In this document: one piece after another, positions 1 through 64,000 of the stretch | Numbering within the stretch: the stretch's first letter is position 1 | Layout of the letters: each line of letters begins with the position of its first letter | From: Catenovulum maritimum | Lineage (GTDB): Bacteria > Pseudomonadota > Gammaproteobacteria > Enterobacterales > Alteromonadaceae | Length of the DNA stretch: 64,000 bases | Assembly (NCBI RefSeq): GCF_001050375.1 | Contig: NZ_KQ130482.1 | Coordinates: 636,954-700,953 of the forward strand | Reading direction: 5' to 3' | Translations under genes and position numbers: made by a program | The notes under the pieces: generated by a model | Seen by the model: only the letters and a program-made list of their open reading frames with translations | What the model was told of the DNA's origin: nothing | Databases searched by the model: none

Positions 1-1796
1 TTTTGAGCTTTTGTACGTAAAACTTTCGTTATTGCCTTATATGCTGATGCGTAAGCTAGATTGTTGCGCTCATGCGGATCACATTGCATATCATAGAGTG
101 CCATTTCTGCTTCTTTATCTGACGCATTGACGGCCCACATAATGTCTTGACCCGCTTCGTGCGTTTCGCCTGGTTTTCCCATGAATGGGCGAATTTTCAT
201 TGAAAAGCCAAAACGTTTTGAGCGTAAGTAAACTCGATCACCGACAATTTGATTCATTTCACCCAATACATAATCTCGTTTCAATTCGGGTTTACGAATC
301 ACTTCAGCGAGGTTAAAACCATCTAAGTAGGCATTGTCTTTTTTGACATCAATGCCTGCGGCCGCATATATAGTCGGTGCAATATCAACATACTCGACAA
401 AGTCGCTGTGTATGGTATTTTTTGGAAAATATTCACCGGATGAGTCCATGACTATCATGGCGCCATGTCCAGATTTATTCCATGGTGAAAACTTGGCAGA
501 GATCCCTTGTTCACCTAAGTGCCAGCCGTGGTCGCCAACTGTTGCAATAATTAAATAAGGTCGATTTACTCTCTGGTTGTATGCTTTAAAGTCTTTTATC
601 GCTTTACCAATTAATGAATCGCCATAGGCAGTGAAAGCATAGTAGTCTTGCACCATGCGTAACTTCTCAGCAGGTGTCATGCCGTCTGTTTTCATATTTT
701 TGTAGATCTTAACTAACTGCTTAGGCAATTTTTTTAATTCGTCTTTAGAAAACTCTGGGAGTTTATACGGGAGTTTTTCGAAACGATCTTGAAACGATTT
801 AGGCGGTAATACAGGCGTGTGTGGAAAATGAAAACTTAGACTGATCATCACAGGCTTATCATCTTTTGGCCCTTCAATTTTGTCACCTAACATTGAGCTG
901 TAAGATTTATTAGCGTTATTTAGGTAATTTTGAAAAGCCTGTAAAATTTTACCATCTAAAGTCTTATCTTCTGGCATTGGACTTTCGCCTGCCAAAATTA
1001 ACGTTTGAGAACTGCGCGTATAAGAACGAATAATATCTAATTTTTTATCTATCGGATTTGGCTCAGTGGTGTACTGACCATCTTTAAAGTATTCAAATGA
1101 ATCTATCGTACCATCTGGAAAATATAAGTTTTCAGTGATCTTTATTGGTTTGTTGCTCACTTCCCAATTGTAAGTTGACTGTTTTCCCCAATCGCCAATT
1201 CCAGCTCGTTCTAAGGCATAACGTTCAACTTCATAATCGTAGATTAACGGTGAACTGCCTTGTTCGGGTGCACTTTTTATCCGTAAACCTGCTTTACCTG
1301 CTAACATGGTTTGGTAACCATTTGCGCGTAAAACTTCGGGAATAGTTGGCTTAGCCGTGTCATTTTGTTTATGCGAATATTCAAAACCATATCGACCGCT
1401 ATGATGCGGATACTGGCCAGTCGCCATAGAATAACGAGAAGGCGAACAGCCTGGCGATTGGTTATAAGCGAGCGGAAATAATACGCCTTCGGCGGCTAAT
1501 GCATCTAAATTTGGTGACTCGACATAACCCAGTTCACTTTCTTTTGTACCACGCAGGGCTAAGTTTACAGCGGCGACTGAGTCGGCGCGTTGGTCATCAG
1601 TTAAAATCCATAATATGTTAGGTTTAATTTTATTTTGGGGTAATGCTTTTGCCGCATTCATGGCAACTCGGTCAGAAGAAATGCTGTATTCATTAACGGC
1701 TGGGGTATTTGTGCTGACACAGGATATTAAGCCTACGCCTAAAAGTGAACTTGCACATATGCTCCATTTTATTTTGGTCTTAAAATTATTTGTCAT
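1..1796 (-). CDS. S1 family sulfatase, lipoprotein (3' end cut by window edge)
   Basis: Formylglycine-dependent sulfatase expected to remove sulfate esters from algal galactans outside the cytoplasm. It starts at the ATG at 1796 and stays open through position 1, so about 598 residues are visible and the C-terminus is missing. The N-terminus is a lipoprotein signal (GVGLISC). Next comes the metal-binding segment NILWILTDDQRADS. The S1 signature is SPGCSPSR, with the cysteine that matures to formylglycine at residue 117. Further conserved parts are the [14 protein letters not shown] block, GDHGWHLGEQG, and a C-terminal LYDMQCDPHERNNLAY segment. It lies 153 bp downstream of a second sulfatase on the same strand and has no promoter element of its own that I recognise, so co-transcription is likely. 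Family call is firm; the exact sulfated sugar is not known. Confidence 0.93.
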   Translation of the reverse strand, partial: MTNNFKTKIKWSICASSLLGVGLISCVSTNTPAVNEYSISSDRVAMNAAKALPQNKIKPNILWILTDDQRADSVAAVNLALRGTKESELGYVESPNLDALAAEGVLFPLAYNQSPGCSPSRYSMATGQYPHHSGRYGFEYSHKQNDTAKPTIPEVLRANGYQTMLAGKAGLRIKSAPEQGSSPLIYDYEVERYALERAGIGDWGKQSTYNWEVSNKPIKITENLYFPDGTIDSFEYFKDGQYTTEPNPIDKKLDIIRSYTRSSQTLILAGESPMPEDKTLDGKILQAFQNYLNNANKSYSSMLGDKIEGPKDDKPVMISLSFHFPHTPVLPPKSFQDRFEKLPYKLPEFSKDELKKLPKQLVKIYKNMKTDGMTPAEKLRMVQDYYAFTAYGDSLIGKAIKDFKAYNQRVNRPYLIIATVGDHGWHLGEQGISAKFSPWNKSGHGAMIVMDSSGEYFPKNTIHSDFVEYVDIAPTIYAAAGIDVKKDNAYLDGFNLAEVIRKPELKRDYVLGEMNQIVGDRVYLRSKRFGFSMKIRPFMGKPGETHEAGQDIMWAVNASDKEAEMALYDMQCDPHERNNLAYASAYKAITKVLRTKAQ

Positions 1797-1894
1797 TGTT
1801 AGTTTTACGCTTTGTTAGTTAATTTACCTGCCGCACTAAATTAAAATTATTTAATGAAGTAAATGCAGCTTGGTTTAAATATTTAGTGGGATTA

Positions 1895-1933
1895 ATTGAT
1901 TGGCGAGTAACCGAAGGCAGCTCGCCAATCAAT
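1895..1933 (-). terminator. 13-bp inverted repeat between the two sulfatases
   Basis: Perfect 13-bp arms at 1895-1907 and 1921-1933 flank a 13-nt loop, just after the stop of the frameshifted sulfatase. There is no clear T-run on the minus strand, so it may be an attenuator or an mRNA-stabilising hairpin rather than a strong terminator. Confidence 0.5.
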
Positions 1934-1949
1934 TGCTAAAGACAAATGA

Positions 1950-3877
1950 TTACTTCGGAATTAAATCAGCTGGAATATTCAATGTTTTATCATCCGCACC
2001 TTTAGCAAAATTACTGATGTGATAGCTGTTCGCTTTTGACCAGTCGGCTTCTGCACGGCCGTCACCTAATACTATGTTGCCGAGTTTTTGTCTAAACCAG
2101 CCTGCAAGTGCTTTATATTCTTCATCGTATGCTAGATTGTTACGCTCAAGTGGATCTTTGGCTAGATCGTACAGGCTCATTTCCACTTTTTTGGCCGGTG
2201 CAACTAATGCCCATTTTAAATCTTTACCTAGCTGCTTTTCATTGACCCAATTGTTGAAAGGTCGGGTACGCATAGAAAACCTAAACCTGTCTGTATGTAA
2301 ATAAGCTCTAGGGCCAGAAATTACATTAACTTCACCTAAAATATAGTCTCGTTTGGGTAAATTTTCGCTGTACACGTCAAACAAGTTTAAGCCATCTAGG
2401 TAGCTATACTTCTCTTGATAAACATCGTCACCTGCGGCTGTTAAAATGGTTGGTGCAAAGTCGACAAACTCGACTAAATCTTTATATACTCCGCCTGCCG
2501 GTACTATGCTTTTGTCCGATGAAACAACTAAAATGGCATTAGCGACAGATTGCTTCCATGGTCCAAATTTAGCTTCCATACCTTGTTCACCTAAATGCCA
2601 ACTGTGATCCCCAATTGCAAATACAATTAAGTATTCTTGATTGTTTTCAATACTATACTTTTTAAATGCATCGACTGCTTCACCAATGAGAGCATCGCCA
2701 TATGCAGTAAAGGCGTAATAATCTTGAATAGCTTGTTGTTTTTGTTCATAGGTCATTTCATCAATTTTACCTGCTGTGTAAATCCGACGAAGTTGTTCGG
2801 GTAATTTATTAAGCTCTGATTTTTCAAATTTAGGAATGTCATAGACCTTATTTTTAAATCTATCTCTAAATGATTTTGGCGGTAAAACGGGTGTATGAGG
2901 TAGGTGGAAACCTAAGTTTAAAAATTGAGGTTTGCTGGTATCTGCACCTTTAGCATCTTTTCCCCAAGTGGTTTTGAAATTTTTATTGGCGTTGGCTAAA
3001 TAGTGTTTAAATTCTTTAACTATGTAGGCATCAACGGTTTCACCTGCAGGTTGCGGATTGACACCGCCCAAAATTAAATTTTTATTGCCACGTGTATAAG
3101 CACGCAGTATGTCAAACTCTTGGTTTACGCTTTCAATAGCCGTTAAATCTTGTTGAGTTAATTCCGCTTTATGTCTTTCAAGGAAATATTGTTTTTTGCG
3201 TCCATCTGGGTACAAAACAGTTTCAACTGTACCTTGTTTATTAGGTTGTTTATTCCAATCGTATAAAACTTTGGTAAAGAGATCGCCTTTACCATTTTTT
3301 TGTAAGTCATGTTTAAAATGAACTTGGTAGTCGTATAAGTTAGCATCATTGAAACCTTGCCCTGGGCCCCATTTAAATATATAGCTGTCTTCTTTACCAA
3401 AAGTTGCGGTTTGATAACCCAATTCGCGAACCGATTGTGATACGGTTGGTTTGATAAAGTCAGGATTTTGATGAGTTAATTCGAAAGCATAATGGCCGTT
3501 TCTAAACGGATAGCGGCCTGATAACATTGAACCGCGAGAAGGTCCACATACTGGTGCTTGGTTAAAAGCATTGGTATAAAACACGCCTTCAGAGGCTAAC
3601 TTATCAATATTAGGAGATTCGACATAACCTAATGGGCTATTTTTTGTCCATAAACTAATTGGTTATAATAGCTGACTGAATCGGGACGTTGGTCGTCGGT
3701 AATAATCCAGAGTATATTTGGTTGCGACTTAAATTTAGCGGACTCTTTCTGAGGCTTAAAAATCTTTTTGTATGCGATAGGTGCTTGGTGAGTGCTTGGG
3801 GCGCTACAACTTGCTAACGTTAATGGAATTAAACATGCTGCCAACCAGGTTTGACTCGAAAGTAAACTCAACTTCAT
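1950..3877 (-). pseudogene. S1 family sulfatase, lipoprotein, broken by a one-base frameshift
   Basis: A second S1 sulfatase, split in this sequence into two reading frames. The first part (3877 to 3629) carries a lipoprotein signal ending TLASC and the [14 protein letters not shown] metal motif, then hits a stop after VYGQKIAH. The second part (open to 1950) carries the signature [33 protein letters not shown] and the C-terminal [16 protein letters not shown]. Adding one A to the six-A run at 3640-3645 (minus-strand sense) joins them as [13 protein letters not shown], the sequence seen in the sulfatase at 39285. The corrected product would be about 643 residues. A good ECF-type promoter lies 37 bp upstream of the ATG. 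Either this is a sequencing error in a homopolymer or a recent inactivation; otherwise the gene looks intact. Confidence 0.9.
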
Positions 3878-3913
3878 AGTTATTTTCTCTTAGTTTATTG
3901 TCTATATTTACTT

Positions 3914-3940
3914 ATTGGTCATAAAACAAAAAATTGACAC
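3914..3940 (-). promoter_or_regulatory. Candidate ECF sigma promoter of the sulfatase genes
   Basis: On the minus strand GTGTCA (3940-3935) is followed after 15 nt by ACCAAT (3919-3914), 37 bp before the sulfatase ATG at 3877. The same two boxes with the same spacing occur at 6550-6576, 30455-30481, 39219-39245 and 43551-43577. Confidence 0.7.
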
Positions 3941-3995
3941 AAATAATTGTATTTTGTTTACAATTATTTTGAGAGGAGTAATAAGTATTTGGAGA

Positions 3996-4028
3996 ACATA
4001 ACTGGCAAGGGCTATTTACCAGTTATGT
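3996..4028 (-). terminator. Hairpin after the FecR/CBM gene
   Basis: Arms ACATAACTGG (3996-4005) and CCAGTTATGT (4019-4028) with a 13-nt loop lie 10 bp past the FecR stop codon, between it and the sulfatase promoter. This suggests that the sigma/FecR and sulfatase units are separate transcripts. Confidence 0.55.
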
Positions 4029-4037
4029 TTTAGCTAC

Positions 4038-5939
4038 CTATTCGCTTGGTATAGCGGACAACTCAAAGTTATCGAAATGAACGACAGCACCTTCTTTCAT
4101 TAATATTTTCATCTCGAATTTTCCGTTTTCTGGTATTTTTTCTGCAGGTATTTCAATTCGCACTCTAATTAGGCCATCATCATCTACCCAATAAATACCA
4201 CGTTGATAACCGTAGCCTGCCCATTCTGGGGTGTAATAAATACCACCTGTACTGGGTACTTGCCTGAGCGCTGCTTTGCCTTCTATCACTCGCAAATCGT
4301 AAGCAAATAAATAATCCGTTTTATTATTGAGTTTATTCGTTTTAAAAGCATCGCTGGTAAATTTTATATGCATTTCACCCGTTGTGCTGTTGGCATATAA
4401 ACCATAGTTCCCTTCTATGGCAGCTTCTTCTGTTACTTGTAATATGGCAAAATTTTCTTGGCCTATTTCGCGCTGTATTGTTAAGCCTGTACCTAATACA
4501 CCGTCTTCAAATCCTCTGGTTTGCTCTTTGATAAAGTTTTCAGTCGGCAATATTTCTATCAGCTCAACGTTATCTAAATACCATTCTTCGTTAGGAGTCC
4601 AAAACGCAATTTCTACGAAGGTATGTGTATCTGGCCAATCTTGACCATGGATTACTTTTTCATGGTGTTGCCATGTATTGTCTTTTGGCATTCTAAACCA
4701 TGGGCCATGCGCTGTTGTTTGATACTTAGCGTTAAAACTGTTGTTAAACCGGGTGTAGCCTATGGCGGATTCAGCATTGTCCGTAAGGCGTTTAATGTCG
4801 TAACTGAGTTTATATTGTTTATGCTTTTTGACAAAACCGGCAGGTAAATAGGAATGTTTTATTTTTATAAACACCGGGCCTGAGTCCATCGTGCTTATGT
4901 GCAAGCCATAATTTCCTGATTTAGCCGCTTCAGGTTTAACTTCGGCATAGCCTAAACTCGTTACGTCTATTAACCAGTGGGTTAAATCCCCTGTTTCAAA
5001 ACCCATATTAAGGCCACTAACTATATTTACTGGCGTCAGTTTGTTTGTTTCTTCTCTAGGTTTTGCTTCTTGTGGTAATGCATGCCCTGAAGGTACTATT
5101 GTTTTGCTTTTGAACCTTTGCGTTTCATTGCTAGCTCGCTTATGTGTGCCGTCCAGTGAAGCTGATGTTTCAACTAACCCTTGGGCGTTAATCGTTAAAG
5201 AAAAAGGCAAATTGGGCTGACGATAAATAGGTGTGAAATCGGTTGTATCAGTAGCAGCTAAAGTTGAATTTTGATCATCTGTTACTTGTGCAACGACATA
5301 ATTTCCGTTTGCAGTACTAATGTAAAACTCTGACGATTTTGCGGCTAAATCAATGGTTAATTGCCCCTGAATAATCTCTATACGCTGTACATCATGAATG
5401 TTCAGGTGCGTTGGTGAACTTGCTGTAATTTTATTGCCATTGGTAAATTGTATATGTGCTTTACCACTGAGCATTTGAAAAGGACCCGGAGATAATTGAA
5501 ATGTTTCTATATCTGATAATTCCGAATCACCGGATGTTTTAGTATATTGTACAGTTGCAAACGCTTGAGCGGTTTCTGTATCTGTAAAAAATACTAATGT
5601 ACATAATAAAAGACTGGCTGCAACGGATATAGCTTCAAACCAATAATGTTTCTTTTGTTGTTTGTTGTTATCGCGATCACTTGGATTAATCTGACTAACA
5701 TTATCAGAAGTGGTTTGTTCGGGGTTATTTTGTTCTAACTTGATGCGCTCCATTATGCCATCGGCAAAAGCGTTAGCATTATCGTCTTTGAGTTTTAATT
5801 GCATTAGTCTATGGGTTAGTACCTGACGCGCTGACCTTTGTTTAAACTCGGGATCTTTTGACCATTCGTGTCGCAGTTCAGCTCTATTATCTTCACCTGC
5901 AATAAAGCGAGCTAAAAGTTCGTCTTGGTACTTGTTCAT
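4038..5939 (-). CDS. FecR-like anti-sigma factor with C-terminal carbohydrate-binding-like domains
   Basis: Predicted inner-membrane anti-sigma factor (633 aa) partnered with the ECF sigma factor directly upstream; the two overlap as ATGA at 5936-5939. Residues 1-100 are the cytoplasmic, sigma-binding-type region (LLARFIAGEDNRAEL). One membrane segment lies near residues 103-120. A FecR-like beta domain, rather divergent, spans about 145-220. After a Thr/Ser/Lys-rich linker come two beta-sandwich modules of CBM4/9 style, each opening with a GFE-G-L motif (GFETGDLTHW near 310, GFEDGVLGTG near 473). The outer half therefore looks built to bind a glycan. The family's usual FecR lacks such modules. 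Inference: it holds the sigma factor until an algal oligosaccharide binds outside. No TonB receptor with a signalling extension is nearby, unlike classical FecR systems. Confidence 0.82.
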   Translation of the reverse strand: MNKYQDELLARFIAGEDNRAELRHEWSKDPEFKQRSARQVLTHRLMQLKLKDDNANAFADGIMERIKLEQNNPEQTTSDNVSQINPSDRDNNKQQKKHYWFEAISVAASLLLCTLVFFTDTETAQAFATVQYTKTSGDSELSDIETFQLSPGPFQMLSGKAHIQFTNGNKITASSPTHLNIHDVQRIEIIQGQLTIDLAAKSSEFYISTANGNYVVAQVTDDQNSTLAATDTTDFTPIYRQPNLPFSLTINAQGLVETSASLDGTHKRASNETQRFKSKTIVPSGHALPQEAKPREETNKLTPVNIVSGLNMGFETGDLTHWLIDVTSLGYAEVKPEAAKSGNYGLHISTMDSGPVFIKIKHSYLPAGFVKKHKQYKLSYDIKRLTDNAESAIGYTRFNNSFNAKYQTTAHGPWFRMPKDNTWQHHEKVIHGQDWPDTHTFVEIAFWTPNEEWYLDNVELIEILPTENFIKEQTRGFEDGVLGTGLTIQREIGQENFAILQVTEEAAIEGNYGLYANSTTGEMHIKFTSDAFKTNKLNNKTDYLFAYDLRVIEGKAALRQVPSTGGIYYTPEWAGYGYQRGIYWVDDDGLIRVRIEIPAEKIPENGKFEMKILMKEGAVVHFDNFELSAIPSE

Positions 5940-6499
5940 GCCATTGTCCCGGTTAGACGTTTATCTATACAGTTGCGTAATTTTTCGCGTATTCTATGCA
6001 AGCGCATTGTCATTGCGGAATGCTTCACCTGATGTATTTTTGTTAGCTCATCTACTGTGTAGCCTTCTGTATAATGCTGCTTAATCAATTTATGAAATTT
6101 ATCATCTACTTTTTCTAAACATTGTTCGAGCGCTACTAACATTGAGTTTTCATCTTGATTGCTTAGTTTATTTTCAATTTCATCAGATAAAATCTCTTCA
6201 AAATCACTGATATCAGAATTTAAGTGGGCGTTAGAACGACGGTAAAAATCTTTTAATTGATTTAATGCTATACCTTTTATCCAAGGACTAAATGCTCTGC
6301 TGTTATCAAAGTCTTTTAGTTTTCTATGCGCAATGATAAAAGCCTCTTGCGCTAAATCGTCGGCATCAATTATGTGTTGCATTCGCACGGCTAAAAAAGC
6401 TCTGACATCATCTTGATATTTCATAATAATTTGTGCGAAAGCTGCATTATCTCCGTTTTGTGCCTTAGCAATTGTTTTTCTTTCATCGTCCGAATTCAA
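5936..6499 (-). CDS. ECF RNA polymerase sigma factor (sulfatase-side copy)
   Basis: Sigma-70 family ECF factor of about 187 aa. Region 2 holds DADDLAQEAFIIAHRKL and the FSPWIKGIALN segment; region 4 holds YTVDELTKIHQVKHSAMTMR with RIREKLRNCI. This resembles the sigma type found beside FecR/LamG proteins in Planctomycetes and Verrucomicrobia. The open frame extends to a TTG at 6511, but TTG at 6499 gives MNSDDERK, which matches the start of the paralogue at 37045 (MQDDSHL) and has GGGGTGG upstream, so I prefer it. It overlaps the anti-sigma gene by 4 bp. An element with the shared GTGTCA/ACCAAT boxes sits upstream, which suggests positive autoregulation. Identity as an ECF sigma factor is firm; the exact start is not. 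Confidence 0.88.
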   Translation of the reverse strand: MNSDDERKTIAKAQNGDNAAFAQIIMKYQDDVRAFLAVRMQHIIDADDLAQEAFIIAHRKLKDFDNSRAFSPWIKGIALNQLKDFYRRSNAHLNSDISDFEEILSDEIENKLSNQDENSMLVALEQCLEKVDDKFHKLIKQHYTEGYTVDELTKIHQVKHSAMTMRLHRIREKLRNCIDKRLTGTMA

Positions 6500-6549
6500 A
6501 GACCACCCCAATCGACAATTTGAGAAATTTGTTCGTGTTTAACATTTAT

Positions 6550-6576
6550 ATTGGTAAAAAAATTGGGTTTTGACAC
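6550..6576 (-). promoter_or_regulatory. Candidate ECF promoter of the sigma/FecR operon (autoregulatory)
   Basis: Minus-strand GTGTCA (6576-6571), 15-nt spacer, then ACCAAT (6555-6550), about 50 bp ahead of the sigma start. Identical spacing to the four other copies in the window. Confidence 0.68.
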
Positions 6577-6808
6577 ATTTATTTTTAACTATTATGCAAA
6601 TAATCAAATAACTTCAATCCATGATGTAAGTGGCAGACTAATTTTTAAGTTTTTACAATTATTTCAGGAGCTTCACAGACAGCTAACTTCTGTGGTGTAT
6701 CATCTTAAAAGTTGCTTACATTTGTGCAATGATACGCCTTAAATTGAACTGTCTTTGATAGCTCTGATACTCGCAATTTATATTGATTTAGCGCTAGATG
6801 TTGAACCA

Positions 6809-6849
6809 AAAAAATCCTATACAAGCAGTTGCTTATAATAGGATTTTTT
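6809..6849. terminator. Bidirectional-looking terminator after GH50-1
   Basis: Arms AAAAAATCCTAT (6809-6820) and ATAGGATTTTTT (6838-6849), with a smaller inner AAGCA/TGCTT pairing, follow the GH50 stop on the minus strand. The A- and T-rich ends give a U-tract on either strand. Confidence 0.75.
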
Positions 6850-6880
6850 GGGCTTAAGTTTTACGAAAAACCTTACTTAA

Positions 6881-9220
6881 CTATTTTTTGTAAGCAGGAG
6901 CATCGAATTCGCCTTTAAAGCGTTTTTCATACACAGTCGACATAAATGATTTAATTGCATCTACCATTTCAGGGTATGGAATGTCAGTACTAGATACAAA
7001 ACCAACATTGTATGGTTCGCCATCAAATGCTCGGCCTGTCAGTGGCGAGTCTATATACTGGAACCAATGCGCACCAACCATATTAGGGTGAGCAGCAACA
7101 CTGGTAATGTAATCTAAATACATTTGTGCTCTGTCTTTATGGTCGTGAGCTTGTACTAAGCCTGCATGGAATACACCAGTATCGGTTGTTGAACCAATAT
7201 GGAATTCACCAATCGCAACAGGTAAGTCAAACTCGGTTAAAAAGCCCCATTCTTCAGGCTGTACACCTTCTTCATAAATATTGAATGACAATACATCAGA
7301 GTATTTAACCGAGGCTTTAATCGTCTCTTTTGGCATACCAAAGTTCGCCATACGTGCGCCCATATATAAATGGTTTGGCAAAGCTTCAGCTAAGGTATCG
7401 TGGACCACTTTAAAGTAACGATCTGACAAGGCTTCAAGCATGTAAGATAAATCAGCAACGGCTTCAGTTGAGAACGGCGCTTCTAAATGCACACCTTGTT
7501 CAATACTAGCCCAGTTTTCAGCTTTAAAATTCCAAGCTGAGTTTAGCTTTTTAATGTCTCCATATTTACCTTTTAAGTAATCTGTGAAGAAAGTTTTAGC
7601 AGGGCTGTCAGCGTTGTTAACGGTTAATGTTGCTAAAATCACCCCATATTTTTGTTCAACTGTACCTTCTGGTAATCCCCAGCTTTTTTCATTATCGACG
7701 AAAATACCTGCACACCAAGGTGAACCTTTGATTTCTTCAGCGATGACATCAATCGTAATTTTTGCGCGTCGGACAAACTCAGGATCGAAAGGATCTGGAA
7801 GTGGCGCCCAAACGTCGTGTTCAGATTTTAGGGTTTTAAAATCACCAATAATCCAACCATTGGCAAAATATGGCACTTGCTCGTTAGGATAAAATGCTGG
7901 ATCAACCCAGTTACCAAAAGAGGTAAAACCCCAATTGTTCATACGATCCAAGGTGACTTGTTGCCAAGTTTCTTCAAAATTTTCACCGTAGCGTCTTTCT
8001 AAATTTGCTCGATAAAAACTAAAGGTTTCACCTGAAGTTAATGGCCCTTTGTGTACTTCACGGCGGTAGCTATAGTGTTTAGCCATAGGGTTGTCATAAC
8101 TTGGCAACCAGTTAAACATATCATTACGTAAATCAGACGCAATATAACGTGTTTTTCTGACTTCATCAGAAACTTCTACTATGCCCATTGAATCTTCTGG
8201 CGTTACACGACTTGGGTCAATATAACGAACTGAATCATCTTTAAAATCAACACCGGTTAAAGTTGTTAAATTAGCCATGCGTACATTAGCCGGACCGTGT
8301 GAGAAGAATATATGTCCTTCTGGATCAACCATCCACCAACGGCCATCAATTTTCTCAGTTCTAAAATAACCAGTCGCTTTCAGTTTAGGACCATCTTTCC
8401 AGCCGCCGTATTTAGAGCGATTAGCCATTAGCCCGCCTTGAGCTAACTCTGCTAACTCTTTGTTAGCCACTTGCTTTAGTTCTTCGACAGATGAAACTTT
8501 TATTGGAAAATCTTGTTTAGCATTTTGACCAAACTCATCCGCTAAACCTAGGAGATAACTATCATCGTATTCGGGATTCTTACGCAACCTTAAATTTGAA
8601 ACTTCTATTTGTTTGTCATGTAAGTTACCCCTAACAAAAAGTGCGACTTCAGTAATGCGACTCAAATCGAGCTTTTTACCGAAACGGGTAACAAACATTT
8701 CTTCATCTGTTTTCCAAGGATATGGTTTTTCACGTACACCTGCATTGGTGTCGTTAAACTTACCTTTAATTATTGAAAAGTATGTACCTTGTTCACCAGC
8801 GGCTAAATTTGCGGTTCTATTTAAAGAACGCGCTCGGCTACCAGTAATTTCCATATCTTCTTTAACACCGGCTTCATCCGTTAATGATAAATAGACTTGG
8901 ATGGACTCATTGGATAAATTTTTAATATCAACGGCTAAGTTAAATTCATCAAATTTGGACCAATCCCAAGGTTTTTCCGGATGAAATTTCACAGAAGGAC
9001 GGTAGTGGTCGCTCTGATAGCTGACCTTAACAGATTTGTCTTCTAGTTGAGTTTGGGCACCCCAATTAGCAATTTCAACACCGCTGCTTTTAGAACCATT
9101 CCAAATAACCGCAAGTGGTGTGTCGGTTGTTAATGCTGGATTTTGAGTTTGTGAACTATTATTGTCACAAGCTGTTAGCAGTATTGCAGACAAAACGGCT
9201 GCAATGGGAAGTTTACGCAT
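6881..9220 (-). CDS. GH50 beta-agarase, lipoprotein (copy 1)
   Basis: Exo-type beta-agarase of family GH50, expected to cut neoagaro-oligosaccharides to neoagarobiose. The first ATG is at 9232, but the ATG at 9220 has GAGG six bases upstream and gives a clean lipoprotein signal ending ILLTAC, so I use it (779 aa). An N-terminal CBM-like beta sandwich (about 35-230) precedes the TIM barrel, which begins around WWMVDPEGHIFFSHG. Family hallmarks are NWGFTSFGNWVDPAFY, YFANGWIIGDFK, the acid/base in FVDNEKSWG (E511), the nucleophile in IGEFHIG (E672) and HWFQYIDSPLTGRAFDGE. The 161-residue gap between the two glutamates matches that in Saccharophagus Aga50D (E534/E695). It lacks the ECF promoter element seen before GH50-2. 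It probably sits in the outer membrane. Confidence 0.95.
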   Translation of the reverse strand: MRKLPIAAVLSAILLTACDNNSSQTQNPALTTDTPLAVIWNGSKSSGVEIANWGAQTQLEDKSVKVSYQSDHYRPSVKFHPEKPWDWSKFDEFNLAVDIKNLSNESIQVYLSLTDEAGVKEDMEITGSRARSLNRTANLAAGEQGTYFSIIKGKFNDTNAGVREKPYPWKTDEEMFVTRFGKKLDLSRITEVALFVRGNLHDKQIEVSNLRLRKNPEYDDSYLLGLADEFGQNAKQDFPIKVSSVEELKQVANKELAELAQGGLMANRSKYGGWKDGPKLKATGYFRTEKIDGRWWMVDPEGHIFFSHGPANVRMANLTTLTGVDFKDDSVRYIDPSRVTPEDSMGIVEVSDEVRKTRYIASDLRNDMFNWLPSYDNPMAKHYSYRREVHKGPLTSGETFSFYRANLERRYGENFEETWQQVTLDRMNNWGFTSFGNWVDPAFYPNEQVPYFANGWIIGDFKTLKSEHDVWAPLPDPFDPEFVRRAKITIDVIAEEIKGSPWCAGIFVDNEKSWGLPEGTVEQKYGVILATLTVNNADSPAKTFFTDYLKGKYGDIKKLNSAWNFKAENWASIEQGVHLEAPFSTEAVADLSYMLEALSDRYFKVVHDTLAEALPNHLYMGARMANFGMPKETIKASVKYSDVLSFNIYEEGVQPEEWGFLTEFDLPVAIGEFHIGSTTDTGVFHAGLVQAHDHKDRAQMYLDYITSVAAHPNMVGAHWFQYIDSPLTGRAFDGEPYNVGFVSSTDIPYPEMVDAIKSFMSTVYEKRFKGEFDAPAYKK

Positions 9221-9350
9221 TTTGGACCTCATTTAATCTATTTTGTTTTAAATTTATTAGGGATTGATAACTTCCTAGCTATGCTGTTTGTAAAATCATT
9301 TACAAACACCTAAAGGATACATTTACTTTTCATTAACCCTTTTTGTTAAG

Positions 9351-9367
9351 TGTTCATTGTAAACAAT
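9351..9367. promoter_or_regulatory. Putative operator shared with GH86
   Basis: TGTTCATTGTAAACAAT contains the near-palindrome ATTGTAAACAAT. The same 17-bp pattern, with TT for AA in the centre, occurs upstream of the GH86 gene at 17813-17829, in the same orientation relative to the gene. It is a candidate site for a common regulator of the two agarases. Confidence 0.45.
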
Positions 9368-9764
9368 TTTTCTTGGTTGTGTTGTAAAAATTTTATCTAT
9401 TTGTTTTAAAATAGGTTAAGTATATTTGTTATCTGAATTTTTTGATGTTTTATGGAAAAGTTAAATTAATTGTAAGCAGACCCTTGCAGGCATAGATAAT
9501 ATTGTTAGCCGTTAGCTATATAGTTGTCAGTGATAAGCAGAGATATAAGCAATGATAAACAAACTGGGCATTGAGATTGATGATTTAAAGGCGGAAGGTG
9601 TTATGTCATAGGAATGAATAAAATGTCACGGCGTGAAGGGCACTTATCAGAAGTATCTTATGTTTAAGTCTGCTCCTAGAACCTAGAGGCTTTATCTATT
9701 AAAGTGACAAAATCATTTGTAGCGAATATCTTCACGGTACAACAAAAGATATACTAGTGAAGCC

Positions 9765-9837
9765 GAAAGCTATTTAACCTCAACTCGATGTATGGTTATT
9801 TAAGCGATCTAGATCGCCTAAATAGTTTATAGCTTTC
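9765..9837 (-). terminator. Nested inverted repeats downstream of the TauE-like gene
   Basis: Outer arms GAAAGCTAT (9765-9773) and ATAGCTTTC (9829-9837) enclose a 28-bp palindrome with one mismatched pair (9797-9824, centred on CTAG). It begins about 30 bp past the exporter's stop codon. It may be a terminator or a structured 3' end. Confidence 0.45.
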
Positions 9838-9866
9838 ATAATTCTTCGTTTAATGTCTAACTTAAT

Positions 9867-10673
9867 TTATCTAAGCATATTTGCAGCCATAGCGAATAAC
9901 AAAATAGCGAATATTTTCTTAATGATGGAAACGGGCAAATATTGAGTGGCTTTTGCCCCTAAAGGCGCAGTAAACCAAGAGGTACAGACAATACCAAATA
10001 AAGCGGGAAGATAAACAAAGCCAGCGAAACCCTCTGCTAAATTTAAATGTTTATTGCCAGTGCTGATGTAGCCAACGGAGCCAAACAAAGCGATAACGAT
10101 GCCACAAGCAGCAGCGCAGCCAATGGCTTTTTTCATGTCGATCGAAAAATACGTTAACAAAGGAACTAGTAAGGCGCCGCCACCTATACCTATCATAGCC
10201 GCTAAACTACCTATAATAGAGGTTAAAAGGGTTAATAGGCCTTTATTTGGCATTGGTCGATCTGTGGTATTTGTACTTTTAGTACCAAGCAGCATTTTTA
10301 GGCCTATCAGTAATACGCTAATCACAAAGACCCAACGAACAATTTTTTCTGGTAACAAAGCCGCCATAAAGCCACTGATAAGGGCGCCAATTGCTACCCC
10401 AGTCATAATCCATGGCGCAATATTCCATGGCACATTTTCGTTTTTATGATGCGCTATGGCCGAAGAGGTTGACGTAAATAAGATAGAGGCGAGTGAGGTT
10501 GCAATAGCCGTGACAACCACTAAATCCGCGGGCAAAACTTCAAACTCTAGTAAAATAATACTGAGTATAGGCACAATAACTAAGCCGCCACCTATACCTA
10601 ATAATCCAGCTAAAAAACCAACTGCACTGCCTAATATAGCGCAGCTTAAAATCAACAACCCCAACTCATTCAT
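9867..10673 (-). CDS. TauE/SafE family (TSUP) membrane exporter
   Basis: Predicted inner-membrane transporter of the TSUP family, whose known members move sulfite, sulfonates or related anions. The 268-aa protein is almost wholly hydrophobic, with about eight membrane segments in two homologous halves. Each half opens with the family motif (LLGIGGGLVIVP near residue 25 and MIGIGGGALLVP near 162). The length is normal for the family. It is alone in its transcription unit, divergent from the methionine synthase genes. Export of sulfur released by the nearby sulfatases is possible but only a guess from location. Confidence 0.88.
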   Translation of the reverse strand: MNELGLLILSCAILGSAVGFLAGLLGIGGGLVIVPILSIILLEFEVLPADLVVVTAIATSLASILFTSTSSAIAHHKNENVPWNIAPWIMTGVAIGALISGFMAALLPEKIVRWVFVISVLLIGLKMLLGTKSTNTTDRPMPNKGLLTLLTSIIGSLAAMIGIGGGALLVPLLTYFSIDMKKAIGCAAACGIVIALFGSVGYISTGNKHLNLAEGFAGFVYLPALFGIVCTSWFTAPLGAKATQYLPVSIIKKIFAILLFAMAANMLR

Positions 10674-10916
10674 TCAATGACCTTTCCAATATTTTGTTAA
10701 AACTGCCGTTAGCTTAACGGTTTAAATTAGGCTTAAGTTGAATTTAATTCATGATGGGTTTGAAATAAACTCGATTTTATTCATCTAGAGTTAGGCGTAT
10801 AAATTACACATCGCTCTTAGTTAGGATGAAATCCAAATGGTCATCTTGAAAAGAGCACTCATTAAATTCAAGTTTTAACTTGTTACGCTTTTATTATCTT
10901 AAACGGATGCCAAGAC

Positions 10917-11897
10917 ATGAATAACACAGATTTCACTTATACCATTAAGCGCGTTAGTTTCGATGAAAATTATCAACCATCGGATAATACCCGTATTACT
11001 ACTAATTTTGCTAATTTAGCGCGCGGAGAAAGCCGCCAACAAAATTTATCCAAAGCATTAAGCATGATTAATAATAGATTTAATGCATTAGCCCCTTGGG
11101 ATAATCCAAAAGCAGATCGTTATTCTATTGAACTTGAAATTATTCATGTTGATATCGATGTTGAGGGTAAAGGCGAAACTTTCCCAACGATTGAAATTTT
11201 AAAAACCAATATTATTGATCATGTCTCAGGTAAACGAACGGATGGGATTGTTGGTAATAACTTTTCTTCTTATGTTCGTGATTACGATTTTAGTGTGCGT
11301 TTGCTCGATCACAACAAGAGCCAAACACAATTTAGTATTCCGGATAACTTTGGTGAATTACATGGAAAAATGTTTCAATCATTCTTAAATTCAACGTCTT
11401 ATAAAGAGAACTTCGCCAAACCACCAGTGATCTGCCTGAGTGTTTCGGATAACAAAATTTATCACAGAACAGAGAATCAGCACCCTGTTTTAGGGGTTGA
11501 ATATAAGCCAAACGAATCCTCATTAACTGAGCTTTATTTCACCAAAATGGGTTTAGATGTGCGTTACTTTATGCCACCAAATAGCGTAGCACCTTTGGCA
11601 TTTTATTTTATTGGCGACTTATTGACTGATTACACTAATTTAGAGCTGATTGGCACTATCAGCACTATGGAAACATTTCAAAAAATCTATCGACCTGAAA
11701 TATACAATGCAAATGCCATTGCCGGCAGGTGTTATCAGCCTAATTTAAAAAACCAAGATCATTCTCTCACTCAAATTAATTATGACAGAGATGAGCGTAG
11801 TCGCTTGGCTATCGAGCAAGGTAAATTTGCTGAAGAAAATTTTATGAAGCCATATCGCAGGCTGCTAGAAAGCTGGTCCGCTAACTATGCACTGTAA
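10917..11897 (+). CDS. mesX: MesX (DUF1852), partner of folate-independent methionine synthase
   Basis: 326-aa soluble protein of the DUF1852 family. Genetic work by Price and colleagues on core methionine synthases showed that MesD needs a DUF1852 protein and oxygen to make methionine without methyl-folate or cobalamin. The gene directly downstream here, on the same strand 85 bp away, is a MesD-like synthase, the expected pairing. No signal peptide or membrane segment is seen, so it is cytoplasmic. I identified it from overall sequence character and context (start MNNTDFTYTIKRVSFDENY, conserved NFARG-like and SYVRDYDF stretches), not from a catalytic motif, as none is established. Confidence 0.8.
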   Translation: MNNTDFTYTIKRVSFDENYQPSDNTRITTNFANLARGESRQQNLSKALSMINNRFNALAPWDNPKADRYSIELEIIHVDIDVEGKGETFPTIEILKTNIIDHVSGKRTDGIVGNNFSSYVRDYDFSVRLLDHNKSQTQFSIPDNFGELHGKMFQSFLNSTSYKENFAKPPVICLSVSDNKIYHRTENQHPVLGVEYKPNESSLTELYFTKMGLDVRYFMPPNSVAPLAFYFIGDLLTDYTNLELIGTISTMETFQKIYRPEIYNANAIAGRCYQPNLKNQDHSLTQINYDRDERSRLAIEQGKFAEENFMKPYRRLLESWSANYAL

Positions 11898-11982
11898 CTA
11901 CCAGACCCTGTCTGTATTTCACAATAAAAACGCAGCGAAAAACCTAGCTCAACCAATAGCCGTATAGAGAAAAGAACTTATT

Positions 11983-13029
11983 ATGACAAAATTTAAAACA
12001 TTATTACCCACTTCAACTGCTGGTAGCCTGCCAAAACCGAGTTGGCTCGCTGAACCTGAGAAACTTTGGTCACCTTGGAAATTACAAGATGAAGCTTTAA
12101 ACGAAGGTAAACAAGATGCACTAAGAGTTGCGTTACAAGAACAAGTACATGCAAATATTGATATTGTCAGTGATGGTGAGCAAACGCGTCAGCATTTTGT
12201 AACTACTTTTATAGAGCATTTAACAGGCGTTGATTTTGAAAAACGTAAAACAGTTAAAATTAGAGACAGGTATGATGCTAGCGTGCCGACAGTTGTGGGC
12301 GCCGTTAGCCGTGAAAAACCTGTGTTTGTAGAGAGTGCTAAATTTTTACGTCAACAAACCGATCGACCGATCAAATGGGCTTTGCCTGGTCCAATGACAA
12401 TGATAGATACCTTATATGATGATCACTTTAAGAGTCGTGAAAAATTAGCATGGGAATTTGCCAAAATTCTAAATCAAGAAGCTAAAGAATTAGAAGCTGC
12501 TGGTGTAGATATTATCCAATTTGATGAACCAGCATTTAATGTGTTTTTTGATGAAGTAAACGACTGGGGAATTGCCTGTTTAGAGCGGGCAATAGAGGGG
12601 CTGAAATGCGAAACTGCGGTACATATCTGTTATGGTTATGGCATCAAAGCTAATACAGATTGGAAGAAAACTTTAGGCTCTGAGTGGCGACAGTACGAGC
12701 AAGCGTTTCCTAAACTTCAGCAATCGAATCTGGATATCATTTCTCTAGAATGCCACAACTCTCATGTTCCTATGGACTTAATTGAGTTAATTCGTGGCAA
12801 AAAAGTCATGGTAGGTGCGATAGATGTTGCGTCTAATCTGATTGAAACGCCGGAGCAAGTCGCCAATACTTTACGAAAAGCACTAAAGTTTGTCGATGCA
12901 GATAAACTCTACCCAAGTACCAATTGTGGTATGGCGCCATTATCTCGCGAAATCGCGAGAGGAAAACTTAAAGCGTTAAGCGCAGGCGCAGCCATTGTCC
13001 GAAATGAACTAAAGCTGACACTTGCTTAG
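11983..13029 (+). CDS. mesD: MesD-type core methionine synthase (MetE C-terminal domain family)
   Basis: 348-aa methionine synthase that has only the catalytic barrel of MetE and lacks the N-terminal folate-binding half. It opens with LLPTSTAGSLPKPSWL, typical of the family. The zinc ligands are visible: H214 and C216 in HICYGYG, E256 in SLECHNS, and C315 in STNCGMAP. The methyl donor for the MesD family is unknown; it needs DUF1852, which is encoded immediately upstream. The two genes form a clear operon. It has no evident link with the polysaccharide genes around it. Confidence 0.88.
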   Translation: MTKFKTLLPTSTAGSLPKPSWLAEPEKLWSPWKLQDEALNEGKQDALRVALQEQVHANIDIVSDGEQTRQHFVTTFIEHLTGVDFEKRKTVKIRDRYDASVPTVVGAVSREKPVFVESAKFLRQQTDRPIKWALPGPMTMIDTLYDDHFKSREKLAWEFAKILNQEAKELEAAGVDIIQFDEPAFNVFFDEVNDWGIACLERAIEGLKCETAVHICYGYGIKANTDWKKTLGSEWRQYEQAFPKLQQSNLDIISLECHNSHVPMDLIELIRGKKVMVGAIDVASNLIETPEQVANTLRKALKFVDADKLYPSTNCGMAPLSREIARGKLKALSAGAAIVRNELKLTLA

Positions 13030-13074
13030 TTTTAAGGTGACCAGAGTGAGTAATTCGGGTTCAAGTTAAAACAG

Positions 13075-13110
13075 AGATTAAAGGATTAGCCTAATATAGT
13101 TCTTTAATCT
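13075..13110 (+). terminator. Hairpin after mesD
   Basis: Arms AGATTAAAG (13075-13083) and CTTTAATCT (13102-13110) lie 45 bp past the mesD stop. The AT-rich stem and lack of a T-run make this a weak candidate. Confidence 0.35.
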
Positions 13111-13280
13111 AAAGTGAGTTAGGGATAGGGCGGTAGCAGTTTGTAACTATCACCTCGATTAATTTGGAATTTTTACTCTTGATTATATTTCAGCTATCTT
13201 TAGCATATTTTATTCGCTTGTGTTGGCACCATATGCTAGCGAATTAAAGCTTTGAACAGTCACGGTTAAACGTTGTAAAG

Positions 13281-13571
13281 ATGAACTCAGACAAGTTAAT
13301 TTCAATTTTGAGCAAACACTCGATTAAGAAGAATATTGTCGAGTCTGATTCCATTGTTATTGATTTAGAGCTTAATGGTGATGATTTTGATGAATTATAT
13401 TTCGACCTTATCGACAACTATGGAATAGATTTGAAAAAGCTAGGCCATATTGAAAAATGCATTCATTCAGAAGGTGAGTTGCTTGATATGCTTTTTCCTT
13501 GCAAATGGTTATTACATAAAATAGGTTTACGGAAGCACCGGCAAGACGAATTTTACAGCCTCTGCTCGTAG
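13281..13571 (+). CDS. Small DUF1493-like protein
   Basis: 96-aa acidic protein. The stretch DLELNGDDFDELYFDLIDNYGIDL resembles the acyl-carrier-like DUF1493 family (a GDD.DE...F...F.VD pattern followed by a C-terminal basic segment). Function unknown. No strong ribosome-binding site is seen. Immediately after its stop, another frame stays open for about 33 codons (SGSYRIRKVSLVERLADGS) to 13661 and looks coding-like, so the locus could be a remnant of something longer. Isolated between mesD and the PL gene. Confidence 0.5.
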   Translation: MNSDKLISILSKHSIKKNIVESDSIVIDLELNGDDFDELYFDLIDNYGIDLKKLGHIEKCIHSEGELLDMLFPCKWLLHKIGLRKHRQDEFYSLCS

Positions 13572-13697
13572 CGGATCTTACCGAATTCGTAAAGTCTCGC
13601 TAGTGGAACGCCTAGCAGATGGTAGTTTGATATTTAGTGTTGAGGCGAATAGGTTTAGATAGTCGGGGTCGTATCTACTGATACGACCCGTTAATTG

Positions 13698-15044
13698 TTA
13701 GTAATAACAACGGTATTTTGATTTATCGCCGTTAGGATCTATTTGTTTGTATAGCGCTAGTGTGAAGCTATCAGGTTTTGGCATAATTAAAAAACACTGT
13801 GCGAGTTCACTGCGGTCTTCTTTAATGATTAGTGGCATTAAATCTTCAATTGCTTGTGCGTATTTATCATCACCATAGCGTTGATAAGCATATTGTAAGA
13901 AATAGTATAAACGGCCGCGGCGCATCTTTTTATCTTTAACATTTGCCCAATAACCTTCTTTTTTTATCGCTGGTAGTAAAAAGTCGATTGCTGTTTTTAA
14001 GCTGACACCGTTATCGATTTTATATTGCCAATAATCTAAGCCTAGTTTATCAGCGATCAGTGCAGCGAAATAGTAAGCTTCTAAATTGAACACTGAGTAG
14101 TGGAGAGGCCGAGTGCGTGCTAACTCATCTGGTTGCGCACCGGATGGTTCAACCTGTTTGCTTAATCTGTGTTTAAAGATTCGCTCGACATATTCTTTCG
14201 CTAATTTTTTGTTACCTGTATAAAGCGCATAGGCTGCGACTTGAGCTTCGCAATAGGTGCCATGGTTATTATGAGCATCACAAGCGCCTTGGCCTAATTC
14301 ATTTGTCAGTAACCAATTAAGATAATCACTTACCCATGCTTTAAACTTCAGTTCGTCCTGCTGAGAAAAGTGCGCTGAGTTGGTTAATAGTGTTACTTCA
14401 TCAATTAATCTAATAAACCAACGCGTTTCAATTACACCATAGATACGACCATCACTTTTACCTGGCACTGCTTGACCAAAAGTGAGTGAGGGATTCATAC
14501 GGGTTCCAGGGTTTAAAAACCAATTTTTGATATGAAGGGCTGCATGTTTAGCGTATTTTTCATCTTTTGTATAATAGTAGGCTAATGTTAAATCACTAAT
14601 TTGAAATAGCATTTCATTCATGATCGTTTTATCTGTGCCACCCGTCGAACTGGTTGGATTTACTTTGCCATCGCGTTTAATCCAAGGTAAGCCATCTGCT
14701 TTAGTCGGATCAGGCCACCAGTATGGGCCGATGCTAATGTAATCGTGTTTATCTCCGCTTGGCGGTGTGTGCGATTTATCCATAACAGAATAAGGCCCTT
14801 TAGTAAGTGCTTCATCTGCATGTGATATTAAGCGCTTAACCACTAATTGCCGGACAGGCTCGCCTTGAACATAATCTTGATAGCTATTATCTAGCCAATT
14901 AGAATCAAGATAAACTAAGCTAGATTTATTTGTTGAAGTTGGCGAAACAGCTGATTGTGAGTCTTTTACTGTCTGTTGGCAGCCACTAATCCCAATTGTC
15001 AAACCTAAGATCGAAGCAAGTAATGATGTACGCATCATTGGCAT
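13698..15044 (-). CDS. Alginate-lyase superfamily polysaccharide lyase (PF05426-like), lipoprotein
   Basis: 448-aa exported protein with a lipoprotein signal ending TIGISGC. The sequence matches the (alpha/alpha) toroid alginate lyase superfamily: YWWPDP at residues 108-113, a Gly/Asp-rich segment near GTDKTIMNEM, RWFIRLIDEV, and the His/Asn motif DAHNNHGTYC near residue 255 that carries likely catalytic residues. Length is normal for PL38/PL5-like members. Substrate cannot be read from sequence: alginate, glucuronan or another uronic-acid polymer. In a red-algal galactan locus its role is unclear. ATG at 15044 has AGG seven bases upstream. It follows GH86 on the same strand, but a hairpin separates them. 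Confidence 0.78.
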   Translation of the reverse strand: MPMMRTSLLASILGLTIGISGCQQTVKDSQSAVSPTSTNKSSLVYLDSNWLDNSYQDYVQGEPVRQLVVKRLISHADEALTKGPYSVMDKSHTPPSGDKHDYISIGPYWWPDPTKADGLPWIKRDGKVNPTSSTGGTDKTIMNEMLFQISDLTLAYYYTKDEKYAKHAALHIKNWFLNPGTRMNPSLTFGQAVPGKSDGRIYGVIETRWFIRLIDEVTLLTNSAHFSQQDELKFKAWVSDYLNWLLTNELGQGACDAHNNHGTYCEAQVAAYALYTGNKKLAKEYVERIFKHRLSKQVEPSGAQPDELARTRPLHYSVFNLEAYYFAALIADKLGLDYWQYKIDNGVSLKTAIDFLLPAIKKEGYWANVKDKKMRRGRLYYFLQYAYQRYGDDKYAQAIEDLMPLIIKEDRSELAQCFLIMPKPDSFTLALYKQIDPNGDKSKYRCYY

Positions 15045-15295
15045 AACTAAACCTAAAATAAATGTTAAATGTAAATAGATAATAAATTAAACTGGACTAA
15101 ATGTTTAATTAAATTAACAAGTATGAGTGATGTCGATTATAAATTTAACATTATGAGTATCAAAAAAGGCTAGTCACTCATAAATAACCAATAAACTAGA
15201 GCTAAATTAGTAACCATGGAAATTGATTGGAATGAATTAGAGTCTTTATATAAAAATCGAGATTAAATTCTGAGGAGTTTAGGATGGTTTTTACA
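15045..15295. other. Intergenic, upstream of the lyase gene
   Basis: AT-rich upstream region of the lyase. It has neither of the two shared operator or promoter elements. A 16-codon open frame on the plus strand starts at 15216 (MEIDWNELES), with no support beyond its presence. Confidence 0.5.
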
Positions 15296-15329
15296 CTGTA
15301 AGCCGAGGAGGGAAGTCCTCAGCTTACAG
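15296..15329 (-). terminator. Terminator hairpin after GH86
   Basis: CTGTAAGC-C-GAGGA and TCCTC-A-GCTTACAG form a 14-bp stem with one mismatch, 20 bp past the GH86 stop codon. On the minus strand it is followed by TGTAAAAACC. Confidence 0.55.
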
Positions 15330-15348
15330 CTATTATTGTGACTGGATA

Positions 15349-17751
15349 TTAAAAACTTCGGACTAAGGTTTTGCTACCATTAAATACTTGCAAGCTAGCA
15401 CTAGCAACTCGGCCACCAGTGTCTGCAAAAGTTAGACTGACTTTATTCGACGCTTGTAATAACGAGTAGTCGACAGGTATTTCTAACACACCGAAAAAGT
15501 TTACGCGTCCAGTTAAAGTAGAACCTTGTTTTTGGTCGTAGCCTCTGAAATTAGTTGGTACTGTGATTTGTGTACCGTTAACTTTTACCGTTGGTGTTAA
15601 TGACATACCGTGATCACGACCTACAGCGATTCTTAATACAGCTTCACCTTGGTTACCAATAACAACATCATTGATTGTGTATTCGATTTCTTTATTGGCT
15701 TCGATTGTTTTTAAATAGTCGGTGGCGTAATATTTTTTCTCTTGGATTTCTTCTGAAATTTGAACATCTTGTGTGTAGCTGACTTCGATTATCATAGTCG
15801 CTTCAGCGCCTAGAGAAACAACATTTGGCAATGTTTGGCTTTCAGTCGTTATTAAACTAGTTTCTAAATCAGCACCATCTAATGTTTTTAGATGTTTTAT
15901 TTTTACAGCGGAAACTTGGTTACCGTTTAAGCCTAGCGTATTTAATTTTACGTCTACATCGTTGAATTCCAAGTTATTTAGAATGACATAGGCTTTTTTA
16001 CCATTAACATATGAATCTACTTGAATGTCTAAATTCGATGACTTAGTTTCAACTCGAGTTCCATTTACATCAGACCATAGTTGATAAAACATAACAATGT
16101 CAGAATATACCCAGTCTTTTTGGCTAGTATCACCGGTTCTTTCAAATTCTTGAATCATTAAGCGAGGACCATACGGAAAATCATTACGGCCCCATTCTGC
16201 TTTTACTACAAAGAATGGAATTGATTTAGCAATTACGTCAGGACGTTCTAAAAATTGCACTAGCATGGAATTAGCTGCTCGTAGCTGGTATGTGTTGCGT
16301 CTTGGGCTCCAACCTTCTTTGTTTAAGCAATGAATTGCCGCACCGTATTCGGATATGACATAAGGCTTCATTGTACCTGTTGCTATTAGGCTATAGTGTT
16401 CCATCATATCCATGGTAGCTTCTGCGTTTGAACCTTTGCGATAGCGTTCGCTATTTTGAAAACAAGGGAAGTCGTATAGGTGGATTGAATAGAAATCCAT
16501 ATTGCTGCCGGCAATATCAATAAACTGCTTATCACGGTCAAACCAGCGTTGGAAGTTATCTTTATCAAAATCAGGGAAGGCAACAGTGTAACCGCCAACT
16601 AATATGTCACTATTTTCTGGTAATTTTTTAATCTCGGCGGCCACAGTATTATGGAATTCGTAAACAGTTGCTGGATCGACTCTATTAGAGCCGCTTCTAA
16701 CTGTGGTGAGGTCATATAGCGGTTCGTTCATTACCTCAAAATACTTTGGTTTTGGTTGACCTTGAGTGTCACCGCTTTGTTTGAAGAATTTAGCTAGGTA
16801 ATGGGCTAAATAATGACCTGTCGCTGTCCCCAATGGTTCATCGTTTGTATCTGTAGTTGAAAATGCCCAGTTTGTGTTATTAGCATTTACTGGGTTGATT
16901 AGCGTACCTTCAGGCCAATATGGGTGTTGTTGCGCACCAATGATAATATCTGTACCACGAGCTTCTTCGGCTCTACCATCTTGGTTCAGTTTTTTGACAT
17001 TGTTACTATATGCCCATTTGGTATCACCGCCTCTTTTAGCCACCAATGCTTCGTCGACAAAACCTGCTTTGTTAGCGTCTTCTGCGACATTACGTAAATG
17101 CCATTTATTACTACCGGTTTCACGACCAAAGTAAACATCATAGTTATTGACGAAGTTCAGCATTAAATCAGGATCTTTATTGGCAGCGTTTGCACTATGG
17201 CTGTCATTTTCACCCCAATCAGGCTCAATATGGGTTGCATGTATGGTGATGTATTTTTGTCTATCGAATGTTTCAAAGCCATTTATGCTGTGTTTGGTAT
17301 CTAAATTTATATCAACTTGCACACCCGGGAATGTCAAAGTCGTCACATCAAAGTTATCTGAAACGCCACCAATTGTCAGTTTAGCTAGGGTTGCATTGTT
17401 ATAATCGTTTGAGCTTGTTAAACGAACTCGGATGATTTGATTATTTTCTACTTGACCTTTAGTCGAAGTAAAAGGGCCGTTGTTAATTGAATATTCACCA
17501 CCGGTTATTTCGATATCTGTTTTTGTGTCAATGCCACTAATGGTAATGGGAGCGGAAATTATTTTAGACGCTAAAGCGACGCTTGTTTGATCGGTAAAGC
17601 TGAAAGCATTAGGTGTTGTGTCAGTTTTATCTGGTGGGGTCGTTGGGCTATCTGTGTCAGTATCAACGGATGCTCCCCCACATGCAGAAAGAGATAAAGC
17701 TAAAATAATTAAACTTGCTAGTTTTGTATATTTAGTGGTTGAGGTATACAT
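15349..17751 (-). CDS. GH86 beta-agarase/porphyranase, lipoprotein
   Basis: 800-aa secreted endo-hydrolase of family GH86, which acts on agarose or porphyran. It has a lipoprotein signal ending LSLSAC and an N-terminal bacterial Ig-like module (about 50-135). The TIM barrel opens at INLDTKHSINGFETFDRQKY. The acid/base is in FEVMNEP (E343) and the nucleophile in VISEYG (E468); HLYDFPCF and FFVVKAEWGR are other family-typical stretches. Two beta-sandwich domains follow, as in characterised members. The upstream region has the TGTTCATTGTTTACAAT site shared with GH50-1, 62 bp before the ATG. Choice between agarase and porphyranase is open. Confidence 0.92.
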   Translation of the reverse strand: MYTSTTKYTKLASLIILALSLSACGGASVDTDTDSPTTPPDKTDTTPNAFSFTDQTSVALASKIISAPITISGIDTKTDIEITGGEYSINNGPFTSTKGQVENNQIIRVRLTSSNDYNNATLAKLTIGGVSDNFDVTTLTFPGVQVDINLDTKHSINGFETFDRQKYITIHATHIEPDWGENDSHSANAANKDPDLMLNFVNNYDVYFGRETGSNKWHLRNVAEDANKAGFVDEALVAKRGGDTKWAYSNNVKKLNQDGRAEEARGTDIIIGAQQHPYWPEGTLINPVNANNTNWAFSTTDTNDEPLGTATGHYLAHYLAKFFKQSGDTQGQPKPKYFEVMNEPLYDLTTVRSGSNRVDPATVYEFHNTVAAEIKKLPENSDILVGGYTVAFPDFDKDNFQRWFDRDKQFIDIAGSNMDFYSIHLYDFPCFQNSERYRKGSNAEATMDMMEHYSLIATGTMKPYVISEYGAAIHCLNKEGWSPRRNTYQLRAANSMLVQFLERPDVIAKSIPFFVVKAEWGRNDFPYGPRLMIQEFERTGDTSQKDWVYSDIVMFYQLWSDVNGTRVETKSSNLDIQVDSYVNGKKAYVILNNLEFNDVDVKLNTLGLNGNQVSAVKIKHLKTLDGADLETSLITTESQTLPNVVSLGAEATMIIEVSYTQDVQISEEIQEKKYYATDYLKTIEANKEIEYTINDVVIGNQGEAVLRIAVGRDHGMSLTPTVKVNGTQITVPTNFRGYDQKQGSTLTGRVNFFGVLEIPVDYSLLQASNKVSLTFADTGGRVASASLQVFNGSKTLVRSF

Positions 17752-17812
17752 ATCAAATTACCTGATTACTTTGTAAAAAAATTGTGACTATGTGTATACA
17801 TGTTAATTTAAT

Positions 17813-17829
17813 TGTTCATTGTTTACAAT
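17813..17829. promoter_or_regulatory. Putative operator upstream of GH86
   Basis: TGTTCATTGTTTACAAT, 62 bp from the GH86 start. It differs from the GH50-1 upstream site (9351-9367) only at the two central bases. Confidence 0.45.
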
Positions 17830-18110
17830 GTTCGTTTGCGAGTTCGTATCTTTTTGCCTCAGTAAAATGAGATGATTTAAAGATTTTTATGTCTTTTAAT
17901 GAATGTAAATTGCATAAATATGAAGGGTTTTATGTTTTTCTTCTTGAGCTGATGTGCCATAGGTAAACAGGTTTTATTTAGTTTAAATATAGACTAGAGA
18001 GTTTGCTTGTATCTTCTATGCTAGTTAATTTGGCTGAATTTTAGGAGGTAACAAATTGTATTTGCCCAATTCAGCAGAGGAATTATTTATTTCGGGAAAA
18101 AGAGATACTG

Positions 18111-18160
18111 GGGTGTGTTGATGTTTGCTGAAAAATTGTACTCAAAAGATCAACACACCC
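18111..18160 (-). terminator. Inverted repeat after the FG-GAP gene
   Basis: Perfect 12-bp arms GGGTGTGTTGAT (18111-18122) and ATCAACACACCC (18149-18160) with a 26-nt loop, 49 bp past the stop. Confidence 0.5.
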
Positions 18161-18208
18161 TAGGTAATGGGGCTTAACTAGCCAGTCATTGTTTTGATTT
18201 TAGTCAAA

Positions 18209-20095
18209 TTAGCTTGAAACACTCGCCCCAGCTTTAACATTCTTAATGATTTTTTGTTCGCCATTTGCCCAAGTGATTTGCACACTGTCAGCTTTATCAC
18301 AACGACCAATACCAAAGTGCATTCGATTATTTAGCATATGATGAAAACCATCACCACTGGCACCAACCAGTTGAGTCTGTTGTATTCCGCAAGCTGAAAT
18401 AGTAACGCGTGCACCTATCGGTTGAGCGTGTTTATCAGGCGATGCTGTTACTTTTACCGTTAAATAATTACCAAGCTCTCGTTCGCTCAGTTGGTTTTTA
18501 GCCAAATACCAACGACCACGTTCGTTACCAAATATAATATCCATTCGACCATCGTGGTTGTAATCTATTGTACTTATACCTACACCTGTGGCTCCAATTT
18601 CGTCCGAGATTAATCCAGCATTAGCGTGTTTAGTAAAGCTTTTCCCAGCATTATTAATTAATACAAAGTGTTCAACAGGTAGTGCCATATTGCCATATGG
18701 TGAAATGGCTAAATCTATATAGCCATCGTTATTAAAATCTGCTGCAGTAGCACTTACCGTTTGCTCACTGATGTTAATCCCCATTGCTTTGGTCACATCA
18801 ACAAATTGACCATTTTGATTTTCTAATAACATAGCAGGTAAAGGCTTACGTCTTAGTTCTTCTGGTTGCGATATAACGTTTTTAACAACAGCACTCAGGC
18901 GAGATTTTACATAACCTCCGATACGCCATGTACCGTCGCCCATATAACCAATGTGCATGCCCTTAAGTGTTTCTCCTTCGGGCCAACCTTGTGCCTCTTC
19001 AGATTTGATAACTAACTTGCCGCCAGTGTATTTTTCTTTTCGCTCAGGTGTTACCACGGTGCGGTTTTTACCTAACTGGATATCATAGGTTGCATAAGTT
19101 TCTTGGATATTTTCAATAATTAACTCATTGCCTTCTATATTAATGTTTTCAAAATTGAATTTATCGCGAAAAGCAAAAAAAGCTAAGTTTTTATTGATAG
19201 GGTCGTAATAAGCTTCCTCTTCAAATTGGTAAGGGCTTCGAACAAAAAATAAATCAAAATCACCATCGTTGTCATAGTCAATGTCAGTAATATTATTGAC
19301 ATGTTTAGTTTTTGCTAGCTCACCTAACAACTCGGTGGTTGAATCTTTATATTTTCCCGCTCCTAAACCAATGGAAAGTGTTAAGTCTTTGCCGCCAAAG
19401 GTAAAAATATCGATAATTCCATCGTTATTTATATCTGTGGTCAGCGCTTTCATCGATAATGGATCATTGGCTTTACGCAATGTGTGCGGATCTGTAAATG
19501 TTGTACCGTTATTTAAATATAGTTGGTTGGTAGTGAGTTCTTTTGCTTTTTTAGGTGCGTAACCTGTGGCAAATAAGTCTAATTTTTCGTCATTGTTAGC
19601 TTCGACAAACTTTACTGAGCGACCTCGGCTTGGTGTGAAATGGTCAAATGTGCCTAACCGCGTTATCTTTCTGTCTTGATCAACTGAAAAGTAGACAGGA
19701 CGTCTTGGATTACCACCATCACCGCCACCTTGCGCAACAATGATGTTAACTTTACCGTCGCCATCGTAATCTGATACGGCTAAGCCATGAGTATCGCCAT
19801 TGATCAGTACTGTTGGGTCAGTAAACTGGCCGCCTTCATTCCAATAAATTAGGGCATTGGTACCATGCTGGGTTGTAATGACGTCTTCCCAGCCGTTTAA
19901 ATCTAAATCAGCTACGACAGCTGCCCCCCATTTGCGTTGCATTTCTTTAGTGAATGGAATGACCCCTTCAGTTTTTACAAAAAGAGATGAATTCTCGTCG
20001 TTGATTTGATTCTGGTTATTACTTACGCAACTGACTATAGCCGAGCTACAAACAAGACTTAATAATAAAGTGCTTAATCTCGTTGATTTAATCAT
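18209..20095 (-). CDS. FG-GAP/VCBS repeat lipoprotein with ASPIC/UnbV domain (CRTAC1-like)
   Basis: 628-aa secreted lipoprotein (signal SSAIVSC). It is a predicted beta-propeller built from FG-GAP/VCBS repeats, each with a calcium-type loop: DLDLNGWED, DYDGDGKVN, DINNDGIID, DYDNDGDFD, DFNNDGYID and DYNHDGRMD. The C-terminal region (GARVTISACGIQQTQLVGAS, FGIGRCDKADSVQITWANG) is an ASPIC/UnbV domain. Such proteins are common in marine polysaccharide loci, but no enzymatic role is established; binding of a ligand or surface display is likely. It is transcribed on the same strand as GH86 and the lyase but is isolated by the hairpin. Confidence 0.85.
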   Translation of the reverse strand: MIKSTRLSTLLLSLVCSSAIVSCVSNNQNQINDENSSLFVKTEGVIPFTKEMQRKWGAAVVADLDLNGWEDVITTQHGTNALIYWNEGGQFTDPTVLINGDTHGLAVSDYDGDGKVNIIVAQGGGDGGNPRRPVYFSVDQDRKITRLGTFDHFTPSRGRSVKFVEANNDEKLDLFATGYAPKKAKELTTNQLYLNNGTTFTDPHTLRKANDPLSMKALTTDINNDGIIDIFTFGGKDLTLSIGLGAGKYKDSTTELLGELAKTKHVNNITDIDYDNDGDFDLFFVRSPYQFEEEAYYDPINKNLAFFAFRDKFNFENINIEGNELIIENIQETYATYDIQLGKNRTVVTPERKEKYTGGKLVIKSEEAQGWPEGETLKGMHIGYMGDGTWRIGGYVKSRLSAVVKNVISQPEELRRKPLPAMLLENQNGQFVDVTKAMGINISEQTVSATAADFNNDGYIDLAISPYGNMALPVEHFVLINNAGKSFTKHANAGLISDEIGATGVGISTIDYNHDGRMDIIFGNERGRWYLAKNQLSERELGNYLTVKVTASPDKHAQPIGARVTISACGIQQTQLVGASGDGFHHMLNNRMHFGIGRCDKADSVQITWANGEQKIIKNVKAGASVSS

Positions 20096-20511
20096 TTGAT
20101 GATCACCCTTAATGTATTTTTAATGCAAAGGTATTATGTTTGGTTAAGTGTAAGTTAACAGATTATTTATTCAAGTGCATAAGTAAAATCTCATCTTGAG
20201 AGTAAAAATTGTGTAAATTTCAATATACACTATGTCGTTTTCATACAAAGTTTAGAGGATCTAGCTATATATTTAGGGCGTTAATTCTGAGGTTTAAAAA
20301 GAATGTTTAATGCTAAGGTTGTAAGTTAGGTAAATCTAAAACTGAAATATACTTGTTCCAGTTACTACTGAATCCATGTATTTTTTTGAATTTTTACATG
20401 CTAAGTTAATTAACAACTAAAGTTGTGATTCGCGCTCATCTTGAATGTTTCTTAATTACATTAATGGCCTAGTCATGACGATTCCAAACAACAATATTAC
20501 GAAGGGTTAGA
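20096..20511. other. 416-bp gene-free divergent region
   Basis: Divergent upstream region of the FG-GAP lipoprotein and the DUF7010/IS3 chimera. AT-rich; I see no shared promoter element, gene or strong inverted repeat. Confidence 0.5.
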
Positions 20512-20889
20512 ATGGATTCATTTAAGCAAGCTCAACAAGATATGAACAAGGCCTATTTTTATGGCGTACCTGGAATTATTTGTTCAGGAACAGTTTGGCT
20601 GGTCGCCGGATTAATTGCATTTTTTTACCAAGCTAATGCGGGTATAGGCACCCTCATTTTTGGTGGAATGGTGATATTCCCATTATCCGTTTTAATCTGT
20701 AAATTATTAGGTTACAGCGGCAAACTGAACTGGTTATTAAAAGTTCCACAACCGACGCGTGAGCAAATGAAAAGTGATGTTGCTGAATATATGAAGTATT
20801 ACAATCTGGAAAGGTTGCATTCAGCTAATAACGATCAGTCACCAGTAGAGTGTGAAAATTCTTTAAGGAAAGTGTCCGGCTGGAGTTGA
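20512..20889 (+). CDS. DUF7010-like membrane protein fused to an IS3-family transposase C-terminus
   Basis: A 125-aa chimera. Residues 1-85 look like a DUF7010 membrane protein (AQQDMNKAYFYGVPGIICSG, then two or three membrane segments with GGMVIFPLSVLICKLLG). The last 40 residues switch to the classic tail of an IS3-group transposase (DVAEYMKYYNLERLHSAN and SLRKVSGWS). The simplest reading is that an IS3 element inserted into the gene and most of it was later lost, leaving an in-frame fusion. A good AGGG ribosome-binding site precedes the ATG. Whether the fusion protein is stable is unknown. It marks the left end of a debris-rich island to about 23.3 kb. Confidence 0.72.
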   Translation: MDSFKQAQQDMNKAYFYGVPGIICSGTVWLVAGLIAFFYQANAGIGTLIFGGMVIFPLSVLICKLLGYSGKLNWLLKVPQPTREQMKSDVAEYMKYYNLERLHSANNDQSPVECENSLRKVSGWS

Positions 20890-21060
20890 CTAGAACACTA
20901 GGATGAAGCTCAAGCAAGTGTACAGTCAAACTCATCCATCAGCATTAGACCATAATAGTTTATTTGAAGCAGATGATAAAAGTTAATACTCAACGAGTAT
21001 TGAGTGTGATAAACTTTAAAGGTACGCTAATTTTCGTACAATTATATAAAAAGGTTTCAA

Positions 21061-21357
21061 ATGGGTTTTAAAGACGTAAAAAAACAATTGCTCGAATGCT
21101 TGGCTGAAGGAAAAATATTACACCAAGCGCGAAATAATATTGATGTCAAAAATTTATTAGAAACGGGACAAATATCTGTAAGCGTGGTGACAGATATTGT
21201 TAAAAAGGCTCGTGGGAATAATTATGAGTGTAGTCCACACCACATGATTAAATCCATTGATGTACACATTATCAAAACTACATACCAAAACGAAAGTTGG
21301 TATATCAAATGGTACTATGTTGAGCCAAATAGCATTTTTATTAGTGTGCATAATTAA
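21061..21357 (+). CDS. Small protein, possible MqsR-like toxin
   Basis: 98-aa protein without signal or membrane segment. It does not match a family I can name with certainty. Size, the C-terminal pattern (a CSPHHMIKSIDVH segment followed by strand-forming WYIKWYYVEPNSIFISV), and the position 9 bp before a gene with a YgiT/MqsA-type zinc finger suggest an MqsR-like or DUF4258-like toxin. Toxin-before-antitoxin order is that of mqsRA. The claim rests mainly on context. Confidence 0.45.
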   Translation: MGFKDVKKQLLECLAEGKILHQARNNIDVKNLLETGQISVSVVTDIVKKARGNNYECSPHHMIKSIDVHIIKTTYQNESWYIKWYYVEPNSIFISVHN

Positions 21358-21366
21358 GGTACTGCT

Positions 21367-21960
21367 ATGAATATTTTTAAAGTAGGTGATTCACAAAAAG
21401 CAATCTGCGAGTCTTGCCAATCGGTTGAAAATGTTACTTTTCAATTAAGGAATGTACCTTTTAACGACGGTAGTGGCATCGCAACAAATATACTGGCAGG
21501 GGTATGTAACAAATGTAACGAAGTGATACTCATTCCCCAGCAATCAGCACCGTTAATAAACAAACAATTACGTGCAACCCGAAAGCCGATTGAGTCTAAA
21601 GTGCCAGCACATTTTGTTGATATGTTAAATAATGCCTGTGCAGAGTTGGGCGCTCAACCTGATTTTTCAAATGCGCTGATTAAATATTATGTTCACATGC
21701 TGTCTCATGAAGCTATGCCGACAGATGAATTGAAAACTTATTTGAAAAGCAATCTTGCGGCTGGGAAAAGTGATAAACGAATATCTTTAAAGAGCTCAAT
21801 CCTGCGAGATGAGTTGGCTACTTTAAGAAGTAAAACTCATATCAAAAGCACGAGCAGTGTTATCAAAGCGATTGTATTGAAAATCCATGATGATATTCAA
21901 GTTCATCCTCAACCTAACTTGATAAATCAACTAAAAGGTGTTGTAGCTGCCGTTTCTTAG
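21367..21960 (+). CDS. YgiT/MqsA-type zinc-finger protein, putative antitoxin
   Basis: 197-aa protein. Residues 1-60 form a two-CxxC zinc module (ICESCQS ... GVCNKCNEVI) with the V-F/NV-P spacing typical of MqsA/YgiT antitoxins. In MqsA this is followed by an HTH domain; here the rest contains two similar segments (PAHFVDMLNNACAELGAQ and SSILRDELATLRSKTHIK), each with a following helix, which could be a tandem ribbon-helix-helix-like unit. It lies 9 bp downstream of the small candidate toxin gene, so the pair is probably an operon. Toxin-antitoxin assignment is inference. Confidence 0.5.
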   Translation: MNIFKVGDSQKAICESCQSVENVTFQLRNVPFNDGSGIATNILAGVCNKCNEVILIPQQSAPLINKQLRATRKPIESKVPAHFVDMLNNACAELGAQPDFSNALIKYYVHMLSHEAMPTDELKTYLKSNLAAGKSDKRISLKSSILRDELATLRSKTHIKSTSSVIKAIVLKIHDDIQVHPQPNLINQLKGVVAAVS

Positions 21961-22015
21961 TTGCTTGAAAATTGACTAGCAATAAAAAATTGGAGCGTAG
22001 TGTTGATTACTGTAT

Positions 22016-22705
22016 ATGCAGGCACGATACTATGATCCAGTCATAGGTCGATTCTACTCGAATGATCCGGTTGGGTTTACTAATGCAAGTCCAGTGCATT
22101 CATTTAGCAGATATACATACGCAAATAACAACCCGTATAAGTATACTGACCCTGATGGCGAATTTCCGGTATTAGGTTTTATTGCTGGCGTGGCTTTAGA
22201 AGTGACTAGACAAGCTTTAACAGGTGAAATAAAGGATACTAGTTTTTCAGGGATTGCAAAAAATGTAGGTAAGGCTCTAGTTTCTGGTGCAGCAGGAGCT
22301 ACAGGCGCAGGATTGGCCTCCAAAGTGGCATCATTGAGTTTAGCGGGCAGAACTGCTGTTAATGCTGCGAGTGGAGCGGCCATTGGAGCAAGTTCAACAG
22401 TAGCTAATAATGCAATTGATGGCAAAAACCTGACTGATAATGTTGGGACTGGTGCACTAATAGGCTCTGCGGCTGGGGCTGCTGGTTCGTTAGTTGGAGA
22501 TGGTATAGATGCTGCGAAGACAATGGCAAATCAAAAAGCATTTAATAATTTATCAGTGTCAGACCAGAATTTAATACAGCATATAAAACAAACTACAGGT
22601 ACTTCATCATCGTCTAATACTGTAGGGGTAGCTGATGCTGTTGGGAATGCTGTTGCTAATTCTAATGGGGTAGCTGACTCTTGTGGAGTACAAAAACAAT
22701 GTTAG
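22016..22705 (+). CDS. Orphan Rhs C-terminal tip (core remnant plus variable domain)
   Basis: 229 aa. It begins with the end of an Rhs core (MQARYYDPVIGRFYSNDP, then RYTYANNNPYKYTDPDGE), after which an Ala/Gly-rich hydrophobic segment (about 60-165) and a Ser/Val/Asn-rich tail follow. The frame is closed by a TGA four codons before the ATG, so the large YD-repeat cage is absent. Such orphan tips are left by recombination at rhs loci. The hydrophobic segment could be a pore-type toxin or pretoxin region, but no toxin motif is recognisable. The next gene overlaps its end and encodes a small membrane protein, the expected place for an immunity gene. Confidence 0.7.
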   Translation: MQARYYDPVIGRFYSNDPVGFTNASPVHSFSRYTYANNNPYKYTDPDGEFPVLGFIAGVALEVTRQALTGEIKDTSFSGIAKNVGKALVSGAAGATGAGLASKVASLSLAGRTAVNAASGAAIGASSTVANNAIDGKNLTDNVGTGALIGSAAGAAGSLVGDGIDAAKTMANQKAFNNLSVSDQNLIQHIKQTTGTSSSSNTVGVADAVGNAVANSNGVADSCGVQKQC

Positions 22706-22947
22706 AAAAAGAGAAGAGTAAAGGGCGATATTATTTGTATCTGTCTGTTTCTTTGGACGGTCTTGGAGTTATTCTATTAGGAATTGTACTTGAAGTTCTG
22801 ATCCAGATGGGTATTTATTTTGAATTATTAAAACCCGGATTGGAGTGGTTTGTGTTTATCTCCTTGTTTTGCTTCGGCGGTGCTTGGGCTTTAATTAAAC
22901 TACTATTGCACTGGATTAAAATCCGAAAGTATGACCGACTTTCCTAA
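22699..22947 (+). CDS. Small membrane protein, candidate Rhs immunity protein
   Basis: About 82 aa from the ATG at 22699, which lies inside the last codons of the Rhs-tip gene (stop 22703-22705), giving tight coupling. GGAG lies ten bases upstream. Two membrane segments are seen (SLDGLGVILLGIVLEVLIQM and FVFISLFCFGGAWALIKLLL). No family recognised. Immunity function is inferred only from its position. Confidence 0.5.
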   Translation: MLEKEKSKGRYYLYLSVSLDGLGVILLGIVLEVLIQMGIYFELLKPGLEWFVFISLFCFGGAWALIKLLLHWIKIRKYDRLS

Positions 22948-22982
22948 GCATTTTGAATTCAAAGTCTCGCACTTTAGTTATG

Positions 22983-23005
22983 CCAGTAAGCTCTATACTT
23001 ACTGG
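22983..23005 (+). terminator. Hairpin after the immunity-like gene
   Basis: CCAGTAAG and CTTACTGG (8-bp perfect arms) around a 7-nt loop, followed by TATTTTCTTTTG. Confidence 0.6.
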
Positions 23006-23292
23006 TATTTTCTTTTGTAAGGAAATTTAGGAAGTCGTTCTATGTTGCCAAATCTGAGCGGAAAGCTTGCAGATTTTAAACGGAAACGGTGCAGATTTCG
23101 TCCGGAATGGGTGCGGATTTGGCGCAGAATATACAATATTGAATTATTATTTGGCATTAACACGTCGCCCCAATAACCAGCCGCGCTGACTGATTTTTTG
23201 GTTAAAACCGCATGTGCGGATAAGCTTACTCCGGTTAATAACAAACAAGATGAGAATATTAGAGATTTCATTTTAGATTTTGTTAGCTTCAT
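22999..23292 (-). pseudogene. Truncated secretory gene ending in IS-derived sequence
   Basis: The first 25 or so codons encode a clean signal peptide (SCLLLTGVSLSAHA), followed by a short mature stretch (AGYWGDVLMPNNN). After about residue 54 the frame runs into the 22-bp repeats described below, and the predicted residues (basic, RTHSGRNLHRFR) no longer look like a natural protein. This is probably the 5' remnant of an exported enzyme gene cut by a mobile element. The original family cannot be told. Confidence 0.55.
23059..23121. repeat. Three 22-bp-period repeats, IS21-type end relic
   Basis: CGGAAAGCTTGCAGATTT (from 23059), CGGAAACGGTGCAGATTT (from 23081) and CGGAATGGGTGCGGATTT (from 23103) recur at an exact 22-bp period. 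Multiple terminal repeats of this form (CGGAA..GGTGCAGATTT) are a feature of IS21-family ends, where they bind the transposase. No istA or istB is present, so this is a solo relic. Confidence 0.55.
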
Positions 23293-23624
23293 TGTTTCAA
23301 CTCTCTTTTATTATTTTAAATTAAATAGTTAATTTGGCTTTATGTGATTAATTAATAGGGTTACTAATTAATCAGATTATTGTCATTCTGACAATAATAA
23401 AAATGTTGTAACAATTTTTAACATAAGTCAAATTTTAAGCAGTTTATTTGTTGTTTATTAAGCTCAGTTAATTTATTTTATCTTTTGGTCTCTATGAATA
23501 TATGTTGGTTTTAAGGTGTTAACTGGTAAGTCGCACTGAAAATTTTGCTTCGATAGGGGGCAATTTGGTAAATTAGCAATTAATGAATTAAAGCCTTACC
23601 TTGCTATTACGATATTGGGTGTGT
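23293..23624. other. AT-rich intergenic with two hairpins
   Basis: Upstream of the truncated secretory gene. GATTAATTA/TAATTAATC (23346-23373) and ATTATTGTC/GACAATAAT (23376-23398) are two adjacent inverted repeats. No gene is seen. Confidence 0.45.
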
Positions 23625-23652
23625 TGAATTCGCTACAACGTACGCGAATTCA
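23625..23652 (-). terminator. Hairpin after GH43
   Basis: TGAATTCGC (23625-23633) and GCGAATTCA (23644-23652) with a 10-nt loop, about 60 bp past the GH43 stop. Confidence 0.4.
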
Positions 23653-23712
23653 CCTTATTCTAATAAAAAATATCGCCCAATCAAGATGTCAGGCGCTATT
23701 TCAGTTGGGTGA

Positions 23713-24822
23713 TTAATTTTCTACAAAGTCAGTAATCGCTTGTATCTTTCCTTGAGCATCGTATTTAATTTCAGCCATTTTGACCGATCTTAAATGAGTT
23801 TGTCCTTTAGATAAGCTACTGTCATGATAAAACAAATACCACTTACCTTGATATTCCATAATTGAATGATGATTAGTCCAGCCAATAACTGGCTCTAAAA
23901 CAACACCTTGATAAGTAAAAGGGCCGTATGGTGAACTACCAGTTGCGTACGCTATTTTATGCGTATCGCCTGTTGAATAAGAAAAGTAATAAGTACCTTT
24001 ATATTTATGAACCCATGCGGCTTCAAAAAATCTTCTATGGTTATCGCCTTGGGTAATAGGCTCACCACTTTCATCTAATAACATGACATCTCTAGGCTTT
24101 TCAGCCATTTCAAGCATATTGCCTGCAAGTTTAGCGACTTTTGGCATCAAAGCTGGCTCTTTATCTGCTGGGTAGCTAAATTCAGCTTCAAACTTTCCAT
24201 TTTGCCAATTTTGTAATTGCCCACCCCAAATACCGCCAAAATATAAGTAATATGTGTTATCAGAGTCTTTATAAACGCTTGGGTCTATACTGTAGCTGCC
24301 TGGCATCGGGTTGGGCTCAGCAACAAAAGGCCCTTCAGGTTTATCACTTTTGGCAACACCTAGCCGAAAAATGTCTTGCTTATCTCTAGCAGGAAAATAC
24401 AAGTAATATTGGCCGTTTTTTTCTGCGGCATCAGGTGCCCAGAGTTGACGTCCAGCCCAAGGAATATCGTTAATATCCAACGCGGTAGGATGAGTTATGA
24501 CTTCACTATTAATTGAATCCATTGATAACACTTTATAATCGCGCATGGCGAAATGGTCACCATGATGATTCGGTTTTATATCTGTCTCTACATCATGCGA
24601 AGGGTAAATATAAATTTTGTTATTAAACACGTGTGCAGAAGGATCGGCAGTATAAATGTCTGTCACTAAGGCTTGTTTGAACTTAGGCTTTGTTGTTTGT
24701 TGGTTTTTATCTTCAGCTGGATTTTTACTTATTGTTTCTTGACAAGCCATTAAGGCAATACCAACTGACATGAACATTAGTAGTTTTGACATTATACCTA
24801 GCTGATTGTGGCTTTTTTGCAT
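23713..24822 (-). CDS. GH43 family glycoside hydrolase, lipoprotein
   Basis: 369-aa exported protein (lipobox GIALMAC) with the five-bladed propeller signature of GH43. The triad is visible: base D60 in TADPSAHVF, pKa-modulating D180 in YSIDPSVY, acid E267 in RRFFEAAWVH. The family includes arabinofuranosidases, xylosidases and galactosidases; the subfamily and substrate are not clear. GAGG five bases before the ATG at 24822 supports the start. It is a single-gene unit, divergent from the SEL1/TonB_C operon. Confidence 0.88.
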   Translation of the reverse strand: MQKSHNQLGIMSKLLMFMSVGIALMACQETISKNPAEDKNQQTTKPKFKQALVTDIYTADPSAHVFNNKIYIYPSHDVETDIKPNHHGDHFAMRDYKVLSMDSINSEVITHPTALDINDIPWAGRQLWAPDAAEKNGQYYLYFPARDKQDIFRLGVAKSDKPEGPFVAEPNPMPGSYSIDPSVYKDSDNTYYLYFGGIWGGQLQNWQNGKFEAEFSYPADKEPALMPKVAKLAGNMLEMAEKPRDVMLLDESGEPITQGDNHRRFFEAAWVHKYKGTYYFSYSTGDTHKIAYATGSSPYGPFTYQGVVLEPVIGWTNHHSIMEYQGKWYLFYHDSSLSKGQTHLRSVKMAEIKYDAQGKIQAITDFVEN

Positions 24823-24873
24823 ACCGACCTCTTATATCAATTTTCAAGTTTAGATACTTGTATTAAAGCAATT

Positions 24874-24908
24874 AACAGATTAATAGTCAAATGGACCATT
24901 AATCTGTT
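24874..24908. promoter_or_regulatory. Inverted repeat in the GH43 / SEL1 divergent region
   Basis: Perfect 11-bp arms AACAGATTAAT and ATTAATCTGTT around 13 nt, between two divergent genes, so more likely an operator or leader hairpin than a terminator. Confidence 0.35.
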
Positions 24909-25049
24909 GGGTTTATCGGTTATTTTAATTTGATGCAAATGTTACATAAATGTACAATGGGATTATCTATATAAACGTTATATGTTTGTGTGGGTTCTTA
25001 TCCATTTTTTTAAACTAAAATAATCATCATGAAACTTAAGGTTATCGCT

Positions 25050-26504
25050 ATGAAAGGAATCAAATTAAGTGCTGCTGCACTTGTTTCTTTATTATATATA
25101 TTTTCCAATACGGCATTAGCTAATATGTCTATAGCACATAAAGCGCTAGCAGAGAAAAACTATGCCGAAGCAGCTAAGCATCTAAAGTCATCCGCAGAAA
25201 TTGGCAGAGCAGAAGCTCAATTCACCCTAGGACTACTTCATTATCAAGGTAATACTGGCAAGGTTGATAAAATATCAGCAGTTGGTTGGCTGTTTTTAGC
25301 TTCTGAATACGATCACCCAAATGCTTTAGCTTATACTCAACAAGTTTATTCTGAATTATCACCAGAAATGCAAAAAAAAGCGCAAGCTTATATGACGGAA
25401 CTTGCTAATAAATATGGTAAATCTGCAGTTAAAAACAATATCTACCCTAGGTTTACTAGCCAACCCATTAAAGCGCAAAGATTTAACCGCCGCGCTAAAT
25501 TATTAGTTAGGGGGCCTTTAGAATACAAAAGAGGAAGTGCTAGAGCTCGTAATGAAATGGCGATAAATTCAGCTATTCGTAATGCTCAGTTTGGCGGTTT
25601 ATCAACCCTGAGCACATCTTTAGTCAATGATGACTCGGGAATGGTAATTGTAAAATACGATGTGTCAAAAGAAGGAAACCCTGTTTATCCTGAAGTATTA
25701 TTTTCTTGGCCAAAAGGCCGTTTCGACAAGCCTACACTTGACGCCGTCATTAAATCAAAGTTACGCCCTGCTCAAATAAATAAACAAGACGCTTTTCAAT
25801 TAGGGCTTGTTTCTACTGTTAGGTTTGGCTTCATCGACAGAGCTGACTTTAAAAATGATTATCCAAATCAATATAAGACATTCAAAAGATTACAAAGAGA
25901 ATCGGATCAGGATATTAATTCAAAGTATTTGTATGCGGGTTTTTTAAACGCTTATCAGCAGTTGTTACCAAAAAAAGATGCAATTTCATATTTGTCAGTT
26001 ATCACAGAGTTAGCTGAATCTGGCCATGTTTTAGCACAACTTGATTTAGGCCAGTACTTAATTTTTCAACAAAATGAATATAAAGAAGGTGTTGATTGGA
26101 TACAAAAAGCAGCCAATTTTGGCTATGACAAAGCTGAATTTCGCTTAGGTGAATTATTAATGGATCCGCCAACGCCTTTGCTTCAAAAAGATATTAAAAA
26201 AGCTGAGTTTTGGTTAACACGGATTGCTGATAATTTGCCTGAAGCGCAATTGAAATTGACTAGCTTGTGGCTAGAAAATGGCGCAACAGAAGCGCAATTT
26301 AATAAAGCAAAAGTTTGGCTTGAAAACATCATTGAAGACACAGATGCTTTACCAAATGTTTATTATTTACTGGCGCAAACTGAGTTAAAACTTAATCAAG
26401 AAAAATGCTTTAAACAAAACCTTGAACAGGCTATTACTATAGGAGATGACCTGAACTGGAATACTAAAACTTGGCAGCACGAGTTAAACACTTATGAAAG
26501 CTAA
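25050..26504 (+). CDS. SEL1-repeat protein with internal TonB C-terminal-like domain
   Basis: About 484 aa, exported (signal AAALVSLLYIFSNTALA). SEL1-type helical repeats flank a central TonB_C-like domain (about 165-265; MVIVKYDVSKEGNPVYPEVL with a following conserved RPAQINK strand). N-terminal repeats cover about 30-120 and C-terminal ones about 310-470. ATG at 25050 with AAGG eight bases upstream is preferred over the in-frame ATG at 25029. The protein probably sits in the periplasm and may be a TonB-like partner or an assembly factor. It is the first gene of a three-gene operon with a lipoprotein and an S9 peptidase. Confidence 0.75.
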   Translation: MKGIKLSAAALVSLLYIFSNTALANMSIAHKALAEKNYAEAAKHLKSSAEIGRAEAQFTLGLLHYQGNTGKVDKISAVGWLFLASEYDHPNALAYTQQVYSELSPEMQKKAQAYMTELANKYGKSAVKNNIYPRFTSQPIKAQRFNRRAKLLVRGPLEYKRGSARARNEMAINSAIRNAQFGGLSTLSTSLVNDDSGMVIVKYDVSKEGNPVYPEVLFSWPKGRFDKPTLDAVIKSKLRPAQINKQDAFQLGLVSTVRFGFIDRADFKNDYPNQYKTFKRLQRESDQDINSKYLYAGFLNAYQQLLPKKDAISYLSVITELAESGHVLAQLDLGQYLIFQQNEYKEGVDWIQKAANFGYDKAEFRLGELLMDPPTPLLQKDIKKAEFWLTRIADNLPEAQLKLTSLWLENGATEAQFNKAKVWLENIIEDTDALPNVYYLLAQTELKLNQEKCFKQNLEQAITIGDDLNWNTKTWQHELNTYES

Positions 26505-27072
26505 AAGTATTAAGCCGATTTTATTTTTGTTGAGTTTCGTTTCAGTGATATTCCTTGCTAGTTGCAAGTCGACAATAGAGCCAAGTCCGGTTAAACAAGT
26601 CAATGATCAAAATTTACCTAAAGGTTATGGTTATTTGCTAATCGGTCTAGACACTAATGCATATATTAAAGAAATTAGTATAAAAAGCTGGATAACCTAT
26701 GTGTATAAGCCGGATTCTGCAATTGATGAAGGTGAATATTTATTAGTTTCGTTACCAGCCGGAAACTATGAATTAACCCAAGTGATTAGTGGCCTTAGAG
26801 AGTACTCATTAGATTCCAAGCTTGATTGGTCGTTTAGGGTGATAGAAGACAAAATCAACTATGCTGGGCATCTAGAATTGCGTGAGTTGTTTGTTAACGA
26901 AGGCCCCAGTTGGTTTAAATTAAACTGGGTGAATAAGTTGTCGCGAGCTCAATCCCATATAGATTCACAGTATATGAATCTATCTGATAAATATTTAATG
27001 GCATACTCTGGTTTCGGTGTAGATCATTTCAATCAATTTGTGAGTTCAATACAAGCGTCTTTAAAGGAATAA
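26494..27072 (+). CDS. Lipoprotein of unknown function
   Basis: 192-aa lipoprotein (lipobox FLASC) that overlaps the preceding gene by 11 bp. The mature part is mostly beta strand (GYGYLLIGLDTNAYIKEISI, GNYELTQVISG). I do not recognise the family. Translational coupling to both neighbours suggests it works with the SEL1/TonB_C protein and the S9 peptidase at the envelope. Confidence 0.6.
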   Translation: MKAKSIKPILFLLSFVSVIFLASCKSTIEPSPVKQVNDQNLPKGYGYLLIGLDTNAYIKEISIKSWITYVYKPDSAIDEGEYLLVSLPAGNYELTQVISGLREYSLDSKLDWSFRVIEDKINYAGHLELRELFVNEGPSWFKLNWVNKLSRAQSHIDSQYMNLSDKYLMAYSGFGVDHFNQFVSSIQASLKE

Positions 27073-27078
27073 TTAAAA

Positions 27079-29073
27079 ATGGTTAAGCTAATTGTGTTAT
27101 TCGCCCTTATAGTGACCGGGCCGGTATTCTCTCAACAATTGATTCCAATCACTAAATTATTTGCGAAGCCACAAATTTCAAATCTAGATTTATCACCAAA
27201 TGGCGATTTAATATTAATGACAGGACACTTCAAGCAGCAATTATTTGTGAGTTTGATCAACCCAACTACGGAAGAGGTCGTTGAGCTCTATCGTCAAAGT
27301 GCAGGCGATACTATTCAAATAAAGGAGTTAGCTTGGTTAGATAACCAAAATGTCATATTAAACTTAAAATCTAAATCAAACTTGTCCAGCCGTACATATA
27401 GATATATTTACCATTTTAAAAAAGATGCATTGTCTAAAACGCTAAAGAAAAAACGATTTTTAGCAAACGGTCATATTGTTAATCCGCTAGAAAACCAGAC
27501 AGACAAGCTGCTATTTGCTTCATATCATGGTGTATCAAAGCGTCCCAAACTTTATGCAACTAATAATCAATCATTGATTACTAATAATTTTAAAGCGCAA
27601 AAATTACTGACATTAGGCTCAGAAAATATGCACAAGTATTCGACAGATGCCCAACTAAAGCTTAGGTTTAGCCAAACGTTTGATGTAAAAAACAGAGAGG
27701 TAACCCATTGGTTGTTAGATAGTCAGGGCGATTGGCAAAAGATGATTGCAATATCACCAATCGAGCATGATTTTAAGCCTGTCACTTATATTGATGATAC
27801 AAAAGTAATTGCCTTAACTAATATTTCATCAGAGTTAATCCAACTGGTTGAATTTAATATTGAAAGCCAAACGGTTGATAAAATCATTTATCAACACTCA
27901 AGTCGAGATTTACACTCTGCTTATTATGATCTTAATAATCAACTAGAGTATGTTTCTTTTTATATTGATGGTATCTATTCAAGAGATTATATCGACTCAA
28001 GTCAGCTTTCATTCGCTAAAAAATTGGCAGCCAGCTTTCCTAATCAAATAGCATATATTGTCGATAGATCACTGGATCATAAAAAATTTCTGATTTACGT
28101 CAGTTCAAGCAGCAATCCAGGTCAGTATTTTTTATTTGATCCAACAGTAAGCAAAGCAATTAAACTCGGTAACCGACTTGCAGATCTTGATTACACTCAG
28201 TTTAGAAAAGCGGACCATATTTTGATAGAGCAAGAAAACGGTCCCAATATTGATGCATTTATCACTCAACCTTTTAGTTCACTCGACAACAAAGTACTTC
28301 TTGTTATGCCGCATGGCGGCCCAATTGGCATTGCAGATACCAGACGATTTAATCCAACAATTCAATTTTTAGTCAACCGGGGTTATTCTGTGTTACAGGT
28401 TAACTTTAGGGGCTCGGCTGGCTATGGTAAATCCTTTAAAAATGCTGGGCGAGGGGAGTTTGGGCAATTAATTGAGCATGATATTAGTTTAGCCGTTGAG
28501 CATGTGCGTCAACATTATGATTATGACAAAGCCTGCGCAATTGGTGCTAGCTATGGTGGTTACTCATCTGTTATGTTGTCCATTTCAGACCCTGAATTTT
28601 ATCAATGCGTTATTGCTCGGTTTGGCATATACGATTTGCCTTTGTTGTATAATGACAGTAACCAAAGATCTCATCCACTTAGAGTGAAATCGATTGAAGC
28701 AGTAGTTGGTAAATATCATCCAGATTTAGCTGTTCGATCACCTGTCTATTTAGTTGATAAAATCTTTAGTCCAATCTTAATTACTGCTGGTGCAAAGGAT
28801 GAAATTGCTCGACTAGAACATAGTCTGAGATTAGAAAAAGTGTTACAGCTTAAAAATAAACCACATAAAAGTATTTATTACACTCAGGCTAAGCATGGAC
28901 ATAATAAACTAAGTGCGGCTAGGCACGAAATGATAGCTATTGATCAATTTATTCGTAAAAGTTTAAAACTGCCACCTAGCGTAGGTGAAAACGCTGAGCA
29001 ATTGCGTAAGTTGGAAGATAAAATATTGAATAAAGGCAATCAAAATGAAGAATTGGTAAGCCATCAATTTTAA
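27079..29073 (+). CDS. S9 family prolyl-oligopeptidase-type peptidase
   Basis: 664-aa exported serine peptidase of the S9 clan. Residues 1-20 form a signal peptide (VLFALIVTGPVFS). A beta-propeller region spans about 25-400, and an alpha/beta-hydrolase domain covers about 410-640. The triad is S491 in GASYGGYSS, D574 in AGAKDEIAR and H606 in AKHGHNK. LVMPHGGPIG and NFRGSAGYGKSF are family-typical. Probably periplasmic. It is last in the operon with the SEL1/TonB_C protein and lipoprotein, 6 bp after the latter. Confidence 0.9.
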   Translation: MVKLIVLFALIVTGPVFSQQLIPITKLFAKPQISNLDLSPNGDLILMTGHFKQQLFVSLINPTTEEVVELYRQSAGDTIQIKELAWLDNQNVILNLKSKSNLSSRTYRYIYHFKKDALSKTLKKKRFLANGHIVNPLENQTDKLLFASYHGVSKRPKLYATNNQSLITNNFKAQKLLTLGSENMHKYSTDAQLKLRFSQTFDVKNREVTHWLLDSQGDWQKMIAISPIEHDFKPVTYIDDTKVIALTNISSELIQLVEFNIESQTVDKIIYQHSSRDLHSAYYDLNNQLEYVSFYIDGIYSRDYIDSSQLSFAKKLAASFPNQIAYIVDRSLDHKKFLIYVSSSSNPGQYFLFDPTVSKAIKLGNRLADLDYTQFRKADHILIEQENGPNIDAFITQPFSSLDNKVLLVMPHGGPIGIADTRRFNPTIQFLVNRGYSVLQVNFRGSAGYGKSFKNAGRGEFGQLIEHDISLAVEHVRQHYDYDKACAIGASYGGYSSVMLSISDPEFYQCVIARFGIYDLPLLYNDSNQRSHPLRVKSIEAVVGKYHPDLAVRSPVYLVDKIFSPILITAGAKDEIARLEHSLRLEKVLQLKNKPHKSIYYTQAKHGHNKLSAARHEMIAIDQFIRKSLKLPPSVGENAEQLRKLEDKILNKGNQNEELVSHQF

Positions 29074-29161
29074 CCCGTTAGCATAATCGCTAGGGTGTGT
29101 CTTTTTTCATACCATAAGTTAAGTTCTTATCCAGAGTTGGGATTTAAAACATCATTAAACC

Positions 29162-30337
29162 TTAGCTCTGGTTTTTGGGTCGATACAAAATAAATAAGCA
29201 AGTTAAGCAGATGCCGATAAAAGAAGCCAAAACTGCACCTAGTAATGCGTAACGGAAGTTATAAAATTGGGCAATGACCCCCATTAAACTCGCCCCTAAC
29301 ATTACGCCTATTTTAAAGCCATTTGAATAAACCGCAGATGTGAAACCGATTCTTTTAGGCAGTTGCTCTTGCAATAAAGTTAATCCAACACCTGCAAACA
29401 AGCCATAAAATAAAGCATTTACCAATTGCAACAGCAGCATTTGTTGCAAACTCGTCGCATAAAACATACCGGCATAAAATATAAAACCAAAACCAAAAGC
29501 GGAAATAAACAGGTTTACTTTATTAAAGTAGCGGCAAAGGCGAGTCGTTAACAGCATTATTGCTATTTCTAAACCCGCCACTAACCCCATTAAAATCCCG
29601 GGTGTATAGCTAGGCATGGCTAATTCTTTAATCGTATAAAGTGGTAGCAATGAGGTATACATATTATTACCTAAACTTCCCATTATGATTGCAGCAGCAA
29701 GAAACCAAAAAGATATTGTTGGCTTTGCATTAGGTTCCTGACTATTTAATTGTTGATTGGGTTTGTGCTCTGGCAAAACTCGCCAAACAAACAAAATTGC
29801 GGTTAGAGCAACCAAAATGGCAATACTAAATACACCTGAAAATCCAATTATTGCGACTAAAGTAAAAGCGATTGGTGGGCCGATCATCCAAGAAAAAGAA
29901 ACGCCAGCTCTAATTCGTGAATTGAATTGAGTAGCATCAAGCGATTGAGTACTTGCCCATTGTCTACCCAGCGTCAGCATTTGAGGAAAGCTTGCATTTC
30001 CAATAGACATAAAAACAATACCTGCCAATAGCACCACAGCAAAACTAGAGGTATTTATATATATGATTAACGCTAAAATAATGCCTGAATTGGCAATCAT
30101 ATACATTTTATTCGCACTGATCCCTTTATCTGCCAATGAGCCTAACCATTGACTTAACACTAAACCAGACAGAGTCACACTAACCATATATATACCGATA
30201 TATTTGGGCTCTACGGCTAAATCTTCTATCAAAAAGAAACTGATTAAGGGATAGATAAAAGCAGTGATAAGACCCGTCAACGAACTCAACACGATATAAG
30301 TTTTCGCTGTGGCAGGTGATGAAAAAATAGAAGTCAT
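29162..30337 (-). CDS. MFS transporter of the sugar efflux (SET) type
   Basis: 391-aa inner-membrane protein with about 12 membrane segments. It resembles E. coli SetA/SetB in order and motif: the GLVLSQWLGSLADKG loop, MSIGNASFPQMLTLGRQWAS, SWMIGPPIAF, LMGLVAGLEIAIMLLTTRL, and NGFKIGVMLGASLMG near the end. SET proteins export sugars or sugar analogues. Here it may clear or move oligosaccharides or toxic anhydro-sugars; that is inference. It is divergent from the GH16 operon, with 191 bp between. Confidence 0.85.
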   Translation of the reverse strand: MTSIFSSPATAKTYIVLSSLTGLITAFIYPLISFFLIEDLAVEPKYIGIYMVSVTLSGLVLSQWLGSLADKGISANKMYMIANSGIILALIIYINTSSFAVVLLAGIVFMSIGNASFPQMLTLGRQWASTQSLDATQFNSRIRAGVSFSWMIGPPIAFTLVAIIGFSGVFSIAILVALTAILFVWRVLPEHKPNQQLNSQEPNAKPTISFWFLAAAIIMGSLGNNMYTSLLPLYTIKELAMPSYTPGILMGLVAGLEIAIMLLTTRLCRYFNKVNLFISAFGFGFIFYAGMFYATSLQQMLLLQLVNALFYGLFAGVGLTLLQEQLPKRIGFTSAVYSNGFKIGVMLGASLMGVIAQFYNFRYALLGAVLASFIGICLTCLFILYRPKNQS

Positions 30338-30454
30338 CTGTTTTTGGTGTATGTAATTTATAAAAATAGATAGTAATCTAATTCAATCACATTTGGCACA
30401 TAACAAGTCAAATTTATGCGTTTTAGCTTTAAATAAAAAACTTATAATTTAAAA

Positions 30455-30481
30455 GTGTCACCTTTGTTAACTGAAAACAAT
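30455..30481 (+). promoter_or_regulatory. Candidate ECF promoter of the GH16-to-FecR operon
   Basis: GTGTCA (30455-30460), 15-nt spacer, AACAAT (30476-30481), 48 bp before the GH16 ATG. The 21 bases after GTGTCA align closely with those of the GH50-2 promoter (CCTTT...ACT.AAAACAAT), so these two sites look recently duplicated or strongly conserved. Confidence 0.72.
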
Positions 30482-30528
30482 TATCTATAACAACCGAAAA
30501 TAGAAAAACAATTAACAAAGGCGATAGT

Positions 30529-31827
30529 ATGAAATTACCTACAAATGCCGCGCTTGCTGTGTTATTGGCAAGCTCGGGTTTAAATGCTTGTGCAAATATT
30601 CAAGAAAAACCGCAGCAGTCACATGCTTTTAAAGGCACTAAAAGCATTGATATGTCTAAGTGGGAGCTCGCTTGGCAAGACGAATTTAATTACGCGGACG
30701 AGCAATTAGATGAAAATTGGCTTTCACAAAACGGCCCAACCGAAAACCCTTGGGTGCTTAGCAGTCGTTGGCGCGAAAATGCGCAAGTAAAAGATGGTGC
30801 ATTGTATCTTAAAGCGAAAAAAGAAAGTCGTGGTGGGCAAGATTGGACTACGGGTAACGTTTGGACTAAACGTACTTTTGGTTACGGCTATTTTGAAGCA
30901 AGGTTTAAATATGCTGAGGCTTACGGTACCAATAACTCATTTTGGTTTTGGCCAAAACAAGGTGTTAAAGATGGACAAAAAGCCTGCGAAATTGATATAA
31001 ACGAAGGCCATTTCCCAAATATTATCAACACCAATGTGCATAATTGGACAGATACCTACACATTGCCAAATGGACGTGTTAGCCATGATGACGATCAAAA
31101 ACATTGGACCTTGCTCGGCAAACCCGATCACAACATTATCTTAAAAAAGCCCGTTAAAACGAATAAAATTCGCTTAACTTCGCATAACCCAGCGTCTATT
31201 CATATTGCCGAATTTAGAGCGCTTGCGCCATCTTCAACTGGTTATTCTGCCCCAACAGCAGAGCTGACAGATAACATGCTCAATCATGCTTTGGCAGCAG
31301 ACACTAAACTCACCACCAATGGTGTGTTTAATAAATTGCCGTCGAAAGAAACATTTGCGATTGATAACAAGTTAGATACTCGTTGGGTATCAGAAAAACA
31401 TGGTAAAAAATGGCTGCATCTTGAGTGGAATACCGCGAAGGAAATTGGCGCGATCCAATTTGTAAATGGTTGGCTGCAAGAGTATGGCGATTCAAAAGGT
31501 TTTTACCGTAACTTAATTGGTGATTATGTCATTGAATACCACAACGGTACTGACTGGGTTGAATTAACAAGTTATAACGCAGCAGATGTCGCTAATTTTG
31601 GTGAGCAATATCACACCTATGGCCTAGAGTGGGATGAAAATTACTTCAAGTTTTATTTTGATGGCGAGCTATACCACACCATGCGCAACGATGTGTGTTT
31701 TAGCGAACAAACTTTATTGTTCAGCTTAGCTATTTTAAAAGCTGAAATTGCAGGCCCAGTAACAGATGCAATTGACGATACCGCCATGCAAATTGACTGG
31801 GTTCGTTATTATCAACGTAAACCATAA
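30529..31827 (+). CDS. GH16 glycoside hydrolase with inserted discoidin-like domain, lipoprotein
   Basis: 432-aa lipoprotein (signal SSGLNAC). The GH16 jelly-roll carries the retaining catalytic motif in CEIDINEGHF: nucleophile E154, helper D156, acid/base E159. Near 190 the fold is interrupted by an F5/8 type C (discoidin)-like module of about 170 residues (FAIDNKLDTRWVSEKHGKKW, YVIEYHNGTDWVELTSYN); the GH16 strands resume at EQYHTYGLEWDENYFKFYFDGE and end with DWVRYYQ. An insertion inside the catalytic sandwich is unusual. It is the first gene of an operon with a candidate ECF promoter. Substrate is probably agar, porphyran or furcellaran/kappa-carrageenan; motif alone does not decide. Confidence 0.88.
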   Translation: MKLPTNAALAVLLASSGLNACANIQEKPQQSHAFKGTKSIDMSKWELAWQDEFNYADEQLDENWLSQNGPTENPWVLSSRWRENAQVKDGALYLKAKKESRGGQDWTTGNVWTKRTFGYGYFEARFKYAEAYGTNNSFWFWPKQGVKDGQKACEIDINEGHFPNIINTNVHNWTDTYTLPNGRVSHDDDQKHWTLLGKPDHNIILKKPVKTNKIRLTSHNPASIHIAEFRALAPSSTGYSAPTAELTDNMLNHALAADTKLTTNGVFNKLPSKETFAIDNKLDTRWVSEKHGKKWLHLEWNTAKEIGAIQFVNGWLQEYGDSKGFYRNLIGDYVIEYHNGTDWVELTSYNAADVANFGEQYHTYGLEWDENYFKFYFDGELYHTMRNDVCFSEQTLLFSLAILKAEIAGPVTDAIDDTAMQIDWVRYYQRKP

Positions 31828-31841
31828 AGCGGGTGTTGGTT

Positions 31842-33539
31842 ATGAGTTCAGTTGATATTATCGTCATTATTATATTTACCCTGCTGGTGGTTGGCTGCGG
31901 CATCAGCTTTGCTGGCTCTGGTAAAAATATGAAAAGCTATTTTTCTGCGGGCGGTGCTTTGCCGTGGTGGATGAGTGGCTTGTCACTTTTTATGAGTTTC
32001 TTTTCGGCAGGTACTTTTGTTGTTTGGGGCTCAATTGCTTATCAGCATGGTTGGGTAGCTGTGACTATTCAATGGACAATGTGTTTGGCTGGTGTGGTTA
32101 TAGGCTTTTTTATTGCGCCTAAGTGGCAAAAAACACGTGTACTAACGGCTGCTGAATATATAAGTGAACGTTTAGGTGAGCGCGTTAAAAAGGTCTATAC
32201 AAGCATATTTTTAACTATAGCGACGTTTTCAACTGGCACCTTTTTATATCCAGTTGCGAAAATTGTTGAAGTATCCACTGGCTTGCCTATAACCAACACC
32301 ATTATTGGGTTAGGTTTATTAATTTTACTCTATACCGCGGTTGGTGGTTTGTGGGCGGTTATTGTTACTGATATTTTGCAATTTGTGGTGCTAACTGCAG
32401 CAGTGCTTGTGGTAGTGCCTTTGGCGTTACAAGAAATTGGTGGCATTAGTAACTTTATTAACAAAGCGCCAGAAAATTTTTTTAGCTTAACGGGCGGTGA
32501 ATACACTTGGAGTTTTATTTTTGCATTTGCCTTGTATAACTTATTTTTTATCGCTGGCAATTGGGCATATATTCAAAGATATACCTGTGTTGCCACACCG
32601 CAAGATGCAAAAAAAGTCGGTTGGTTATTCGGTGGTTTGTATCTAATTAGCCCAGTTATTTGGATGATAGCACCTATGGTTTATCGAGTGCTAAATCCAG
32701 ATATTGCAGCTGCTGATAACGAAGGTGCTTACTTACTCATGTGTAAAGAGGTGTTACCTGTTGGCATGCTGGGTTTAATGCTAGGTGGCATGATATTCGC
32801 GACTTCAAGCTCAATAAACACCGCCCTCAATATTACTGCAGGTGTAATTACCAACGACGTGATTAAGCCGTTATATCCAAAACTAGCCGAATCGAAATTA
32901 GTTAAAATTGGCCGATTAACCACAGTGTTATTGGGACTTGTCACTATAACAATAGCACTGTTAGTACCTTATATGGGCGGTGTGGTTGAAGTGGTTATGA
33001 CCATGGCAGCGCTTACTGGTGGCGCATTGTTTTTGCCACCGATTTGGTTGTTGTTTTCAAAATATCAATGTGGCTTTTCAATTCTAACCACATCAATTTT
33101 AACCTTATCGATTAACGCATATTTTAAGTTTATCAGCCCTTGGTTGTTTGAACTGTCATTAAGTAGAGCAGAAGAAATGTTATTAGGCGTGACTACTCCG
33201 GTTATTTTGCTTGTGTTGTTTGAATTGTATTACCGAGCAACTAAACAAGTTGCGCCAAGGTATGCACAGTACAAACAACTTGAAAGCTTAAAACAACAAG
33301 CCGAAAAAGAAGGTGCAAACACAGATTCTGGTAGCAACAACGCTGCAAATACCAAGGGGAATCAAGTGATAGGTTTTGGCATTTTGTTTACTGGGCTCAT
33401 TTTAATATGTTTGGCTATTTTAGCCGAAAAAGGCAACTTGGTTGTCGCTTTAATGGCCAGCATAGTCACGCTCATTGGTACTTGGCTGATTTTTAAAAAT
33501 AAAACTGCTGATGTAGAGGGTGTATATGAACAAGCCTAA
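31842..33539 (+). CDS. Sodium:solute symporter (SSS/SLC5 family)
   Basis: Inner-membrane Na+-coupled importer, about 565 aa with 13-14 membrane segments. Family features: WWMSGLSLFMSFFSAGTFV, AEYISERLGERV, GLWAVIVTDILQFVVL, and GGMIFATSSSINTALN. A polar 35-residue cytoplasmic loop rich in Gln/Asn/Lys precedes the last two segments. ATG at 31842 is the likely start rather than the GTG at 31833. It lies 14 bp after GH16 and overlaps the next gene. Given its neighbours, neoagarobiose or an anhydro-galactose-containing disaccharide is the likely cargo. Confidence 0.9.
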   Translation: MSSVDIIVIIIFTLLVVGCGISFAGSGKNMKSYFSAGGALPWWMSGLSLFMSFFSAGTFVVWGSIAYQHGWVAVTIQWTMCLAGVVIGFFIAPKWQKTRVLTAAEYISERLGERVKKVYTSIFLTIATFSTGTFLYPVAKIVEVSTGLPITNTIIGLGLLILLYTAVGGLWAVIVTDILQFVVLTAAVLVVVPLALQEIGGISNFINKAPENFFSLTGGEYTWSFIFAFALYNLFFIAGNWAYIQRYTCVATPQDAKKVGWLFGGLYLISPVIWMIAPMVYRVLNPDIAAADNEGAYLLMCKEVLPVGMLGLMLGGMIFATSSSINTALNITAGVITNDVIKPLYPKLAESKLVKIGRLTTVLLGLVTITIALLVPYMGGVVEVVMTMAALTGGALFLPPIWLLFSKYQCGFSILTTSILTLSINAYFKFISPWLFELSLSRAEEMLLGVTTPVILLVLFELYYRATKQVAPRYAQYKQLESLKQQAEKEGANTDSGSNNAANTKGNQVIGFGILFTGLILICLAILAEKGNLVVALMASIVTLIGTWLIFKNKTADVEGVYEQA

Positions 33540-34761
33540 ACAAACTGATTTTCCATGGGAGATTCCACAAACCAAACCAGACAGGCCGTTAAGCAAAGCT
33601 ATGGCGCGTATGTACGACGAGTATCAAACGCCGCGGCCAGAAGATAATAGTTTGTTCAGTAGTTTTAAATATACTCAACTACAAGGTTTTGATTATCGTG
33701 ATGGCGACGGCACAGTGTCGCGTCGCGATCCTTCAAAAATTATTCGAGTAAATGGCTTGTACTATGTGTGGTATACCAAGCGCGACACCCAAACACCACC
33801 GCAAGGGCCTGAAAGGTGTAGCGATACAATACCATCAACCGATTGGGATTTAGCCGAAATTTGGTATGCAACCAGTCAAGATGGTTTTAGTTGGCAAGAG
33901 CAAGGTTGTGCTATTAAACGCCCAGCCAAACCTCAGCTAGGTTGGCGCTCGGTTTCAACGCCCGATATTTTAGTCTGGCAAGGTAAATACTATTTGTACT
34001 ATCAAGCTTTTATGCAAGCCAGTGGCATAAAAGGCGATCATTGTCCTGTTACTTTGTCGTCTGCGGACAGCCCAGATGGCCCATGGACGCCTTGCAACAA
34101 AATAGTAGTTCAAAACGGCCCTGCAGGCAGTTGGGATCAATTTTCAATTCACGATCCATACTTGTTGGTCTACCAAGGCAAAATCCACTTATATTACAAA
34201 GCTGCTTTTGGTGACAGGCCTGAATACTTGGTTGCAAACGGCCTTGCAATTGCTGACAACCCAATGGGGCCTTTTAATAAACATCCATTAAACCCAGTGC
34301 TCAACTCAGGGCACGAAACCACCTATTTTCCGTTTAAACAGGGCATAGCAGCTTTGGCTATTCGTAATGGTAACGAAAACAATACCATTCAATTTGCACC
34401 TGATGGGGTTAATTTTTCCATAGCGTCTGTTACTTCTCTCATGCCTGTTGCGGCAGGGCCATATGTAGCTGATGCCTTTAACAATACTGAAAGTGGCCAA
34501 GGGATAGAGTGGGGCTTATCGCATTTTTGTGACAAAACCGACCCAAGCACTAAACACAGCTTTTTAGGCAGGTTCGACTGCAACTTAATCCAAAACGCTA
34601 ACAACACAGATATGAAAGAAACCGATGTGATTCATCATCCAAGTGTGTATTTCGCCCAAGGTTTATCTGAAAAGCAAAAAATACAGCGTCAACAAGCTGC
34701 CCAAGAGGGTAAACAAAAGAGTGAACAAAAGAGTGAACAAAAGAGTAAAAATGCATGTTAG
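33526..34761 (+). CDS. GH117-like alpha-1,3-(3,6-anhydro)-L-galactosidase, cytoplasmic
   Basis: About 411 aa with no signal peptide, so it acts inside the cell. The propeller motifs match GH117 neoagarobiose hydrolases: SRRDPSK (D68, the likely base), DWDLAEIWYATSQDGFSW, VSTPDILVWQGKYYLYYQ, FSIHDPYLL (D210), NPVLNSGHETTYFP (H263/E264) and GIEWGLSH. ATG at 33526 with GAGGG just upstream is preferred over the GTG at 33520; the start lies inside the symporter gene. A short run of KSEQ repeats ends the protein (three SEQK-like units near 34720-34745). It would split imported neoagarobiose into galactose and 3,6-anhydro-galactose. A non-agar GH117 subgroup cannot be excluded. Confidence 0.88.
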   Translation: MNKPKQTDFPWEIPQTKPDRPLSKAMARMYDEYQTPRPEDNSLFSSFKYTQLQGFDYRDGDGTVSRRDPSKIIRVNGLYYVWYTKRDTQTPPQGPERCSDTIPSTDWDLAEIWYATSQDGFSWQEQGCAIKRPAKPQLGWRSVSTPDILVWQGKYYLYYQAFMQASGIKGDHCPVTLSSADSPDGPWTPCNKIVVQNGPAGSWDQFSIHDPYLLVYQGKIHLYYKAAFGDRPEYLVANGLAIADNPMGPFNKHPLNPVLNSGHETTYFPFKQGIAALAIRNGNENNTIQFAPDGVNFSIASVTSLMPVAAGPYVADAFNNTESGQGIEWGLSHFCDKTDPSTKHSFLGRFDCNLIQNANNTDMKETDVIHHPSVYFAQGLSEKQKIQRQQAAQEGKQKSEQKSEQKSKNAC

Positions 34762-37040
34762 TAGAAAGTTTTAGCCCACAAACAAGAACCAATAACAAAC
34801 TACAGATTACTACAGATTTTGTGGTAGTGGGTGGTGGACTTGCCGGTGTGTGTGCTGCGATTGCTGCAGCGCGTAATGGCAGTAAAGTTGTATTAATTCA
34901 AGACAGGCCTGTATTAGGCGGCAACGCTTCTAGCGAAGTGCGAGTTTGGGCATTGGGCGCAACCTCGCATATGGGCAATAATAATAGATGGTCTCGTGAA
35001 GGTGGGATTATTGACGAAATTATGTTGGAAAACCTAAAGGTGAACAAAGACGGTAATCCAATTATATTTGACGCTGTATTGTTAGATAAGGTCGCGGCAG
35101 AGCCGAATATTCAATTACTGCTTAATACTGCGGTTTACCTAGTGAATAAATCAGCTGAGCGTAAAATTGGCAGTGTTGTTGCTTTTTGTAGTCAAAATTC
35201 AACTGAATACACAGTTTCAGCCCCGTTGTTTTGTGATGCAACGGGCGATGGTTTAGTTGCTTTTAATGCGGGGGCAAGTTTTAGAATTGGCGCTGAATCG
35301 CGTGATGAATTTGGCGAGCAACTTGCACCAGTGCAAGCAAGCGATCAACTGTTAGGGCATACGCTGTTTTTTTACAGTAAAAAGCTAGATCATCCAGTTA
35401 AATATATCGCCCCAAAATTTGCTTATACACATCAACAAATTAGCGCAATTCCACGCTCTAAAAATATTCAAGGCAGTGATTCAGGCGTTAAATTTTGGTG
35501 GGTTGAATACGGCGGTATACACAACACAATTACGCAAACAGAAGAAATTAAATGGGAATTATGGAAAATTGTTTACGGCATTTGGGACTACATTAAAAAC
35601 AGCGGCAAATTTGAAGATGTTGAAAACCTAACTTTAGAATGGATAGGTACAGTACCAGGTAAACGCGAAAGTCGCCGTTTTAATGGCGAATATATGCTTA
35701 AACAGCAAGATATAGTGGAACAAACTCAGTTTGCCGATGCTGTTTCTTATGGTGGCTGGGCGATTGATATTCATCCATCAGAAGGCATTTATAGTGATAA
35801 ACCAGCCTGTTCGCAATTTCACTCCAAAGGCGTTTATCAAATTCCATATCGTTGTTTTATTAGCAAAGACATAGATAATTTATTTTTTGCTGGGCGTAAT
35901 ATCAGTGCTAGCCATATGGCCTATGGTTCAAGCCGAGTGATGATAACTTGTGCTCATGGTGGTCAAGCTGTTGGTACTGCCGCTGCATTGTGCAAACAAA
36001 ATAGTATTAGTCCTAAAAGCATGTTAAACCCAGAATATATGCATAGTTTGCAACAGCAACTGAATATGTTTGGCCATGGCATACCAAATGTGCCTTTAGC
36101 GCAGCAAACTAATTTGGCTAAACAAGCACGAATCTCAGCCAGCAGCGAACTCGAATTAAAACAATTATTGCCAAGTGGTGAATATATACCTTTAACGCAA
36201 GGTTGCGCCCAACTTATGCCGTTTAATCAAGGCATGGCACCTGTAATGAAACTTAAAGTTAAAGCACAAACTGAAACTCAGTTAAAAGTTGCTTTAAGAG
36301 TCAGTGTAAAAGCTGAAAATTACACCCCAGAAATTGACTTAAAAACCATAGAGCTAAACCTAGTTGCGGGTGAACAAACAATCACGCTTGATTTTTCTAG
36401 TGTAGAAATTGCCGCTCAGTATGGTTTTGTTACTTTTTACCCAAATGCGGCGATTGAACTGGCTATATCCGAGCAGCGAGTCACGGGTTTTATGCCTGTA
36501 TTTAACAAGATGCACAAAGCGGTATCTAATACGGGTAAACAAACTATGCCTGTAGAGTCAGGAATCGAGAGTTTTGAATTTTGGACGCCAGAACGTCGAC
36601 CAAAAGGGCAAAACTTAGCTTTGCAATTTGAACCTGCATTCAAGCTGCATCCGCTGTCACATATAACAAATGGTTATCTGCGCCCGTGGAAGCAAAGCAA
36701 TACTTGGGCTGCAAGTTTTAATGACAAACACCCACAAGTAAAGTTTTGCTGGCCTGAACCTGTCAATATTAACCAAATAACTCTATTCTTTGATACAGAT
36801 AGCGACCATGCGTTAGAAACAGTATTAATGCTGCACCCAGAAAGTGAAATGCCGTACTGTGTGCAAAATTATCGAATAAAACAGGCTGATGGCACTACAT
36901 TGCTTGAAGTGGTAGGAAATTATCAAACCGTTAATAAACATACATTAGCGCAAGCAATTCAAGTAGATGAACTTGTGTTTGAATTTGACCAGCCAAGCGA
37001 TTTAGTGCCAGCGAGTTTATTTCAAATAGAGATCCACTAG
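34755..37040 (+). CDS. FAD-dependent oxidoreductase (PF12831-like) with C-terminal beta domain
   Basis: 761-aa cytoplasmic protein. The N-terminal Rossmann motif VVVGGGLAGVCAAIAA (about 23-38) binds FAD and is followed by LGGNASSEVRVWALGATSH, the family's second signature. The C-terminal region (about 620-760; WKQSNTWAASFNDKHPQVKF) looks like a discoidin-type sandwich. Members of this family occur often beside glycoside hydrolases in Bacteroidetes and Planctomycetes loci, but their substrate is not known. The gene overlaps the GH117 gene by 7 bp and is followed 4 bp later by the sigma gene, so it is part of the operon; oxidation of a sugar released by GH117 is a fair guess. Confidence 0.82.
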   Translation: MLVESFSPQTRTNNKLQITTDFVVVGGGLAGVCAAIAAARNGSKVVLIQDRPVLGGNASSEVRVWALGATSHMGNNNRWSREGGIIDEIMLENLKVNKDGNPIIFDAVLLDKVAAEPNIQLLLNTAVYLVNKSAERKIGSVVAFCSQNSTEYTVSAPLFCDATGDGLVAFNAGASFRIGAESRDEFGEQLAPVQASDQLLGHTLFFYSKKLDHPVKYIAPKFAYTHQQISAIPRSKNIQGSDSGVKFWWVEYGGIHNTITQTEEIKWELWKIVYGIWDYIKNSGKFEDVENLTLEWIGTVPGKRESRRFNGEYMLKQQDIVEQTQFADAVSYGGWAIDIHPSEGIYSDKPACSQFHSKGVYQIPYRCFISKDIDNLFFAGRNISASHMAYGSSRVMITCAHGGQAVGTAAALCKQNSISPKSMLNPEYMHSLQQQLNMFGHGIPNVPLAQQTNLAKQARISASSELELKQLLPSGEYIPLTQGCAQLMPFNQGMAPVMKLKVKAQTETQLKVALRVSVKAENYTPEIDLKTIELNLVAGEQTITLDFSSVEIAAQYGFVTFYPNAAIELAISEQRVTGFMPVFNKMHKAVSNTGKQTMPVESGIESFEFWTPERRPKGQNLALQFEPAFKLHPLSHITNGYLRPWKQSNTWAASFNDKHPQVKFCWPEPVNINQITLFFDTDSDHALETVLMLHPESEMPYCVQNYRIKQADGTTLLEVVGNYQTVNKHTLAQAIQVDELVFEFDQPSDLVPASLFQIEIH

Positions 37041-37044
37041 CTAA

Positions 37045-37599
37045 ATGCAAGACGATAGTCATTTAATTTTACAAGCACGCAATGGCGACATGCAGGCTTA
37101 TGCAACTATTGTAGAACGTTACCAAAGTAGCATTCGTGCCTGTTTGCGTATGCGTTTGCATGAGCCATCTGAGGCTGAAGATTTAACTCAAGAAACCTTT
37201 ATTCTTGCGTTTAATAAATTAGATGAATTTGATGAAAGCCGCCCAGTAGATGCGTGGCTACGCGGTATTGCCATTAACTTGCTTAGAAATTACCTACGCA
37301 AACATAAACCCATAAGTGTCGGTAGCCATGCAGAGCTTGAAACATTAGTTAACCAGCAGCTTGATACCGAATATTCACAAGGGCAAGAAGTAGCCAGCGT
37401 TGCAGCACTTAAAGATTGTATGACTCAGTTAAATGAAAAAACGCATGAGCTGGTTAATCAGCATTATAAACAAGGGTTTTCAATTGCCGAGCTTACTAAA
37501 AAACATGGGGTAGGTCATTCGGCTATGACCATGCGTATGTTTCGTATACGAGAGAAATTGCGTGACTGCATAGAAAAAAATCTCAAGGAGTATTGTTAA
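37045..37599 (+). CDS. ECF RNA polymerase sigma factor (GH16-operon copy)
   Basis: 184-aa ECF sigma factor, a paralogue of the one at 5936-6499. Region 2: AEDLTQETFILAFNKLDEF and VDAWLRGIAIN; region 4: FSIAELTKKHGVGHSAMTMR, with RIREKLRDCIEK closing the protein. It starts 4 bp after the FAD oxidoreductase gene and its TAA shares a base with the ATG of the FecR gene (TAATG). Placement as fifth gene of the operon driven by the 30455 element makes a positive feedback loop likely. Confidence 0.92.
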   Translation: MQDDSHLILQARNGDMQAYATIVERYQSSIRACLRMRLHEPSEAEDLTQETFILAFNKLDEFDESRPVDAWLRGIAINLLRNYLRKHKPISVGSHAELETLVNQQLDTEYSQGQEVASVAALKDCMTQLNEKTHELVNQHYKQGFSIAELTKKHGVGHSAMTMRMFRIREKLRDCIEKNLKEYC

Positions 37600-39158
37600 T
37601 GAATCAATCCAAAAGCTTGAGTAAAGAACAGCGCAGGTTAATCGCGGCTTATCTAGCAGGCGAAGAGGTGAGTGATGAGTTGTTAAATGAATGCCATAAA
37701 CACCCTGAAGTTAAACAAGCCATAGCAAAATTAGTTGGCACAGACAGATTAATTCAGCTTTCGTTAGAAACGGAAAACCACCAAACTGTTAATTCAGTCA
37801 TGCAGCGAATTAGCCAGCAGCAGTCAGTTAAACAACAAGCGGTTAAAGCAAAGGTTATTCGCCCTTGGTTTAAATCTCAAATGGCGTTTGCGGCCAGCGT
37901 GGCCGCTATAGTTATGCTGTTTTTTATCAGTAGCTTCATTTCCGTTCAAAACAATTTAGGAGTAGTAACTAAGGTAGCAGCGGTGTCACAAACAAGTGAA
38001 CTTTCTTTGGGTAAACTCCTGCATAAAGGCAAAATTTCTTTAGAGCAAGGTTACAGTGAAGTTGTAATGGACAATGGGGTGATATTAGTTTTAGAAGCGC
38101 CCATTGAATTGAACATTCGATCGGAAAATTTGGTCATTTTAGAAAAGGGCAAGCTGGTTGCTAAAGTACCGCCACAAGCCATTGGCTTTAGAGTCGACAC
38201 CCCAAGCTCAGAAATAATTGATTTAGGCACTGAATTTGCGGTTGATGTAAACGAGCAAGGTGAAAGCCAAGTGCACGTATTGGATGGCGAAGTTAAAGCG
38301 CGTGCATCAAAACAACAAGCTTTTAAAATGCTTAAAAAAGACCAAGCGCTTGCTTTTAGTTTGGATGAAAAAATAAAAATAATTCAAAGCAGTCCAAATT
38401 TATTTATGCGCGCTTTGCCGGGCAAATCAGCGGTTAATCCTGATTATTTACATTGGTCTTTTGACCAAAATCAGGCTGGGCAATTTGCCTCTAGCGGCAA
38501 AGGAATAGTAGGGCAACATTACCCTGCATATGACAAAACCGAAGCCGGACAGATAAGCCAAGTCGCGGGTGTTTTTGCCAATGCCATTGCATTAGATGGT
38601 CGCGCTAATTGGCTAGAAACGGAATTTCCGGGTATTTCCGGTGATGCCCCGCGCACAGTTAGTTTTTGGGTAAAAGTGCCACAAGATATCGGCAGGCATG
38701 AAGTATTTGGTATTGTCAGTTGGGGCACACAAGAGTTTTATTCTGCATGGCAAATATCGCCAAATCCATTCCCTCAAAATGGACCAATTGGTGCGCTGAG
38801 AATTGGTACTTACAATGCCCAAGTGGTTGGTACGCGTGATTTAAGAGATGGGCAATGGCATCATGTTGCAGTGGTTTTGTATGGCGGTGAAGCGTCAGAC
38901 ATATCAACCCATGTACTCATGTACGTAGATGGTGAATTAGAAAAAACCAATGGTAAGTCGGTGGCTAAAGTAAATACCAAAATCAGCCAAAATAACTCAC
39001 GGCCATTGTCGCTAGGGCGCAATATTGGTTATACCGCAGCACATGAAAAAGATAAATTTTTTAGAGGTGCAGTGGATGAGTTATACGTGTTTGACGCTGC
39101 ACTAGAGCAAAAACATATTCGACAATTGATGAAAAATAACCGATTTTTAGATAAGTAA
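37599..39158 (+). CDS. FecR-like anti-sigma factor with C-terminal LamG-like domain
   Basis: About 519 aa. AAGGAG eight bases upstream supports the ATG at 37599, which overlaps the sigma stop. The N-terminal cytoplasmic part (AAYLAGEEVSDELLNE) is followed by one membrane segment near 90-112 (FAASVAAIVMLFFISSF). A canonical FecR domain follows (about 140-250; EIIDLGTEFAVDVNEQGES, HVLDGEVKA). A concanavalin/LamG-like fold covers about 284-519 (HWSFDQNQAG, RTVSFWVKVP, DGQWHHVAVVLYGG, DGELEKTNGK). FecR-LamG proteins beside ECF factors are typical of Planctomycetes and Verrucomicrobia. The outer LamG domain is the candidate glycan sensor. Confidence 0.88.
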   Translation: MNQSKSLSKEQRRLIAAYLAGEEVSDELLNECHKHPEVKQAIAKLVGTDRLIQLSLETENHQTVNSVMQRISQQQSVKQQAVKAKVIRPWFKSQMAFAASVAAIVMLFFISSFISVQNNLGVVTKVAAVSQTSELSLGKLLHKGKISLEQGYSEVVMDNGVILVLEAPIELNIRSENLVILEKGKLVAKVPPQAIGFRVDTPSSEIIDLGTEFAVDVNEQGESQVHVLDGEVKARASKQQAFKMLKKDQALAFSLDEKIKIIQSSPNLFMRALPGKSAVNPDYLHWSFDQNQAGQFASSGKGIVGQHYPAYDKTEAGQISQVAGVFANAIALDGRANWLETEFPGISGDAPRTVSFWVKVPQDIGRHEVFGIVSWGTQEFYSAWQISPNPFPQNGPIGALRIGTYNAQVVGTRDLRDGQWHHVAVVLYGGEASDISTHVLMYVDGELEKTNGKSVAKVNTKISQNNSRPLSLGRNIGYTAAHEKDKFFRGAVDELYVFDAALEQKHIRQLMKNNRFLDK

Positions 39159-39218
39159 CCGGCTTTTTGGTAGAAAAAATAACTTTTAAATTTTTAGTTA
39201 AAAAATAATAAAAAAAAT

Positions 39219-39245
39219 GTGTCATTTGCAAAGGGATTTACCAAT
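39219..39245 (+). promoter_or_regulatory. Candidate ECF promoter of the deleted sulfatase
   Basis: GTGTCA (39219-39224), 15-nt spacer, ACCAAT (39240-39245), 40 bp before the ATG. Kept intact although the gene it drives has lost its middle. Confidence 0.68.
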
Positions 39246-39267
39246 AGGTTAAGACAATATTGGTAAA
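39237..39267. promoter_or_regulatory. Inverted repeat overlapping the -10 box
   Basis: Perfect 10-bp arms TTTACCAATA (39237-39246) and TATTGGTAAA (39258-39267) around 11 nt. The left arm contains the ACCAAT box, so the right arm is a -10-like box in reverse. Could be an operator or a leader hairpin. Confidence 0.45.
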
Positions 39268-39284
39268 CACCCACAGTAGACAAG

Positions 39285-39878
39285 ATGACAAAATTACAAT
39301 TAAAAACATTGGTATTATTTGCTTGCGTGCTGAGTTTATGCGCTTGCAGTTTAAAAAAATTAGAAGAAAAGTCAGAAATTAACCCGCTTGCGACAAGCAA
39401 ATTGCCGCCAAACATACTCTGGATTGTTACAGACGATCACCGACCTGATTCTATCAATGCCTATAACCGAGCAGTTTATAAACAAAATGACAGTCCACTT
39501 GGTTATGTTGAGTCACCCAATACAGATAAATTAGCCGCCGAAGGTATTTTATTCACCAATGCCTTTACCGATTCACCCGTATGTGCACCTTCTCGTGCGG
39601 CAATGCACTCTGGTCGATACCCATTTCGGCACAGTCGCTTGGCATTGTATGACTTATCAATAGACTCGCTCGAGCGCAATAACCTAGCTTACCAAACTCA
39701 ATATACAGAACTCGCACAATGGATTAGGCACAAGCTTGGCAACATAGTTTTGGGTGACGGGCGGATTGAAGCTGACTGGTCCCAAGAAAACCATTATGTA
39801 GTATCCAATATCGCCAAAGGAGCTGACGATAAAAAATTAGATATACCAGCACATTTAATCAACAACTTACCGCGATAA
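39285..39878 (+). CDS. S1 sulfatase with large in-frame internal deletion, lipoprotein
   Basis: 197-aa open frame. It has a lipoprotein signal (LSLCAC), [14 protein letters not shown], the catalytic signature SPVCAPSR and GRYPFRHSR. It then jumps straight to the C-terminal part [19 protein letters not shown] and GDGRIEADW. Comparison with the sulfatases at 1-1796 and 1950-3877 shows that about 400 central residues, including GDH and HTPVLPPK metal and substrate regions, are gone, with the frame kept at about 39640-39650. It cannot be an active sulfatase. The start and end match the broken sulfatase at 1950 closely, so it is a paralogue of that gene. Its ECF-type promoter is intact. Confidence 0.85.
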
Positions 39879-39894
39879 ATACTCGGAGGCGATT

Positions 39895-40260
39895 ATGTAT
39901 TCAGAACAACCAACTGAGCATCAAACAATTTTTAACGTGTACACTGCAATGTCGTGTATTAACGCACTTGAAGAAAATGGAATAACACCTGAGTCGGGAG
40001 ATATATTGGTCACTGGGGCAAGTGGATGTGTTGGTCGTCATGCTGTTCATTTACTAGCCGAGTTAGGTTACACAGTAGTCGCCGCAACAGAGCAGATTAA
40101 TGATATTACTTGTTTGCTCGCCCTAGGCGCAAAAAAAATAGTTGATAATCGAATGCTTGACGAGCCGAAAAACTTATTGGTTAAATCGCGCTGGAGTGGG
40201 GTAGTTGATACCATTAGCAGCCGAATATTTGTGGGTGTTTGTGCTGATACTCAGTTATAA
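39895..40260 (+). pseudogene. AcuI/YhdH-type quinone oxidoreductase remnant
   Basis: 121-aa open frame matching only the middle of the acrylyl-CoA reductase/YhdH family (usual length about 325-330): YTAMSCINALEENGI, then the nucleotide-binding DILVTGASGCVGRHAVHLLAELGY, ALGAKKIVDN and WSGVVDTISS. The N-terminal catalytic domain and C-terminus are missing. A good ribosome-binding site (GGAGG) lies five bases before the ATG, 16 bp after the deleted sulfatase. It looks like decay at the end of the ECF-driven unit. Confidence 0.7.
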
Positions 40261-40438
40261 CAAGCATAAAGTTATACTTGCTCATATTTGATTTTTCATT
40301 CAGTTTTAGATGATTTCGATTTCATTTGGCTGGCAGCTATGAGTGAGTTTAGGTAATAGATTTGCTGGCACTTTTCGTCCGGCCTTCCAAGCTCTAATGG
40401 ACTTCGAGAAAAAATAAATTTTCTAGTGGATGGTGCGA

Positions 40439-40470
40439 ATAAATATTAAAGTGTTAGCATTAATATTTAT
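40439..40470. repeat. AT-rich inverted repeat
   Basis: ATAAATATTAA (40439-40449) and TTAATATTTAT (40460-40470), perfect 11-bp arms, 34 bp before the HExxH gene start. Part of a 240-bp gene-free stretch (40261-40503) in which I see nothing else. Confidence 0.4.
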
Positions 40471-40503
40471 ATAAAATCTTTGTATTCTATAAAAGGACAG
40501 GTA

Positions 40504-41076
40504 ATGTACAAAATTTTTATGTGCTCGCTTTTTATTTTATTTTTGAGTAAGGCATTCGCAGGAGAAGTTAAGCGAGGGGATGATTTATCTCTAGAAAAAT
40601 TTGAGTACATTTTAAGTAAGAGTATGTCTAAATTACCTAAACTGTGGAGTGTAATTGATCAAATCACGAATCAAGACGTAAATATCTATATAACACCTAT
40701 TGAAAAAGGTTTGGGTAAAGCAAGAGGTAAGAACTCAATCTATATTGCCCCTCGTGCATTTATACATGATTTAAAGGCTTATCCTGAAGATAGGTTGATA
40801 GTTGTACTTTTACATGAGTACGGACATATTCTTTTTAATAGGCAATCTAATCGTAAAAGTAATAATAAAGCTGAACATGAGTACGCTGCTTTTAAATACT
40901 CAGTGCAGCATGCCCTTCGTATTGCAGAAAAAGGAGATAGTGGACCAATTAGACAATTAGTACATTATCTTCCATTAAGGGTTCAAAATGGTAAAAAATC
41001 CGATCCTCATACAATAGCTTTAAAAAAATTAACTAAAGAAAATTTTTGGTCGGACGTGCTATCAAAGTATCAATAA
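40504..41076 (+). CDS. Exported HExxH putative zinc metallopeptidase
   Basis: About 190 aa from the ATG at 40504 (GGACAGG upstream; an in-frame ATG at 40480 would put eight residues before the signal). Signal peptide MYKIFMCSLFILFLSKAFA. The only diagnostic motif is LLHEYGHILFN with H104, E105 and H108, followed by EHEYAAFKYSVQHAL, where E or H could be the third zinc ligand. I do not recognise the family. Isolated gene with no clear tie to the polysaccharide genes. Confidence 0.6.
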   Translation: MYKIFMCSLFILFLSKAFAGEVKRGDDLSLEKFEYILSKSMSKLPKLWSVIDQITNQDVNIYITPIEKGLGKARGKNSIYIAPRAFIHDLKAYPEDRLIVVLLHEYGHILFNRQSNRKSNNKAEHEYAAFKYSVQHALRIAEKGDSGPIRQLVHYLPLRVQNGKKSDPHTIALKKLTKENFWSDVLSKYQ

Positions 41077-41238
41077 AATTATTACTAACACTTATAAAGT
41101 CTCTATTATTGTGGCCGTGGCAATCGCGTATAAAATGGGTGAGCCAGCCACGATTTGACTGGTGAACTATATGTCTAATGGTTTAACCAATAGATTTATT
41201 GATTATTTATCACTAAATGGTTAGCCACCCATTTGATG

Positions 41239-43521
41239 CTATAAACCATATCTACGTTGGTAAATATTTTCATTCAATTCTTTAGCTGCATCTACCAAAG
41301 GCTGGTATGGAATGTCCGCCACATTTACAAACCCTACGTTGTAGTTTTCACCATCGTAAGCTCGGCCTGTTAGCGGCGAGTCGATGTATTGAAACCAATG
41401 TGCGCCCACAAAATAGGGGTTGTCGATTACACTGTACATGTATTCTTGATATTTTTTACCGCGATCAGTCTGATTGGTTGCATGGATAAGCCCTGGGTTA
41501 AATAAACCTGAGTCCATTGCGCCGTTATGGAATTCGCCAATAATGCTGGGTTTGTCTAGCTCTTCTAATATTTGCCAATACGGTTGGTCGATTCCTTCAC
41601 GGTAGTAGTTATAGCTCACTACATCTAACCATTTGGCTGCGGCTTTTCTTGACTCAGGTGTCATTGCCCAATGGGCGAATCTAGGCCCCATGTACATATG
41701 GTTTGGCATATATTGCTCGAGTAACTCAGCTACAACACTAAAATATTTATCGGCATAATTGTACGAAAGGGTCGATAAATCTTGTTTCATTGGCTCGGTT
41801 ATTTTGTTTATTGTATATGGCGCTTCTAATGTTTGCCACGATGCAAACTGACTATTCCAAGCTTGGTTTAACGCTTCTATGTTTTGATATTTGGCTTTTA
41901 ATGTTGCAACAAAGTTTTGTTTAATTGGGCTTTGCGATGCTTGTTTAGTGAAAGCATTTATTGCAATGCCGAATTGAGCAGTCGCGCCCCAATCTGCGCC
42001 CCAGCTTTTTTCGTTGTCGATAAATACACCAACGCACCAAGGATTATTTTGCACTTCATCCGCTATTTGTTTAACCGTTACTTCGGCGCGTGTTGCAAAT
42101 ACAGGATCAAATACATCCGGCATTGCGCCCCAATAGTCATTACCTGAGCTGACTGTTTTAAAGTCGCCAATAATCCAACCATTGGCAAAATAGGGTAGGC
42201 GATTAAGCTGGTAATAACTTGGGTCTACCCAATTACCAAATGAGGTGAAGCCCCAGGTATGCATACGTTTAATTGTAGTATCGCGCCATTTTTCCATCAG
42301 TAAAGCTTCATCATTGGTTTCGTATTTTCTGGCTAAGTTGGCGCGATAAAAACTATAGGTTTCACCATGTTTAATTGCACCTGAGTGTACTTCACGTCTG
42401 TATCCAAAGCTTGCAGCTTCGTCACTTTGGTAACTAGGTAACCAAGTAAACATATTGGCGCGAGTTTCTGAACTCACATAGCGGCTGGAAATTGCGTTAT
42501 CGGGTGCTCGGTTTAAGCCAATTGAATCTTCAGGCGTATAGTCTTTTGCATCTCTTTGTTTAATTAATTTTTTATCAAAGTCGTAGCCGGTAATGGTTGA
42601 GGTGTTAGCCATGCGGATGTTGGCGATGCCATTTGAGAAAAATAAATAACCTTCAGGGTCTACAATCGACCATTTGCCTTGATATTTTTCAGTGCGATAA
42701 AAACCTGTGGCTTTTAGTTTGGGGCCGTCAGCCCAACCGTTAAATTTTGAACGAGAAGGCAGTGGATGGTCGACTAAACTTTGCTGCTCTTGTTGACTAA
42801 ATTTTTGTAGCTCTGCCACAGAATGGACTTTGCGCACAAATTTTTGTTTGGCGTTTTGGCCAAATTTATCCACTATGCCAGTTAAAAAGTTCTCATCATA
42901 TTGTTTAGGTTCAACAACTTTTATGTTGTCAATTTCTAACGTTTTGTCTTCGAGTACACCTGATATCAAAAATCTTATTTTACTAATCGCGCTGGTATCT
43001 GGTTGTTTTACCCCACCGCGCCAAATAGTTTGCACATAATCATGTTGCCAGCTCGGCGGGTTATTGCGAATACCTGAGTTAACTTGTAAACCTAAGCTTT
43101 TTAGTTCAATTAAATAGCTGTTGTTGCTATTGGCGGGTATCACTACGTTACGCAGCTGAAAGGCATTATTTGCATCATAAGTGTAGATATAAACATGAGT
43201 GGATGTAGCACTTGGGTTTTTAATATCAAGTGCAATCGCTGCATTTTGATATTGGCTGAAATTCCAAGGCGTTTTAGGCTGAACGGTAAAAGAGGCATCG
43301 TGATTATTTTTTGATTCTAGTTTGATCTCGAGTGCATTCCCCTGTGAACTTTGTATCATCTTAGCATCAGCGTTTTCCAGTAAAATTATATGTTTGTCAG
43401 TCTCATCTTCAAAATCTATTAATGATAAATGTGAATGCTGACTTGTGCTTGGGTTACTGCACGCGGATATCGCTAATGTGAGAATAATGGGTGCAATTGC
43501 CTTGATTGAATTTAGTTTCAT
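41239..43521 (-). CDS. GH50 beta-agarase, lipoprotein (copy 2)
   Basis: 760-aa paralogue of the GH50 at 6881. Lipoprotein signal LAISAC; N-terminal CBM-like sandwich to about 210; TIM barrel with WSIVDPEGYLFFSNG, WGFTSFGNWVDPSYY, YFANGWIIGDFK. The acid/base is E504 in FIDNEKSWG and the nucleophile E663 in IGEFHNG; HWFQYIDSPLTGRAYDGE follows. AGGAG five bases before the ATG confirms the start. Unlike GH50-1 it has the ECF-type promoter, nearly identical to that of the GH16 operon, so the two agarases are probably under different control. Confidence 0.95.
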   Translation of the reverse strand: MKLNSIKAIAPIILTLAISACSNPSTSQHSHLSLIDFEDETDKHIILLENADAKMIQSSQGNALEIKLESKNNHDASFTVQPKTPWNFSQYQNAAIALDIKNPSATSTHVYIYTYDANNAFQLRNVVIPANSNNSYLIELKSLGLQVNSGIRNNPPSWQHDYVQTIWRGGVKQPDTSAISKIRFLISGVLEDKTLEIDNIKVVEPKQYDENFLTGIVDKFGQNAKQKFVRKVHSVAELQKFSQQEQQSLVDHPLPSRSKFNGWADGPKLKATGFYRTEKYQGKWSIVDPEGYLFFSNGIANIRMANTSTITGYDFDKKLIKQRDAKDYTPEDSIGLNRAPDNAISSRYVSSETRANMFTWLPSYQSDEAASFGYRREVHSGAIKHGETYSFYRANLARKYETNDEALLMEKWRDTTIKRMHTWGFTSFGNWVDPSYYQLNRLPYFANGWIIGDFKTVSSGNDYWGAMPDVFDPVFATRAEVTVKQIADEVQNNPWCVGVFIDNEKSWGADWGATAQFGIAINAFTKQASQSPIKQNFVATLKAKYQNIEALNQAWNSQFASWQTLEAPYTINKITEPMKQDLSTLSYNYADKYFSVVAELLEQYMPNHMYMGPRFAHWAMTPESRKAAAKWLDVVSYNYYREGIDQPYWQILEELDKPSIIGEFHNGAMDSGLFNPGLIHATNQTDRGKKYQEYMYSVIDNPYFVGAHWFQYIDSPLTGRAYDGENYNVGFVNVADIPYQPLVDAAKELNENIYQRRYGL

Positions 43522-43550
43522 ATAAACTCCTATTGTTCTTTGTATACAAT

Positions 43551-43577
43551 ATTGTTTTGAGTGAGAAAAGGTGACAC
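43551..43577 (-). promoter_or_regulatory. Candidate ECF promoter of GH50-2
   Basis: Minus-strand GTGTCA (43577-43572), 15-nt spacer, AACAAT (43556-43551), 30 bp before the ATG. Just downstream is a TTGTATACAA palindrome (43539-43548). Confidence 0.72.
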
Positions 43578-43710
43578 ATTTTATTTAGGCGCCGCATGAA
43601 TAAAGTAGACGGAAGAATAAGGAACATCTATTTAATGCTATGGACTAAATAAGTTTGTTAGCTCGGAGTTAAGCGTGAGGTCTTTTGTGGTGTTGGGGAG
43701 GCAGTGGTTA

Positions 43711-44472
43711 TTATTTAGATAAAAATGCTTTAATGGTTTCTTTATAGGTTCGACTCACTTTTACTTTTTCAAACTCATTTAGATGAAGAAAATACTCCCC
43801 TTTACTCAGCGGGGTAACTTTATTTATGTAATTTAAATTAACTATGGTTGAACGATGTATTCTTTTAAAATACTGGGGGTCGAGTTCATCTAACATACTT
43901 GCTATGGTGCATCGCTTAATGTGTGTTAGCCCTTTGGAATGAATACAACAATAATCTCCAGCGGCATCTATCCATTCAATTTGACTCTGTTCTACTAAAG
44001 TGATCTCATTACCGTCTTTAATCACGACTTTTTTATCTTCAACTGCGTTTATGCTTTGAATAGCGGCCAAAATTTTAGATTTTTCATGATTTTCTTCATT
44101 TATATTTACTAGCCTAGTACTGGCTCGCTCGACCGCTCGATGAATATATTGTTCGTCGATTGGCTTAAGAATGTAGTCTACCGCGTTAACGTTAAATGCA
44201 TCTAAGGCGTACTGCTCAAAAGCAGTTGTGAAAATAACTAAAGGCATAATATCTGTTTGTACTTTTTTAATGACTTCTAAGCCATTTAGCCCAGGCATTT
44301 CAATATCCAGAAATATCAGATCAGGCGATAGAGATGTAATCTGCTCTAAAGCTTGTCGACCATTACTGCATTGAGCAAGTATATTAATTTGCGGAAATTG
44401 TTTTAGTTTTGCACTGAGTAAAGTAAGCGCTAATGGTTCATCATCTACTATGATAGTGTTTATGGTTTGCAT
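43711..44472 (-). CDS. LytTR-type response regulator
   Basis: 253-aa two-component regulator. The receiver domain (1-120) has acidic pocket residues in IIVDDEPLA, phospho-acceptor D56 in LIFLDIEMPG and the LKPIDEQY lysine. The LytTR DNA-binding domain (about 150-250) includes WIDAAGDYCCIHSKG, FKRIHRSTIVNLNYINKV and VKVSRTYKETIKAFL. Its ATG follows directly on the stop of the kinase gene. Target genes are unknown; the divergent CBM6 oxidoreductase is the obvious candidate. Confidence 0.93.
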   Translation of the reverse strand: MQTINTIIVDDEPLALTLLSAKLKQFPQINILAQCSNGRQALEQITSLSPDLIFLDIEMPGLNGLEVIKKVQTDIMPLVIFTTAFEQYALDAFNVNAVDYILKPIDEQYIHRAVERASTRLVNINEENHEKSKILAAIQSINAVEDKKVVIKDGNEITLVEQSQIEWIDAAGDYCCIHSKGLTHIKRCTIASMLDELDPQYFKRIHRSTIVNLNYINKVTPLSKGEYFLHLNEFEKVKVSRTYKETIKAFLSK

Positions 44473-45615
44473 TTAGTGACCCCGCTGCTCAAATGGAATG
44501 ATTATCTGACTGATCAAACCACCTTGTTTAGATTGTTCTAATTTAAATTCTGACTGGTTAGGGTAGAGGGTTGCTAGCCTAGATTGGATATTCTTAAGCC
44601 CAACCCCAGTTGGGGAATTCAATATTGTATCGCTGATTCCAGCTTGATTGGCACCGCTGTCACTTAACAGCATGATGAGTTGATTATTGGCGACTTTAGT
44701 TTGTAGCTGTATTTTGCCACCCGCTTCATTTTTAGCGATAGCATGCTTCATGGAATTCTCTATGATTGGCTGTAAAATTAGGTTAGGAATTAGCGCTAGT
44801 TTTGAATCAGGTGCTAGCGTAAAATCAAATGCTAAACGCTCGCCAAATCTGACTTTTTCAATTTCTAAATAGAGTTTTAAAGTTTCAACCTCTTGTTCTA
44901 CTGTTACTTTTGTATTGGGTTCATTGTCTAAAGAGTATCTCAAGAATCGACTCAAATTAATCACCATTTTCTGGGCTAATTTATTATTATTGGTTTCAAT
45001 AAGTGCATTTATTGCATTTAAACTATTAGATAAAAAGTGAGGGTTGAGTTGGTATCTCAACATTTTTAATTGAGCTTCTTTTGCAATAGTTTGTGCTTCC
45101 ATTCGCTTTACATATTCTTGTTTAGATGCCTCTGTCGTTTTAAGTAAAATCGCGTGTTCAGTTTGTAATAATTGGTAGTAAATCACCCCGTAGAACATAG
45201 CTGTCCAACTCGAAAAAATGAAAATCCCAGTAAAATACCAACCGCCAAAATTCCACCAAATATCCTGCTCTTGAGTCATTTGAGTAAACGCGACCATACG
45301 ACCAAGTGTCCATATGAGTGAAGAAAATAAGACTAAGCTAAGACCCGAAATCAGTTTAAAAAAATTCGATTTTTGCCAACTCGCTAAAAATAATTGCTGT
45401 AGGCCCATGGATAAAATCAGTCCCATTAGTGCTTGCACGACTACATGAGCGAAATGAGGTAAGTCATATTGTCCATACCATAAGGTTAAGGTCGCATAAC
45501 TGATCAAACAACTGAATGACCAAAAACCAATTTGGCAGTAGCGAAACAAAAAAGCTGAAGAGTCACCTAAGGTATTATGAATTAATTTAGAGATTTTAAA
45601 ATCTGATTCTAGCAA
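44473..45615 (-). CDS. LytS/YpdA-like sensor histidine kinase
   Basis: 380 aa with four membrane segments in residues 25-155 and no large outer loop. A short coiled linker leads to the His_kinase domain (LRYQLNPHFLSNSLNAI, H193), then the ATPase domain (NLILQPIIENSMKHAI, GVGLKNIQSRL). The start appears to be a TTG at 45615: an in-frame stop lies two codons upstream, and GAGGA sits seven bases before it. The ribosome-binding site touches a perfect 42-bp palindrome, so translation or transcription of this gene may be tightly controlled. Confidence 0.88.
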   Translation of the reverse strand: MLESDFKISKLIHNTLGDSSAFLFRYCQIGFWSFSCLISYATLTLWYGQYDLPHFAHVVVQALMGLILSMGLQQLFLASWQKSNFFKLISGLSLVLFSSLIWTLGRMVAFTQMTQEQDIWWNFGGWYFTGIFIFSSWTAMFYGVIYYQLLQTEHAILLKTTEASKQEYVKRMEAQTIAKEAQLKMLRYQLNPHFLSNSLNAINALIETNNNKLAQKMVINLSRFLRYSLDNEPNTKVTVEQEVETLKLYLEIEKVRFGERLAFDFTLAPDSKLALIPNLILQPIIENSMKHAIAKNEAGGKIQLQTKVANNQLIMLLSDSGANQAGISDTILNSPTGVGLKNIQSRLATLYPNQSEFKLEQSKQGGLISQIIIPFEQRGH

Positions 45616-45626
45616 ACCTTAGTCCT

Positions 45627-45668
45627 CAGAGTAGAATAAATGAAAGCGCTTTCATTTATTCTACTCTG
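45627..45668. promoter_or_regulatory. Perfect 42-bp palindrome at the kinase gene start
   Basis: Every base from 45627 to 45668 pairs, with the centre AAGCGCTT and no loop. The core TGAAAGCGCTTTCA resembles operators of LacI-family regulators. It ends on the first base of the kinase Shine-Dalgarno (GAGGA, 45627-45623). A shorter 7-bp inverted repeat (TTAATGT/ACATTAA, 45669-45690) abuts it. Confidence 0.75.
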
Positions 45669-45915
45669 TTAATGTTTAGATGTACATTAATTGTATTGTT
45701 TTTGTTAATTTTACGCTCGGATGCACTTGATATGGAATCGTCCATAAAGTTTAAATATTCAAAAAATAAAGATATTTAAGTCGATTTCCCACAAAATCGG
45801 TGAAGTGGTCTATTTGGCTGCTCAACAGGATTACTATGTATTTACCCAGATATCTACGCTGTTTATGATGTTTGTTTACAAATTATAAACAATAAAGCTA
45901 ACAGAGTGGTTATTC

Positions 45916-48900
45916 ATGAAGATTAAAGTCCGCAGCTATTTGGCCTGTTCAATATTTGCTGCAGTTGGTTTGTTAGGCTGCCAAGATGCAACGATTGAGC
46001 TAGAAGAGCCTAATCAGCCAACTCCGCCCGAAATAGATACGACGCCTCCCGAGATAAGATTAGTCGGCGAGCCAACAATTAATTTATTTGTTGGCGACTC
46101 ATATAATGAGCAGGGCGTTATTGCAACGGATAATCTAGATGACAATCTCAGTGTGATTACGACTGGTGAGGTTAATACAAGCCAGCAGGGTAGTTATATC
46201 GTTAGTTATAGTGTTGTTGATTCATCTGGCAATTCTGCGAGTATCAGTAGAAACATATTTATACATCCAATCCTGAGTACTACTCCAAGTGAGATATTGG
46301 TCGAGGCAGAATCTTATCAAGCTTACCATGATTCAGACATAGGTAATTTAGGTGGTCAGTTCACCAATGATGATGTTGATATTGAAGCGACAACAGACAC
46401 AGGGGGGGGATTTAACTTAGGCTGGACGGTGAGAGATGAATGGTTGGAATATCAAATTGAAGCTTCGTCTGCTACTTATGTGTTAGATGCTCGGGTTGCG
46501 TCTGAAGTTTCAAGTGGGAAGTTTGATATTTTTGTCGATGACCAAAAATTTGCGACCTTAAGTGTTAACAGTACAAGCGGCTGGCAAAATTTCACCACTA
46601 TAGAATCAAGTGAAACAGGTTTCATCACACAAGGAACGCACACTGTTCGTTTGTCTGTGGTATCAGGGGACTTTAATTTAAATTGGTTCAAATTTCGTTC
46701 CGTCGCTGATGCTGATTTAGATGGGATTGTCGATAATAATGATGCTTGTCCTTTTACTCCGTTTGATACAGATGTGAACGAAAAAGGCTGTCCAGATTCA
46801 GATGGCGATAAAGTTTATGATGATACTGATTTATGCTCAGATACCCCAAGCGGCGACTATGTTGATGTAACTGGTTGTACTGCGGTGAAGCCGCTTAATG
46901 AAGTGAGCTTTAATAATAATATTTTAGTTGGTGGCTCGGATACTGACTTAGCTGGTTTCACCCTTTATACATTTGATTTAGATTCTATTTCAGGTAAAAG
47001 CCAATGTTATGATAATTGTGCTGAGAACTGGCCGCCAGTTATAGTGACAGATGGTAATGCTTCTGGTGTTGTTGGCTTAACGAGCATCACACGAGATGAT
47101 GGAAGTCTGCAAGCGGTTTATAAAGATCAGCCTTTATATTTTTATGCAGGCGATCAAAACCCTGGTGATATGTTTGGAGACGGTGTCGCTGATGTTTGGC
47201 ACACTGTTGAAGTGGGCATCGTAGGCGACTTTGCTGCGTTATACAGCGAAGCAACCCCTTTACTACCTAATCAATCTTTCATTCGTGATGACGGTGTCGC
47301 GATTACACGAATTGCCGATCGAGGTAGAGATAGGCATGCAAAAGATATTACCTCGAGTGATCATTATGATCACTTCCTTGCCCACTATTGGCAATACAGA
47401 ACAGCAAGAATTCAATTAGAAGATTATACCAGTATCGGTCAAAGCTTAATAAAAGCCACTTGGATAACTGAAGCCGAATTAGGCGCTAGAGAATTCAGGG
47501 TATGGTATTCCGGTTTAACTACAACAGGACAATTTAACTTTAATCCACAAAAAGATGAGGAAAAGGCTAGTCAAGCTGAAACTGGTGTAGTGTATGAAGG
47601 CCGGGGCACTTGGAATGAAAATTTTGAAAAAGTCAGCGATGAAGGGCATCAATTTAAATACACATTAGACATAGTGGATGAGTGGGAACAAGGAAGACCG
47701 ATCGGGCCTCTTACCACAGGTAGAAGAATGGAATTTGAAGTTAGTATGTTCCTTTTAGCACCACCAGCAGGCACTAGGCTTAATTATTATGGAACTACTT
47801 TCTTATACTTAACTGGGCAACCTGGTGTTCATCCATTCGAATGGGATAGAAGCGAATTCGATGACAGTTACCCAATTGGTGAGAAAGGTTTATCAGGTGG
47901 TGGTACCACACTTGGTTATAACTATAGTGATGAACCAGCAGGCCGTTTTATGGGCATGGCAACAAATATGAGTCCTGAGCATGCACAACCTTGGGTTGAA
48001 GGACGTCGTGTGCATCACACTAATTTTGAAACTGGTGAGCATGACGAAAGAGATGAAAATATTATCTGGACTGAACAAATTGGTAAAGCGGGTAATCACT
48101 ACATTAATCACTCGTGTGTCTCTTGCCATGTTAGAAATGGTCGTGCACTTGTTTCTGATGTGGGAGAAGCATTAGATAAATGGGTATTTAAAATTGGAGA
48201 TGAAAATGGTGCGCCAGATCCTTTTAAAGGTAGGGTGTTACAACCAGAAATAGCATTAGGGACAATAGGGACTTCAGAAGGCAAAGTCACGCTAGGGGAA
48301 TGGACTCATTTAGACAATGGTCTACGTAAGCCTAATTACGAATTCACTAACGGTACGCCTGTGCAGTTTTCGGCTCGCATCGCACCTCAGTTAGTCGGTT
48401 TAGGGTTGTTAGAAGCGATTCCGGAATCTAGCATACTAGAATGGGCGGACCCGTCAGATAATAACTCAGATGGTATTTCGGGACGAACGGCTACTGTCGT
48501 TGATCCGGTTACAGGCCAAACTAGACTTGGACGCTTTGGTTATAAAGCTGGAACGGCAAGTGTAAATCATCAAGTTGCTGCAGCGCTAAATACAGATATG
48601 GGGGTGATGACATCCGTATTACCTGAGCCAGATTGTGGGAGTCAGCAAACGGATTGTGACGATGCAATTGCAGAATTGTCAGATGAAAACCTAAATAAAT
48701 TAGTCGATTATATTCGCTTGTTAGGCGTGCCTGCACGCAGAGATTACACTACAACACATGGGGAGAATATTTTCTCACAAATTGGGTGTGTCGATTGCCA
48801 TAGAGCTAGTTATGTAACATCGGCTTATCATCCTCTGGCTGAATTAAGAAGCCAAACAATTTATCCATATACGGATATGTTGTTACATGATCTAGGTGAA

Positions 48901-49203
48901 GGCTTAGCAGATAACTTGGCTGAGGGCAGTGCATCAGGAGCAGAATGGCGTACCGCACCTTTATGGGGGCTAGGTCATGCTGCAGATGTTATGGTTCGTG
49001 ATGATAAAGCCAACGACTCGGTTTCACTATCTCAAAGCGCAGATGATATAAATCGTGTTGGCTATTTGCATGATGGGCGAGCGAGAACAATTGAAGAAGC
49101 GATACTCTGGCATGGTGGCGAAGCGCAAGCGAGCACTGACGCTTATAAAGCTTTAAATGATATACAAAAACAGCAGCTACTGGAGTTTTTGAATTCGTTG
49201 TAA
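45916..49203 (+). CDS. Multidomain lipoprotein: Ig-like, CBM6, thrombospondin-3, COG4315 and DUF1111 di-heme oxidoreductase
   Basis: 1095-aa lipoprotein (signal VGLLGC). In order: a DUF5011-type Ig-like module (about 45-118), a CBM6-like module (about 126-260; VEAESYQAYHDSDIGNLGG, GWTVRDEWLEYQIE), and thrombospondin type 3 calcium repeats (262-325; DADLDGIVDNNDACP). Next is a COG4315 secreted repeat with the YxFxxD motif (about 330-435; LYTFDLD, NWPPV, YKDQPLYFY). Last is a DUF1111/DHOR c-type cytochrome domain with two heme sites, CVSCH (C734) and CVDCH (C958), and DGRARTIEEAILWHGGEA. DHOR proteins are related to di-heme peroxidases and MauG-like electron-transfer enzymes. A glycan-binding module on such a cytochrome suggests oxidative action at a polysaccharide, but no activity is proven. 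Confidence 0.88.
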   Translation: MKIKVRSYLACSIFAAVGLLGCQDATIELEEPNQPTPPEIDTTPPEIRLVGEPTINLFVGDSYNEQGVIATDNLDDNLSVITTGEVNTSQQGSYIVSYSVVDSSGNSASISRNIFIHPILSTTPSEILVEAESYQAYHDSDIGNLGGQFTNDDVDIEATTDTGGGFNLGWTVRDEWLEYQIEASSATYVLDARVASEVSSGKFDIFVDDQKFATLSVNSTSGWQNFTTIESSETGFITQGTHTVRLSVVSGDFNLNWFKFRSVADADLDGIVDNNDACPFTPFDTDVNEKGCPDSDGDKVYDDTDLCSDTPSGDYVDVTGCTAVKPLNEVSFNNNILVGGSDTDLAGFTLYTFDLDSISGKSQCYDNCAENWPPVIVTDGNASGVVGLTSITRDDGSLQAVYKDQPLYFYAGDQNPGDMFGDGVADVWHTVEVGIVGDFAALYSEATPLLPNQSFIRDDGVAITRIADRGRDRHAKDITSSDHYDHFLAHYWQYRTARIQLEDYTSIGQSLIKATWITEAELGAREFRVWYSGLTTTGQFNFNPQKDEEKASQAETGVVYEGRGTWNENFEKVSDEGHQFKYTLDIVDEWEQGRPIGPLTTGRRMEFEVSMFLLAPPAGTRLNYYGTTFLYLTGQPGVHPFEWDRSEFDDSYPIGEKGLSGGGTTLGYNYSDEPAGRFMGMATNMSPEHAQPWVEGRRVHHTNFETGEHDERDENIIWTEQIGKAGNHYINHSCVSCHVRNGRALVSDVGEALDKWVFKIGDENGAPDPFKGRVLQPEIALGTIGTSEGKVTLGEWTHLDNGLRKPNYEFTNGTPVQFSARIAPQLVGLGLLEAIPESSILEWADPSDNNSDGISGRTATVVDPVTGQTRLGRFGYKAGTASVNHQVAAALNTDMGVMTSVLPEPDCGSQQTDCDDAIAELSDENLNKLVDYIRLLGVPARRDYTTTHGENIFSQIGCVDCHRASYVTSAYHPLAELRSQTIYPYTDMLLHDLGEGLADNLAEGSASGAEWRTAPLWGLGHAADVMVRDDKANDSVSLSQSADDINRVGYLHDGRARTIEEAILWHGGEAQASTDAYKALNDIQKQQLLEFLNSL

Positions 49204-49210
49204 ATGAAAT

Positions 49211-49240
49211 ATTAGCTGGCGATTAAGTTCGCCAGCTAAT
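49211..49240 (+). terminator. Terminator hairpin after the di-heme oxidoreductase
   Basis: Perfect 12-bp arms ATTAGCTGGCGA (49211-49222) and TCGCCAGCTAAT (49229-49240), loop of 6, followed by TAAATTT. Confidence 0.65.
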
Positions 49241-49479
49241 TAAATTTCATAAAACCACGCCAAATAGCAGCAAATCCATACTAAATTAATGCCTCTTGAA
49301 TAAATTTTATATCATGGCTATTTGTTGCATTTATGTATTTATTTGTTGAACTCTCAAAGAACGAAATATAACATCATTGTTAATCAACTGTTTGTGATTT
49401 GACTTACATTTATGTATGTATTCGTTTTGCTTTATTGTTGAGGTGGAAATAATCATTAATAACAAAAAAAGGTATAGGA

Positions 49480-51473
49480 ATGTCACTGTTTACAACAATA
49501 AAAAAATTATGTATCTTACAGCTGGGGTCATTTTATTATCCAGCTGTGGAGGCGGTTCTGCCAGTTATGAAATTTCAACAGATGTAAATCTCGTTGAATT
49601 TGTTTCAAGTACAAATGATTCAACAAATCAATCTAAAGTAATTAATGTCAACTTTAAAGGCGATGGTGTTATAGTCGGCTATCCGCCAGGAGAAGTTGAG
49701 CCTCACTGGTTATCTGTTAATACGATTAATTCGACCAATAACACTGCGAGTTTTCGTTTAATTAGTCATAATGGAGCCCACCCTGGTACCTATACTACAA
49801 ATTTAAGATTTTTGACGGGTAAACAAGATGGCTCTGTCATTAAATATAAACAAGTAAAGGTAACTTTAGTTGTTAAACAAGGTTTTAGTCTTGATAGGCC
49901 CCAGCAAATATACTCAGCTGAATCAGTTGGGCGGGATTTAGCTGCTATTAACCTTAACTATGATGAAATCCAGCTGATTGGTGATGATTCCAATTGGTCA
50001 ATTAATAAACCTGATTGGGTAAGTTTAAGTGAGCAAACAGGCCAAGGTTCAGCAACTATTACACTTGAGATTAATCCTGAATTTGCTAACTATGGTACTA
50101 ATTCGGGTAAAATAGAAATCTCAGATTCTATATCTGGAGAAACTGCTAGTTTAGATATTCATTATGAATTAAAACACGGAGGTGTGACTGTTGATAATCA
50201 GCCTCATGCATTTTCTGTCGGTTCTGATTCAAATAGCGATGCCTTAATGAGTCAGGTTAATATTCAAGATGACTTTAATGGCCTATCCGCAGAAAATGTA
50301 TTTTCTTGGCAGTTTGTGTCTTCGACAGCTAATTGGCTGACATTAGCAGAAGATAGTGGCTCTACTTCTGTCGGTAGCAATTCTCCAATGCTTCTCGTTA
50401 ATAAAGATGAATTAATGAAGCTTAAAGTTGGAGAGCAATACAAAGCAAGTATTACGATTTCAACTAGCAGTGATTTCGCCACCTTAAAAGAGCACGAAAT
50501 AGAGGTATATGCATTTATTCAAGCCTCAGCGACAAGCGTTACCAACAGTCAAGCTAACCAATTAGATTTTAAAATATCAGATGCAGCTTTTTCAGCATCA
50601 AATCAGCTATTGGCTTTTTCTGATACTTCGGCAAAAAAAGTTTATATAGTTGATGCTGTGACTGGGATGACGGTTTCATATTATTTATTTGATAATATGC
50701 CCGAAACGCTAAGTATTTCACCAAATGGTAAATATCTGTATGTTTCCCTTTTAATACAAGAGCATGATTATTTTCAACATAATCCAGGCGGCAAAGTGGC
50801 TGTCATTGATATAGCTGAAGCCAAAATAATTAATAAGTTCGATATTAGTATAGATCCTTGGGATATAGAAGGGACCGATGCTAGATTCGTTTTTGTCTCT
50901 GCTGGTTCAGGGCAGTGGACCGAGATAAAACAATATAACGCTATTACAGGCGTATTAAATACAGAAGGGCATTCTCGTCATCGAGTTAACTTAGCATTAT
51001 CTGCAGATCAAGAGTCAATCTTTAGCGTGACGACGGATAGTTCGCCAGGCGATGTTTATCATCACTTTGCGCAATCAATAGATGGTAATGACTTTTTAGT
51101 GGATACGAATTCTCCATACCATGGCGATTATAGTATTGGTGATAAGCTTTGGCTTGATACACAAAATGAATTAGTTGTTACTGAATTTACGAATAGTTTT
51201 AATACTAGTGATTTGACATTTAAACGAAAATTACCGAGTGTTTTATCTTTAATTCATAATTTAACTTTTGATTATGATAATAATAAAGTGGTGTTGATCG
51301 AAAAAGATTTTGATTCTTCAGCCCCAAGACTATCAAGTTTAAATTTACCAAACTATGATAATTACCAAGTCATTAGTACATCAATTGCCAAGCCTATGTT
51401 TGTATTTAATCATTCAGGTGAATATATAGTTATTGCCGAAACTGAGACGGGTTATGATGTAATTAGACTATAA
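49480..51473 (+). CDS. BACON-like / beta-propeller lipoprotein, N-terminus frameshifted
   Basis: About 665 aa. The long frame is open from 49416 but lacks a proper start there. The ATG at 49480, preceded by AGG, gives MSLFTTIKK and then leaves the frame; adding one A to the seven-A run at 49500-49506 gives MSLFTTIKKIMYLTAGVILL then SSC, an ideal lipoprotein signal in the long frame. I therefore take 49480 as the true start with a one-base loss. If there is no error, translation could begin at the in-frame ATG 49509. The mature part has Ig/BACON-like modules (WSINKPDWVSLSEQTGQG) and then a YncE-like propeller (VYIVDAVTGMTVSYYLF, LSISPNGKYLYVS). Likely a surface glycan-binding or structural protein. 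Confidence 0.68.
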
Positions 51474-51505
51474 GTTTATTATGAATCGTTGTTACTTAAA
51501 TTGAA

Positions 51506-51542
51506 AAAATGCCGTTCAATAGAATCTATTGAACGGCATTTT
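51506..51542. terminator. Bidirectional terminator
   Basis: An 18-bp perfect stem (51506-51523 / 51525-51542) around a single A, with A- and T-rich ends, lies between the convergent propeller lipoprotein and TonB receptor genes. Confidence 0.85.
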
Positions 51543-51594
51543 GTTTTAAGTTGTGTCAGCTCAATTTTTAACAATTGAGTTTACTAACTTGGAA

Positions 51595-54500
51595 TTAGAA
51601 CTTAGCCGTAACACCAAAAGTAACACGTCGGTCAGCAATATCTTGCTCACACAATAATGCGCCTTCGTTAAAACACCAGTTACTGCTATCTTCACGCGTT
51701 AGGTTAACGCCTTCCATACCAACACTAATTGATTCATTAATGTCATAGTTTACACTTGCATTTAGCTGGCCTCTTGCACCAATGACAGGGTGTACATTAA
51801 AACGCATTACACGTGCTTGTGGTGGTTGATACGCCGAGCGCCAAGTGTAGCGTAAACGTACATTTAAGTCGTATTTATCGTAGAATAACGTAAAGTTATA
51901 TGCATTTTTAGATAAATTCGCTAGCTCTGTACGCTGAGTGACGACATCATCTTCTAATGTTTCAGTTTCATTTGTGCTGTCTGTTCTACCTAATAGTACG
52001 TTAATTGGATCTGTTGCTTTAGTTTCTCTAAATGCATCCAAAGTATTACTATTTTCTTGGTAAGTATAGTTAGCTATCATACCAAAACCAGACATCCAAC
52101 CGAGTTCACTTTCATAATCACCTAAGTCATATTGGAAAGCTAGTTCGATACCTTTTTGGGTTTCAGCACCTGCATTAAGTTTAGTCGTACGAGCTACACA
52201 AATACCAAATGTGTCAGTGCGACTAGATTCAACATTATAATCCGCAGGCGCAACATTAGGGTTGAATATACCGCCACCTTCACATGGTGCTACAACATCT
52301 CTTTCTAACTGGCCTGAATCAGGGTTGAGCAATTTCTCTGGTTCATCTTGTAAAGTGACATGCACAGCCTCTCTATCTTTTTGGAAAATACCAAGACTGA
52401 TCAAGCTTGAATCTGTCAAATAATACTCTAATGACAAGTCATATGAGGTGACTTCTTCTGGCTCTAATTCTGGGTTACCGACAGTAACAGTTGAATATGG
52501 TGAATTACCAAAAGTAGTCGAAGGTGATAAATCATCAAAATCAGGTCGCCTAATATCTTTACCGGCACCAAATCGAGCGTATAAGCCATCAGTTAATTCG
52601 GCTGTTAAATTAAAGCGTGGTAAAATAAAGTCGTAACTACTTGATTCTGCAACATCTTCAATCTCATCATTAATGACATTACGGCCTTCTGACGTTAAAT
52701 CGGTTGAAACATAACGTGCACCTATATTACCACGTAAGAAAACACTACCAATTTCTGCTTCATAATCACCTTGTAAATATAAAGCTATAGTTTCTTCTTT
52801 AATATCAAAAAATGAAGTTGTGCTGACAGTAGGAACGCCTATTAAATCGTTATTTGCATCAGAGTTTGCATTATTTGTGGTAATTGCTTGGTTCAACACA
52901 TTCACGACTCTTTCAGGGTCATTAAAAGCAATTTCATTATTTATCATTAAATAATCTGAAACAAATAAGCTTCTATCGCCAGCTGCATCAAAATTATTTG
53001 GGCCAGCTGTTACTATTTCTGAAAATAAATTAGCTCTAGGACGATCCCAATTACTATAGTTTGTTTTTGTCGTGCTATTTGTTCGGCTTGAAGTACTCTC
53101 ATTCCAGCGCACACCCGCACTGATATCCATGAAAATTGGATTTGTTTCAGAAATATCATATTTTATGTCTATTCTAGCTGCCGTTTCATCACCTTCATTG
53201 GTGTTTAAATTACGGCTTACGCTTTTAAGAGCATAGTTGGCTGGGTCTAGTAGGTGTTTAGTTGTAGGTGTCTCAGCCAAATTAGGAGCAATACCAAATT
53301 CAAATGTATCGCCATTAATATTGAAAATAGCCGGAGTACCATTGTCGGCACTTGTGCCTGGTCCAGGCTGCTGCGCATTTGGGTTGATAAAATCTAAAGT
53401 AGAGTTAAGTCCAGGAGACTTTGTATCTGAATCAGAATAAGAAACTTCGGCGTTTAATTTTAATCTTTCAGTACGCCATTCAGTACCGAAAGCGTAAACA
53501 TTACTTTCAGTTAAACGTGAATTTGTATTGCCATCTATCCTTAAATTTGGATCTTGACCGCCGTTAGAAGCTGTACCTACTCCAATGACACCACTTTTAA
53601 CCGCTTGTACTTCACCTAAATTTAACGTCCCATTTTTACCATTTACAGAGCCTAAGTTGATAGTGACAAATTCATCATAGTCATGCTCTGGGATAACGTG
53701 TCCGCCGCCTGTTCCAGAAAAGTAAGCACGTGAATCTTGACCCGCTTTTTCTTGGTCATTCATGGTTGCATCGAAATAAAATTTCAAATTTTCATTAGGT
53801 TCAAACTCAACTGAAGCCGTGAAATTTTTTGTTTCGTAATCTGTTGCTCTGATTGGTTGGTCTAAAAACTGAGTTCTTAAATAAGCGTCACCTGTACTTG
53901 GTGATATAACACGATCTCGGTCAAATCTAGGATTAATTGAAGCGACATCTTGTTCTGCGTAACTACCTGTTAAAACAACACCTAATTTACCTATATCTGT
54001 TTCCCAGTTATCACCATAGGTAATAGACATACGTGGTGTCACTGAATCCGCTAAATCACTGTGTTCACCTTGAACTCTAACTTGTGTTAAGCGTTCTCTT
54101 AAGCTGTTAGCACGTAAAGTGATTAAGTTAATTGTGCCACCAACTGAACCTTCAACCGTTTTTGCTGTTGGTGCTTTAGTTACTTCTACAGCTGCGATAA
54201 GCGCGGCTGGTAAGTCATCAAAACTTATACCCGTTCTGCCGCTGCCAGAGCCAACAGTCGATACCCCATTTATTTCGACTCTGTTTGCATCTGTACCACG
54301 AATTTGTACCCCAGTACCAACGCCAGCTGTACGAGTAATTTGTACACCTGTTACGTTTTCAAGTACTTCAGCTAAGTTATTATCTGGTAATTTACCTATA
54401 TCTTCAGCTTTAATTACCTCTGTGATATTAACCGCTTCACGTTTTTGGTTGAGTGCGCTCGTTAATGCACTGCGGATACCTGTAACTTCGATTACTTCTG

Positions 54501-54606
54501 TTTCTTCTGAGTTAGTATCAGCTGCTTGAGCTAAACCGACATATCCATTTAATACCGCAGTAATTGCTAATGCGACACTTGTTTTTTTATTGACAAATAT
54601 ATTCAT
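51595..54606 (-). CDS. TonB-dependent receptor
   Basis: About 1003 aa outer-membrane receptor. ATG at 54606 (MNIFVNKKTSVALAITAVLN) gives a proper signal peptide ending GLAQAA; the frame extends to 54648. A TonB box-like segment (TEVIEVTGIRSAL) opens the mature protein. Next is the plug (IGKLPDNNLAEVLENVTGVQI, GVQIRGTDANRVEING), then a 22-strand-type barrel ending RRVTFGVTAKF with terminal Phe. There is no N-terminal signalling extension, so it does not activate the ECF/FecR pairs in the FecA manner. It lies downstream of a glycan-binding lipoprotein, the proteobacterial counterpart of a SusCD-type pair, and likely imports oligogalactans. Confidence 0.95.
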   Translation of the reverse strand: MNIFVNKKTSVALAITAVLNGYVGLAQAADTNSEETEVIEVTGIRSALTSALNQKREAVNITEVIKAEDIGKLPDNNLAEVLENVTGVQITRTAGVGTGVQIRGTDANRVEINGVSTVGSGSGRTGISFDDLPAALIAAVEVTKAPTAKTVEGSVGGTINLITLRANSLRERLTQVRVQGEHSDLADSVTPRMSITYGDNWETDIGKLGVVLTGSYAEQDVASINPRFDRDRVISPSTGDAYLRTQFLDQPIRATDYETKNFTASVEFEPNENLKFYFDATMNDQEKAGQDSRAYFSGTGGGHVIPEHDYDEFVTINLGSVNGKNGTLNLGEVQAVKSGVIGVGTASNGGQDPNLRIDGNTNSRLTESNVYAFGTEWRTERLKLNAEVSYSDSDTKSPGLNSTLDFINPNAQQPGPGTSADNGTPAIFNINGDTFEFGIAPNLAETPTTKHLLDPANYALKSVSRNLNTNEGDETAARIDIKYDISETNPIFMDISAGVRWNESTSSRTNSTTKTNYSNWDRPRANLFSEIVTAGPNNFDAAGDRSLFVSDYLMINNEIAFNDPERVVNVLNQAITTNNANSDANNDLIGVPTVSTTSFFDIKEETIALYLQGDYEAEIGSVFLRGNIGARYVSTDLTSEGRNVINDEIEDVAESSSYDFILPRFNLTAELTDGLYARFGAGKDIRRPDFDDLSPSTTFGNSPYSTVTVGNPELEPEEVTSYDLSLEYYLTDSSLISLGIFQKDREAVHVTLQDEPEKLLNPDSGQLERDVVAPCEGGGIFNPNVAPADYNVESSRTDTFGICVARTTKLNAGAETQKGIELAFQYDLGDYESELGWMSGFGMIANYTYQENSNTLDAFRETKATDPINVLLGRTDSTNETETLEDDVVTQRTELANLSKNAYNFTLFYDKYDLNVRLRYTWRSAYQPPQARVMRFNVHPVIGARGQLNASVNYDINESISVGMEGVNLTREDSSNWCFNEGALLCEQDIADRRVTFGVTAKF

Positions 54607-54797
54607 GCATTTGATTCCAGTTTTTATTATTAAAGTTCCCGAAATCAAATGTAATCTTTAACTCAATAAGGTCAATTATTTGTTATCAAAATAAATCATA
54701 AATAGTCGTTAAAATTCATTTTGGTTTACATTTGAACTATTGGTGTTGCGATATTGTAAATTTTGTGGGTTGGGTGGAGTTGAAATGCGGCTAGGGG

Positions 54798-54830
54798 ATA
54801 TAGACTGAGTAAAAATTACTCAGTCTATAT
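54798..54830 (-). terminator. Strong hairpin between glycan-binding lipoprotein and TonB receptor
   Basis: ATATAGACTGAGTAA (54798-54812) and TTACTCAGTCTATAT (54816-54830), 15-bp perfect arms, loop AAA, five bases past the lipoprotein stop. No T-run follows on the minus strand, so it may set relative expression rather than end transcription. Confidence 0.6.
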
Positions 54831-54835
54831 AACTA

Positions 54836-57184
54836 TTAATAAAAATAGATGTTATCTAGATATACAGCATCACTAGTTGTACCAAATAATTGGAGGCCTA
54901 GCTGAGTCAATTTTGCTGGGTCAAAGTTACCAGTGGAGTCAGTTAATGCTGAAAATGGTATGTCGACAGATACCCATTCACCCGTATTAAATGCAGGTAA
55001 AGTGTACAAGCCAGGCCCGTTTTCAGCCAAAATTTGGATTAGCACTTGGCTAATACCAGTAGTAGCAAACATGTCAAAGTGTAAATGGGTTGCTGTAGAA
55101 GCATCTAAACTCAGACTATTTTCTACGCCAAATTGGATTCCGGTAATACCACCTGATGTACCTTCAGGTATTATTTGAAACTTAGCTATTTTGTCGCCTG
55201 AGATATCTTCTTCACTAAAAGTTGGCGCGTTCCACCAGTTATCTGACCAATAAGATATGCCTTTATCAACTGTGAGCGCGTCGCTATATAGTACGATTGC
55301 CTCTGAATTAGAGTGAGTTGGCGTTGGCGAAATAACACTAGGTCCAGGGTTGAGTGGATTAACGCTGATTGTGACACTTGCGTCGTTACCAGCAATTGAT
55401 TGTGATTGTTTAATAATGCCATAGCCGCTAGAATCGACTTGTACTTGATGATCTCCTTCGGCAAGATTTAATAAAGCGATACCATTAGCATCGGTTGTTG
55501 CTGAGTCAGGCCCAGCTGAAACATTTGCGCCAGCAATTGGATTATTTGAACTGTCAGTAACAGTTACAGAAAGCTCGTAATTACTTGCTTCACCTTGAAA
55601 GTAGATGTTGTCTATGTACACAGATTGATTTGCAGCGCCCCATAATTGGATTCCAATCGCGGTTAAACTTGAAGGTGTTAATACACTTGGTCCATCACCA
55701 TCAACATCGACTAAGTCAGCATAAGGAATTGAATAGCTAACCCATTGCTCAGCAGTTGGGGTATCTAAAGTGTATTTAGCCGCACCATTTGAAGAAACAA
55801 GTTGTAATTCAACTTTAGAAATACCAGATTCAATATATAAATCAAAATTCCAATGCGTCTTAGAGGAAGCATCTAATGGACCTGCTTCGAAGCCATATTC
55901 CAACCCAGCAATACCTCCCTCAGTACCACCTGCTGTGATGGTGTATTTAGCCAGATTGTCGTCACCAATACTGATTTGTTCGTATACAGGTGCATTCCAC
56001 CAGTCAGCACGCCACACGCCAATAAAACTATCTTGAGTTAAGGCGTCACTAAATAAGACAATTGCATCAGCATCTGAATAAGATGGCGGAGTAGGTGCGC
56101 TCGTTGTTAGCTCATTTTCGGACACAGCGTCACTGGTCGTAAAATAGAGGTCAGACATGAGTACCTTGGTCCCCGAATCGCCTTTAAAGTTAAGGGCTAA
56201 CCAAGTGAAATCCGTAAACTTAGGCAGAGGGACTGTCATTTCTACCCATGAATTAGTTAAAACGTCACCACTGGAGATGTTATATTCGATCGCAGATTCG
56301 GGCTGAGAAGCACTTTGCACAAATACTTGAACTGATGTAAAGCTATCGGTTTTTAGCTTAAATTTGGCATGTGTGTAAGCAGATATGTCAAATGCTTGTT
56401 CAACATCATTGCCCCAAGCGACCACAGTTCCCCAAGCGCTACTTTTGTTAATTTCTAAACTTTTAGCATAATCAGTGTTTGTTGGTTGATCTGTGTATGC
56501 TGTTTCAGTACCCCAGGTATCTCCCCAATATTTAAAACTAAATGGACTGTCGTTTTGTGAATGAAATATATAGCCATTATCAATTGGCTCAGGGGTAACA
56601 ATGTCATCTACAACAATCACGCTTCTATAGATCACAGATTCGTTACCAGCAGCATCTGTCGCTTTATATGAAATCATGTAAGTGCCAGCTTGACTAGTAT
56701 CTAAATTTCCTTCGATAACGACAGTAAGCGGTCCATCTTGATTGTCAACTGCTGTTGCGCCTTCTTCTGAATAGATATCACCTGTTGTTAAATTAATTGT
56801 AGGAGAGCCGTTTAAACTTACAATTGGGGCAGTAACATCACTGGTACTATCTTCTACTATAACAGTTCTTGTTAAACTTGATTCGTTACCCGCTCTATCC
56901 TTTGCTATGTAATTTAAAACATAGCTACCAGGTGTGTTTGCATCTACTTCTCCACTCATCTCAACGCTGACAATGCCATCGTTTTCGTCTATTGCACTTG
57001 CGCCTTGTTCTACGTAGATTTCATTGGTGCTTATATAGATTAGATTAGAACCATTTAGATTGATGATTGGTGGGGTAGTGTCTTGGTTAGTTGATGGGTC
57101 ATCATTACTAAAGTCGATATCAGTACAGCCCGTCGCTGCAAGTATCAGCAATGATGCCATGGTTAATTTAAATTTAACTTCCAT
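54836..57184 (-). CDS. Surface glycan-binding lipoprotein with Ig-like and repeated CBM-like modules
   Basis: 782-aa lipoprotein (signal LILAATGC). Two DUF5011-type Ig-like repeats (about 35-193; each ends GNES and a VIV strand) are followed by a beta-sandwich module (200-355; FHSQNDSPFSFKYWGDTWG). A second and a third, clearly homologous modules follow (375-540 and 628-782; both AIVLFSDAL/AIVLYSDAL ... WWNAP ... YIDNIYF/YLDNIYF), separated by a carboxypeptidase-regulatory-like domain (541-615; NPIAGANVSAGPDSATTD). No catalytic motif is seen. Position just upstream of the TonB receptor on the same strand suggests it captures glycan for that receptor. An AGCGC-centred operator-like site is found 31 bp before its start. 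Confidence 0.82.
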   Translation of the reverse strand: MEVKFKLTMASLLILAATGCTDIDFSNDDPSTNQDTTPPIINLNGSNLIYISTNEIYVEQGASAIDENDGIVSVEMSGEVDANTPGSYVLNYIAKDRAGNESSLTRTVIVEDSTSDVTAPIVSLNGSPTINLTTGDIYSEEGATAVDNQDGPLTVVIEGNLDTSQAGTYMISYKATDAAGNESVIYRSVIVVDDIVTPEPIDNGYIFHSQNDSPFSFKYWGDTWGTETAYTDQPTNTDYAKSLEINKSSAWGTVVAWGNDVEQAFDISAYTHAKFKLKTDSFTSVQVFVQSASQPESAIEYNISSGDVLTNSWVEMTVPLPKFTDFTWLALNFKGDSGTKVLMSDLYFTTSDAVSENELTTSAPTPPSYSDADAIVLFSDALTQDSFIGVWRADWWNAPVYEQISIGDDNLAKYTITAGGTEGGIAGLEYGFEAGPLDASSKTHWNFDLYIESGISKVELQLVSSNGAAKYTLDTPTAEQWVSYSIPYADLVDVDGDGPSVLTPSSLTAIGIQLWGAANQSVYIDNIYFQGEASNYELSVTVTDSSNNPIAGANVSAGPDSATTDANGIALLNLAEGDHQVQVDSSGYGIIKQSQSIAGNDASVTISVNPLNPGPSVISPTPTHSNSEAIVLYSDALTVDKGISYWSDNWWNAPTFSEEDISGDKIAKFQIIPEGTSGGITGIQFGVENSLSLDASTATHLHFDMFATTGISQVLIQILAENGPGLYTLPAFNTGEWVSVDIPFSALTDSTGNFDPAKLTQLGLQLFGTTSDAVYLDNIYFY

Positions 57185-57663
57185 TATTTATCCTTTGGGT
57201 ACTCTAAGTTGTTATGTATGCGCTTACATTTAGTAAGTGTGGGTTATGATAATGTAAAAAAATTGTATTTAATTAACTTGGGCGGGGATTTGAACTTGCA
57301 GATAGTCCGCTTTATCGAATTTACTTTTAAACGGACTTTAGATGGTAAATTTTGAAGTAATACTTTATTGAATTCTTATTTCTGTATATCTGAAATAAAC
57401 TTAAATTGTAAAAACCAACTCAAATCAATGACATAATTTTCCACCAAAGATAATATCCCATTAAATATTACATATGATGTTTACATAGATTTAACTTTAA
57501 TGTAAGTTTAGCCACCTTTTTAGTTATGTTTATTAAATGATCCAACACAATTTATCAGTTGTTATAGCTAAACCAAGTTAAAAATGCAGTCTAAGCAGTT
57601 ACATGAGGTTATTTGGACTGTTGACGTAAATTTATGAAAGTATCAATAGTTTGAGGTATAAAA
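57185..57663. other. Divergent intergenic before the PEP-CTERM / GH82 genes
   Basis: 479 bp with no gene. It contains the TGTATGCGCTTACA site (57215-57228) by the glycan-binding lipoprotein start and is otherwise AT-rich; none of the ECF-type elements occurs here. Confidence 0.55.
57215..57228. promoter_or_regulatory. LacI-type operator-like site
   Basis: TGTATGCGCTTACA is a 14-bp near-palindrome (one mismatched pair) centred on GC, like the core of the 42-bp palindrome at 45627. No LacI-family regulator gene is in the window. Confidence 0.35.
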
Positions 57664-58308
57664 ATGAGACTCCCAGTCACCTGTAAAAAAGTTTTACAAT
57701 CAGTTGCTTTAGTCGCTGGTTTATCTGTTAGTGCAAATGTATCTGCTGGTTTGATTAATGCAGACTTTAGTGACGGTTTAAACGGGTGGGAGGCTGAATA
57801 TCATTACTATAATTACAATAGTGATGAAGAATTTTACTTCGAACCAATTGTAGATTTTAGCGATTTCACCGCTAACATATCGACTGAAACCAACAAAGCC
57901 ACACTGAACACATCTTTTGATGACGACAATGATTACTTTGGCGTTTATCTATTCCAAGATTTCTTAGTTGATGCTAATTCATTTCAATTATCACTTATGC
58001 ACGATATATCAGCAGATTATGCAAATATCGTCTTAGTTGATGAAAATGCAGACTTACTCCATGACTTTATCAACGACGGGCTAACTTTTGATATTAGCGG
58101 GTTTGCTGGCTCATTAGTTTCATTACAATTTGGCATCGAAGATGAAGACTTTGTATTAGAAGATACTTTATCAATTTCAAATATTTCAATTAGTCAATTA
58201 TCGACTCCTGTACCAGAACCGACTAGCTTCGCGATTTTTTCACTTGCACTGTTAGGTTTGAGATACCAAGTTAACCGTCGTCAACAAAAAACACGTTTAA
58301 ATCATTAA
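57664..58308 (+). CDS. PEP-CTERM anchored secreted protein
   Basis: 214 aa: signal peptide (VALVAGLSVSANVSA), an acidic beta-rich body with many Asp/Tyr (DFSDGLNGWEAEYHY, DDDNDYFGVYLFQDFLVD) that resembles a small CBM-like sandwich, and a C-terminal sorting signal VPEPTSFAIFSLALLGLRY followed by arginine-rich RRQQKTR. It is therefore an EpsH/exosortase substrate. The body's function is not recognised. It lies 19 bp before the GH82 gene on the same strand, so it is probably co-expressed with the carrageenase. Confidence 0.85.
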   Translation: MRLPVTCKKVLQSVALVAGLSVSANVSAGLINADFSDGLNGWEAEYHYYNYNSDEEFYFEPIVDFSDFTANISTETNKATLNTSFDDDNDYFGVYLFQDFLVDANSFQLSLMHDISADYANIVLVDENADLLHDFINDGLTFDISGFAGSLVSLQFGIEDEDFVLEDTLSISNISISQLSTPVPEPTSFAIFSLALLGLRYQVNRRQQKTRLNH

Positions 58309-58327
58309 AATAAACTGGAGAATAAAA

Positions 58328-61300
58328 ATGGTTAATTTTAGATTTAACCTGAATATTGTTAATAAAATTAAGCGTGATAATAAGTTATTTATTGCTGTTA
58401 TCAGTTTTATTGGCTTAATGTCTCAACTTTTGTTTCCTGCGTATGCAGTAGAAGCGGGCAGCTGGCAAGTAGTTCAGGGTGTAGAAATTGAGCAAAGTGA
58501 GCGCTACACTCAGCGACGTGTTGGTTATTACACCTTTAATACAATTGACTTAACAAATGAAGTTGAGCTTTCTAATCAATTAAGAATGGTTGTGACACAG
58601 AGTACTCACGAGGTACTTGAAGCTGACGGTTATACTGAAAACTCGAATCCATATTTTAATTTAGAATCTGCATCGGACATGACGAAAGTTTATTTTAAAT
58701 TAAAACGTGGGGCATTTTCTTACACTGCAGAGTTACAGCAATTTATTGTTGAGCCGCAAGCATTTTCATTCAGTTATGATTTCAATACTAATGAAATTCA
58801 AACAGAAAATAACAACTGGGAAGGTTGGGTATACCCAACTCTAAACCGTGGGGTTATGGCGTTTGAAGTTGAAGCCGGTGCTGATGGCAGTGCAGCCTAC
58901 TCATATCAAGATACCAGTACAAACGTAAATATTACACAAAATGGTATTCGTTTTAACAACCGCACCAACAAAGATAATGTAAACCCTTGGACGGATGCAT
59001 TAGCTAGTGCTCATGGCGAAACTTTAGAATCTGTTTCATTATGGGTCAAAGTTGAAAAAGCGACAGCGGGTAATGTTACTGTTCGTCATAATCTAGTTCC
59101 TTTCCCTGTGATTGATGATAGAAAAGGTCCAACAATCAATGCCGGTTTAGACCTTGGTCCAGAATACGAGATGGTGATCCCTGCAGCAGCAAATAATACT
59201 TGGGTACAAGTAGAATTTGTCGATACTAAAACCGGTTTAAAGCAATTCACCATTCCAGAAACTTGGGTACATCATGACGGTGTTTCTGCAATTCAGGTTT
59301 ACCCTCAATTCCTATTTGATGGCTTAGAAGTAGGCGATAAAGTCTATCTTGATAATTACGCGATTGGCTCTCCACTTGAAAATGCATGTTGCGAACTAGT
59401 CGAGGAAGAGGTCCCTGACAATGGCGGTAACACAGGTGAAAATTCGGGTGGTAATTCTGGGGGAAATACTGGTGGAGTTGAAGAGCCTGAATACAATCTA
59501 GGTGATTTACTGACTTTTAACTATAACTTTGACAGCAATGAAATTGCAGAAAATCAAGGCAGCCAAGGTTGGATTTACTCTATCGTAAATAGAGGTGAAA
59601 TGAGCTTTGAAGATTCTATAGGGCGTAGTGGTTCTGCATTATCTTATACGGATACAAGTGTAAATATTAACCCAGAGCAAAATGGTATATACCTACAAAA
59701 ATGGCGTGACAGTGAGTTTACGGCTCGATTTTCAAATCATGGTCACATCATTAAAAGTGTTAAGCTTTGGGTAAAAACTGAATTAGTTAGTGCAAAAGAT
59801 ATCGAAGTTATTCATTACTTATTGCCATATGGTTTGGTTAGTGGCAATAAAAGTGCTAATTACCCAGCTGCAATTCAAGCTGCACCTAAATTTGTAGGTA
59901 TTGTCCCGGCTGGTTCAACCGGTTGGGTTGAAATTACTTTAGAGCTGCAAGATCAAGAAACAAATGAATTCATTATTCCTTCAACTTGGTTTGGGTACAA
60001 TGGTGGCGATCTACAAGTTTATCCTGAGTTTAAATTTGGAAATACTGAAGTAGGCGATAAGGTTTATATCGATGATTATCAAGTTGAAACTGAAGTAGGT
60101 GAACCCTTAGGTATTCCGACTGACTTCACGCTTGAATATAACTTTAATGATGCAACCGCAGCTCAAAATGGTGGCTGGGGATTTGTTTTGTCTGATTTTG
60201 GAACTATCAATTTAGAAGACGGCTTAGGCTATCAAAATACCAATGCTATTTCTTATACTGATACTAATGCAGCAACTAACATAGATAACCAATCTATGTT
60301 ATGGCATAAATGGGGTAATACTAACCCTTGGAGTCAGGCGTTTGCAGGCGGGAAAATTGAAACCGAGATTCAATCAGTTAAGTTACGCGTTAAAGTTGAA
60401 AAAGCACAAGGTAATCTAGGTACTGAAGCTGTCACGATTAAGCATCATTTACTGCCTTGGAACGTTACATTAGATGGTGGGAAATTTGGTAAAGTAGAAG
60501 CAGCTAAAGCTATTTCACCTGACTACACAGCACAAATTAGTGCTGATAATTTTGGTCAGTGGACAGAAATTACTTTTGTCGATGCCAATACCAATTCTCA
60601 AACTTTCTCAATTCCTGAAACTTGGATTTTAACGGATGGTAATGACATAGTTGACGTCCTTCCTTCATTCTTCTTCGGTGGTTTAGAAGTTGGTGATAAA
60701 GTTATTATTGATGATTATGTATTATTAGGTGATAACGCACTGGCAAGAAGCGGCGTTATTGTTAGTGAAGAGCCAGAGCATGATTATGGTTTTCATGATG
60801 GTAGCGGGACTTACACTCATAACCCTCGTCCAACCCCTTTGCCTGTAATAGACAGTGATTTTTATACACCTCCGGTTCAATTTGGTGTTGAGAAAAATGC
60901 TGTAACTGACTTTGGCGTAAACAATACGGATACGGCCGATGATACTGCAAGCATGCAAATTGCTTTGGACCAAATTAGTGCGGAACAAAACGGTGGTAAG
61001 TTATTTATTCCTGCTGGCCACTACTACTTTAGAAGCTTACATTTACGCTCTAATGTTCATTTAGAAATTGATGAAGGTGCTGTATTCCATATGACTGCTG
61101 GTGGTGGATACAATGTCTGGATGTTCGAAATGGGTAACCAATCTAAAGCGGAAAACTTCAGTTTTGTTGGTTTAGGTAATGGTTTTACTATCGACTTACG
61201 AGATGCACCAAATATTAGAACTGCTGTGTTCAAAATGGGCGAAATTGAAAACTTTAAGTTCTCTAACTTTAAGATTGAAGATAGAAAATCAATTTTTGCT

Positions 61301-62212
61301 TCATTCCTAGTCGGTATTGTTGAACGTGATAATGATATTTTCTGGCCTGTGAAAGGGATTATCGAGAAAATAGACCAATCTAACTCTCTATTTGGTTATG
61401 GTTTAGTACAAATGTATGGTGCCGATAATATTTTATTCCGTGATTTACATAGTGAAGGTGGGATTACCCTCAGAATGGAAACTGATAACCTAACCATGAA
61501 AGAATATGGTAAAGGTGGTATTCGTAATATATTTGCTGAAGATATTCGTGGTACAGATTGCCTTTCACCTGTTATGTTTGGTCCTCATTTCCAAGAAAAT
61601 GGAGCTGTTCAAGTCGATGGCGTAGTTTCTAACGGTTGTGGTTTTGCCGTGAGAGTTGACGACGGTTTTGTTGAGTTATTTAGCCCAGCAGGTGAAACTC
61701 ATACTCGCCAAAGTTGGAAAGATGCAGTTGATGCTGAAATCGGTGCTGGATGTTCTGCACAACCATATGCACGTGGTGCAAATCAGTGGGCAGCCCGTAT
61801 TAATCCAATTAATGATTGTTTAGATATTGCACACCAAAAATATGGATTAAAACCTGGTTGGTTTGAAGAATCACATGTTTATAAGGTGACTGCAATCAAC
61901 GGCAATAATGCGCATTTAAAACAAAATCAATTAAACTATTTTAGTTTAACTAATCCTACTTGTGAAAATGTTTGTTTGCCGACGTCTGAGCAATGGGCTG
62001 GTACGGGTAATATTTACTTAGGTCCATCAATTGGCGGGGTATTTGATCACAATGAAGCAGGCGTTGATTATCACTTCAATATCAATATTTATAATTTGAA
62101 TATGGTTGATTTTTCAACCCCATCTCATGATGTTATCAATAGTGATACATCGTCTTCTAGAGTTTGCGATTATTATGGTATGCAAGCTTGTTCTGAAGAG
62201 CGTTGGAACTAA
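58328..62212 (+). CDS. GH82 iota-carrageenase with three N-terminal repeated CBM-like modules
   Basis: 1294-aa secreted enzyme, much longer than the about 490-aa Alteromonas CgiA. Signal peptide ends FPAYA near residue 40. A unique region (50-140) is followed by three homologous modules of about 200 aa (145-350, 397-588, 602-802), each with an F..N..NEI-like start, WGW/GW, SYTDT and an ending VGDKVYIDDY; a Gly/Asn/Ser linker sits after the first. The right-handed beta-helix catalytic domain is 845-1294 (FGVNNTDTADDTASMQIALD, FSFVGLGNGF, SEGGITLRMETDNLTMK). The catalytic pair E1051 and D1053 in RMETDN corresponds to E245/D247 of CgiA. HTRQSWK, YARG and CDYYGMQACSEERW are also shared. GH82 call is firm. 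Confidence 0.95.
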   Translation: MVNFRFNLNIVNKIKRDNKLFIAVISFIGLMSQLLFPAYAVEAGSWQVVQGVEIEQSERYTQRRVGYYTFNTIDLTNEVELSNQLRMVVTQSTHEVLEADGYTENSNPYFNLESASDMTKVYFKLKRGAFSYTAELQQFIVEPQAFSFSYDFNTNEIQTENNNWEGWVYPTLNRGVMAFEVEAGADGSAAYSYQDTSTNVNITQNGIRFNNRTNKDNVNPWTDALASAHGETLESVSLWVKVEKATAGNVTVRHNLVPFPVIDDRKGPTINAGLDLGPEYEMVIPAAANNTWVQVEFVDTKTGLKQFTIPETWVHHDGVSAIQVYPQFLFDGLEVGDKVYLDNYAIGSPLENACCELVEEEVPDNGGNTGENSGGNSGGNTGGVEEPEYNLGDLLTFNYNFDSNEIAENQGSQGWIYSIVNRGEMSFEDSIGRSGSALSYTDTSVNINPEQNGIYLQKWRDSEFTARFSNHGHIIKSVKLWVKTELVSAKDIEVIHYLLPYGLVSGNKSANYPAAIQAAPKFVGIVPAGSTGWVEITLELQDQETNEFIIPSTWFGYNGGDLQVYPEFKFGNTEVGDKVYIDDYQVETEVGEPLGIPTDFTLEYNFNDATAAQNGGWGFVLSDFGTINLEDGLGYQNTNAISYTDTNAATNIDNQSMLWHKWGNTNPWSQAFAGGKIETEIQSVKLRVKVEKAQGNLGTEAVTIKHHLLPWNVTLDGGKFGKVEAAKAISPDYTAQISADNFGQWTEITFVDANTNSQTFSIPETWILTDGNDIVDVLPSFFFGGLEVGDKVIIDDYVLLGDNALARSGVIVSEEPEHDYGFHDGSGTYTHNPRPTPLPVIDSDFYTPPVQFGVEKNAVTDFGVNNTDTADDTASMQIALDQISAEQNGGKLFIPAGHYYFRSLHLRSNVHLEIDEGAVFHMTAGGGYNVWMFEMGNQSKAENFSFVGLGNGFTIDLRDAPNIRTAVFKMGEIENFKFSNFKIEDRKSIFASFLVGIVERDNDIFWPVKGIIEKIDQSNSLFGYGLVQMYGADNILFRDLHSEGGITLRMETDNLTMKEYGKGGIRNIFAEDIRGTDCLSPVMFGPHFQENGAVQVDGVVSNGCGFAVRVDDGFVELFSPAGETHTRQSWKDAVDAEIGAGCSAQPYARGANQWAARINPINDCLDIAHQKYGLKPGWFEESHVYKVTAINGNNAHLKQNQLNYFSLTNPTCENVCLPTSEQWAGTGNIYLGPSIGGVFDHNEAGVDYHFNINIYNLNMVDFSTPSHDVINSDTSSSRVCDYYGMQACSEERWN

Positions 62213-62251
62213 ATTGAATTAAATTTAAACCTAGTTCAAATTGAGTTATTT

Positions 62252-62283
62252 AAAAGGCCAGTCAGTTAACGACTGGCCTTTTT
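62252..62283 (+). terminator. Rho-independent terminator of GH82
   Basis: AAAAGGCCAGTC (62252-62263), 7-nt loop, GACTGGCCTTTTT (62271-62283): a GC-rich stem followed by a T-run, 40 bp past the stop. Confidence 0.88.
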
Positions 62284-62444
62284 GTTTAAACTTTATTATC
62301 AATGGCTTAATGGAATTTTCTGATTTCTAATTCCGAGTCAAGGTTAAGTGTTTACGGTACTAGATCAAGTTTAGGTTTTAACTAAGGTTAAACGCTATAG
62401 CTAGTTTATACTACCAAGTTGTTATTTATTCAGCTGTTTTCTTT

Positions 62445-63836
62445 TCAAAACTTTATTTTGAAACATATTTGTTGGTTTTCTTGTTTATCAATCAATTCAA
62501 CGGTTAATTTAATATTAAGAATATCCGCACTGCGTTTAGCTATTGAAAGCCCTAACCCAGAGTGCCCATCTAGCTGTCTTGCTTTGTCTTGTTGCCAAAA
62601 ACGGTCAAACATAACGGATAAATCTGTCTGAGTTAAAGATGGCGCTAAGTTTGAAATAAGTAGAGAATTCTCATCTGTATTTAATTTTATTTCAAGATTG
62701 CTATTTACAGGCGCATGACAGATAGCGTTGCCAATTAAATTGGATAAAATCATTTGTAATAGACTAGGGTCTGAATCTATCTCATAGCTTTGTATATCAG
62801 CTAAATTAGAGGTTAGCTGTAATTGTTTATCTAAAATATTGTTATTTCTGAGGTCAATACATTTATTTAAATGTCTGATTATATCTATCGATTCAATATT
62901 TAATCTTGGCTGAGCTTCTAACCTCGATAACATTAATAAACTATCAACTAACTTTTGTAGTTGAATACTGGTTGATTCTATTTCAGAAAACTCTTCATTG
63001 ATATCGTCACTCGGCCACTTTTGGGCAACTTCAGCTGTGGTTCTAATCGCTGCTAGTGGTGTTCTAATCTCATGTGCTATATCACTACTGAAACGTCTTT
63101 CACGCTCAAAACTTGATTCAAGTCTAACCATTAATTCATTTAACCTGATAATAAGAGGTTTGATTTCTTCTGGGATGCTTGCTTGGCTGAACCTGTGTTG
63201 CAAATTATCGACATTGATGGTTGAGACAGAATGTGCTAGCTCAGCGATTGGTTTTAGCGTTCTTCTTAAAATCAAAACTAGCAAGCCAGTAAAGACAATG
63301 ATAGAAAGTGCACCACCTATTATTAATCGTCTTTTTAGTTTTTTTAATTTACGTTTAATAATCTTTGAATCCAAGCCAAGCACTAAGAGCTTTTTACTTG
63401 CACTGCGGCGTTCGCTTAAAAATACGGTTTGTAAAAAGAGTTTTACGTTGTCTGTTTTGTATTCGAAAATAGCAGGGGTGATTTTTGTCGGATCAATCTT
63501 CAGTTCTTGTTTTTGAAAATTTTCAGATTGAAATACAAGATTCGTCTTTCCATCAAACATCTTGTAGTACAGTGGCTGGTTTAGTCGGTTAGCTGAAAAC
63601 TCAGCTAATAGCTCCTCAATTTTTTCCAGCTGTGCATTATTGTCGCCAAAATTTCTTAAAACATGGGGTCTAAATAGACGCATTTTGACATGACCAGCGA
63701 TACTTTTAACCTGTTCTTTAAGGTCGTTTTGCATCGCGTTTTTTTCTGCTTGGTATAAGCTAAATGCAGCTAAGCAATATAAGGCTAAAAAACTAGGTAA
63801 AAGCCAAATTAATAATTTATTTCGTATACTGTTCAA
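62445..63836 (-). CDS. Sensor histidine kinase (QseC/TctE-like)
   Basis: 463 aa: N-terminal membrane segment, periplasmic region to about 165, second membrane segment (LIIGGALSIIVFTGLLVLIL), HAMP, then the H-box SSDIAHEIRTPLAAIRTTAE with H255 and an ATPase domain (LIGNAICHAP, DRFWQQDKARQ, HSGLGLSIAKR). It begins at a TTG at 63836 that overlaps the TGA of the response regulator gene upstream by two bases. The pair probably controls genes outside the window; no target site can be assigned. Confidence 0.9.
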   Translation of the reverse strand: MNSIRNKLLIWLLPSFLALYCLAAFSLYQAEKNAMQNDLKEQVKSIAGHVKMRLFRPHVLRNFGDNNAQLEKIEELLAEFSANRLNQPLYYKMFDGKTNLVFQSENFQKQELKIDPTKITPAIFEYKTDNVKLFLQTVFLSERRSASKKLLVLGLDSKIIKRKLKKLKRRLIIGGALSIIVFTGLLVLILRRTLKPIAELAHSVSTINVDNLQHRFSQASIPEEIKPLIIRLNELMVRLESSFERERRFSSDIAHEIRTPLAAIRTTAEVAQKWPSDDINEEFSEIESTSIQLQKLVDSLLMLSRLEAQPRLNIESIDIIRHLNKCIDLRNNNILDKQLQLTSNLADIQSYEIDSDPSLLQMILSNLIGNAICHAPVNSNLEIKLNTDENSLLISNLAPSLTQTDLSVMFDRFWQQDKARQLDGHSGLGLSIAKRSADILNIKLTVELIDKQENQQICFKIKF

Positions 63837-64000
63837 GCTTGATTGTCCTGAATAAAGTACCCCATGCCTCTTTTAGTTTGAATTAGTTGGCTTGAAGTTT
63901 TATCTATTTGTATTGCTTTACGTAAAGCGTAAACTGCAGATTCAACCACATTACTCATTGGATTAACATACTCATCATAAATTGATTCCTCTATTTCATG
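63833..64000 (-). CDS. OmpR-family response regulator, C-terminal end (cut by window edge)
   Basis: The last 55 codons are seen: YDEYVNPMSNVVESAVYALR followed by QLIQTKRGMGYFIQDNQA, the C-terminal recognition helix and wing of an OmpR/PhoB winged-helix domain (the RGMGY turn is diagnostic). The receiver domain lies beyond the right edge. It is upstream of, and translationally coupled to, the histidine kinase. Confidence 0.88.
   Translation of the reverse strand, partial: HEIEESIYDEYVNPMSNVVESAVYALRKAIQIDKTSSQLIQTKRGMGYFIQDNQA

Follow-up and report, generated by a model that had tools for sequence, protein, structure and literature searches.

Five copies of the element GTGTCA-N15-AMCAAT are found in the window, the whole 64 kb stretch of DNA that was analysed. 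Judged from sequence comparison, these boxes are very probably promoters, with GTGTCA as the -35 and AMCAAT as the -10, recognised by two paralogous ECF sigma factors that the same locus encodes. An ECF regulon had already been proposed in a preliminary description of this DNA. The interpretation is supported by the recurrence of the boxes before orthologous targets, by their fixed spacing and by their link to one sigma clade, and the evidence from relatives is independent of the discovery of the motif. Sigma dependence is retained from the earlier proposal, with the refinements that two sigma factors, not one, could read the boxes and that the -10 block varies in relatives.

The boxes and the genes behind them

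The coordinates and strands claimed for the five boxes proved correct with zero mismatches (Table 1). The window holds five exact matches versus 0.04 expected from 100 dinucleotide shuffles, none of which reached five. In the complete genome (4,547,332 bases, 47 contigs), the exact motif occurs at these five sites only, all inside the window, while a reversed-pattern control gives one match. Occurrence at a random rate, named in the preliminary description as one of two results that would speak against a regulon, is thus clearly not what shuffles, genome-wide search and control show. With two mismatches allowed, the window contains 15 matches versus 13.95 expected, and since this is no excess, the signal lies in the exact motif. 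The looser pattern DTGTCA-N15-RMCAAY gives 14 matches in the genome, the five boxes included, versus 19 in the control; matches outside the window are therefore attributed to chance, and no further members are claimed.

All five boxes point towards a gene start, and their position shortly before start codons was confirmed in 5/5 cases, with gaps of 29-50 bases. The distance is 36 bases for box 1 (to the sulfatase 1 ATG at 3877), 47 for box 3, 39 for box 4 and 29 for box 5. For box 2 it is 38 bases to the first TTG of sigma-1, or 50 to the likelier TTG behind GGGGTGG.

Table 1. Boxes, genes and encoded products in the window
Feature	Position	Strand	Remarks
Box 1, GTGTCA-N15-ACCAAT	3914..3940	-	before sulfatase 1
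Box 2, GTGTCA-N15-ACCAAT	6550..6576	-	before sigma-1/anti-sigma-1; putative autoregulation
Box 3, GTGTCA-N15-AACAAT	30455..30481	+	before GH16 operon ending in sigma-2/anti-sigma-2
Box 4, GTGTCA-N15-ACCAAT	39219..39245	+	before internally deleted sulfatase 2
Box 5, GTGTCA-N15-AACAAT	43551..43577	-	before GH50-2 agarase
Sulfatase 1	1950..3877	-	frameshifted near A-run at about 3650
Anti-sigma-1 (predicted), 633 aa	4038..5939	-	RseA_N-like N-terminus, weak FecR-like part, two CBM4/9-like repeats
Sigma-1, ECF sigma factor	5936..6511	-	191 aa from first TTG
GH16 glycoside hydrolase	30529..31827	+	first operon gene; Pfam Glyco_hydro_16 57.3 bits
Sodium:solute symporter (SSF)	31833..33539	+	
GH43-superfamily enzyme, called GH117-like	33520..34761	+	Pfam Glyco_hydro_43 41.9 bits
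FAD-dependent oxidoreductase	34755..37040	+	Pfam FAD_oxidored 323.1 bits
Sigma-2, ECF sigma factor	37045..37599	+	184 aa
Anti-sigma-2 (predicted), 521 aa	37593..39158	+	Pfam FecR 34.2 bits, Laminin_G_3 (LamG) 65.2 bits
Sulfatase 2	39285..39878	+	197 aa, internally deleted
GH50-2 agarase-like enzyme	41239..43521	-	Pfam Agarase_CBM 254.2 bits; GH50 label from the preliminary description
LytTR response regulator	43711-44472		
TonB receptor	51595-54648		plug and barrel

The locus is of the agar/porphyran type, with GH16, Agarase_CBM (GH50), porphyranase domains, sulfatases and an SSF symporter; the product of the third operon gene is presumed to be of GH117 type. The five targets named earlier were confirmed, with one addition. 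The GH16 operon runs in the order GH16, symporter, GH43/GH117-like, oxidoreductase, sigma-2, anti-sigma-2, and its terminal sigma-2/anti-sigma-2 pair had been missed. Since this pair closes the operon, both sigma genes sit behind a box. The second sulfatase is indeed deleted, as judged against a 635-aa relative (locus L066) that is itself preceded by a GCCAAT-type box. Sulfatase 1 is frameshifted too, a point absent from the preliminary description, and this may be an assembly error in the A-run. Only one ACCAAT box out of the window's three, that before sigma-1/anti-sigma-1, consequently serves intact genes. A LytTR response regulator gene adjoins GH50-2, and its kinase is encoded in the same locus. 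GH50-1, a porphyranase-domain gene and an alginate-lyase-family gene in the window have no box upstream, so the regulon covers part of the locus only.

Sigma factors and putative anti-sigma factors

Sigma-1 and sigma-2 match Pfam Sigma70_r2 with 49.5 and 52.1 bits (cutoff 24) and TIGR02937 of NCBIfam with 78.5 and 74.3 bits (cutoff 42.9); Pfam region-4 matches are present under their own cutoffs. Both proteins are of the ECF type, having regions 2 and 4 only and a length of 184-191 aa, and a box-like element lies upstream of each sigma operon. The best named NCBIfam model for both is TIGR02989 (Sig-70_gvs1, Rhodopirellula/Verrucomicrobium), yet its curated cutoff of 124.55 is missed by sigma-1 (115.5 bits) and sigma-2 (119.8 bits); one of eight further clade sigmas, among them the genome's own third paralogue, exceeds it (128.4).

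All 19 aligned clade sigmas, and also the sigma of genome G372, contain the stretch (H/Y)S(A/T/L)(M/I/L)TMR, which, from what is known of ECF sigma factors, is assigned to the helix predicted to recognise the -35. In three distant sigmas whose partners are FecR-like (G224, G238, G199), this helix lacks the clade's sequence and has other residues. Around them, GTGTC-N17-MCA gives three matches, which is chance level, each within an open frame. A lone GTGTCA without a second box lies about 200 bases upstream of the distant-sigma operon of G238 and counts against the link between box and clade.

Both anti-sigma genes, so called from their predicted role, overlap the upstream sigma gene, and each product has one hydrophobic segment, near 101-119 in anti-sigma-1 and near 98-116 in anti-sigma-2. 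In anti-sigma-2, FecR (PF04773) exceeds its cutoff of 24, and LamG likewise scores above its own. Anti-sigma-1 itself has no FecR match and no Pfam match of weight. Its domain labels are taken from relatives, where scores are below cutoff: among seven aligned relatives, RseA_N was found in three (best 21.1 bits, cutoff 24), CBM_4_9 in three (best 23.0 bits, cutoff 25.9) and FecR in one (13.6 bits). Two halves of the C-terminal part of anti-sigma-1 align with each other at 28% identity over 82 residues. Searches of solved structures with anti-sigma-1 and its alignment returned nothing convincing, and AlphaFold models reached a mean pLDDT of 36.7 for anti-sigma-2 (one sequence) and 40.0 for anti-sigma-1 (two sequences). 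Glycan binding by the periplasmic LamG and CBM4/9-like domains is predicted from similarity.

Conservation of the boxes and alternative readings

When the best candidates (at most 11 per genome) were scored in a family-wide search, the sigma-1 query gave matches with E <1e-30 in 11/295 genomes, its own included; a scan of genome contigs with sigma-1 alone returned one locus. At the order level, a profile of 16 clade sigmas reached <1e-70 in 3/394 genomes, namely the own genome, G050 and G372, the latter belonging to another family, and the best match in any remaining genome was 5.1e-27. Among 369 genomes of the class, only the own genome had clade-level matches, the next being 5.3e-27.

The boxes recur before orthologous genes in these relatives. 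The sigma-1 orthologue is preceded by a box in G177, which is Catenovulum agarivorans DS-2, of the same genus as the window's genome, and by one with AACAAT in G193 (loci L006 and L067; L006 and L065 represent a single G177 locus, counted once). The orthologous GH16/sigma-2 operon has a box in seven other genomes: G177, G138, G158 and G134, G193 and G085 with CACAAT, and G372 with AACAAT and a spacer one base shorter. GH50-2 orthologues (73-85% identity) are preceded by boxes in G158, G177, G138 and G085, and less similar GH50 genes (46%) by AACAAC in G134 and by GTGTCA with CACAAT in G372. GH2 has a box in G193 and an AACAAC variant in G224. Sulfatases are preceded by three boxes in G177 and by one exact box plus variants in G050. 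Several of these targets lie far from the sigma genes, as expected if the boxes form a regulon: GH50-2 is about 41 kb off in G177 and on another contig in G138, as are GH2 in G193 and the sulfatase in G050. No exact box precedes any polysaccharide-locus or sigma gene in G049, and G224 has no exact match.

The exact motif has 47 matches in 16 genomes. Within the 11 sigma-clade genomes there are 31, of which 20 stand before polysaccharide-locus or sigma genes and 11 within open frames. The five genomes without the clade hold 16, 15 within open frames and one before an unrelated 148-aa gene, which gives 0/16 before polysaccharide genes. The minimum length of an open frame was here 120 aa or 80 aa, and some frames were short. 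Of the 20 promoters, five (sigma-1 in G177 and G193, GH16 in G177, GH50-2 in G138 and G158) overlap or abut the start of the longest frame; they were kept as promoters, as the start given by homology to the window protein falls downstream of the box. One of the 20 lies 332 bases before its sulfatase in G177, which counts against the promoter reading.

Around clade sigmas outside the window, the own third pair included, sense GTGTC(A/G) precedes 26/33 PUL-type gene starts versus 10/102 others (Fisher p 1.2e-13, a rough value since orthologous promoters are not independent and inflate the statistics). The antisense sequence precedes 5/33 PUL-type starts. Half of the ten other starts belong to oxidoreductase (3), GH2 (1) and GH117-like (1) genes. 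Counting against the association, 7/33 PUL-type starts are without GTGTC, for example that of the G049b sigma gene. The spacing was examined in relatives only, at sites chosen solely by gene class and GTGTCR: (A/C)CA follows exactly 16 bases after GTGTCR in 22/26 sites and at any other distance in at most four. The second block is missing at the set distance in 4/26 sites, two of which have it one base closer. Locus L065 and the outgroup-sigma loci L082-L084 were omitted from both counts and L081 (own genome) also from the spacing count; starts with an upstream gap of <25 bases, genes shorter than 150 aa and those lying less than 200 bases from a stretch end were not counted. As a control, GH50 genes not tied to sigmas were selected from a longer list. 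None of 20 such genes taken from 18 clade-free genomes had a box; in clade genomes, 2/20 have GTGTCA, with no second box in register.

In the relatives, GTGTC is nearly invariant and the -10 block varies. The main group has ACAAT and CCAAT; ACATA or ACATT occurs in G049, G193b and G224, ACAAA in G050b and ACACC in G112b, a variation that counts against the promoter reading. Before the genome's own third sigma pair, which lies on contig C16, GTGTCA is followed by ACATAA at a spacing shortened by one base. When GTGTCA-N16-ACATW was searched for in the same genome, three matches were obtained versus six in the control; this pattern differs by one base in register from the C16 box, and the result therefore has no bearing on that pair.

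It is improbable that the boxes are an ordinary transcription factor binding site instead of a promoter, for example one for the LytTR response regulator. This regulator and its kinase are encoded in the same locus, and a dimeric regulator would also be compatible with the fixed spacing, but the element forms no dyad or direct repeat, and every box in the window has the same direction relative to its gene and a short leader. Furthermore, no LytTR match was found beside a sigma locus in the other 12 genomes searched, and the boxed genomes G085 and G138 keep only 34-45% relatives. The boxes travel with the sigma clade instead. Chance similarity, or a single ancestral promoter copied along with duplicated genes, has hardly any probability. 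Although the GH16 box and that of GH50-2 have GTGTCACCTTT in common and the sulfatases are paralogous to each other, the spacers otherwise differ between gene classes while both blocks are fixed, the genes served come from unrelated families, and the number expected by chance is a small fraction of one.

Another reading refines the sigma-dependent promoters and does not replace them. The sub-types could be separate promoters, with sigma-1 reading ACCAAT (sulfatases and itself) and sigma-2 reading AACAAT (GH16 operon, itself and GH50-2). The evidence for this split is only suggestive, and its chance is put at clearly below even. The sigma-1 promoter is of the ACCAAT type in the window as well as in DS-2, (A/C)ACAAT precedes the GH16-sigma-2 operon in eight genomes, and CC-type boxes stand before PUL genes in 2/3 genomes that have a sigma-1 orthologue, against 0/9 of the other clade genomes examined. 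However, the G193 sigma-1 orthologue carries AACAAT, a GCCAAT box adjoins sigma-2 in G177, and the GH16 operons of G224 and G050 have GACATT and AACAAA. CC boxes are present in only two genomes, and the class of the target gene also tracks the sub-type. The sigma tree leaves 10/19 inner branches open, and because it is so poorly resolved, no claim is made that the -10 type tracks sigma phylogeny.

Proposed circuit and known systems

The proposed circuit has two paralogous sigma factors of the same clade, each encoded together with a putative anti-sigma that crosses the membrane once. The periplasmic parts of the anti-sigmas would end in lectin-like domains, two CBM4/9-like repeats in anti-sigma-1 and LamG in anti-sigma-2. 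Agar or porphyran oligosaccharides entering the periplasm may alter the anti-sigma or trigger its cleavage, and the released sigma factor would then take RNA polymerase to the boxes. Output of the GH16-symporter-GH117-like-oxidoreductase operon, of GH50-2 and of the sulfatases would rise until the ligand is exhausted and the co-made anti-sigma turns the circuit off. Such a circuit would be self-amplifying, because boxes precede sigma-1/anti-sigma-1 and the operon ending in sigma-2/anti-sigma-2. Two positive-feedback loops, gated by membrane anti-sigmas with lectin-like periplasmic domains, are the most likely arrangement.

To our knowledge, the detection of algal polysaccharides and the switching of the corresponding loci are less well described in gammaproteobacteria than in Bacteroidetes, and no description of this sigma/box system was found in the open-licence literature searched. 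The analysis offers a concrete circuit of two sigma/anti-sigma pairs, with a promoter code that can be searched for and a set of probable direct targets shared between genera. Glycan sensing by lectin-domain anti-sigmas in a Gram-negative cell now becomes testable, as does the separation by the -10 of paralogous ECF sigmas with a common -35.

In FecI/FecR-type regulation, an ECF sigma factor is encoded beside a FecR-domain regulator in the membrane. The same neighbourhood is found here in the case of anti-sigma-2; FecR is treated in PMC7406223. The difference is that LamG or CBM-like domains are added, that the targets are polysaccharide genes, and that no N-terminal signalling (STN) domain was found by Pfam in the TonB receptor of the window, the one receptor considered. 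As far as the window's receptor indicates, the anti-sigma is therefore more likely to sense directly than to take part in surface signalling of the Fec type.

A parallel in function is SigI/RsgI of Clostridium thermocellum. According to PMC6056542, this system comprises several paralogous sigmas, most of which share an operon with their membrane anti-sigma; they are autoregulated and have polysaccharide-degrading targets, and one part of the promoter is common to the SigI paralogues and another differs. The abstract of PMC12203970 adds that RsgI factors sense different substrates. Paralogous sigmas paired with membrane anti-sigmas (putative here), autoregulation (likewise putative), polysaccharide targets and a promoter with one common and one variable part are the points of likeness. 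In SigI, SigI-C replaces sigma-4 and discrimination lies mainly in the -35, whereas the window encodes ECF sigmas, GTGTC is common and the -10 varies. The protein families are different, and the host here is Gram-negative. No SigI-C domain was found in sigma-1 or sigma-2 among the Pfam hits or the 25 best of 82 and 87 NCBIfam hits. By analogy, the circuit would work like SigI/RsgI without kinship. A broader and doubtful proposal is that of an independently arisen Gram-negative counterpart of SigI/RsgI. In it, lectin-bearing anti-sigmas of marine gammaproteobacteria would sense red-algal galactans, and paralogous ECF sigmas with one -35 box would split agar-backbone and sulfate-removal branches through one or two -10 bases.

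ECF41 sigmas (PMC3426412) have a -35 of TGTCACA, a spacer of about 16, a -10 of CGTC, COE gene targets and a fused C-terminal extension that regulates. Set against this description, the -10 here is AMCAAT and the 184-191 aa sigmas end shortly after region 4, which places them outside ECF41. The likeness lies in the -35, where TGTCACA resembles GTGTCA, and in the spacer of about 16.

Disrupted sulfatase genes

The reading frame of sulfatase 1, the gene behind box 1, is broken by a frameshift close to an A-run at about position 3650 of the window. A close relative (92% over 563 aa) is encoded as a single open frame in Catenovulum agarivorans DS-2. Sulfatase 2 still has its box together with both the N-terminal and the C-terminal part, but most of its middle is missing compared with a 635-aa relative at locus L066.

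Window genes lacking the box

The box is absent before the genes for the porphyranase-domain protein, the alginate-lyase-family protein and GH50-1, which are therefore placed under another regulator. Separately, a LytTR response regulator and a sensor kinase adjoin GH50-2; in the 12 other genomes searched, their relatives do not lie beside the sigma loci.

Coordinates of the features discussed
Feature	Location	Strand
Sulfatase 1	window 1950-3877	-
Sulfatase 1 relative	L006 12591-14519	
GH50-1	window 6881-9232	-
Alginate-lyase-family gene	window 13698-15044	-
Porphyranase-domain gene	window 15349-17751	-
Sulfatase 2	window 39285-39878	+
LytTR regulator and kinase	window 43711-45615	-
GH16 leader, G158	L077 3251-3446	
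Exact box, DS-2	L065 3507-3533 = L006 16099-16125	

A third sigma/FecR pair and unusual leaders

A third sigma/FecR pair, belonging to the clade of the window sigmas, is encoded on contig C16 of the organism's own genome. The surrounding operon is of the oxidoreductase-sulfatase type and is preceded by GTGTCA and ACATAA; this pair possibly has a separate promoter specificity.

Downstream of the GH16 box, the sequence of relative G158 diverges from that of G138. The box-to-gene distance in G158 is enlarged to 169 bases, and its leader looks as if it were the site of an insertion. In DS-2, an exact box lies 332 bases upstream of a sulfatase's longest open frame, an unusually long leader.
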